A stretch of DNA of 26,173 bases from a virus. This document shows positions 1 to 26,173 of the stretch, in pieces. The translations under genes were made by a program, and so were the position numbers. The stretch lies in the IMG/VR virus record IMGVR_UViG_3300017986_000116, positions 1 through 26,173 of that record; one strand, written 5' to 3'. How positions within the stretch are numbered: position 1 is the first letter of the stretch; each line of letters starts with the position of its first letter. The notes beneath the pieces were generated by a model. The model was not told the DNA's origin and searched no databases. It saw nothing but the letters and a program-made list of their open reading frames with translations.

Positions 1-1
1 A

Positions 2-232
2 GAAACTGACCAACTTTGTAATATGGCATTCAACCTTGCATCATTCTATTGTATGGAAATGGATAACCCAGTACATCAAAAAGTTGAAGGACTCAACACT
101 CATGAAGCTCAAAACAAATATTGTCGTAATCAGAAAATGAATCGTATGCTTCATTCCTCAATACTCGCAATGGGTATTACTGAAGAACGTAAGAATCAAT
201 ATGTTGAGAATGTACTATTCCAAGAAGTATAA
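2..232 (+). CDS. 3' part of a small conserved-type phage protein, truncated by the window edge
   Basis: The reading frame is open from base 2 to the stop at 230-232. The first ATG is at 23, but no ribosome-binding site precedes it and the frame continues upstream, so this is probably the C-terminal part of a gene that starts outside the window. The visible product (about 76 residues) is soluble and polar, with no signal peptide or membrane segment and two cysteines after the ATG. I do not recognise a family. It is followed by a 150-base gap with promoter-like sequences, so it probably ends a transcription unit. Confidence 0.55.
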   Translation, partial: ETDQLCNMAFNLASFYCMEMDNPVHQKVEGLNTHEAQNKYCRNQKMNRMLHSSILAMGITEERKNQYVENVLFQEV

Positions 233-235
233 CTT

Positions 236-265
236 TTGTCAAACTATTCATAATTGGAATACAAT
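236..265 (+). promoter_or_regulatory. Probable sigma70-type promoter upstream of the exported-protein gene
   Basis: TTGTCA (236-241) and TACAAT (260-265) are separated by 18 bases in the gap between genes, upstream of the gene at 383. Each box differs from consensus at one position. The remainder of the 233-382 gap is AT-rich and also holds TATAAATC (319-326), one mismatch from the T4 late promoter octamer. Confidence 0.45.
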
Positions 266-382
266 AAAATACCGCAGTTTAACATAAAATTAATATAAAA
301 TATCAATTTTCACGTATATATAAATCCGTTGAATAACAGTTCAACACCACCACTTAACCAAATCTAAGGAGAAAAATTAACA

Positions 383-619
383 ATGAGAATGTTAGTTATC
401 GCTGCGTCTCTCGCAGCAATGGGATTGAGTTCAGTTGCAATGGCTGAACCTAAGGATTATGTAGCACGTTTGAATGATGACGGACTTTACTGTGCTCGAG
501 TAGAAACCGTAGGAATCAATGGTCTTACTCAACGTAAAACACGATGCAGAACATTAGAACAATGGGAAGCAAAAGGTTATATTATTAATACGGCCAAGGA
601 CCCACGCGAGGTAGAATAA
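383..619 (+). CDS. Small exported (periplasmic) protein with Sec signal peptide
   Basis: The 78-residue product begins with a classical Sec signal peptide: a short basic start (MRM), a hydrophobic core over about residues 4-18, and an Ala-x-Ala-type site ending ...VAMA before EPKDY (cleavage after about residue 21). The mature part is about 57 residues with two cysteines, which could form a disulfide in the periplasm. Its second half, ending C-R-T-x-x-x-W-x-x-x-G, recalls small bacterial secreted proteins with a C-R-T/K-x-x-x-W ending (from memory). The start is well supported by AAGGAGAAAA about 7 bases upstream. It is probably co-transcribed with the membrane-protein gene that starts one base after its stop. 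Function unknown; an envelope-modifying early phage protein is possible. Confidence 0.75.
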   Translation: MRMLVIAASLAAMGLSSVAMAEPKDYVARLNDDGLYCARVETVGINGLTQRKTRCRTLEQWEAKGYIINTAKDPREVE

Positions 620-620
620 A

Positions 621-839
621 ATGTTAAGAACAATCAGAAACTGGACTCTGGGTGTGGTCTTTTTCGGGTTGTGCATGTTAGGCTTTTTGGCTCCAATCAT
701 CTGGCCCGACCTCTACGAACCATTCCACTCCCCACTTTATGGAATGCCTCTCGTTCAGCATCATGTTGAACTCTGCGACTTACATAAGTACAATGTTTTA
801 GATACCTGCAATAAAGCAAAAGATATCTGGATTGTATAA
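621..839 (+). CDS. Small single-pass membrane protein
   Basis: The 72-residue product has one strong hydrophobic segment (about residues 9-28: GVVFFGLCMLGFLAPIIW) after a basic N-terminus (R3, R6). This predicts an inner-membrane protein with its N-terminus in the cytoplasm and about 40 residues in the periplasm. That part carries two cysteines (C52 and C63) near the end. It starts directly after the exported-protein gene, so the two are likely translated together and may act in the same compartment. No holin or spanin signature is clear. The TATAAATA at 835-842 overlaps its stop codon. Confidence 0.65.
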   Translation: MLRTIRNWTLGVVFFGLCMLGFLAPIIWPDLYEPFHSPLYGMPLVQHHVELCDLHKYNVLDTCNKAKDIWIV

Positions 840-842
840 ATA
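835..842 (+). promoter_or_regulatory. Perfect T4-type late promoter octamer TATAAATA
   Basis: An exact match to the T4 late -10 element lies across the stop codon of the membrane-protein gene, 5 bases before the -35 box of the first sigma70 promoter. It could add late transcription of gp33/59/32, but it may be fortuitous in AT-rich sequence. Confidence 0.4.
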
Positions 843-846
843 ACAG

Positions 847-875
847 TTGACAATCACGTAAAACTATGGTATAAT
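847..875 (+). promoter_or_regulatory. Perfect-consensus sigma70 early promoter (first of two)
   Basis: TTGACA (847-852), a 17-base spacer and TATAAT (870-875) are all exact consensus. The expected start site, near 881-883, lies inside the left arm of the stem-loop at 879-906, so promoter and terminator overlap. Confidence 0.8.
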
Positions 876-878
876 GGT

Positions 879-912
879 CGGAGTAATGAGGAAACTTGTT
901 ACTCCGATTTTT
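879..912 (+). terminator. Rho-independent-type stem-loop overlapping an early promoter
   Basis: CGGAGTAA (879-886) pairs perfectly with TTACTCCG (899-906) across a 12-base loop and is followed by ATTTTTAT. It probably ends transcription from the 383-839 unit. Because the adjacent promoter would start inside the left arm, transcripts from that promoter would form only a weakened hairpin and may read through. Confidence 0.75.
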
Positions 913-942
913 ATCACAGTTGAAAATAATTAAAAAAAACAG

Positions 943-971
943 TTGACAATCTGTTCATTTTATAGTATAAT
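943..971 (+). promoter_or_regulatory. Perfect-consensus sigma70 early promoter (second of two)
   Basis: TTGACA (943-948), a 17-base spacer and TATAAT (966-971) are exact consensus. It shares the 11-mer CAGTTGACAAT with the upstream copy. The -10 box lies in a 13-base dyad, AGTATA-A-TATACT (964-976). It should start transcripts near 978, about 20 bases before the gp33 gene. Confidence 0.85.
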
Positions 972-997
972 ATACTGTATAAACTTGGGATAGTTAT

Positions 998-1264
998 ATG
1001 CCTAATAAGGGAGAACAAAAAGATATGTCAGTTGTTGCAATGACACCAGATAAAGTACATCATGAAATTTCTAAAAATATATCAAGAGGCGTTCCTTATA
1101 TTGACGCCCTTGTAGATTTTGCAGAAAAGAATAACATTGAAATTGAAACCGTAGCTCAAATTGTAAAGAAATCTTCGATACTTCGAGAGAAAGTACGTAC
1201 TGAAGCAGTAGGTCTCAAGATGGTGAGGAAAGATGAGCCGGATATCACCGACCATATTAAGTGA
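998..1264 (+). CDS. 33: Late-promoter transcription accessory protein (gp33-like)
   Basis: T4 gp33 bridges host RNA polymerase, the late sigma gp55 and the sliding clamp to co-activate late promoters. The 88-residue product resembles the conserved part of T4 gp33: the stretch from YIDALVDFAEKNNIE to KVRTEAVGLK aligns with T4 YLEATTAFLEENSIP...KIQSEAIDEN (from memory). Position agrees, since the order 33-59-32 is the T4 order. It is somewhat shorter than T4 gp33 (112 residues). The start is uncertain: ATG 998 has a weak GGA upstream, while ATG 1025 follows AAGGGAG at a long 11-base spacing. Its 3' end overlaps the gp59 start by 32 bases. It is expressed from the perfect sigma70 promoter just upstream. 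Confidence 0.8.
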   Translation: MPNKGEQKDMSVVAMTPDKVHHEISKNISRGVPYIDALVDFAEKNNIEIETVAQIVKKSSILREKVRTEAVGLKMVRKDEPDITDHIK

Positions 1265-1835
1265 TAGTTCATATGAAGCTTACGTAAAATACCTTGCATT
1301 AAGGAAACATTTTAGTACAGACAATTATGACTTTTTTAAATATAATGGAAAGGTCCGTGCATCCTACGAAACTTTCATGGCACGCAATGACGCATATTTT
1401 TTCGCTAAACTGGCGAAAAGAGACGATTACATAAACTTAATATTAGCGAATGTAATCTACAAACCTGATATCTGGGTACGAGAAGTCCTCGAAGAGGAAG
1501 CTCAAAATAGATATATAGAATGGAAGCGAAAACAAGATTCTTTGAGTCATGTTTTCAAATCTGAGTTGGTTCATCTATTAGATGACTACCAACAAAACTT
1601 TGTATCACGAGACGGACAGCATCCTCATATAATGACGATGTTTAGTCAAAAGAAAATTTCATTAGAAACTTTCACTATTCTCTCACACCAAGCGAAAATA
1701 TTTTCATATTGGAGTGAAAAAATAGTTGACAAAATCGTCTCATGTGATATAATAAACAAGTCTAAGAAATATAAGCCTTTCTTAGATTACAATGAAGAAA
1801 AGTTTAAATCCATTACACGTGGATACTTTTTTTGA
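1233..1835 (+). CDS. 59: Replicative helicase loader (gp59-like)
   Basis: gp59 loads the gp41 helicase onto gp32-coated single-stranded DNA at forks and recombination intermediates. The 200-residue product is close to the T4 length (217). It aligns with T4 gp59 near the N-terminus (SYEAYVKYLALRKHF...DFFKYN with T4 YKLYLMIKQHM...DVIKYN), in the middle (DAYFFAKLAKR with DKYFFQKLSEK; PDIWVREV with QDAWIGDI) and late (SLETFTILS with SFETFILLD). The protein is helical and basic. GTGAGG ends a few bases before ATG 1233, supporting that start inside the end of gp33. A sigma70 promoter for gene 32 lies within its last third. Confidence 0.88.
   Translation: MSRISPTILSDSSYEAYVKYLALRKHFSTDNYDFFKYNGKVRASYETFMARNDAYFFAKLAKRDDYINLILANVIYKPDIWVREVLEEEAQNRYIEWKRKQDSLSHVFKSELVHLLDDYQQNFVSRDGQHPHIMTMFSQKKISLETFTILSHQAKIFSYWSEKIVDKIVSCDIINKSKKYKPFLDYNEEKFKSITRGYFF
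1726..1753 (+). promoter_or_regulatory. Sigma70 promoter with extended -10 inside gene 59, reading into gene 32
   Basis: TTGACA (1726-1731), a 16-base spacer and TATAAT (1748-1753), with TG one base before the -10 (TGATATAAT), lie within the gp59 coding region about 130 bases upstream of gp32. This would give gene 32 its own supply, as expected for a protein needed in stoichiometric amounts. Confidence 0.7.
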
Positions 1836-1881
1836 TTGTCGCAATACTACGCAAAATAACGCTATATAAAGGAGAAAAATT

Positions 1882-2805
1882 ATGGCAACTACAAACTTTG
1901 CTTCGTTAAAGAAGAATCGTTCTAAATCTCTCGATAAGCTTAATGCTCAACTCGAGAAAATCACTACCAAATCTTATTCGGACCCGAATGAAGGTAAATT
2001 TTGGAAACCAACTAGAGACAAAGCCGGTAACGGATTCGCAGTAATTCGTTTCTTACCTGCGCCTCAAGGTGAAGAAATGCCTTTCGTTCGAGTATGGGAC
2101 CACGGGTTCCAAGGTCCTACAGGATTATGGTATATCGAAAACTCGCTTACAACTCTTGGTCAAGATGACCCAGTATCTGAGTACAACTCCAAACTTTGGA
2201 ACTCAGGTGTTGAAGCTGATAAAGACCAGGCTCGTAAGCAAAAACGTAGATTGAAGTATACTTCTAATATCTACGTGGTGAAAGACCCAAGCAATCCAGA
2301 AAACGAAGGAAAAGTTTTCCTATACGCTTTTGGTAAGAAAATCTTTGATAAGTTGAATGACTTAATGAATCCTACTTTTGAAGATGAAGAACCAGTAAAT
2401 CCTTTCGACCTATGGGAAGGTGCAAACTTCAGATTGAAAATTCGTCAGTTTGAAGGTTATCCAAACTATGATAAGTCAGAGTTTGATGCACCATCAGCAT
2501 TGTTCGAAGACGATGGAGAATTGGAAACCGTTTGGAATTCGCAACATTCACTACAAGACATTGTAGACCCTAAGAACTTTAAGTCCTATGCGGAATTAAA
2601 GACTAAGCTTTACAGAGTACTTGACTTATCTTCTGATGAACCAGTTGCTCAGTCAACATTTGAAGAAGACACTAGTGATGATGACTTGACGTTTGATGCT
2701 AAAACAGCTCAAGCGCCTGAACCGACACCAACAGCAGAACCTAGTGTTCAAGCTGATGATGACGATGATGATTTGTCAATCTTTAAAGAACTCGCAAGAG
2801 GTTAA
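1882..2805 (+). CDS. 32: Single-stranded DNA-binding protein (gp32-like)
   Basis: gp32 coats ssDNA during replication, recombination and repair and organises gp59, gp41 and UvsX. The 307-residue product (T4: 301) keeps the core landmarks: AGNGFAVIRFLP (48-59), the HGF/WYIEN region (74-87), VVKDP.NPENEGKVF, WEGANF and the NYD region. The N-terminal K/R-rich stretch matches the cooperativity domain. The C-terminus is an acidic tail (DDDDDD) that in T4 contacts partner proteins. The T4 zinc-binding cysteines are replaced (S88, D96, S99; only H74 remains) and the protein has no cysteine at all. AAAGGAGAAAAATT precedes the ATG. It is driven by the promoter inside gene 59 and ended by the terminator at 2816-2845. 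Confidence 0.95.
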   Translation: MATTNFASLKKNRSKSLDKLNAQLEKITTKSYSDPNEGKFWKPTRDKAGNGFAVIRFLPAPQGEEMPFVRVWDHGFQGPTGLWYIENSLTTLGQDDPVSEYNSKLWNSGVEADKDQARKQKRRLKYTSNIYVVKDPSNPENEGKVFLYAFGKKIFDKLNDLMNPTFEDEEPVNPFDLWEGANFRLKIRQFEGYPNYDKSEFDAPSALFEDDGELETVWNSQHSLQDIVDPKNFKSYAELKTKLYRVLDLSSDEPVAQSTFEEDTSDDDLTFDAKTAQAPEPTPTAEPSVQADDDDDDLSIFKELARG

Positions 2806-2815
2806 TGATGCGTAT

Positions 2816-2845
2816 GGGAGGGTAGCCAATCCCTCCCTATTTTTT
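2816..2845 (+). terminator. Rho-independent terminator of gene 32
   Basis: GGGAGGG (2816-2822) pairs perfectly with CCCTCCC (2831-2837) across an 8-base loop and is followed by TATTTTTT. It starts 10 bases after the gp32 stop. T4 gene 32 is also followed by a strong terminator. Confidence 0.9.
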
Positions 2846-2858
2846 AAAGGAGAAACAA

Positions 2859-3146
2859 ATGACAGATAACAAAATTACAGAATCAATCGTTGATTTTGAT
2901 TTTGGTTTTACAGCCATGGATGCTGATGAACTCGACGTTGTTCAGCAATCTAAACTTGAAGCTGAGACAAAAGCTGCTGCTGCAACAAGCGCATCAGAAA
3001 AAGCTCAGTTATTATATGATGCAATAGTACCATTACTAAATAACCTAAAGGCAAATCCTGAAAAGGATTATATCTATTGGCCCGACCGTTATTCGAAGCT
3101 AGACGCTTTTGCAGATAAATTATATCAAATATTAAGTGGAGAATAA
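2859..3146 (+). CDS. Small hypothetical protein between gp32 and UvsX
   Basis: The 95-residue acidic, largely helical protein has an Ala/Glu/Lys-rich centre (about 30-50) and a more distinctive C-terminal half containing DYIYWPDRYSKLDAFADKL. I recall similar short Y-x-Y-W-P-x-R proteins in marine T4-like phages but know no function. The start is set by AAAGGAGAAACAA before ATG 2859. It lies between the gp32 terminator and uvsX; its 3' end (AGTGGAG) carries the ribosome-binding site for uvsX, so the two are translationally linked and a replication-accessory role is plausible but unproven. Confidence 0.75.
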   Translation: MTDNKITESIVDFDFGFTAMDADELDVVQQSKLEAETKAAAATSASEKAQLLYDAIVPLLNNLKANPEKDYIYWPDRYSKLDAFADKLYQILSGE

Positions 3147-3147
3147 T

Positions 3148-4227
3148 ATGAGTCTATTAGATAAAATGCTAAAAGCTGGTTCAGTCAAAGGGTCGACTGT
3201 TCTCAGTAAAAGTTCGTTCTTTAACGAAAAAGACCCAATTCAAACAGAACTACCTATCGTAAATATCGCATTCTGCGGTTCTTTGAAAGGTGGTTTACTT
3301 CCTGGTCTCACGGTTGTAGCCGGTGAATCTAAAAGTTTCAAAACATTATTGGGACTTTATTGTATGAAAGCATACCTTCAAAAATATCCAGAAGGTGTTG
3401 CAATCTTATATGATTCAGAATACGGTATTACGCCTGAATATTTGGAAAGCTATAATATTGATACTAATCGTGTTATTCACGTTCCTATTGAAGACGTTGA
3501 ACAATTAAAGTTTGATGCTACTAAAAGGTTAAACGAAATTGAAAAGGGCGATAAAGTATTCATCATGATTGACTCAGTAGGTAACCTCGCTTCTCGTAAA
3601 GAAGTTGAAGATGCTGAAAATGAAAAGTCAGTTGCTGACATGTCACGTGCTAAACAGCTTAAATCTTTATTCCGTATCGTTACACCTAAGCTCACTGGAA
3701 AGGATATTCCAATGATTGCTGTTAACCATACCTATAAGGAAATTGGATTGTTTCCAAAGAACGTGGTGTCTGGTGGTACCGGTATTTACTATTCGGCTAA
3801 CCAAATCTTTATTATATCTAAAGCTCAAGAAAAGCAAGGTACTGAACTACAAGGGTTTAAGTTTACCATTAATATTGAGAAATCAAGATATGTTAAAGAA
3901 AAATCTAAGTTACCATTCACAGTCTTATATGACACAGGTATCCAAAAATATTCAAGTCTATTTGACTTAGCTCTTGAATCTGGTCACTTGACGAAAGCAA
4001 ATCAAGGCTGGTACAATTTGGTAAATATGGATACAGGTGAGATTATTGAACCAAAACGTAGACTCAAAGATATTGAAGCTGATGAAGCATTCTTCAAAGG
4101 TCTTATTGATGATAAGCGTTTCAATGATTTTGTTGAGAAGAAATTTAAACTCACTATGATTGATAGTGTAAGCGAGGAAGTAGAAGATGATAGAGAAGAC
4201 GATATTATCGAATCTGATTCTGAATGA
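3148..4227 (+). CDS. uvsX: UvsX RecA-like recombinase
   Basis: UvsX forms filaments on ssDNA and catalyses strand invasion for recombination-dependent replication and repair. The 359-residue product (T4: 391) has the UvsX-type Walker A GESKSFKT (59-66), a Walker B strand VFIMIDS (137-143) followed by GNLASRKE, and MIAVNHTYKEIG with VVSGGTGIYYSA (the DNA-binding loop 2 region). The C-terminus is acidic. ATG 3148 is preferred over GTG 3136 because GGAG sits 6 bases upstream. The gene overlaps gp41 by 41 bases, and T4 gene 40, which lies between them in T4, is absent. Confidence 0.95.
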   Translation: MSLLDKMLKAGSVKGSTVLSKSSFFNEKDPIQTELPIVNIAFCGSLKGGLLPGLTVVAGESKSFKTLLGLYCMKAYLQKYPEGVAILYDSEYGITPEYLESYNIDTNRVIHVPIEDVEQLKFDATKRLNEIEKGDKVFIMIDSVGNLASRKEVEDAENEKSVADMSRAKQLKSLFRIVTPKLTGKDIPMIAVNHTYKEIGLFPKNVVSGGTGIYYSANQIFIISKAQEKQGTELQGFKFTINIEKSRYVKEKSKLPFTVLYDTGIQKYSSLFDLALESGHLTKANQGWYNLVNMDTGEIIEPKRRLKDIEADEAFFKGLIDDKRFNDFVEKKFKLTMIDSVSEEVEDDREDDIIESDSE

Positions 4228-5620
4228 GGATTATAGCCGAAAGGTTTTTCCTTATCTAAAAGAAGATTACTTTGAGGATATTGCTCTTCGTAAAGTCTTT
4301 TCGACTGTCTCTGAATACGTAGACAAATACAAAGAGCCTCCTTCAGTTGAGGCTCTGAGAATTGCTGTTGATAATCGTAAAGATTTAAACGAAGATAATT
4401 ACAATCAAGTAAATGAACTCATTAATACGTTGAGTATTGATGTCGATACTAATGTACAATATCTCATTGATGAAACTGAAAAGTTTTGCCAAGACAAAGA
4501 TTTATATAACGCAATTCGTAAATCAATTAACATACTCGATGGTGAGTCTAGTATAGGCAAAGGTGAAATACCTAAACTCCTATCTGACTCATTGGGTATT
4601 TCTTTCGACACTAGTGTTGGTCACGACTTCTTAAATGACTTTGAAGATAGATATGAACACTATCACAAGAAAGAAGAACGTATTCCATTTGATATCGATA
4701 TCTTTAATAAAATTACTAAAGGTGGTTTACCTCGTAAATCAATGACTGTCTTATTGGCAACAACGGGTGGTGGTAAATCATTATTGAAATGCCACATGGC
4801 TGCTAATCATTTAATGTATGGAAAGAATGTTCTGTATATTACAATGGAAATGGCAGAAGAAGAAATTGGTCGTAGGATTGATGCCAACATTATGGATATT
4901 ACTATTGACCAAGTTCAAGAAATCCCAAGAGATGTTTATGGTAAACGTATGGCCAGGTATAAAACTAAAACGCCTGGTAAACTCGTTATTAAAGAATATC
5001 CTACTGGTTCAGTACACTCTGGTCATTTCAGACATTTACTTAATGAACTCAGCCTCAAAAAGAACTTTCAACCTGATGTAATCTTCCTTGATTACTTAAA
5101 TATATGTGCATCATCTAGAGTAAGAGGTGCTGCAGCTGCGAATAGTTATACACTCGTAAAATCTATTGCAGAAGAAGTTCGTGGGTTGGCAATGGAATAC
5201 AACTGCGCCGTTGTAACATCCTCTCAGTTCAATAGGGACGGTTATGGAAATTCTGATGTTGACTTGACTAACACTTCTGAATCTATGGGTATTACTCATA
5301 CTGCTGATGCCATCTTCGCAATCGTGACATCTGAACAACTTGACGACCTTGGTCAAATTATGATTAAGCAACTTAAGAATCGTTGGGGTGACATAGGTTA
5401 TTATAGAAGATTCCTCGTTGGTATTGACAGAGCCAAAATGAAGATTTACGAATTGGAAGAAAGTGCTCAAAGAAATATTAATGTTGATGATAGTTCCGGT
5501 GGTAGCTCTGGAAAAAAGAAGATAGTTGATGATGACGGACCTATGTTCGATAAAACAGATATAGGTAGAAGAATGAGAGGTACTCGTAAAAGCGTATTTT
5601 CAGATGTAACGCTTACATAA
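4187..5620 (+). CDS. 41: Replicative DNA helicase, DnaB family (gp41-like)
   Basis: gp41 is the hexameric 5'-3' fork helicase that also stimulates primase gp61 and is loaded by gp59. The 477-residue product (T4: 475) has an N-terminal DnaB-type domain beginning MIEKTILSNLILNEDYSRKV, close to the T4 start. The RecA-like motor has Walker A ATTGGGKSL (191-199), MEMAEEEIGRR just after it, Walker B VIFLDYL (298-304), and the TSSQFNR and GITHTADAI regions late in the domain. The C-terminal tail is Ser/Gly/Lys/Asp-rich. GAGGAAG upstream supports ATG 4187 within the end of uvsX. It is the last gene of the replication block. Confidence 0.95.
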   Translation: MIEKTILSNLILNEDYSRKVFPYLKEDYFEDIALRKVFSTVSEYVDKYKEPPSVEALRIAVDNRKDLNEDNYNQVNELINTLSIDVDTNVQYLIDETEKFCQDKDLYNAIRKSINILDGESSIGKGEIPKLLSDSLGISFDTSVGHDFLNDFEDRYEHYHKKEERIPFDIDIFNKITKGGLPRKSMTVLLATTGGGKSLLKCHMAANHLMYGKNVLYITMEMAEEEIGRRIDANIMDITIDQVQEIPRDVYGKRMARYKTKTPGKLVIKEYPTGSVHSGHFRHLLNELSLKKNFQPDVIFLDYLNICASSRVRGAAAANSYTLVKSIAEEVRGLAMEYNCAVVTSSQFNRDGYGNSDVDLTNTSESMGITHTADAIFAIVTSEQLDDLGQIMIKQLKNRWGDIGYYRRFLVGIDRAKMKIYELEESAQRNINVDDSSGGSSGKKKIVDDDGPMFDKTDIGRRMRGTRKSVFSDVTLT

Positions 5621-5622
5621 AT

Positions 5623-5630
5623 TATAAATA
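5623..5630 (+). promoter_or_regulatory. T4-type late promoter TATAAATA
   Basis: An exact late octamer lies in the short gap after gp41, 41 bases before the next start codon. It separates the replication block from the next operon and implies late transcription of 5671-9900. Confidence 0.7.
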
Positions 5631-5670
5631 AGTCATAACATACTAAATATTCATTATAGATAAGGCGCCA

Positions 5671-7056
5671 ATGAAAAACTTTAGTGACTTTAGGTCAGAA
5701 AATTCGAAAGAAAAAACAGTAAGTGCTCCAGTAAATGAGAGCACTTTTGCTGTTTCTAAACCTCAAAGATTTAGCGAGAACGTAAGAAGTTTCGAGGAAA
5801 TTAACCTAGAATTACAAGAAATTCGCTTTCTTAAAAAGATGGGTGATAACATTGTTCGTAAGCTTAAAGCAACATGGACAGCGTTAAAAAGAGGTATCGC
5901 AATGCTCTTTAATCGTGAGGTTAAACGAGCTCCTCTATTTAAAGAAGTCGAAATCAATATTCCCGCTCAAGTCAAAGAAGATATTCTATCTCAACATGAT
6001 AATGTTCTTCTTGAAGGTGGACTCGAAGCCATTAAAGGAAACTATAACGAAGCATTAGTATGTCAATTCCTCTTCAATCATAGAGGTGAACAGGTTAATA
6101 TATCTAAAGATTACGAAAAGTATAGATTACCAATTAACCAAACAGTTCAAAAATGGGATAAAGACTTAAGAGCCTTTAATTCTAAACAGTACAATAAGAA
6201 TATCGCCATTATTAAGAAAGGTTCTCTTGATATGGCGAACTTTCTTATTTCAAATGCTGTTGCTCAAAAAGCTACTATCATAGGAGCTTACCTCGATAAT
6301 CTCGCATTCCAAGATGGAATCGATTTCAAAGCAGACATTCGTGTTGCTATCATGAAAGAAGGTAAAGAAATCCTTGATGGTTATTCTTTAAAATTATATG
6401 GAAAGAAAACTGTAGGTCTTGCAAATACAACCGCAAAAGCTTTATGCGGACACTTAGGTGGAGATAAGTATGCAGCTAAATTTGACCAAAAGGCAAAAAC
6501 AGACAGAGTACTTATTGATTTAATTCAAAAATCTTCTAACTTAGATAAAATTAAACAAGACCACAAAGATTTATTAAAAGCTAAAACTCCAGAAAAACAA
6601 CAAGCAGTACGTGATAAGATAAAAAGATTACGCGGTTTAACTGATGCTCAAATTGATAAACTTGACCAAACAAAATTAGAAGCCGCAAGAGGAGAAGCAC
6701 GTAAACCTATCAACCCTCGAGTTGCAGAACTCGTATATCAAACAATTAAAGACCTCGAAGGTACTGAACAACTCGGTGAACGTATCTTAGATATTATGGG
6801 CTTTAATGATAAAGAAACAAAGATGTTGATGGCAATTACGACTGCTAAAAAATCTGAAATTATTGCTAAACATCCAGATTTAGATTTATCTGATATTAAA
6901 ATAGACCCACCTGCAGGACGAGTTACAATTAATATTGTAGGACCTACAGGTAAAAATATTGTTACCTTTGGTGTTAAAGAAGGTGAAAAGAAAGCAGTAT
7001 CAGGTTCAGTTAGTTTTGCGGGATTAGACCCAGAAGATTTTGACGAGTATGTATAA
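5671..7056 (+). CDS. Unknown late protein with capsid-targeting-like N-terminus; possible nuclease-like core
   Basis: The 461-residue product starts MKNFSDFRSEN, resembling the short tag of T4 internal head proteins. Residues about 50-105 are basic and helical. A central region (about 205-265) reads DFKADIRVAIMKEG, then GYSLKLYGKKTVGLANTT. This D...(x)LK arrangement recalls degenerate PD-(D/E)XK-type folds, but the acidic residue expected before LK is Ser, so I treat a nuclease assignment as weak. The C-terminal third is Lys-rich helices ending in a beta-rich segment. It is the first gene behind the late promoter at 5623, and its stop overlaps the start of the kinase gene by 8 bases (ATGTATAA). 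No closer family recognised. Confidence 0.7.
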   Translation: MKNFSDFRSENSKEKTVSAPVNESTFAVSKPQRFSENVRSFEEINLELQEIRFLKKMGDNIVRKLKATWTALKRGIAMLFNREVKRAPLFKEVEINIPAQVKEDILSQHDNVLLEGGLEAIKGNYNEALVCQFLFNHRGEQVNISKDYEKYRLPINQTVQKWDKDLRAFNSKQYNKNIAIIKKGSLDMANFLISNAVAQKATIIGAYLDNLAFQDGIDFKADIRVAIMKEGKEILDGYSLKLYGKKTVGLANTTAKALCGHLGGDKYAAKFDQKAKTDRVLIDLIQKSSNLDKIKQDHKDLLKAKTPEKQQAVRDKIKRLRGLTDAQIDKLDQTKLEAARGEARKPINPRVAELVYQTIKDLEGTEQLGERILDIMGFNDKETKMLMAITTAKKSEIIAKHPDLDLSDIKIDPPAGRVTINIVGPTGKNIVTFGVKEGEKKAVSGSVSFAGLDPEDFDEYV

Positions 7057-7759
7057 AAGATTTGAAACATGGAGAGAATCAATTGAAGAGGGTCCTAACG
7101 ACCCAGCAATCTTTAAGGCAATTTTCTTAGCAGGTGGACCAGGTTCAGGTAAATCCTTTATCACTGGTAAATCTTCTATTGTATCACTCGGTTTTAAAAT
7201 GGTCAATTCAGATATTGCATTTGAACGTGCCATGCAGAAAGCTGGTATGGAAATGGACCCTAAGAGTATTTTTAGTACAATGGGTCAAGCAGTAAGAGGA
7301 AAGGCAAAAAGATTAACACAAATTCAAGTAAACTCTTATGTTAAAGGTCGATTAGGTTTAGTTATCGATGGAACAGGTAAGGACTTCGATAAAATAAAAA
7401 ATCAAGCACAAGACTTAAAGAGTATTGGATATGACGTAGCAATGATTTACGTCAACACAGATTTAGAAACTGCATTAGACAGGAATAAAAAGAGAGCACG
7501 TTCTCTACCTGATAAATCAGTAATTGATTATTGGAAACAAGTACAAAATAATATTGGTAAATTTCAAACTTTCTTTAAACAAGAATTTTTAGTCCTTGAC
7601 AATTCAGAAGGAATGGATTATAATAAGACAGGTATGGAAGGTTATAGGTTTGCCACAGCATTTAAAAACAAAGAAATTAAAAATCGTCAAGCAAAAGAAT
7701 GGATTGCGAAAGCGAAAACAAAGGGTTACAAACCTCTGAGGATTAATTTACCAGCATGA
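7049..7759 (+). CDS. P-loop kinase (zeta-toxin / polynucleotide-kinase-like)
   Basis: The 236-residue product has a strong Walker A, AIFLAGGPGSGKS (about 24-36), directly followed by FITGKS and then MVNSDIAFERA, where the Asp after NS fits the acceptor-substrate Asp of zeta/PNK-type small kinases. A later strand LGLVIDGTGKDF and an Arg-rich lid-like helix (DRNKKRARSLP) complete the fold. It probably phosphorylates a nucleic-acid end, nucleotide or sugar; the substrate cannot be read from sequence. The N-terminus MYKRFETWRES is tag-like as in neighbouring late proteins. ATG 7049 is chosen over an upstream TTG. It overlaps its neighbours by 8 and 4 bases, and a perfect sigma70 promoter lies in its 3' part. 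Confidence 0.85.
   Translation: MYKRFETWRESIEEGPNDPAIFKAIFLAGGPGSGKSFITGKSSIVSLGFKMVNSDIAFERAMQKAGMEMDPKSIFSTMGQAVRGKAKRLTQIQVNSYVKGRLGLVIDGTGKDFDKIKNQAQDLKSIGYDVAMIYVNTDLETALDRNKKRARSLPDKSVIDYWKQVQNNIGKFQTFFKQEFLVLDNSEGMDYNKTGMEGYRFATAFKNKEIKNRQAKEWIAKAKTKGYKPLRINLPA
7596..7624 (+). promoter_or_regulatory. Perfect-consensus sigma70 promoter inside the kinase gene
   Basis: TTGACA (7596-7601), a 17-base spacer and TATAAT (7619-7624) match consensus exactly, about 130 bases upstream of the ligase-like gene. It lies in coding sequence (VLDNSEGMDYNKT), so selection on the protein could explain it, but a 12-of-12 match with ideal spacing suggests an extra early promoter for 7756-9900. Confidence 0.5.
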
Positions 7760-8991
7760 TAACGTTTAAACAATACTTATCGGAAGCAGCTAAAAATCTT
7801 CACATGACACATTTGGAAGATGCGGTCATTGATGGTGGAGTAGTTGGAACACGTAACGTATTCTCTTATATTAGAGCAATACGTGATATGTTAGCTGGAC
7901 ATACTTCCGCTCCCGTCAGTTTAACTGTAAAATGGGATGGTGCGCCTGCACTCTTTGCTGGGATTGACCCAACTGATGGTAAGTTCTTTGTAGCAAAGAA
8001 AGGAGTCTTTAATAAGAATCCAAAAATTTATAAAACAAATGCAGAAATTGATAATGATATCAAAGGTGACTTGAATGCTAAATTCAAAGTTGCCCTTGCC
8101 GAGTTCTCAAAACTCGGATTACGTGAAGGAGTAATACAAGGTGATTTCTTATATACGAACGACGACCTTAAAACTGAAACTATCGATGGAGAGACGTATA
8201 TTACTTTTCATCCTAACACGATTGTTTACGCGGTACCAAAAGATAGTGACCTTGGAAAAACAATTAATGCCTCAAAAATCGGTGTGGTCTGGCATACAGT
8301 CTACAGAGGAAAAGATTTTGAATCAATGTCAGCAAGTTTTGGAAAGAAGATTGTACCTTATCTCAAAGTCCCAAAATCAGTCTGGGCAGTAGATGCAGTC
8401 TTTGAAGATAAATCAGGTAACGTAACTTTTACTGAAAAAGAAACGACTGATATAACAAAGGTTCTTTCAGATGCCGGTAAAATTTTCAGAAGAATACCAG
8501 CAAAAGTACTCAATGAATTAGGTACTAACACAGAATTAAACGCAAGAGTAAACACTTATATTAATAGTAAGGTAAGAGATGGTGAACGTATTGGTGAACC
8601 AAAATCTTTCCTTATTGGTTTACAAGCATACATTAAAGAATATTATCAGAAACAAGCTGATAAAGTTAAACAACCAACAACAAAGGCTGCTAAGATTAAA
8701 ATTGGTAATGATGTATTGAAATATTTTTCTAAAGCGAATATGAGACATATCGAAGCAATCTTTTCTCTATACAATCTTTTAGTTGATGCAAAACACATGG
8801 TTATCGATAAGCTTAATCATGTTGATGGACTTAAAACATTCCTTAAAACAAAAGATGGATTTGAAGTAACAGGTCAAGAAGGATTTGTTGCTATCGACCA
8901 CCTTGGAAGAAATAGTCTTAAACTCGTTGATAGATTGGAATTCTCAAAAGCAAACTTCTCAACAGAGTATATTAAAGGCTGGGATAAGTAA
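7756..8991 (+). CDS. Ligase-like nucleotidyltransferase-fold protein with capsid-targeting-like N-terminus
   Basis: The 411-residue product carries motifs in the order of covalent nucleotidyltransferases (RNA/DNA ligases, capping enzymes): motif I V-K59-W-D61-G62-A, where K59 would be the adenylated Lys; EGVIQGDFLYT (124-134), like motif III/IIIa; EGFVAI (375-380), like motif IV; and SLKLVDR (387-393), like motif V. A mainly helical insert (about 225-365) separates the early and late motifs, which is unusual. The N-terminus MITFKQYLSEA resembles a T4 head-targeting tag ending in an L-x-E cleavage-like site. I recall this as a conserved uncharacterised phage family (possibly DUF6267). It overlaps the kinase stop by 4 bases, suggesting a kinase-ligase pair. 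Activity is inferred. Confidence 0.72.
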   Translation: MITFKQYLSEAAKNLHMTHLEDAVIDGGVVGTRNVFSYIRAIRDMLAGHTSAPVSLTVKWDGAPALFAGIDPTDGKFFVAKKGVFNKNPKIYKTNAEIDNDIKGDLNAKFKVALAEFSKLGLREGVIQGDFLYTNDDLKTETIDGETYITFHPNTIVYAVPKDSDLGKTINASKIGVVWHTVYRGKDFESMSASFGKKIVPYLKVPKSVWAVDAVFEDKSGNVTFTEKETTDITKVLSDAGKIFRRIPAKVLNELGTNTELNARVNTYINSKVRDGERIGEPKSFLIGLQAYIKEYYQKQADKVKQPTTKAAKIKIGNDVLKYFSKANMRHIEAIFSLYNLLVDAKHMVIDKLNHVDGLKTFLKTKDGFEVTGQEGFVAIDHLGRNSLKLVDRLEFSKANFSTEYIKGWDK

Positions 8992-9900
8992 ATGGCCGCC
9001 CAACAAGGGTTTGCCTATGAACGAGAAGTTGCAAAGACACTCAAAAAATACGATTGGGTAAAACCCACGTACTCACCCGCGGGCGCGGCATCAGACAGAC
9101 CAGATTTAGACATTCTTTTTGAAGGAAAAGAATATGGATGCGAATTAAAACTTGGTTTAGCTTCAGCTGGTTCTCTTGTCATTCATCACTTAGGTATGGG
9201 TAAGTATGCATACGGTGATACTGATGGAGATGAAGAAAAAGAATTTCTAAAAGGCCTAGCAGAAAAAGTTGATATGCTTAGTGTTATAGAACGCAAGTGG
9301 AGAAGGAAAAGCACCTTTACACATCCTAGTGACCAACACTTAAACTATCCTTTATTACAAAAAGATAAGACTGAGGACTGGGCTGCTAAAATGGAAAATG
9401 CTCGAGTGCATTATGGATATGATTTACGTACAAGGTATATTTTAGATAAAGAACAATGCCCAGATATTTACTTTCAAATGCCTTCTGATACGATTTCAAA
9501 GTATTATAATTTAAAGTATACACACTATTTAAATGTTGCAACTCACGGATTTTACCTCTTAGGAATCAGTGACCCAGCTAGAATAAATAGAGATAAGTTC
9601 GGAACAGAAAAGGTTCCTCTTTGGGACGATTGTCATACATGTGTAATGCGTGTTAGAGTACAATCTAAAGGTGTTACTAAAGCGGAACAGGCAGAAAAAA
9701 GATTAGGGTATGTTAAAGCAGGTGCAGGTCAAGGTTATCAATTCACAATGGAATTGCAATTTAAAAACCTAACAGCATCACCATACAATATAGGTCCAAT
9801 ATTTGGTAAAGGACCTACAGTAGACGAATCAAAACTTAAACTACCTAATAGAGAAGAAAAAGTTTTGATTGAAGATACAAAAGAAGAGACAGAAGAATAA
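8992..9900 (+). CDS. PD-(D/E)XK-like nuclease, hypothetical
   Basis: The 302-residue product begins with an arrangement typical of PD-(D/E)XK nucleases: GFAYEREVAKTLKK with E10 in the first helix, then RPDLDILFEG (D38/D40), then YGCELKLG, giving E51-L-K53. The spacing between D and E-x-K (about 10 residues) and the intervening strand fit the fold. The rest is not assigned; it holds several aromatic and Cys residues (CPDIYFQMP; CHTC at about 212-215) and an acidic tail. It starts on the base after the ligase-like stop and ends the operon. Possible roles are host or competing DNA degradation, or trimming ends for the kinase and ligase-like proteins. Confidence 0.68.
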   Translation: MAAQQGFAYEREVAKTLKKYDWVKPTYSPAGAASDRPDLDILFEGKEYGCELKLGLASAGSLVIHHLGMGKYAYGDTDGDEEKEFLKGLAEKVDMLSVIERKWRRKSTFTHPSDQHLNYPLLQKDKTEDWAAKMENARVHYGYDLRTRYILDKEQCPDIYFQMPSDTISKYYNLKYTHYLNVATHGFYLLGISDPARINRDKFGTEKVPLWDDCHTCVMRVRVQSKGVTKAEQAEKRLGYVKAGAGQGYQFTMELQFKNLTASPYNIGPIFGKGPTVDESKLKLPNREEKVLIEDTKEETEE

Positions 9901-9937
9901 CTCAAACTTATATTATGATATTTTGGTCTTAAATTAA

Positions 9938-9966
9938 TTGACAATTCAATCCAAATGTGTTATAAT
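9938..9966 (+). promoter_or_regulatory. Perfect-consensus sigma70 promoter of the metabolic/glycan island
   Basis: TTGACA (9938-9943), a 17-base spacer and TATAAT (9961-9966), exact consensus with TG two bases upstream of the -10, lie in the 115-base gap after 9900. No gene occupies the gap. It should start transcripts near 9973, about 43 bases before the methyltransferase. Confidence 0.88.
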
Positions 9967-10015
9967 ATATTTGATTATATAGAATATTTGTTGTGCACAG
10001 TAACAGGAGAAAACA

Positions 10016-10582
10016 ATGGGAAAAATAATGGATAGAGGTCACGATGGTGGAAACATCTGGAGATGGCTTACAATCGAAAAATACGTTCGAAAGAATGGGT
10101 GGACAAGAGGAGCAGAACTCGGTGTTTGGTTAGGTGAAACATTTAAACACCTAGTTAAAACATGTCATAATCTTACTCTATATGGAGTTGATTTATATGA
10201 AGCTCAGCCAGGTTATGATGGACCTGAACAATGGACACCAGGTGAAAATGGTCATGCTTGGAATCATGAAGCGTACTATAATGACCTCGTAAGTTTCTGT
10301 AAAGGATACAAAGACAGAGCTTTTATTATTAAAGATTATACGACTGAAGCCGCAAAGCAGATTGAAGATGAAAGTTTAGATTTTGTTTTTATCGATGCTG
10401 ACCATTCTTATAATGGTGTTATGAGAGATGTTGAAGCATGGGCTCCAAAAGTTCGTAAAGGTGGTATGATTATTGGACATGATATTCATTTCCCAACAGT
10501 CAAACAAGCTGTTGAAGAATTATATGGTGAAGGTAATTATATTGTAGAAGATGATTTTTTATGGTTAGTTGAAAAAACATGA
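10016..10582 (+). CDS. Class I SAM-dependent methyltransferase
   Basis: The 188-residue product shows the Rossmann methyltransferase pattern: motif I AELGVWLGETF (33-43), acidic end of strand 2 at YGVDLY (D59), FVFIDADHSYNGVMRD (124-138, motif IV-like and typical of the Methyltransf_24 / class-I small-molecule or sugar methyltransferase group), and GGMIIGHDIHFP (149-160). In that group the target is often a sugar or other small molecule attached to a glycan. AACAGGAGAAAACA precedes ATG 10016. It is the first gene of the island behind the perfect promoter and overlaps the next gene by 4 bases. With two glycosyltransferases and a sulfotransferase downstream, O-methylation of a glycan is a reasonable inference. 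Confidence 0.85.
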   Translation: MGKIMDRGHDGGNIWRWLTIEKYVRKNGWTRGAELGVWLGETFKHLVKTCHNLTLYGVDLYEAQPGYDGPEQWTPGENGHAWNHEAYYNDLVSFCKGYKDRAFIIKDYTTEAAKQIEDESLDFVFIDADHSYNGVMRDVEAWAPKVRKGGMIIGHDIHFPTVKQAVEELYGEGNYIVEDDFLWLVEKT

Positions 10583-11118
10583 CAAAAACAAGAGTGATTA
10601 ATTTCTATGGTGGTCCATCATCTGGTAAGAGTACGGCCGCCGCAGGATTATTTTATAGAATGAAAATGTTGGGATATGAAGTAGAACTCACAGATGAGTT
10701 TGCCAAAGAATGTGTATGGGAAGGAAACATCCCTATGCTTCAAGACCAACTCTGGGTATTAGCTCACCAACATAGAAAAATTTTAAGATTAGCAGGTAAA
10801 GTTGATTATATTATTACAGACAGTCCAGTATTATTGTCTCCTCTATATAGAGAAAAATATTCTGGTCCTTTGTACTCAGATTTAATTGACCGAATTGCTT
10901 TTGAGATTTATGAAAAATATTCTAATATAAATTTTATGCTCACTAGACCAGAAACCTTTGAACAAAATGGTAGAGCACAAGACAAAGAATTAAGTATCCA
11001 AATAGATACAGAAATCATATCTCAATTTAATAGATTAGGTATTTCATACGATGTACTTGGTTCTAATGACCCAGCTGAAGAAGCACTCACACATATTATT
11101 TCACTAATCGCACATTAA
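10579..11118 (+). CDS. P-loop NTPase/kinase (AAA_28 / NadR-kinase-like)
   Basis: The 179-residue product starts with VINFYGGPSSGKST, Walker A GGPSSGKS at 11-18. It continues with YEVELTDEFAKECVWEG, a strand VDYIITDSPVLLSPLY (Walker B-like D-S-P with potential substrate-binding residues), and FMLTRPETFEQNGRAQ with Arg residues that fit a kinase lid. The size and D-S-P motif resemble nucleoside or nicotinamide-riboside kinase-like P-loop proteins (NadR C-terminal type). The substrate is not determined. It lies between the methyltransferase and SHMT with short spacing, so it belongs to the same early metabolic operon. Confidence 0.75.
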   Translation: MTKTRVINFYGGPSSGKSTAAAGLFYRMKMLGYEVELTDEFAKECVWEGNIPMLQDQLWVLAHQHRKILRLAGKVDYIITDSPVLLSPLYREKYSGPLYSDLIDRIAFEIYEKYSNINFMLTRPETFEQNGRAQDKELSIQIDTEIISQFNRLGISYDVLGSNDPAEEALTHIISLIAH

Positions 11119-11127
11119 GGAAAAACA

Positions 11128-12273
11128 ATGCATATAGAAATTGATAGAATATATCAAAAAGAATTAAAGCGTCAACAAACAACAATTGAACTCATTGCAT
11201 CTGAGAATTTCGCATCAGATGCTGTTATGAAACTATGTGGTTCTGAATTTACTAATAAGTATGCCGAAGGTTATCCTGGCAAACGTTATTATAATGGATG
11301 TGAACACATGGACGAAATTGAATCTCTTGCGATTCAAAAACTCAAAGATATTTACGGGTGTGAGTTTGCGAATGTTCAACCACACAGTGGAGCAAACGCA
11401 AACCTCGCAATATATAATGCTTTCTTAAAACCAGGTGATAAAATCCTAGGAATGGATTTAGCAAGTGGAGGTCACTTAACACATGGTGCTCCAGTTACTA
11501 TTAGTGGAAAAATCTATGATGCATATTCCTATGGAGTAGATGAAGCTTGTGGTTGGATTAGTATGAAAGAAATTGAACGTATTGCAACAAAAGTAAAACC
11601 TAAACTTATCATCGCGGGAGCGTCCGCGTACCCACGTCAACTTCGTTGGGAAAGGTTCCGTGAAATTGCTGATATGGTTGGTGCATATCTAATGGTTGAT
11701 ATGGCGCATTATTCTGGTTTAATTGCGGGTGGAGCTTACGAAAGTCCCGTTCCTCATGCAGATTTTGTTACTTCAACTACACATAAAACTTTACGTGGAC
11801 CTCGTGGTGGAATTATATTATGGAACAATCCTGATTATACTAAGAAGATTAATAGTAGTATTTTCCCAGGCACTCAAGGTGGACCATTAATGAATATGAT
11901 TGCAGGGAAAGCACAAGCCTTCCTCGAAGCTGACACTGAAGAATTCCATATATATTCTAAGAACGTTGTAGAAAATGCTCAAGCAATGTGTGAAGTATTT
12001 GAAACATCGGATGTGATTTCAGTTCAAACGGGTGGAACTGATTCTCATATTATATTACTTGACTTGAGTAAATGCAAATACTCAGGAAGAGAAGCTGCTG
12101 ATAGATTAGAAGAGAATGGTATTACCGTAAATAAAAATGGTATTCCAAACGACCCAAGAAGTTTTGTAGAAACTTCTGGTATTCGAATCGGTACCGCAGC
12201 AGAAACAACTCGTGGAAAAACGAAAGAAGACTTTAAAAAGATTGCAGAGAGAATTTTAGAGATATTAAAATAA
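11128..12273 (+). CDS. glyA: Serine hydroxymethyltransferase
   Basis: SHMT is a PLP enzyme that converts serine and tetrahydrofolate to glycine and 5,10-methylene-THF, the one-carbon donor for thymidylate synthase and dCMP/dUMP hydroxymethylases. The 381-residue product looks complete (bacterial GlyA about 417) with IELIASENFAS near the start, NKYAEGYPGKRYY, SGANANLA, the PLP-anchoring region VDMAHYSGLIAG (D191, H194), the Schiff-base lysine in TSTTHK220TLRGPRGG, and SGIRIGTAAETTRG near the C-terminus. The N-terminal arm is slightly shorter than in host enzymes. AAGGAAAAACA precedes the ATG. As an auxiliary metabolic gene it probably boosts nucleotide supply or feeds methylation and hydroxymethylation; it touches the next gene by one base (TAATG). 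Confidence 0.95.
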   Translation: MHIEIDRIYQKELKRQQTTIELIASENFASDAVMKLCGSEFTNKYAEGYPGKRYYNGCEHMDEIESLAIQKLKDIYGCEFANVQPHSGANANLAIYNAFLKPGDKILGMDLASGGHLTHGAPVTISGKIYDAYSYGVDEACGWISMKEIERIATKVKPKLIIAGASAYPRQLRWERFREIADMVGAYLMVDMAHYSGLIAGGAYESPVPHADFVTSTTHKTLRGPRGGIILWNNPDYTKKINSSIFPGTQGGPLMNMIAGKAQAFLEADTEEFHIYSKNVVENAQAMCEVFETSDVISVQTGGTDSHIILLDLSKCKYSGREAADRLEENGITVNKNGIPNDPRSFVETSGIRIGTAAETTRGKTKEDFKKIAERILEILK

Positions 12274-12932
12274 TGGACTGTACCATTGAAAAGAAATTAA
12301 TGCATATCTGGGTTGGACCCAGACCAGCACCTTTGAAGTGGATGTATACTTGGAGAGATAAACATCCTGATTGGGAATATAGTATTTTTACAGATGCTAT
12401 GCTCAGACAAAGAAGATGGTATAACCAACCTTTAATAGAACATTACTATAATGCAAAAGCTTTTTGTGGTGTATCTGATTTAATAAGATATGAATTATTA
12501 TATGAACATGGTGGATTTATTGCTGAAGCTGATATGATTTGTTTAGAGAATACAGATGAGTTATGGCAATCTCCAGAAGACCATGCTTATACATGTTATG
12601 AAAATGAAAAAGGTCGACCAGATTTTGTTCAACCTATTTTCGCATGTAATCCTGGCAATGAGTTTATTAAATTATTAATTGATACGCTTCATACGTTAAA
12701 ACCACACCAATTACACCCACAACCTTTTGTGTCTACAGGGAATGGATTCCTTTCGAAGTTCGTTCCAAGCTTTAAACACAAATTAACAATATTCCCATCG
12801 CACTACTTCATTCCTCAGTTTTATATTAATGGTGCCCAAAGATATGATGGACCAGATAAAATATATGCTGACCACAAATGGGGAAGTACTGGAATGGGAT
12901 TTAATTGTATTGATTATTCACAGGGAGTATAA
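12273..12932 (+). CDS. GT32-like glycosyltransferase
   Basis: The 219-residue product has features of the glycosyltransferase-sugar-binding (DXD) family: MHIWVGPRPAPLKW near the start, then GVSDLIRYELLYEHGGFIAEADM (67-88). SD-x-x-R-Y-x-x-L-x-x-x-GG followed by a metal-binding acidic triplet is the family hallmark. The usual D-x-D is E85-A-D87, a conservative change. It probably transfers a sugar from a nucleotide donor to a glycan acceptor. It starts in the SHMT stop codon and is followed by the sulfotransferase with the same TAATG overlap, implying coordinated translation. Confidence 0.8.
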   Translation: MDCTIEKKLMHIWVGPRPAPLKWMYTWRDKHPDWEYSIFTDAMLRQRRWYNQPLIEHYYNAKAFCGVSDLIRYELLYEHGGFIAEADMICLENTDELWQSPEDHAYTCYENEKGRPDFVQPIFACNPGNEFIKLLIDTLHTLKPHQLHPQPFVSTGNGFLSKFVPSFKHKLTIFPSHYFIPQFYINGAQRYDGPDKIYADHKWGSTGMGFNCIDYSQGV

Positions 12933-13594
12933 TGTACTTATCACACAAATATAAATTTCTCTTTTTACGCACGCCGAAAACTGCATCAAGTAGTTTGTCG
13001 GATTTCTTTATTCGAAACGTTGATGACCCAGATGCTATATACACTGAAGTAGAAGATAGTAATTTGCCGGGAACACTAGACGAGAGTATTGTATCTCGTT
13101 ATCGACCTTATGCTTTCTATCATTTTACTTTAAATCAATTAATTGCTGAAGGTGTTATTACAGAAGAACAAGCACGTGAATACGATGTATTCGCATTATT
13201 AAGAGACCCAGTTGATAGAGCAAAAAGCTTTTATTATTTCTATAAGAAATTTAGAACACCTGGAAGAGATGCATCTCTAGAAGAATATAAATCATGGACG
13301 AACAATGGTGTATTCGATAATGATGCTAATTCTGCTATTAGACAATCAGACTTATTAAAAATAGGTGAAGAACGAGTAGGACGTTTTTGGTTATATGAAA
13401 ACTTAGAAGAAGAACTATTCCAATTCTGTTATAATAATAAAATTGTAATTGAACATCCTTTACCTAAACATAAAACAGATACAAGAAAAGATAAATCAAG
13501 TGAAATATCATTCGACATAGAAGCGCTACAAGGTTTAAATGCGCACTTTAAAGAAGATATGGAATTGTATAATGGACTTAAACAACGACAATAA
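12932..13594 (+). CDS. PAPS-dependent sulfotransferase-like protein
   Basis: The 220-residue product has both PAPS-binding signatures of carbohydrate sulfotransferases: FLFLRTPKTASSSLSDFF (10-26; the 5'-phosphosulfate loop with K16 and the Ser cluster) and VFALLRDPVDRAKSFYYF (86-103; the 3'-phosphate site with R91 and S99). The length suits the Sulfotransfer_2 family core. It should move sulfate from PAPS to a sugar hydroxyl. It lies between two glycosyltransferases, so a sulfated glycan or glycosylated substrate is the likely product. Phage sulfotransferases are uncommon. The 3' end overlaps a small ORF. Confidence 0.82.
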   Translation: MYLSHKYKFLFLRTPKTASSSLSDFFIRNVDDPDAIYTEVEDSNLPGTLDESIVSRYRPYAFYHFTLNQLIAEGVITEEQAREYDVFALLRDPVDRAKSFYYFYKKFRTPGRDASLEEYKSWTNNGVFDNDANSAIRQSDLLKIGEERVGRFWLYENLEEELFQFCYNNKIVIEHPLPKHKTDTRKDKSSEISFDIEALQGLNAHFKEDMELYNGLKQRQ

Positions 13595-13745
13595 TTATTT
13601 AAATACAGCAGTAGTTTTGAAGTGTCCTCGAGAAGGAGAGTATATTGTTGAATATAAAGGTGATTCAAAAACCTTTGATGATTTCAACAAAGCAAATACT
13701 TATATGCAAAAATTAGTAACTCCTCCTCAAGGTGACCCAAAGTGA
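13539..13745 (+). CDS. Small hypothetical protein
   Basis: The 68-residue product (57 if the ATG at 13572 is used) is soluble, with a central beta-rich stretch AVVLKCPREGEYIVEYKG and a helical DDFNKANTYMQKL. ATG 13539 has AGG 5 bases upstream but overlaps the sulfotransferase by 56 bases; ATG 13572 reduces this to 23. The stop overlaps the GTG start of the next gene. No family recognised. It fills an otherwise gene-free slot of about 150 bases, which supports it being real. Confidence 0.6.
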   Translation: MRTLKKIWNCIMDLNNDNNYLNTAVVLKCPREGEYIVEYKGDSKTFDDFNKANTYMQKLVTPPQGDPK

Positions 13746-14428
13746 AAGCATATATTTTAAGAATTAACGACCCTTTATCAATAAAGTATGCTAAAGGTTG
13801 TGCTGAATCATGTGATGCTATTGATTTAGATTGGGAATACGTTGAAGGTTATCAAAACATGTTGGGTAAAGCTGCATGGTGTTTAACTGGAATTAAAATG
13901 AAATTCTATGAACCACCAAAGTATTTACCTAACCCAGGACCTGCACAAAAAGCAAATTGTTGTAGTGCAGGACATGGTAAAATATGGAAAATGATTGCTG
14001 AGGGTGACGACGAAGTTGGTATTGTATTAGAACATGATGCAATTATGTATTATAAACCTGATATTAAAGTACCAGACAATTATTTAATTACTTTAGGATA
14101 TAAATTACCAGACTATTGGAACTATAGATTTTTAGATGCTAAGAACGAACCTAGAGAATTAATCCCTATTGATGGCCACGAAGGTGCTCATGCATATATG
14201 ATGACAAAGAGAACAGCACAAAATCTTGTATATGAAATAGAAACAAAAGGTGTTTTAGGTGCTGTTGATAATGCATATTTTATACGAGGACAACGTAGAA
14301 CAAATATTCCGTTGTGTATTATGTCACCAACACCTGCAATAGGATATTTGAGAGAATCAACTATTTGGGCAAATAGTGCACACGTTAACTATGAATTTAT
14401 CTCCAGTTTTTCAAAATATTATAAATAA
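13742..14428 (+). CDS. GT25-like glycosyltransferase
   Basis: The 228-residue product resembles LPS-type family 25 glycosyltransferases: an N-terminal strand MKAYILRINDPLS, a region ending SAGHGKIWKMIAEGDDEVGIVLEHDAIMY (the L-E-H-D motif with D99 replaces the common L-E-D-D), then GHEGAHAYMMTKRTAQNLV (the G-A-x-A-Y-x-[IML]-[ST]-x-x-x-A motif of the family) and AVDNAYF, where D176 fits the catalytic pattern. The start is GTG 13742 (GTGA overlap). It is the last gene of the island, and a perfect late promoter octamer begins within its final codons. It probably transfers a hexose to an envelope-type or virion glycan. Confidence 0.78.
   Translation: MKAYILRINDPLSIKYAKGCAESCDAIDLDWEYVEGYQNMLGKAAWCLTGIKMKFYEPPKYLPNPGPAQKANCCSAGHGKIWKMIAEGDDEVGIVLEHDAIMYYKPDIKVPDNYLITLGYKLPDYWNYRFLDAKNEPRELIPIDGHEGAHAYMMTKRTAQNLVYEIETKGVLGAVDNAYFIRGQRRTNIPLCIMSPTPAIGYLRESTIWANSAHVNYEFISSFSKYYK
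14420..14427 (+). promoter_or_regulatory. T4-type late promoter TATAAATA
   Basis: An exact late octamer overlaps the end of the GT25-like gene, 39 bases before the next start codon. It marks the return to late genes after the early island and probably drives the long 14466-21943 run. Confidence 0.72.
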
Positions 14429-14465
14429 ACCAGAGTAGATTTAAATTTTAATTAGGACTTAACAG

Positions 14466-16871
14466 ATGAGCCAAACATTTCAAGAATTCTTGGATAGTGT
14501 ATCGTCAGCTCAACTCGATGAAGCGACACCAGGAGAAGATAATCCTAAATCGCCTGAAGAGTTGAAAGCAAAACGTCGTGGTAAAAAAGGCGACGAAGAA
14601 CCAGTTGATGGAAAAGTTGATGCAGCACCAGAAACTGATGACACAGATGATATAGACCAAGAAGAACCTAAATCAGAACCTAAGGTAAATCCTGAAGACC
14701 CATTTTCCAGTGAAAGAACACAGGACCAGATGGGTGACATTGATGCAGGAATTGCCGATGCTGCCAAGAAACTTAAAGATGCAGAGAATATTAAAACAAA
14801 TCCTCAATTAAGAAAGATTGGTAAGAAAAAGTTAAATCCTAAAAAGTTCGTAAATACGAAACCTTCCGTAGACGAAGCGCCTCGCAAAGGGGTTGCTGTT
14901 ATATCATTTGGTCGTATGAACCCTGTGACAGTTGGTCATGAAAAATTGGTCAATAAGGTCGTTTCCACTGCCTTATCCAAAGGCGGAACACCACTAATCT
15001 ACTTATCTCAAACTCAGGACTCCAAAAAAAATCCACTCACATACGACCAAAAAATCTTATTCGCTAAACGCGCATTCGGAAATAAAGTGATTGTTAAATC
15101 ACGAGCACGCACCATCATAGAAGTTGCTAAAGAATTACAACGTCAATATAGTGATTTAGTGCTTGTTGTAGGTTCCGACCGTGTAGACGAATTTAGTAGA
15201 ATGCTCAACCAATATAATGGTAGAGACTATACTTTTAATAATATCGAAGTAATCTCAGCTGGGGAAAGAGACCCGGATTCAGAAGGCGTTACGGGAATGT
15301 CTGCGTCCAAGATGAGACAAGCAGCTGCAGATGAAGACTTTACTTCCTTTAAGAAAGGATTACCAACCAAACTCAAAGGTTCTGCAAAAACAGTATATGA
15401 TGCAGTAAGAGTTGGAATGGGACTCCAAGAAACAATGGAAATAGAGTTTGAAGATTTCGATGATGAATTCTTAGATGAAATCTTTATGGACGAAAACCTC
15501 ACTGAAGATTTAATAGGTGAAGCACTAACACGTCAACAAAGACTCAAGCGCAAAATGTTAATGAAGCGTATGAGAAGTAAACTCAGAATGGGAAGAAGAC
15601 GTGCTATGAAGAGGGTTGCAACAGTCGACGTTCTTAAAAGACGTGCTCGTCGTTTAGTATATAGAATGCTTAAGAAGAGATTCTCTAAAGCAGTTAATTA
15701 TGGTGATATGCCATATAGTGCAAGACAGAGAGTTGACGATAGAATTAAAAAGATTCCTAAGAATAGAATTGATATCTTAATGCGTAGGTTCTTACCTAAA
15801 GTGAAAAAGGCAGAACGTGCAAGATTAGCAAGTAAAATGAAAGCGAAATCTAGTCCGTTGAAACCTAAGAAGGTTAAGATTATGAAGGTTGATACTTCCC
15901 CAGCGAAGAAAGGACCAAAGAAACCAAAAGAGTTTAAGAAAGAATCTTTAGACTACGCAGTAATGAACTTCTTATCTGAGAGAGTTAAGAATGGTAAATT
16001 AGACCCGTTATCTCCAATGGGTAAATCAAAACTTACTGGTCGAGAAGTTTCTCAGTATTATAGAGACAACCCTGCTGCAAAAAGAGCAGCACGAGATGAG
16101 AAGACAAAATTAGCGATTGAATTGGCATTAGACCTTGGTGGTAACATGAACTATGCCATTAAAGAAATCGAAAAGATTAAAAGAGGATTATCAAAGCATC
16201 CTGAAGTTCGTAAAGCTTTACAACATGTAAATGAGAGTGCTGAACACTCATATAAAGAATATACATTAGAACAACGCATGAATGAAGGCCCAACATATCA
16301 CACTGGGTTAGCAAAGTCAACAGCTGACAAACGTAAAGCTCAATTTAAGAAACAAGCTAAGATGGACGATGATAATCCTAAAGCATATAAACCCGCACCT
16401 GGTGATGCTACAGCAGAAACAAAACCAAGTCAACACACCAAAAATTTTAAAAAGATGTTTGGTGAAACTAATTACGAAAGAGCAGGTTTGAAAAGACCTC
16501 ACATGTTATTAGCACGTAATGGTTCAGTAGTTGTTGATAAACGTTTTAAAATTAATAAAAAAGCTGAAGAAATAGCAGCAGAACGTAGTGCAAAAATTAA
16601 AGAACTTGAGCAAATAGGGGAAGAACTTGATTTCATCTTTGAAAGCAATCCTAAAAAATCTCTTAAGAAAAAGGCTGAAAAAACTGGAATCCCTTATGGA
16701 ATCCTTAAAAAAGTATTCGATAGAGGTGTTGCTGCATGGAGAACCGGTCACAGACCCGGAACTACTCCTACTCAGTGGGGATTGGCAAGAGTTAATAGTT
16801 TTGCCACCGGGGGTAAAACACAAAAAACAACAGACGCGGATTTGTGGAAACAACATAAAGGTAAGGACTAA
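14466..16871 (+). CDS. Large basic late multi-domain protein with embedded adenylyltransferase-type domain
   Basis: The 801-residue product is modular. Residues 1-20 are tag-like (MSQTFQEFLDS, then QLDEA). Residues 21-140 are acidic and low-complexity. Residues 141-300 form a nucleotidyltransferase (HxGH/NMNAT-PPAT-like) domain: VISFGRMNPVTVGHEKL (145-161; T-V-G-H replaces H-x-G-H), VLVVGSDRVDEF (232-243), and GMSASKMRQA (277-286), equivalent to the I-S-S-T-x-x-R motif. Residues 354-490 are extremely Arg/Lys-rich and may bind DNA. Residues 545-590 form a helical module repeated in the next gene, and 730-797 hold a conserved-looking domain (AAWRTGHRPGTTPTQWGLAR). Similar 'cytidylyltransferase' proteins occur in cyanophages (from memory). 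It may be a processed head polyprotein; the start has TAGGAC upstream. Confidence 0.8.
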   Translation: MSQTFQEFLDSVSSAQLDEATPGEDNPKSPEELKAKRRGKKGDEEPVDGKVDAAPETDDTDDIDQEEPKSEPKVNPEDPFSSERTQDQMGDIDAGIADAAKKLKDAENIKTNPQLRKIGKKKLNPKKFVNTKPSVDEAPRKGVAVISFGRMNPVTVGHEKLVNKVVSTALSKGGTPLIYLSQTQDSKKNPLTYDQKILFAKRAFGNKVIVKSRARTIIEVAKELQRQYSDLVLVVGSDRVDEFSRMLNQYNGRDYTFNNIEVISAGERDPDSEGVTGMSASKMRQAAADEDFTSFKKGLPTKLKGSAKTVYDAVRVGMGLQETMEIEFEDFDDEFLDEIFMDENLTEDLIGEALTRQQRLKRKMLMKRMRSKLRMGRRRAMKRVATVDVLKRRARRLVYRMLKKRFSKAVNYGDMPYSARQRVDDRIKKIPKNRIDILMRRFLPKVKKAERARLASKMKAKSSPLKPKKVKIMKVDTSPAKKGPKKPKEFKKESLDYAVMNFLSERVKNGKLDPLSPMGKSKLTGREVSQYYRDNPAAKRAARDEKTKLAIELALDLGGNMNYAIKEIEKIKRGLSKHPEVRKALQHVNESAEHSYKEYTLEQRMNEGPTYHTGLAKSTADKRKAQFKKQAKMDDDNPKAYKPAPGDATAETKPSQHTKNFKKMFGETNYERAGLKRPHMLLARNGSVVVDKRFKINKKAEEIAAERSAKIKELEQIGEELDFIFESNPKKSLKKKAEKTGIPYGILKKVFDRGVAAWRTGHRPGTTPTQWGLARVNSFATGGKTQKTTDADLWKQHKGKD

Positions 16872-19135
16872 TGAAGAAATTTAAAAATTTATTCGAAGAG
16901 CATGGAGCAGGTTTCTGGGGAACCACTTCAGCAAAAGATAAACTTGCATCAGACACACCTGGTCAAGGTAAAACTGCTGAACAACCATTAAAGAAAAAGA
17001 AAGGTTTATCAGAGATTGCAGCTGACAATACTAATATTAATCTATTAGAAATGACAGTATCATTTAAGTTTGAAACATTACAAGATGCTGCAAAGGCTGA
17101 ACGTAAAGCAATGGCAATGAATCTCGATGCAAAATCTGAAAAAGTTAAAGGTAATAAGATGTGGTTGCTCCACATTTCTGGTAAATTTACAGACATTCAA
17201 AAGTGGCTTAAAAGAACTCAACCTGAAAAGCCAGTAGAAGAAGAATTAAAACCAACAAGTCAAACTAAAACTATAAGACCTAATGAGTATAATATTGATG
17301 GTAAAAAGGTAAGAGTAGTTCCACAAGGTGGAAAATGGAAATGTACTGTTGATGGTAAAGAATTAGGTATCTACAGTTCTGAAAAATCTTGTATGCAAGC
17401 AGCCGCAAGACATATTCGATTAGGTAGTACTGCAAAACAAGACCAAAAAGATAAGATTCAACTCGCAAGAAGTTATGCAAAACCTGGTAGTAGTTTCCAT
17501 AGTAAATACCGCGGTGCTGGTATTGGTGAAGAATTAGAAGAAGGTCATGAAAAATTTCAGTTAGTGGATATGGACGCAGACACAGCAAGAGTCGCAGTTC
17601 AACTCGCTAAGAAAGCTGGGCTACAACCACACAGTAAAAAATCAAGAAGTGGCGGTTTAGATATATCCGTAGAAGGACCTAAGCAAAAGGTATCTAAATT
17701 TATTATGTCTTTACCAGAGTCTAATTTAGATGAAATCTCACAGGATAAACTAAGAAAATATGTGGCGAAGGCAACAAGTGACGCAGGTAAAGCGTCCGGC
17801 GACATGACGAAGGGCAATCCTGACGCTGCCTCAAGGTTAAATAAAAGAATTTCTGGTGTCAATACTGCGCAAGCAAAACTCGATAAGAAAAAAGAAAGAG
17901 ACGATTTCGATAGTCCTATTACATCTAAAGATATTAAAATGGCAATAGGTATTGCTAATGACCCAAGATATAAGCAGGGTAATTATAGTGCAGCTTATCA
18001 AAAAATCTCAAGATTGAAAAAAGGTTTACAAAAACATCCTCGAGTTGCAGATGCTTTAAGACGAGCGAATGAAGAACATCAGTGTGACATCGTAGATGCT
18101 CTTATGGAAGAAGATGGATACTACAGAGGTTCACTATCATCTTATGAGAGAAGATTTGCTAAAACTCCTGAAGGACGTAGAGATGCTTCTGGTGATAGAG
18201 GTAGAGCAATGGAAAAAATCGCAGAGATTAAAGAAAAAATCCAACGCGCTCAAGAACGTGCTAGAAAATTCGAGAAATTAGCTAGTGCAGCACAAGGTAA
18301 TGAAAAGTTCGGTGCTCATACAGGTAATGAATGGAGACAAAAGGCACAAGAGAAAAAGAAAGATATTCAAAAGTATCAAAGACAAATCTCTAATCTCCAA
18401 GCAGGAAGACATATCAATGATGGTATTACTGAAAACTTCGATTTCGACGTATTACCTGAAGCAATGACTGCAGACCAAAAAGCAAAACGTTATTTAATGA
18501 TTAAGAAAGCCGCTGAAAAGAGACAGAAGGCAAGTGCTAAATGGGATGCAAGAGCGAAAAGAGATGCTCAAAAACAAATGAGAGATGCTGGTTTATTTGA
18601 TGAAGACCTTGCTATCGATGAAGAAATAATGGAAGGTGCAGTTGCAGTTTCTACAGTAGAAAAACAAATACGAAGCAATGGTGGAAAAATCATAAGACCA
18701 GAAACTGACGATAAGAAAATTACATTTACATATAATGGTGGTAAGAGAACTGTTCCTGTAGATAGAGATTTTGTTATTGACAGAGAGTATATGAAGTTAC
18801 AAAAAATCTTTGAGGGACTTCGTGGTATGCACTTTGGTTATAGAGATAACAGTAACGATGGAAACCAAGGACCAAGAGTAGTCTCAAAACCAAAACAAGA
18901 ACCAGAACTTGAAAGATTGAAAAAGAAATTAGAATTTCATTATAATCAACAAGCTGTTCACGACGAGGCAGAACGTAAATACAGAAAAGCTGCTTCGGAA
19001 GGAAGGAAAAAAGGTCACTCAGGTGTTGAAGCTAATGAAAGACGTGCTGATGAGCAAGAAGAAATGGCACAGAAGCAAATGATGAAAATCCAAGATATAA
19101 GAGACCAAATAAGAGATTTAAAAGGAAAGAAATAA
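16871..19135 (+). CDS. Large basic late multi-domain protein, probable virion/prohead component
   Basis: The 754-residue protein starts MKKFKNLFEEH, tag-like. Residues about 62-116 and 226-282 look like two small alpha/beta units of similar order (strand, helix KAERKAMAM or ARVAVQLAKKAG, paired strands, helix). Residues 140-183 are a beta-rich unit (IDGKKVRVVPQGGKWKC) followed by a helix. NLDEISQDKLRKYVAKA (285-301) begins a helical module I have seen in other phage proteins. Residues 349-400 match a module in the preceding protein, and 430-510 are charged and coiled-coil-like. Possible maturation sites of the L/I/V-x-E type sit between units (LLEM, NLDEI, LPEAM, IMEGA). It starts in the stop codon of the preceding gene (TAATG). 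Enzymatic function not recognised. Confidence 0.72.
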   Translation: MKKFKNLFEEHGAGFWGTTSAKDKLASDTPGQGKTAEQPLKKKKGLSEIAADNTNINLLEMTVSFKFETLQDAAKAERKAMAMNLDAKSEKVKGNKMWLLHISGKFTDIQKWLKRTQPEKPVEEELKPTSQTKTIRPNEYNIDGKKVRVVPQGGKWKCTVDGKELGIYSSEKSCMQAAARHIRLGSTAKQDQKDKIQLARSYAKPGSSFHSKYRGAGIGEELEEGHEKFQLVDMDADTARVAVQLAKKAGLQPHSKKSRSGGLDISVEGPKQKVSKFIMSLPESNLDEISQDKLRKYVAKATSDAGKASGDMTKGNPDAASRLNKRISGVNTAQAKLDKKKERDDFDSPITSKDIKMAIGIANDPRYKQGNYSAAYQKISRLKKGLQKHPRVADALRRANEEHQCDIVDALMEEDGYYRGSLSSYERRFAKTPEGRRDASGDRGRAMEKIAEIKEKIQRAQERARKFEKLASAAQGNEKFGAHTGNEWRQKAQEKKKDIQKYQRQISNLQAGRHINDGITENFDFDVLPEAMTADQKAKRYLMIKKAAEKRQKASAKWDARAKRDAQKQMRDAGLFDEDLAIDEEIMEGAVAVSTVEKQIRSNGGKIIRPETDDKKITFTYNGGKRTVPVDRDFVIDREYMKLQKIFEGLRGMHFGYRDNSNDGNQGPRVVSKPKQEPELERLKKKLEFHYNQQAVHDEAERKYRKAASEGRKKGHSGVEANERRADEQEEMAQKQMMKIQDIRDQIRDLKGKK

Positions 19136-19807
19136 GTGAAAAGCTTTCTGGAATATCAATACGAAAAGACTTGTTGGGACGGTTATAAACAAGTCGGTAT
19201 GAAAAAGAAAGGGAAGAAAATGGTTCCTAATTGTGTACCAGAAGAAACCCTTGATGAAAAACGTATAGATATTAAGAAGGCAATAAGTAAGATTAAAGGA
19301 TTAACGTCTAAACAGGCTCAGGTTCTTCAAACACTTCCATTGCCAGTATTGAACACTATGATTTCTCAATTACAGACACTGGTTATGGGTGAGGATTTAG
19401 ATGAAGCAACTTTAGCAGCATCAAATTCTGCAATCGTTGCGAGTTTACTTAAATTAATAAGTCGTAAGTTAAATGACGATTTACAAAAAGGTAAACTACA
19501 CGATGTTAATGTGGTTGCTAGTTTAATTAAGAAAAAAGTAGAAACTGATTTTAAACGTAAAGGTCATGCTCGATTAAAGAATGAAGAGAATGAGCTTGAA
19601 GAAAAGAAATCAGAAACTTGGGAAGCAGGTTATAAAAGACGAGTTGTAAAAACAACCAAACCAGAACATAAAGAGAAAGGTTATAATTGGAGAATTAAGG
19701 GCAAAGAAAAAGCTCACCTCACAATTAAGTTATATAAAGATAAACCTTCACAAGAAGAATTTAACAAACAAATGAAACGTGTTGCAGGACACGAATTCGG
19801 AGGATAG
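19136..19807 (+). CDS. Late protein with Cys-flanked CWDGYKQVG...C motif
   Basis: The 223-residue product starts at GTG 19136, immediately after the preceding stop, giving MKSFLEYQYEK, another tag-like N-terminus. Residues 13-33 (C-W-D-G-Y-K-Q-V-G-M then a K/G stretch, ending M-V-P-N-C) form a short two-Cys motif that I recall recurring in marine T4-like phage proteins. After an LDE junction comes a helical region (about 44-100: AISKIKGLTSKQAQVLQTL), then LDEATLAAS and another helical domain, then a basic C-terminus. The ATG of the next gene follows its stop closely. Role unknown; a virion or head-core role is inferred from context. Confidence 0.7.
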   Translation: MKSFLEYQYEKTCWDGYKQVGMKKKGKKMVPNCVPEETLDEKRIDIKKAISKIKGLTSKQAQVLQTLPLPVLNTMISQLQTLVMGEDLDEATLAASNSAIVASLLKLISRKLNDDLQKGKLHDVNVVASLIKKKVETDFKRKGHARLKNEENELEEKKSETWEAGYKRRVVKTTKPEHKEKGYNWRIKGKEKAHLTIKLYKDKPSQEEFNKQMKRVAGHEFGG

Positions 19808-19814
19808 AACGGAA

Positions 19815-21563
19815 ATGAAAAGTTTCAAACAACATACTGAAGGCTCATTCTATGGCCGAGACGACTTAGTCAAGAAATGGTCTACACCTAAAAAGGATAG
19901 ACACCTGTATATTAAGTTAGCTAAAGACGATGCAAGTGGACATCATCGTGCTTCAATGAAGCGTAAAGGTAATGAGAAGAAGATTGCTGACCTTAAGAGT
20001 CAAGGATATAAAGAAGTACCATTTGAATCAAAAGAAGAATTACAACAATGTATCGATGAAAGTTTAAAATCAGATATCGCTAGGATTGCCTCTGAATTTC
20101 CTGAGCGTTCAACTGTTACATACAAAGGGAAGAAAGCAACGGTACTAGGAAATGGAAAAGACTATGTTAAAATTGGTATCGGTGATGAAACTCACGAAGT
20201 AAGTCCTAATGTATTAAAAAAGAATACAAATGAATTAGAAAAAGATACAGTTGAAGTAGAAGTTGATGATATTTCTGTTGGTAAAAAGAAAAAGAAACCA
20301 GCTGGAGTTAAAGCAGATGAGCCTTTAAAAGGTTATGCTTATAACGAAAAGATTAAAGAATCCGCAGAGAGTATCGCTCGATTCGCTACTTACGATTGGT
20401 ATGGTTTACCAAAGATTAAAGGTTTACAAGAATATAACGAAGGTTCTTGTGTTAAAGAAATGCAAAAACTTCATGCATCAGGTTGTGCTAAACATGAAAT
20501 GTATGAAAAGATAAAAGAAAAATATGGTTGTAGTGAAGCTAAATTCAACGAACTATATGCACAATATTGTGGTACAAATGAAGAAACAATTAATGAAGCA
20601 GCAATGTCAAAACCACAATCCATTGAAGATTACGCAAGAGCAGTAGGTGTTAATAAGCAAGAACAACAATGGATTATTGATAACGAAGATTCATTTAAAA
20701 AGTATCATAACAATAGTGCGTTGAAGAAGTCTTGGTTATCTCTATCATACCCAGTCTATGACGGTGATTATTACTTTGCTTTTATTGGAGACAGTGAAAG
20801 AGAAAATGCAAAGCTCAATGCTGAAGCAAACCGCGAATTAAGAAAATATGCAAAGAGTAAATTAGACAACGAAGCTATTTACAACGAAATGGAAAAGATG
20901 TTCAGCATGACAAGATATTCTAATGTTGGTGCTGGTGATACAATGACTCGTGAAGAATTGTGGAGAGCAATTCAACATATTCGTAAAGATTATAGAGAAG
21001 AAGCACAAATCGAAGGTTGGGAAGAACTTGAAGAAAAAGCTTTATTAGGTAGAATGAAAACTATGGCACGTAACTTACTCGATAAAATGAGAAAACGCGC
21101 TAAGAAAGTTTCCCTACCTGAAAGCTTAGAAGAAAAGCTAACAGACAAATATGGTAACGCCAAATTAAGTGATGCCGACAAGGATAAAGTTGGTAAACTG
21201 AGACAGAAAATTAAAGACCATGAAATTTTAGCTGACAGATTAAGAGACGAAATTAGTCAGATTAAAAAGGCTGCTGGCGTTGATGAAAGTGTAGATTTAG
21301 AAGAAAATTTCAGCCTCACAGATTCTAATCTTAAGTGTGTATTCGCATCACCTGAGTTTAAAGTATGTGTTAGCGGAAATGATGTTGCTATCGTAATGGA
21401 TAGAAAAGTATCAAAGGGTGGAGCAATGACTGCATCTGGTAATTCTATTCCAAAAAATTTAGAAGGTGCTCCAATTACAGGTATGGCTGATGTTCTTCAC
21501 ATGGACAAAAAAGTATTTAAGAACGTCTTAGCATCTATGAAGAGAGCGAGCATTAAAGTCTAA
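19815..21563 (+). CDS. Large multi-domain late protein with four-cysteine helical module
   Basis: The start is taken at ATG 19815 (582 residues) because GGAGG lies upstream and the product then begins MKSFKQHTEGS, in line with neighbouring late proteins. An in-frame GTG 36 bases earlier is less likely. Units: a small basic unit (20-75), a beta-rich SH3-like unit (97-134: STVTYKGKKATVLGNGKDYVKIG), a helical module with four Cys (C212, C224, C239, C252), a central domain (264-430), a helical hairpin (435-486) and a beta-rich C-terminal unit (500-582). Units are separated by acidic E-S/E-A junctions (CIDES, TINEA, LPES, VDES) that could be protease sites. Function unknown; probable head or core polyprotein. 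Confidence 0.7.
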   Translation: MKSFKQHTEGSFYGRDDLVKKWSTPKKDRHLYIKLAKDDASGHHRASMKRKGNEKKIADLKSQGYKEVPFESKEELQQCIDESLKSDIARIASEFPERSTVTYKGKKATVLGNGKDYVKIGIGDETHEVSPNVLKKNTNELEKDTVEVEVDDISVGKKKKKPAGVKADEPLKGYAYNEKIKESAESIARFATYDWYGLPKIKGLQEYNEGSCVKEMQKLHASGCAKHEMYEKIKEKYGCSEAKFNELYAQYCGTNEETINEAAMSKPQSIEDYARAVGVNKQEQQWIIDNEDSFKKYHNNSALKKSWLSLSYPVYDGDYYFAFIGDSERENAKLNAEANRELRKYAKSKLDNEAIYNEMEKMFSMTRYSNVGAGDTMTREELWRAIQHIRKDYREEAQIEGWEELEEKALLGRMKTMARNLLDKMRKRAKKVSLPESLEEKLTDKYGNAKLSDADKDKVGKLRQKIKDHEILADRLRDEISQIKKAAGVDESVDLEENFSLTDSNLKCVFASPEFKVCVSGNDVAIVMDRKVSKGGAMTASGNSIPKNLEGAPITGMADVLHMDKKVFKNVLASMKRASIKV

Positions 21564-21943
21564 TGAAAGGATTTCATGATTTTTTAAATGAATCAAACTT
21601 TGGTTTGTATGAAGGAGTTACAGTTCCTTTAGAACAACCAATGATTGAGTTTGAGGAAGAAAAAGAACCAGAACTAAACAAACCGAAGCGAAGTTCTGGT
21701 GATAAAAAGTATGTTGTATATGTACGCAATCCTCAAACAGGTAATGTTAAGAAGATTCAATTCGGTGACGAGAAAGGTGGGTTGACCTCTAAAATTAATG
21801 ATAGAGACGCTGCAAGGTCATTCGCTGCTCGACATAATTGTGATACAAAAACAGATAAATTAAGTCCTGGTTATTGGGCATGTAGATTGCCTAAATACGC
21901 AAAATCATTAGGACTTAAAGGTGGCGGCTCATATTTTTGGTAA
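21563..21943 (+). CDS. Small late protein with conserved YVVYVRNPxTGNVKKIxFGD module
   Basis: The 126-residue product starts MKGFHDFLNES (tag-like, ending in L-N-E). After an acidic linker, residues about 48-126 form a compact module: KYVVYVRNPQTGNVKKIQFGD, GGL, an R-rich helix DRDAARSFAARHNC, then LSPGYWACRLPKYAKSLG and a C-terminal aromatic GGGSYFW. I recall this module (two Cys, G-Y-W-x-C-R) as widespread in marine phages and some large viruses under a DUF name (possibly DUF5872); its biochemical role is unknown. It starts in the stop codon of the preceding gene (TAATG). Confidence 0.75.
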   Translation: MKGFHDFLNESNFGLYEGVTVPLEQPMIEFEEEKEPELNKPKRSSGDKKYVVYVRNPQTGNVKKIQFGDEKGGLTSKINDRDAARSFAARHNCDTKTDKLSPGYWACRLPKYAKSLGLKGGGSYFW

Positions 21944-21948
21944 ACACT

Positions 21949-22323
21949 ATGAAATATTTTTTAATAGGAACATTAGCATTATTATTAAGTAGTTGTGCTA
22001 ACGTAGGTAAATATTTACCTAGCGAATTTGATAACGTTGAATATGGCAAATTAGTAGAATTAAATGTGATTTCTATTATGCCTCAATCAAGTTGGTGTAC
22101 TAAATCTACATTAAGTCAAATGAATTATAGAGCTATGTACTTGCATACTTATGCAGAACACAGATTAAATTCTAATATTGTAGATATATACGCTGGTATT
22201 CACGGATTAACATCTGAGTTAGTAGAGCGTGATGAACCAAGCGAAGCATATTGTAAGATTAAAAGAACGAACATACATGATATAACATCTACAGCATTGG
22301 AAACATTTGGAGATAGGAAATGA
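21949..22323 (+). CDS. Small lipoprotein
   Basis: From ATG 21949 the 124-residue product has a lipoprotein signal: MKYFLIGTLALLLSSC, with lipobox L-S-S-C and Cys at residue 16, so the mature protein should be lipid-anchored in the envelope. The rest contains two further Cys (in SSWCTKS and EAYCKIKR) and ends in a polar helix. The upstream TTG at 21937 is unlikely as a start because it adds residues before the signal. No clear ribosome-binding site is visible. A spanin-type role in outer-membrane disruption is possible because late phage lipoproteins are often o-spanins, but no paired i-spanin is evident and the size is large for that class. Confidence 0.65.
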   Translation: MKYFLIGTLALLLSSCANVGKYLPSEFDNVEYGKLVELNVISIMPQSSWCTKSTLSQMNYRAMYLHTYAEHRLNSNIVDIYAGIHGLTSELVERDEPSEAYCKIKRTNIHDITSTALETFGDRK

Positions 22324-22538
22324 GCTTAGAAGTATGGCAAGTTGAAATAGAACAAAAAGTTCTTGAGTACAAAAGTCTTTTAGAAGACGGAGATTTAAAT
22401 CAGTCAGAATACGAAGAATTAGTAGAAGATTTAGTTGACCTTTCTAAGATAGATGCAGATTTAGAATTAGAAGAAAACAAAATCTTAGCACAGAAAATTA
22501 TTGATGGTGTTAAGCTAATTGCTGGTTTAATTAAATAG
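22320..22538 (+). CDS. Small acidic helical protein
   Basis: The 72-residue product is highly acidic and helical throughout (LEDGDLNQSEYEELVEDLVDL) with a hydrophobic C-terminal stretch IIDGVKLIAGLIK. It overlaps the lipoprotein stop by 4 bases (ATGA), suggesting translational coupling. The last 15 residues could be an amphipathic membrane-binding helix. Small E/D-rich proteins of this pattern occur next to head genes in T4-like phages, but I cannot assign one. Confidence 0.65.
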   Translation: MSLEVWQVEIEQKVLEYKSLLEDGDLNQSEYEELVEDLVDLSKIDADLELEENKILAQKIIDGVKLIAGLIK

Positions 22539-22549
22539 AGGAACAAAGA

Positions 22550-22807
22550 ATGAATCCTTACCTTGACGTGCAAGACCGTCGGGTGTTTTTTGTTGATAAA
22601 CCAGACGAAGAGTTCGTTTGGCATAGAGATAATGAAACGCGTGAAATTGAAATTCTCGAAGGAGATGGTTGGCAATTTCAATGGGAAGGTGCATTACCTT
22701 GGTTATTAAAACCTGGTATGAAGTTTACGATTAAGGAAAACGAGTACCACAGAATAATAAAGGGAGTTAATAATTTAATAATTAAGATAACTCCAAAAGA
22801 TAAATAG
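22550..22807 (+). CDS. Small cupin-like protein
   Basis: The 85-residue product looks like a minimal cupin barrel: EEFVWHRDNETREIEILEGDGWQFQ, then a turn, LKPGMKFTIKENEYHRIIKG. The order charged strand, G-D-G-W strand, P-G-M, E-Y-H-R-I follows the two cupin motifs in shortened form, with H in WHRD and H in EYHRI as possible metal ligands. I recall similar one-domain proteins in marine T4-like phages without a known function. GAGGAACAAAG precedes ATG 22550. It lies between small structural-type genes. Confidence 0.62.
   Translation: MNPYLDVQDRRVFFVDKPDEEFVWHRDNETREIEILEGDGWQFQWEGALPWLLKPGMKFTIKENEYHRIIKGVNNLIIKITPKDK
22799..22806 (+). promoter_or_regulatory. Possible late promoter, GATAAATA
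   Basis: One mismatch from TATAAATA, across the stop of the cupin-like gene and about 30 bases before the EF-hand gene. It fits the placement of the perfect late octamers but is weak alone. Confidence 0.35.
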
Positions 22808-22835
22808 TTTAAAATATTTTATAAGGGAGACTGAA

Positions 22836-23576
22836 ATGTCATTTAAAGATAAAATTGATATGTTTATGGAAGCATCCGTCCGTAAACCATTAGTTGAAGC
22901 TAATTTAAAAGTTAGCCACTTCACTGGTAAAATCGCAGATAAGAAAGGTTTTACTATGAAAAAGATTGGGAGTTCTAATCCTGGCGCCGTAGTAATTTTA
23001 CAAGGTGATGAGAAAGCTATCGTTTCTTATGCTAAAAAATACTTAGGTGCAGACGAGGACGCTGAAACAGTTAACGATGTTAAAGACGATGTTTATCATC
23101 CTCAAGCAGGTATTATATTATATAAAAACCAAAAGGATGAAGCTAAGAAAATGGACCCAGTCGGTCAAGCAGATGCAGATATCGACAATGATGGTGATGT
23201 AGATGATTCAGATGAGTACCTACACAAGAAGCGTAAAGCAATTAAGAAAGCCATCGCAAAAGATAAAGAAGGTAAAGATGATGACGGCGAAGAAGTTAAA
23301 GAAGGTGGATGCGATTCTTTAAACGCTAATTATCTTAAATCAGCTGCAAAAGCTAAAGTGAAAAAAAAAGTTGATGAACACATCAAAGGTGGATTAGAAA
23401 AAGGCAAAGACGGCTATTCTTCTCATGATTATCACAGAATTGCAATTGCATTAGCTGGTGGTCAAGCTCGATACGACAGAATGTCTTATGGCGAGGGTGA
23501 AAGATATAGAGATAAAGCTAAAGAGATTTCTGATTCAGAAAAAGATAGAATCTTGAGTCAACCGACACCAAGATAA
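22836..23576 (+). CDS. Late protein with EF-hand-like calcium-binding loop
   Basis: The 246-residue product starts MSFKDKIDMFMEAS, tag-like. Residues about 24-72 form a small alpha/beta unit (NLKVSHFTGKIADKKGF...AVVILQGDEKAIVSYAKKYLG). Residues 113-128 contain a near-canonical EF-hand loop DIDNDGDVDDSDEY (ligands D115, D117, D119, D121, D126) followed by a basic helix HKKRKAIKKAIAK. The C-terminal domain (about 158-246) is helical with KGGLEKGKDGYSSHDYHRIAIALAGG. Calcium may stabilise the protein in seawater-type conditions. AAGGGAGACTGAA precedes the ATG. It is probably a virion-associated protein. Confidence 0.75.
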   Translation: MSFKDKIDMFMEASVRKPLVEANLKVSHFTGKIADKKGFTMKKIGSSNPGAVVILQGDEKAIVSYAKKYLGADEDAETVNDVKDDVYHPQAGIILYKNQKDEAKKMDPVGQADADIDNDGDVDDSDEYLHKKRKAIKKAIAKDKEGKDDDGEEVKEGGCDSLNANYLKSAAKAKVKKKVDEHIKGGLEKGKDGYSSHDYHRIAIALAGGQARYDRMSYGEGERYRDKAKEISDSEKDRILSQPTPR

Positions 23577-23619
23577 TCTTAATATATAATTAATTAGTAA
23601 TAAAAATATGGGAGATATT

Positions 23620-23874
23620 ATGAAAGCACTAATTGAATGGCTAAAAGACTTTTTTGGTTTAAACAAGAAAGTTGAAAAACCGGTTGTGAAACCAGTTGTG
23701 AAGAAGGATGCACCTAAAAAGGCACCCGCTTTTACTAAAGCTAAATTAAATAAATTAACTAAAGCTCAGCTTGAGGAAGAAGGTAGAGTCCTCGGTATCG
23801 AACTTGATAAAAGAAAGAAAAAAGCTGAATTAGTTGATACAGTTTATAAAGCTTCAAAAGAAGCATTGAAGTAA
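23620..23874 (+). CDS. Small SAP/HeH-like basic protein
   Basis: The 84-residue product from ATG 23620 (GGGAG at 23610-23614, five bases upstream; an in-frame ATG at 23608 is less favoured) has an amphipathic N-terminus MKALIEWLKDFFGLNKK, a Lys/Pro linker (VEKPVVKPVVKKDAPKKAP) and a helix-extension-helix unit FTKAKLNKLTKAQLEEEG...DKRKKKAELVDTVYKA. This last unit has the spacing of SAP/HeH DNA-binding motifs found in phage and Rho-like proteins. It may bridge DNA and membrane or capsid, but this is inferred. Confidence 0.68.
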   Translation: MKALIEWLKDFFGLNKKVEKPVVKPVVKKDAPKKAPAFTKAKLNKLTKAQLEEEGRVLGIELDKRKKKAELVDTVYKASKEALK

Positions 23875-23878
23875 TTTT

Positions 23879-23900
23879 TGTTATAATTTAACGTTAAATT
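23879..23900 (+). promoter_or_regulatory. Extended -10 (TGTTATAAT) joined to a 16-bp perfect palindrome
   Basis: TGTTATAAT at 23879-23887 is an extended -10 without a good -35 box. It overlaps a perfect palindrome, AATTTAACGTTAAATT (23885-23900), just upstream of the ribosome-binding site of the next gene. The palindrome could be an operator, a protein-binding site or a 5' mRNA hairpin. Confidence 0.45.
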
Positions 23901-23916
23901 AAACAGGAGAATAACA

Positions 23917-24234
23917 ATGGCACTATGGGGAAAAACAGACGCTGCTGGCAGCATACCTAAGTGGCTCGAAGACGATGTAAATAACACTAATAAGTCTCAC
24001 GACAAAGACAACGCAGTATTCGTTGACTTGACAGAGGCAGGTGTTGCATCTAACAGAGCAAAAGGTCTTAAGACTCCAGGTTGGAACTTGTATAACACAT
24101 ACACAGACCAAAATGGAAATACGCGTCATAAAGCTGAAAACATCGTAGTAATGAAAGTATCTCAATCTGATGCTGGTGACTTAGGTGTTACAGGAAATAC
24201 AGCGGTTGAAGACACAATCGTAGCTGACAGCTAA
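23917..24234 (+). CDS. Small probable virion structural protein
   Basis: The 105-residue product begins MALWGKTDAAGSIPKWLEDD and is beta-rich and polar, with TPGWNLYNTYTDQNGNTRHKAENIVVMKV in the middle. Proteins with the same MALWG start and a G-W-x-x-Y...G-N-T-R-H-K-A-E run are common in marine T4-like phages, where they are regarded as small structural proteins (from memory). AACAGGAGAATAACA precedes ATG 23917, a strong site consistent with high expression. The gene stands alone between two small gaps, with its own palindromic leader. Confidence 0.75.
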   Translation: MALWGKTDAAGSIPKWLEDDVNNTNKSHDKDNAVFVDLTEAGVASNRAKGLKTPGWNLYNTYTDQNGNTRHKAENIVVMKVSQSDAGDLGVTGNTAVEDTIVADS

Positions 24235-24264
24235 TATTAGCAACAACATAAACCTTTTTTCATT

Positions 24265-24639
24265 ATGAAGTTAACAGAATCAACCTTTCTGCTATATGCA
24301 ATGAAGCATTATGACAATCCTCAGTGTACTGAGATGTCAGAGTTTGAAGAAGATATGAAGAGGTTCCAATACCTCAGAAAATTATTCAGTCGATACAGAG
24401 CAGAAGGTGAACTGAAAGAAAGGTTGATTTTAAACCATCTCATTGTAATATTCAATGTGTTTGGACCAATTGCTACTAATATGTTGTTTATGAGGTTGCA
24501 TGAGTATCACGAGTATTTAAAACCTTTTGTTGAATACTTAAACTTTATGCCACCAGTCATAGGATACGATGATATTAGTATCAACGCTGACAGTATAATA
24601 AGTGATGAGCTTATTATGGAGAGGTTAAAAGGAATTTAA
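24265..24639 (+). CDS. Conserved-type small phage protein, unknown function
   Basis: The 124-residue helical product begins MKLTESTFLLYAMKHYDNPQC and has a conserved-looking core LKERLILNHLIVIFNVFGP, ending in a polar tail. I recall close matches in cyanophage and other marine T4-like genomes, where it lies next to late head genes (possibly DUF7207), but no function is known. It has no tag-like N-terminus. The next gene starts immediately after its stop. Weak ribosome-binding signal; the start is supported by the family-like N-terminus. Confidence 0.72.
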   Translation: MKLTESTFLLYAMKHYDNPQCTEMSEFEEDMKRFQYLRKLFSRYRAEGELKERLILNHLIVIFNVFGPIATNMLFMRLHEYHEYLKPFVEYLNFMPPVIGYDDISINADSIISDELIMERLKGI

Positions 24640-25332
24640 ATGGTAGTTGATTTATTTTTAGTTTTTAGTTTTATTAAGAGGCTAGTTACGCCTTTTAATA
24701 AATGGGCTGCTTTTAAAGAAGGAATTATCGATGCAAAAGGTAATATACTTGTGCGTCGACGTGACTTTACGAAAGCATCTCAAAGGAAAGCATTTGGTAT
24801 ATTTGACCAACTTATTTTAAATCTTAAAAAACTACTAGCTAAATTACCAGGCGGCCAAACAAGGTTAGCGAGTTATGCTGCAGCACTTTGGTTAATTAAA
24901 GAATCTGAAGAATACCAAAATAAAACTGGTACTCTTTTTGAAAGTGCTGAAATAGATGAAGAGTATATTGAGAATGCTATGAATCGATTCGTCGAGGAAT
25001 ATGCAGACATTATCGAAGAACAAGAAATCAAATTAGATGAAGCTAAGAAAAAAGTTTCTAAAGATGATAAAGGAGAACTTCGTAAATTATTACTCGATTT
25101 AAAAACAGCAAACTCATCTTCTTATGATATAAGACAAGCAGTTGAGAAATGGCTTAATGAAAAAGGATATATGGACGATGTTGAAGAAGTCACCGGAGTC
25201 GGTGGCGGTGCTATTGCAGGTTTGGGTGTAGGTGCGTCAGGTGAACCTGGCGTGTCTAAGAAAGCTCAAGGTAAATATAAAAAGAAAAATTTTATTGACT
25301 TTATGTCAAGGATGTCAGAAAATGAAAATTGA
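24640..25332 (+). CDS. Conserved late protein, probable structural component
   Basis: The 230-residue product has an N-terminal block FSFIKRLVTPFNKWAAF then GIIDAKGNILV, and a helical run FGIFDQLILNLKKLLAKLPGGQTRLASYAAALWLIKES (about 53-90) that I recall from many marine T4-like phages without a defined role. The middle is acidic with an LDEA junction. A Gly-rich stretch (GVGGGAIAGLGVGASG) precedes a basic C-terminus ending KKKNFIDFMSRMSENEN, which itself resembles the tag seen at the N-terminus of other late proteins. It starts on the base after the preceding stop and overlaps the lysozyme start by 11 bases. Confidence 0.72.
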   Translation: MVVDLFLVFSFIKRLVTPFNKWAAFKEGIIDAKGNILVRRRDFTKASQRKAFGIFDQLILNLKKLLAKLPGGQTRLASYAAALWLIKESEEYQNKTGTLFESAEIDEEYIENAMNRFVEEYADIIEEQEIKLDEAKKKVSKDDKGELRKLLLDLKTANSSSYDIRQAVEKWLNEKGYMDDVEEVTGVGGGAIAGLGVGASGEPGVSKKAQGKYKKKNFIDFMSRMSENEN

Positions 25333-25777
25333 AGATAAAGAAGCAGTATTCGAACAACTAAAAATCGACGAAGGAGTTGTCTATGCCATCTATAACGACC
25401 ACCTCGGGTATCCCACTTTTGGAGTCGGTCATCTTATCCTCGACAGTGACGAGGAATTTGGAAAACCAGTTGGTACAGAAGTTAGTGAGGAAAGAGTTAG
25501 GACGTGTTTCGACAGAGATTTTGACATTGCCCTCGGAGAATGTCACGCTCTATACGGAGAAGGGAACTTTGGAGACTTTCCCGGCGAAGTCCAGCAAATC
25601 TTGGTTAACATGATGTTTAACATGGGTCGTACTCGTTTGAGTGGATTCAAAAAATTTAATGCTGCATTATTAGAAGGTGATTGGAAAACTGCCGCAGTTG
25701 AAGGTAGAGATTCCAAATGGTATCGTCAAGTGACAAACAGAGCAGAGCGCCTCATGTCACGGATGGAAGAAGTTTAA
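25322..25777 (+). CDS. T4-type lysozyme (GH24 muramidase)
   Basis: It hydrolyses the MurNAc-GlcNAc bond of peptidoglycan. From ATG 25322 the 151-residue product (T4 e: 164) aligns along its length with T4 lysozyme: LKIDEGVVYAIYNDHLGYPTFGVGH carries E17, D26 and T32, the exact E-8-D-5-T spacing of the T4 catalytic triad. NMMFNMGRTRLSGF and SKWYRQVTNRAERL match T4 NMVFQMGETGVAGF and SRWYNQTPNRAKRV. It has no signal peptide, so it would need a holin or a role as a virion or baseplate enzyme. The longer upstream start (25232) falls in the previous gene and lacks homology. Confidence 0.93.
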   Translation: MKIEDKEAVFEQLKIDEGVVYAIYNDHLGYPTFGVGHLILDSDEEFGKPVGTEVSEERVRTCFDRDFDIALGECHALYGEGNFGDFPGEVQQILVNMMFNMGRTRLSGFKKFNAALLEGDWKTAAVEGRDSKWYRQVTNRAERLMSRMEEV

Positions 25778-25783
25778 TAAATA
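25776..25783 (+). promoter_or_regulatory. Possible late promoter, AATAAATA
   Basis: One mismatch from TATAAATA, just after the lysozyme stop and about 29 bases upstream of the prohead-core-like gene. The position is as expected for a late promoter, but the match is imperfect. Confidence 0.35.
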
Positions 25784-25811
25784 AACAAAACAAGCATTTA
25801 TAGGAATAAAA

Positions 25812-26173
25812 ATGTCATTACATAAAATTATTCAACACGCGATTGACAACAATCCGTTGAAGATGAAAGAAGCCTTTGAAGACGAAATGACTTCACGTCT
25901 TCGTGTTGCTTTAGAAGAAGCATACAACGGGATTAATGAAGCAGTCGACACTGATAAAGTGGAAATCGAATATAAAGGTAGTGACAAGCAGCGTGAATCT
26001 GATTCAGAAAAATATGGAATCAAGATTGGCGCCCCGAACAAAGATGGAAAGTCCGCTGTAACTGGTGACCATAAAAAGGTTGCTGACTTTTTAGCAAAAC
26101 ATTATGGTGATGAAGAAGAAGCAAAAAAGAAACACCCAAGGGTTTTCTCTGATGTTGATTCTAAAGATGATGA
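25812..26173 (+). CDS. N-terminal part of a gp67-like prohead-core/late protein, cut by the window end
   Basis: An open frame from ATG 25812 runs to the window end (about 120 residues) without a stop. The first 37 residues (MSLHKIIQHAIDNNP, KMKEAFEDEMTSRLRVALEEAY) follow the pattern of the N-terminal unit of T4 gp67-type prohead-core proteins: a short helix, DN, then a helix with F-x-x-x-M-x-x-R-L. In T4, gp67 is a scaffold component cleaved by gp21. A second unit (about 48-110) is alpha/beta: VEIEYKGSD...KYGIKIG...KVADFLAKHYG. ATAGGAATAAAA upstream supports the start. Gene symbol withheld because the C-terminus is not visible and marine phages carry several proteins with this N-terminus. Confidence 0.65.
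   Translation, partial: MSLHKIIQHAIDNNPLKMKEAFEDEMTSRLRVALEEAYNGINEAVDTDKVEIEYKGSDKQRESDSEKYGIKIGAPNKDGKSAVTGDHKKVADFLAKHYGDEEEAKKKHPRVFSDVDSKDD

Follow-up and report, generated by a model that had tools for sequence, protein, structure and literature searches.

The presence of one N-terminal pattern on nine proteins encoded by a single viral DNA fragment raises the question of whether the phage loads these proteins into its head. The window, that is the whole stretch analysed, is a 26,173-base linear IMG/VR record. Genes at 1882-5620 encode an ssDNA-binding protein, UvsX and a gp41-type helicase, and the closest relatives in protein searches, used because DNA-level relatives are almost absent, are Methylophilales phage Melnitz, Stenotrophomonas phage DLP6, Pelagibacter phage HTVC008M and many cyanophages; together these place the window among the T4-like phages. 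Tagged genes are found in two separate runs (5671-8991 and 14466-23576), between which lie host-like metabolic and glycan genes. All nine open reading frames named in the original prediction, here called by their start positions, were confirmed; 19136 starts with GTG, and the starts of 19815 and 7049 are internal ATGs within longer open reading frames. The tags are very probably T4-type capsid-targeting sequences (CTS), cut by gp21, that load enzymes and modular polyproteins into the head, and their presence on about eight proteins of this marine phage suggests that an enzyme kit is shipped into the cell with the phage DNA. Tagged proteins would be made late in infection, and their first 10-19 residues would bind the prohead scaffold via aromatic residues 4 and 7. 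The gp21 prohead protease would then cut behind an L/I-x-E site, leaving the freed proteins in the head beside the DNA, from where they would probably be ejected into the next host. Among the predicted cargo are a kinase resembling polynucleotide kinases, the ligase-like DUF6267 enzyme, an enzyme with a cytidylyltransferase/NMNAT-like domain, a probable PD-(D/E)XK-type protein and modular polyproteins. For this phage itself, we infer packaging, cleavage, ejection and enzyme function.

According to a review of T4, residues 4 and 7 are the main determinants of targeting in the IPIII CTS, and residues 8 and 10 govern its processing (PMC9026906). The N-termini of T4 IPII and IPIII read MKTYQEFIAE/A and that of IPI MKTFKEFTSTTTPVSTITE/A, a slash marking the cut throughout. 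The window tags (Table 1) resemble those of all three proteins in length, in the aromatic residues 4 and 7 and in the L/I-x-E cut site, and, as with the T4 internal proteins, unrelated mature proteins stand behind one common tag. The claim that all nine resemble the T4 CTS stood for seven: six fit well and 7049 fits through its homologs, while 19815 and 22836 are weak. Five tags (5671, 7756, 16871, 19136 and 21563) are canonical or nearly so, with aromatic residues at 4 and 7 or their equivalent and with Glu 10, although 5671 and 19136 have no hydrophobic residue 8. The exact T4 register (aromatic 4 and 7) is kept by four window N-termini, and others differ by one change or a one-residue shift. 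The 14466 tag aligns with T4 IPI rather than with the short form, sharing its 19-residue version and a cut position equivalent to ITE19/A20. The description of 7049 as a looser match was accurate, its tag being one residue out of register, and 12 of 14 standalone homologs (7049 included) fit the pattern. Several tags were also correctly said to end in L-x-E (7756, LSE/A; 21563, LNE/S; 14466, LDE19/A), and 16871 ends in a further gp21-type (L/I-x-E) site, FEE/H. The variant tag of 22836 is kept as MSFKEKIDMVMEA in the closest near-complete relative (G007, 137 kb). A lipoprotein at 21937/21949 (MKYFLIGTLALLLSSC) was rejected as a tagged protein, since the likeness is superficial and the sequence reads as a signal peptide.

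Table 1. Tags, promoter elements and domains in the window (window coordinates; a slash marks a putative cut)
Feature	Position	Strand	Remarks
T4-late-type promoter element TATAAATA	5623..5630	+	exact match; 40 nt upstream of first tagged operon
Tag MKNFSDFRSE	5671..5700	+	heads 461-aa protein (5671-7056); aromatic 4 and 7 and Glu 10
Diverged tag MYKRFETWRESIEE	7049..7090	+	heads zeta-toxin/AAA_33-type kinase (7049-7759); putative cut before GPNDP (MYKRFETWRESIEE/G)
Tag MITFKQYLSE	7756..7785	+	heads DUF6267 protein (7756-8991); putative cut before Ala11
T4-late-type promoter element TATAAATA	14420..14427	+	exact match; 38 nt upstream of second tagged operon
IPI-type tag MSQTFQEFLDSVSSAQLDE	14466..14522	+	putative cut after Glu19, before Ala20 (MSQTFQEFLDSVSSAQLDE/A)
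Cytidylyltransferase/NMNAT-like domain	14883..15500	+	residues 140-345 of 801-aa protein 14466-16871; phrog_3041 E=1e-95
DUF5824 domain	16662..16841	+	C-terminus of 14466 protein; Pfam E=1.9e-16; IFE/S site before, residue 726
Tag MKKFKNLFEE	16871..16900	+	heads 754-aa modular protein (16871-19135)
Tag MKSFLEYQYE, GTG start	19136..19165	+	heads 223-aa modular protein
Weak tag MKSFKQHTEG	19815..19844	+	heads 582-aa modular protein; only F4 fits, with H7 and a non-hydrophobic residue 8
Tag MKGFHDFLNE	21563..21592	+	heads 126-aa module
Possible late promoter GATAAATA	22799..22806	+	upstream of 22836; one mismatch to TATAAATA; not significant alone
Weak variant tag MSFKDKIDMFME	22836..22871	+	heads 246-aa protein; two LxE/A-type sites (Glu12, Glu21)

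Test patterns were derived from the T4 spacing, with internal methionines and shuffles (residues 2-21 of the same proteins permuted) as controls. Of 35 N-termini in the window, 5 fit the fixed-register pattern M[x].[FY]..[h]..E, where shuffles predict 0.06, and none of 158 internal methionines does. Among 80 related viral contigs, which as relatives are not independent samples, aromatic residues 4 and 7 were present in 141/1331 N-termini (10.6%, with 12.2 expected) and at 30/7136 internal methionines (0.42%), which clearly shows the enrichment over random N-termini that the original prediction named as its test. Positions that had not been selected for gave the same picture: [LIVMF]8 together with E10 occurred in 92 of 141 unique aromatic-4/7 N-termini versus 78 of 2366 others, and a family-weighted comparison agreed (mean 0.50 vs 0.039). 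Within 46 DUF6267 homologs (53-85% identity to the window protein), Glu 10 is invariant, Leu or Ile occupies position 8 in 46/46, F4 is kept in 43/46 and residue 7 is aromatic in 42. Mean entropy in this set is 0.62 bits at positions 4, 7, 8 and 10 against 2.30 at positions 2, 3, 5, 6 and 9, which is selection within one family. An aromatic-4/7 member was found in 43 families outside T4, clustered after dropping the first 15 residues, so descent of one common gene is not the reason for the shared tag; a broader test placed the tag in 56 families. A mere preference at translation starts in AT-rich genomes, where AAA and TTT codons follow ATG, could be suspected, because Lys at residue 2 is frequent among N-termini generally (13% of background). 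This explanation is largely refuted and has very little probability left, since shuffling gives 12 matches against 141, Glu10 and hydrophobic 8 go beyond initiation effects, the matches are concentrated in one cluster and the DUF6267 entropy is low at particular positions.

Genome-wide counts of the tag are small because tags concentrate in the cargo cluster. In G007, 7 of 149 genes match, of which four lie in the homologous cluster and one encodes a tagged 376-aa protein between portal and gp21; no more than 5-6 matches were counted in each of two other relatives (G001 and G002), and DLP6 and Melnitz show little genome-wide enrichment of the aromatic 4/7 pattern. A count of 42/68 tagged upstream neighbours, obtained with a loose pattern, was discarded because that pattern also caught false positives, among them the sulfotransferase-like MKYLILASGRDG. 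Some homologs have no tag. Many cytidylyltransferases begin at the domain, the S-PM2 copy is untagged, and many 5671 homologs start MxLLPxxxE instead. An untagged S-SZBM1 homolog begins directly at its domain (MAKNTHLEHLED), and such untagged cyanophage homologs indicate that the tag is a detachable prefix. In the DUF6267 model, the tag is mostly at pLDDT <50 and outside the confidently modelled domain.

The element TATAAATA is the T4 late-promoter core. Only three exact copies occur in the whole window, near the chance number, and it is therefore their position that is informative and not their number. In the relatives, it lies <=90 nt upstream of 23/32 tagged operon heads versus 49/305 untagged ones (p=1e-10, a value inflated by kinship). 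The gp21 protease was found in four relatives (G001, G002, G006 and G007) and is annotated in DLP6 and Melnitz; gp21, gp22 and gp23 were not found in the 26-kb window fragment. Moreover, major capsid proteins have the cut motif at the place where T4 gp23 is cut (FLSE/A in Melnitz, LLSE/A in G007). As the tag in this phage group was mapped from sequence alone, it might be argued that it sends proteins elsewhere, to the membrane or the replication site, and that its likeness to the CTS is convergent. Such a destination is scarcely credible, however, given that the T4 determinants are matched residue by residue, that the cut motif is the same as that of the major capsid protein, and that late promoters and recovery from virions of relatives both point to the head.

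The packaging reading is supported by the published virion proteomes of relatives, which agree with it. By mass spectrometry, a cytidylyltransferase homolog of 14466 was detected in virions of S-SM1 (PMC3037559), S-CREM2 (PMC10665884), S-SCSM1 (PMC9602691) and S-SZBM1 (PMC9146016). All four carry the tag, their N-termini being MKKFSAFLNE/A, MKNFSSFLTE/A, MKSFLQFLKE/A and MRFRQFIIE/A, respectively. The virion study of S-PM2 did not detect the untagged homolog of that phage (PMC3037559), which is only a weak negative control because it comes from a different, earlier experiment. In S-CREM2, 4 of 219 genes carry the fixed-register tag. Their products are gp136, the cytidylyltransferase, a SAM lyase and an APH-type kinase, each of which belongs to the 52 proteins detected in the virion (Fisher p=0.0029). 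Virion proteins gp12, gp13 and gp15 have looser versions of the tag, recognised post hoc. Thus virion proteomics, the check attached to the original prediction, has in relatives recovered tagged 14466 homologs from four phages and, in S-CREM2, four of four tagged proteins. Scanning with the S-CREM2 enzyme gave one relative only. The replicates were mixed: one of two in-register tagged genes was detected in S-SCSM1 virions and none of two in those of S-SZBM1, from which the out-of-register gp140 was detected. Pooled over the three phages, 5 of 8 T4-register proteins were in the virion versus 1.55 expected (p=0.008); the S-SZBM1 result weakened this statistic, yet was retained in the pool. Tagged proteins not reported in the published proteomes are S-SCSM1 gp30 and S-SZBM1 191 and 192, and the undetected ones are all short (105-165 aa).

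Recovery from virions also bears on the possibility that the tagged proteins belong to the scaffold core, as T4 gp67, gp68 and gp22 do, and are degraded and lost through gp21 so that nothing functional is delivered. The tagged 376-aa G007 protein sits where T4 genes 67 and 68 do, between portal and gp21, and several tagged proteins contain internal LxE-type sites; both observations favour such a role. Against this, mature virions yielded several peptides of the cytidylyltransferases as well as of the SAM lyase and kinase of S-CREM2; in addition, candidate catalytic motifs show conservation, and in the 14466 protein the LxE-type sites are mostly inter-domain. A scaffold-core role is accordingly unlikely, but it is the most plausible of the alternatives considered here.

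Comparable systems share some features with the window proteins and differ in others. The T4 internal proteins are small and without recognised catalytic domains, whereas the cargo here includes kinase, ligase-like, nucleotidyltransferase and polyprotein members of up to 801 aa. Like the predicted cargo, T4 Alt ADP-ribosyltransferase is an enzyme packaged into the head, and gp21 cuts its N-terminal propeptide, but that propeptide has six residues ending ITE-6, the C-terminus is cut too, and the enzyme types differ. P1 DdrB, N4 virion RNA polymerase and SPN3US gp47 are likewise packaged multi-domain or enzymatic proteins, sometimes proteolysed, but no common tag or family was found with them, and SPN3US propeptides are mostly far longer than the 10-20 residues of the window tags. 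A further parallel is with the T4-like cyanophages S-CREM2, S-SCSM1, S-SZBM1 and S-SM1, which share a homologous virion cytidylyltransferase and the same tag on the detected proteins. The cyanophage reports of virion NMNAT/cytidylyltransferase, SAM hydrolase and kinase mention no targeting tag in their available text, and carry-over from CsCl purification is left there as a possible source of virion enzymes (PMC10665884, PMC9602691). Such enzymes recur in cyanophage virion proteomes, whose authors were unable to distinguish packaging and carry-over, a question on which a tag that predicts virion enzymes bears directly. In the openly accessible literature searched, no paper was found that connects marine T4-like phages with a CTS. 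While T4 already provides the mechanism, what is new, as far as this literature shows, is how widely the tag is used, its enzymatic cargo, its modular polyproteins and its connection with the puzzling virion enzymes. The tag allows head cargo to be read from the genomes of uncultured marine phages, and turns hypothetical proteins (DUF6267, DUF5824 and unnamed modules) into testable candidates for a role in the first minutes of infection, which is when host defences act.

That the tagged proteins include putative enzymes was confirmed by the finding of a zeta-toxin-type kinase and a cytidylyltransferase/NMNAT-like domain. The 7049 protein matches Pfam Zeta_toxin (E=2.8e-10) and has polynucleotide-kinase similarity. 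In DUF6267, K59-x-D61-G62 (KWDG), E375-G376 and K389 are invariant. Its structural model weakly but consistently resembles ATP-dependent DNA ligases, which are the top PDB matches in a fold search (best E=0.018, TM about 0.2); comparison with PDB sequences gave no ligase match. In the 5671 protein, E127, D222 and S239-x-K241 are invariant in 23 sequences, a set like that of PD-(D/E)XK enzymes, of which the protein is a candidate member; its model has a pLDDT of 66 and gave no useful match in a fold search. It may reasonably be guessed that such a cargo would serve as a kit for nucleic-acid repair or counter-defence.

Several of these domains occur both alone and within larger proteins; the standalone form carries a tag, whereas the embedded form has none of its own. 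The 7049 kinase is also embedded in four polyproteins of 1084-1523 aa, and in the kinase copies listed a hydrophobic-x-E/G site is kept directly before the conserved G[IVLP][NY]DP domain start. The 21563 module corresponds to residues 527-650 of Melnitz gp18, the C-terminus of that larger protein (51.6% identity), and several of its standalone homologs are tagged. Modules of 19136 stand alone elsewhere with their own tags, such as MLNFKKFITE on a 76-aa protein, and the 16871 protein has module matches too. In the 14466 protein, LxE/A- or LxE/S-type sites at 19, 137, 352, 590 and 726 lie mostly between recognised domains, the cytidylyltransferase domain being flanked by LxE/A-type sites after residues 137 and 352. 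Internal LxE-type sites in the tagged proteins show a modest excess (18 vs 9.5 by chance, the tags themselves counted), and gp21-type sites are found near 24 of 36 embedded modules versus 15.8 expected from random windows. The counts do no more than suggest that proteins may be cut internally at these predicted sites.

A wider proposal, held tentatively and somewhat less probable than its converse, is that marine T4-like phages possess a general cargo system of tag and protease. In it, large polyproteins and enzymes of unrelated kinds would enter the head, be cut there into domains and be delivered as a toolkit, and the gene upstream of DUF6267 would be a fast-changing slot for several tagged families that have no relation to one another and bear an E...D...SxK signature. 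The toolkit in this proposal consists of kinase, ligase-like, NMNAT-like and nuclease-like members. In the relatives, the gene directly upstream of DUF6267 belongs to several families, many of them tagged and several with a D...SxK pattern, and profile comparison of the pairs tried detected no similarity among them. Other tagged proteins include an HD-domain protein and HAD-type phosphatases.

The interval between the portal and the prohead protease gp21 holds core genes 67 and 68 in T4; in G007 (137 kb; the contig of locus L145), the closest near-complete relative, a tagged 376-aa protein lies there, with the N-terminus MKNFKDILSE (74284-75414, within L201). A module of the weakly tagged 582-aa window protein 19815 is also found in MKQFKDILSE proteins of loci L185-L193. 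At the window's end, an incomplete protein (25812-26173) resembles, by eye, a gp67-like prohead core protein; no family match was found for this truncated protein, and G007 carries two adjacent genes similar to it.

The slot directly upstream of the DUF6267 gene varies across L011-L090 and is occupied by several families, mutually unrelated in the pairs compared, which are frequently tagged and several of which carry a D...SxK signature. Within the tagged cluster of the window, the protein at 8992-9900 has no tag and contains a stretch, PDLDILFEGKEYGCELK, that appears PD-(D/E)XK-like on inspection.

Block of host-like genes separating the window's first run of tagged genes from its second, judged by eye
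Feature	Position	Likeness
Host-like block	10016-14428	methyltransferase, nucleotide kinase, glycosyltransferase, sulfotransferase
Protein within block	11128	serine hydroxymethyltransferase

In L086, an HD_4-domain protein (20033-20665) bears the tag MQNFKSFISE. Its relatives possibly include (p)ppGpp hydrolases, and it is a possible candidate for a packaged stringent-response enzyme.

Among T4-like cyanophages, a small tagged family, MKTFKQFMSESVNISGDFNGNLY, comprises S-SCSM1 44215-44535 and S-SZBM1 gp191; its genes are flanked by terminase subunits, and neither member is reported in virions. The virion protein S-SCSM1 gp93 (L093 11626-11835) has a C-terminal end, KRTFKEFLEYIE, that is CTS-like.

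Follow-up and report, generated by a model that had tools for sequence, protein, structure and literature searches.

The window analysed here, a 26-kb fragment from a marine T4-like phage, carries a gene of the DUF6267 family (PF19782) next to a gene resembling polynucleotide kinase (PNK), both of which follow a gp41-type helicase gene (Table 1). The original prediction, made from the DNA sequence alone, had described a four-base overlap between the two genes and a Walker A motif, GGPGSGKS, in the kinase, and both were confirmed: the ATG of DUF6267 begins at 7756 and the kinase TGA occupies 7757-7759, so that ATGA is common to both. At its other end, the kinase gene overlaps the preceding gene by 8 bases. 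The window protein matches the Pfam DUF6267 profile at E 2.2e-104 (350 bits against a cut-off of 27), and the family is found in more than 400 phage records. The literature searched held no mention of DUF6267 and no proposed function for it.

Table 1 Features of the window discussed in the text.
Feature	Coordinates	Strand	Details
gp41-type replicative helicase	4187..5620	+	conserved upstream landmark
Tagged protein	5671..7056	+	tag MKNFSDFRSE; predicted ORF product without assigned function, directly 5' of the kinase
PNK-like P-loop kinase, 236 aa	7049..7759	+	Pfam Zeta_toxin/AAA_33; ATG 7049, stop TGA 7757-7759
Kinase Walker A	7133..7156	+	GGPGSGKS (K35)
ATGA overlap	7756..7759	+	kinase stop / DUF6267 start
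DUF6267 (PF19782), 411 aa	7756..8991	+	ligase-like nucleotidyltransferase (predicted)
DUF6267 N-terminal tag	7756..7785	+	MITFKQYLSE, capsid-targeting sequence of the T4 IPIII type; prohead protease predicted to cut after E10
DUF6267 motif I	7930..7941	+	K59-W-D61-G62; K59 predicted adenylylated lysine
DUF6267 motif III-like	8137..8145	+	Q128-G129-D130, in predicted strand 126-134
DUF6267 predicted helical insert	8434..8814	+	residues 227-353, after motifs III/IIIa and before motif IV
DUF6267 motif IV	8878..8895	+	E375-G-F-V-A-I380
DUF6267 motif V lysine	8920..8922	+	K389 (KLVDR)
AAA_28 kinase gene	10579-11118
NMNAT-like cytidylyltransferase (CT)	14466..16871	+	weak tag MSQTFQEFLDS

N-terminal tags in DUF6267 and its neighbours

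Both proteins had been said to begin with tag-like N-termini. For DUF6267 this was borne out, in that its first ten residues match the T4 IPIII capsid-targeting sequence (CTS). In T4, positions 4 and 7 of the IPIII sequence govern targeting and positions 8 and 10 govern processing, and the IPII propeptide is identical to that of IPIII (PMC9026906). The window DUF6267 carries these determinants as F4, Y7, L8 and E10, and the 66 distinct tags identified across the family, with the consensus M-x-x-F-x-x-Y/F-L/I-x-E, have F/L at position 4, Y/F at 7, L/I at 8 and E at 10. On a scoring matrix trained on DUF6267 N-termini only, MITFKQYLSE reaches 22.4, more than any 10-mer from the interior of a window protein. 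The claim fared less well for the window kinase, whose N-terminus, MYKRFETWRESIEEG, is a weak, degenerate tag, although the tag is present in kinase orthologues. In models of both DUF6267 and the kinase, the tags are unstructured.

When the matrix was applied to all of T4, two proteins scored 5 or more, IPIII and a neighbour with an identical tag (IPII), and a core-only version of the matrix picked out IPIII, its neighbour and one other ORF of 225 at a score of at least 8. In a 170-kb relative, only the kinase and DUF6267 score above 7. Such whole-genome scans give a cleaner background than the rate among other ORFs of the same loci, where 135/1456 score at least 8, a figure to be read only as an upper bound since further tagged genes are present there. 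A gene for a gp21-type prohead protease was present in 16/18 related or control genomes, a set separate from the 26-kb window fragment.

Cyanophage and most pelagiphage members of DUF6267 are untagged. Melnitz has a tagged DUF6267, and its kinase starts with MKTFAELQEG. Virion mass spectrometry by others has detected two CTs, S-CREM2 gp154 (which begins MKNFSSFLTE|A) and S-SZBM1_140 (MRFRQFIIE|A), and the N-termini of both score high on the tag matrix; the untagged S-SZBM1 DUF6267 protein (_141), encoded beside the tagged _140, is absent from the published virion protein list. We found no virion proteome of a phage with a tagged DUF6267. Judged by the tag, it is very likely that tagged DUF6267 proteins are packaged in the head, and, because the tag of the family matches that of T4 internal proteins, these phages may deliver into the cell a set of nucleic-acid repair enzymes made in advance.

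Family, fold and motifs of the kinase and DUF6267

The best Pfam match of the kinase is Zeta_toxin, a superfamily-level match (E 2.8e-10, 40.4 bits against a cut-off of 22.3) that recurs in 51/51 members of the kinase family, in which AAA_33/Zeta is found in 50-51/51 and AAA_28 in 1/51. A T4 PNK profile aligns with the kinase domain from end to end, RNxxR lid included (E 9.7e-8), and brings the invariant K35, D55, D107 and R149 into register with K15, D35, D85 and R126 of T4 PNK; the Walker A motif, the general-base Asp, the second Asp and the lid Arg are all present. The acceptor-phosphate Arg (R38 of T4 PNK) is not kept, its place being taken by F58 in the window protein, with E59 as a conserved neighbour. 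When the kinase model was compared with the PDB using Foldseek, the kinase of Clostridium Pnkp (CthPnkp) filled ranks 1-5 (E 2.5e-7 to 1e-6), followed by Pnkp1 at rank 15 and zeta toxin at ranks 26-27, with no NadR or riboside kinase among the best 50 matches listed. The best match in NCBIfam, PSTK, fell far below its cut-off. The kinase has no phosphatase domain, and no 3'-phosphatase, cyclic phosphodiesterase or Hen1 gene was identified here. The assignment of this P-loop protein to the PNK type is thus supported by both its fold and the T4 PNK profile, and together sequence and model tip the balance slightly towards a kinase that acts on polynucleotide ends.

In DUF6267, the K-W-D-G, EGFVAI and K389 motifs lie where they had been placed (residues 59-62, 375-380 and 389). 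An alignment of 18 members drawn from across the family, with identities as low as 25%, shows K59, D61, G62, Q128, D130, E375, G376, V378, K389 and R393 to be invariant, and this set holds from the window protein to the cyanophage forms of about 300 aa. Motif I (K59-x-D61-G62) is also invariant in a separate alignment of 101 members; the position of motif III is occupied by D130, where ligases usually have E. When residues were shuffled among conserved columns, the ordered pattern KxDG...EG...K arose in 3 to 13 per 400,000 trials, a post hoc statistic because the pattern was picked after being seen. On these alignments, the motifs are more than chance. The helical insert is shortened in the cyanophage members of about 300 aa. 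Only 22 residues follow K389, the last predicted element being a helix at 393-401, and DUF6267 therefore lacks a C-terminal OB fold and motif VI.

The AlphaFold model of DUF6267 is confident. A Foldseek search with it gave no significant match in the PDB (ligases at E of at least 1.3, top probability 0.15); the best-probability matches there were ligase adenylation domains, with NAD+ DNA ligase, RNA ligases and LIG1 as weak neighbours, and in BFVD an RNA ligase was matched at E 5.7e-3 (probability 0.95). Sequence searches of PDB, Pfam and NCBIfam, with DUF6267 proteins singly and as profiles, returned no ligase. Profile-profile comparison with T4 Rnl1, Rnl2 and DNA ligase likewise gave no match, a result that is uninformative because these shallow profiles also missed two established relationships, Rnl2/Rnl1 and Rnl2/DNA ligase. 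A possible link from DUF6267 to Rnl through the Atu_ph07 protein AUZ94878 was rejected: this protein resembles RNA_ligase (Pfam E 0.002, below threshold), lacks the DUF6267 framework and is distinct from the family. A distant homologue in PA5oct suggested by Foldseek was not recovered by profile. What stands of the ligase-type assignment is therefore the ordered, invariant nucleotidyltransferase motifs and a fold signal that leans towards ligases, but not a significant ligase match by sequence. Motifs and model together indicate that DUF6267 is probably a covalent nucleotidyltransferase. In HTVC008M, Melnitz, S-PM2 and P-HM2, in which none of the three Pfam ligase families tried was matched, DUF6267 is the only ligase candidate found. 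Some DUF6267 phages also possess conventional ligases, and a role as a straight substitute for these was rejected, since both coexist in several genomes.

Partners of DUF6267 and the possible work of the module

The pairing of kinase with ligase-motif protein proved to be recurrent, in three arrangements, but optional. In three sets of loci, the kinase accompanies DUF6267 at 11/65, 8/11 and 0/6, and the CT at 58/65, 11/11 and 6/6. The constant partner of DUF6267 is thus the NMNAT-like CT, with the kinase as an optional third member; the kinase is missing at most DUF6267 loci and is also found in phages without DUF6267, and an obligate pair was rejected on these grounds. In S-PM2 the CT and DUF6267 form one fused protein, and 8 ORFs join the CT with the kinase. 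The position of DUF6267 beside the gp41 helicase is conserved, in untagged members too.

We propose that T4-like phages that infect heterotrophs would usually make DUF6267 and a PNK-type 5'-kinase with a T4 IPIII-type tag, which would draw them into the prohead core, where a gp21-type protease would clip them after the Glu of the tag, and that the clipped proteins would be ejected together with the DNA; the virion location in the window phage is an inference. Once inside the next host, and before phage gene expression, 5'-OH ends would be phosphorylated by the kinase, and 5'-phosphate ends, which may lie in nicked DNA or in tRNA, would be sealed by DUF6267 after its adenylylation at K59; the CT would be part of the same packaged module. 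We put the probability that all parts of this head-packaged healing-and-sealing module hold jointly at about 0.4. The broader proposal that DUF6267 is a new covalent nucleotidyltransferase family and the ligase that had been overlooked in marine T4-like phages, and that it gained its tag in heterotroph-infecting lineages and is injected with the PNK-type kinase and the CT as a repair machine, is one that we hold only tentatively, and with some doubt.

In NadR, an NMNAT domain precedes a kinase domain, and the CT-kinase fusions have the same order. This, with the constancy and weak NMNAT likeness of the CT, for which NAD+ synthesis has already been proposed in cyanophage virion papers, and the AAA_28 kinase gene in the window, would fit an injected kit that restores NAD+ in the face of host defences rather than one that repairs ends: the CT would make NAD+ from NMN supplied by a NadR-like, nucleoside-type kinase, and DUF6267 would use or spend the nucleotide. 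We consider this unlikely, as the kinase family belongs to AAA_33/Zeta with a single AAA_28 match, polynucleotide kinases head its list of fold matches with NadR and riboside kinases missing from the best 50 listed, and the ordered ligase motifs would be left without a role. The same kinase could instead be a packaged zeta-toxin-type enzyme, or another small-substrate kinase, acting on host metabolites and linked to DUF6267 by co-packaging only. Its best Pfam and NCBIfam matches point that way, and injected zeta-like kinases are described in parts of the work on polyvalent proteins (PMC5512222); the ranking of zeta toxins after CthPnkp, the T4 PNK alignment across the entire kinase domain and the recurrence of the kinase beside DUF6267 make this quite improbable.

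Doubts of another kind attach to DUF6267 itself, which might not seal at all but adenylylate or cap proteins or the 5' ends of nucleic acids. The short tail after motif V, which fits an absent OB domain, the invisibility by sequence of any kinship to ligases and the S-PM2 fusion to a second nucleotidyltransferase are all compatible with this; its weak fold neighbours are nevertheless ligases, and a kinase partner suits end joining, so that we regard a non-sealing role as distinctly unlikely. That the motifs are coincidental, and DUF6267 a structural or DNA-binding protein of the head or of replication, would agree with the non-significant ligase homology and with its retention beside the gp41 helicase even when untagged, but seems most improbable given that polar, catalytic-type residues stay invariant at 25% identity and in the right order.

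If the healing-and-sealing reading is correct, DUF6267 would be a likely ligase for phages in which the three ligase families tried gave no match, the tag would be a sequence signature predicting proteins carried inside T4-like heads, and phages would appear to inject an end-repair kit before expressing their own genes.

Comparison with known systems

One close parallel is T4 Pnk (PseT) with Rnl1/Rnl2, since here too a phage PNK-type kinase is found with a predicted covalent lysine nucleotidyltransferase. T4 Pnk, however, has a 3'-phosphatase domain, which the window kinase lacks, and DUF6267 has a helical insert and no detectable sequence kinship to either Rnl. These T4 enzymes are not known to be tagged head proteins. 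Bacterial Pnkp and Pnkp1-Rnl-Hen1 systems provide the closest PDB fold of the window kinase, and differ in the phosphatase domain and the phosphatase and Hen1 genes noted above; the ligases of these systems also carry an insertion domain (PMC4411300).

With T4 IPII/IPIII, the proteins described here share the ten-residue tag and its four determinants, and a gp21-type protease is encoded in most of the related or control genomes, whereas here the tag is borne by enzyme families and the DUF6267 core directly follows the cleavage Glu. The virion-associated CT of cyanophages (T4-GC190) is neither ligase nor kinase; it adjoins or is fused to DUF6267 (T4-GC71), and the two CTs detected by mass spectrometry are tagged. 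In polyvalent injected phage proteins, as treated in parts of PMC5512222, the tag is not of the T4 type and RNA ligases are mentioned only as separate phage enzymes; these proteins are nevertheless multi-enzyme and thought to enter with the DNA, and the CT-kinase fusions resemble them.

DUF6267, a probable ligase-like family, and its overlap with the kinase gene

The window, a 26-kb fragment from IMG/VR, carries recognisable markers of a T4-like phage (UvsX, the gp41 helicase and the gp59 loader). Within it, the noted four-base overlap between the kinase gene and a second gene was borne out as an ATGA common to the stop of one and the start of the other. The second protein belongs to Pfam DUF6267 (E 2e-104; also phrog_455, annotated function unknown), of which we found no mention in the open-licence papers searched. 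By tblastn, the family is found in 414 phage records, cyanophages being in the majority, with HTVC008M, Melnitz and Stenotrophomonas phage DLP6 among the other carriers.

Coordinates of features in the window
Feature	Position	Strand	Remark
Tagged protein	5671-7056		MKNFSDFRSE, tag or close variant
Kinase gene	ATG 7049, stop 7757-7759	+	ORF
DUF6267 gene (411 aa)	start 7756	+	ATGA common to its start and kinase stop
Polar N-terminal site	7792-7821		DUF6267 residues 13-22
Possible nuclease gene	8992-9900		follows DUF6267
P-loop kinase gene	10579-11118		AAA_28 (NadR-type), E 3.4e-11
Three consecutive genes	11128-13594		between DUF6267 and CT
CT gene	14466-16871	+	C-terminal DUF5824 domain, E 1.9e-16
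Tagged protein	16871-19135		MKKFKNLFEE, tag or close variant
Tagged protein	19136-19807		VKSFLEYQYE, tag or close variant
Tagged protein	19815-21563		MKSFKQHTEG, tag or close variant
Tagged protein	21563-21943		MKGFHDFLNE, tag or close variant

The original observation of ordered nucleotidyltransferase motifs in this protein held up. In an alignment of 101 relatives (33-80% identical), K59, D61 and G62 (motif I), Q128, G129 and D130 (III-like), E375 and G376 (IV) and K389 (V) are invariant, as are A63, P64, P153, N154, T155, Y158 and R393. Cyanophages also encode members of ~300 residues in which much of the middle is missing; across 18 sequences of both lengths, K59, D61, G62, K82, Q128, D130, P153, Y158, E375, G376, K389 and R393 are kept. 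Under label permutation of the conserved columns, the ordered pattern, picked post hoc, arose in 3 to 13 of 400,000 shuffles. A polar site, KN-x-H-M-x-H-L-E-D, nearly invariant (N14, H16, D22), lies immediately after the N-terminal tag and before motif I.

In an AlphaFold2 model built from the 101-row alignment (pLDDT 88, pTM 0.82), residues 1-16 are disordered, strand 55-59 terminates at K59, Q128-D130 lie within strand 126-134, residues 227-353 are helical, and strands 376-380 and 387-390 bear motifs IV and V. Foldseek returned no significant PDB match; the highest probabilities among the listed matches (0.09-0.15) are mostly those of NAD+ DNA ligase domains and human DNA ligase 1, with TbREL1 and an archaeal RNA ligase also among the 50 best. 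Against viral models, the first named match outside the family (E 5.7e-3, probability 0.95) comes from Atu_ph07 and carries the label RNA ligase; more RNA and DNA ligases rank after it. Short of proof, we take the model to show a divergent version of the covalent nucleotidyltransferase fold. Since just 22 residues follow K389, the DNA-ligase OB fold is missing. HTVC008M, Melnitz, S-PM2 and P-HM2 gave no match to Pfam DNA_ligase_A_M, RNA_ligase or NAD ligase, and a conventional ligase is present in DLP6, G001, G002 and others. In some phages, then, no ligase candidate besides DUF6267 was found, and in others it comes on top of a conventional enzyme.

Gene neighbourhood

Neighbours were counted within 8 kb of DUF6267 in three groups of loci with at least 4.5 kb available on both sides. 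CT, an NMNAT-like cytidylyltransferase, was near in 58/65, 11/11 and 6/6 loci, gp41 in equal numbers (58/65, 11/11 and 6/6), the kinase in 11/65, 8/11 and 0/6. CT is fused to the kinase in eight ORFs (junction E↓GVNDP-like, the arrow marking predicted prohead-protease cleavage after Glu) and to DUF6267 in S-PM2. By these counts and fusions, the three enzymes form one group, of which the kinase is an optional member. The proposed kinase-DUF6267 pairing is thus recurrent, the kinase overlapping upstream, overlapping downstream or lying distant, but not obligatory; some kinase-bearing phages have no detectable DUF6267.

The gene following DUF6267, whose product may be a nuclease judging by a PD-(D/E)xK-like pattern (PDLDILFEGKEYGCELK), is rarely kept beside it (3/65 loci). 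The NadR-type P-loop kinase could, with CT, serve NAD+ salvage. By eye, the three consecutive genes listed between DUF6267 and CT are serine hydroxymethyltransferase-like, glycosyltransferase-like and sulfotransferase-like. The window's CT is far longer than those of cyanophages. In Agrobacterium phage Atu_ph07 (L392:7319-14593), a long series of similar-sized genes lies near the kinase polyprotein; three of these genes were tested, and they have matches in phrog_12810/11975 and resemble a duplicated family.

Putative capsid-targeting tags and virion proteins

DUF6267 N-termini are fixed only at M-x-x-F-x-x-Y/F-L/I-x-E and otherwise freely variable, with the conserved core KNTHM directly after. 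In the ten-residue capsid-targeting sequence of T4 IPIII, residues 4 and 7 determine targeting and 8 and 10 processing (PMC9026906), exactly the positions fixed here. Whole genomes were scanned with a weight matrix built on 66 distinct tags of DUF6267 proteins, the window's own left out. Only two T4 proteins scored at least 5, IPIII and a neighbour with an identical tag, which fits the description of IPII (PMC9026906). The scan recovered the kinase (13.8), DUF6267 (20.4) and two marginal matches in the 170-kb relative G001, DUF6267 and one marginal match in DLP6, and DUF6267 and three more proteins in Melnitz. Tag-like starts had been proposed for both proteins: this stands for DUF6267, whereas the window's kinase start, MYKRFETWRESIEEG, matches poorly, although many orthologues begin MxxFxxYLxE↓GVNDPxIFKA. 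Scores of at least 8 were reached by 11/20 distinct kinase starts (main group) against 108/116 for DUF6267. Five further window proteins, most without a Pfam match, bear the tag or a close variant (6.0-10.5), and by these sequences the window may encode a larger packaged set.

In cyanophages, CT (T4-GC190) is the gene after DUF6267, and mass spectrometry detected it in virions of S-SM1 (PMC3037559), S-CREM2 (PMC10665884) and S-SZBM1 (PMC9146016); an NMNAT with which CT is compared was detected in S-SCSM1 (PMC9602691). S-CREM2 gp154 (MKNFSSFLTE↓A) and S-SZBM1_140 (MRFRQFIIE↓A) are tagged and score high on a matrix trained on another family, DUF6267. The adjoining DUF6267 protein of S-SZBM1, SSZBM1_141, starts untagged (MAKNTHLEH) and is absent from that virion list, itself weak evidence; the contrast agrees with tag-driven packaging. 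Other virion-detected proteins of these cyanophages are untagged, so the tag is not the sole route into the virion, and the S-CREM2 study warns that enzymes of this kind could be contaminants (PMC10665884).

The kinase and the proposed module

The reading of the first protein as a possible end-repair P-loop kinase was supported by a PNK-like fold and profile. Its best Pfam label is Zeta_toxin, then AAA_33, and a zeta-like kinase is one rival reading; in Foldseek searches of the PDB with its AlphaFold2 model (pLDDT 91), zeta toxins rank 26-27, ranks 1-5 are all taken by the Pnkp kinase of Clostridium thermocellum (E 2.5e-7 to 1e-6) and rank 15 is Pnkp1 of the Pnkp1-Rnl-Hen1 complex. Profile alignment with T4 Pnk (E 9.7e-8 across the kinase domain) matches D55, D107 and R149 to D35, D85 and R126, whereas T4 Pnk R38 has no counterpart. 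A phosphatase domain is absent.

The main rival for the module as a whole is a packaged NAD+ kit, because CT is NMNAT-like and the CT-kinase fusions follow the domain order of NadR, NMNAT then kinase; the kinase's family assignment opposes it. Alternatively, DUF6267 might be a nucleotidyltransferase with a modifying role in place of a sealing one. Our best reading is an injected healing-and-sealing module, which builds on what was observed: the identity of the tag, the invariant motifs, the fold of the kinase, the fusions and, in relatives, a protease. In the window's phage, tagged proteins would be packaged in the prohead, and DUF6267 would be adenylylated and then seal its presumed substrate. 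No 3'-phosphatase was identified, an argument that breaks made by anticodon nucleases would not be fully repaired; the remaining candidate targets are DNA or RNA breaks whose ends are 3'-OH and 5'-OH or 5'-P.

Neither the combination of tag with a kinase and ligase-like pair, as on DUF6267 and its kinase, nor a ligase-like role for DUF6267 was found in the open-licence literature searched. Kinase and ligase pairing is already known from T4 and Pnkp, and capsid-targeting tags from the internal proteins of T4.
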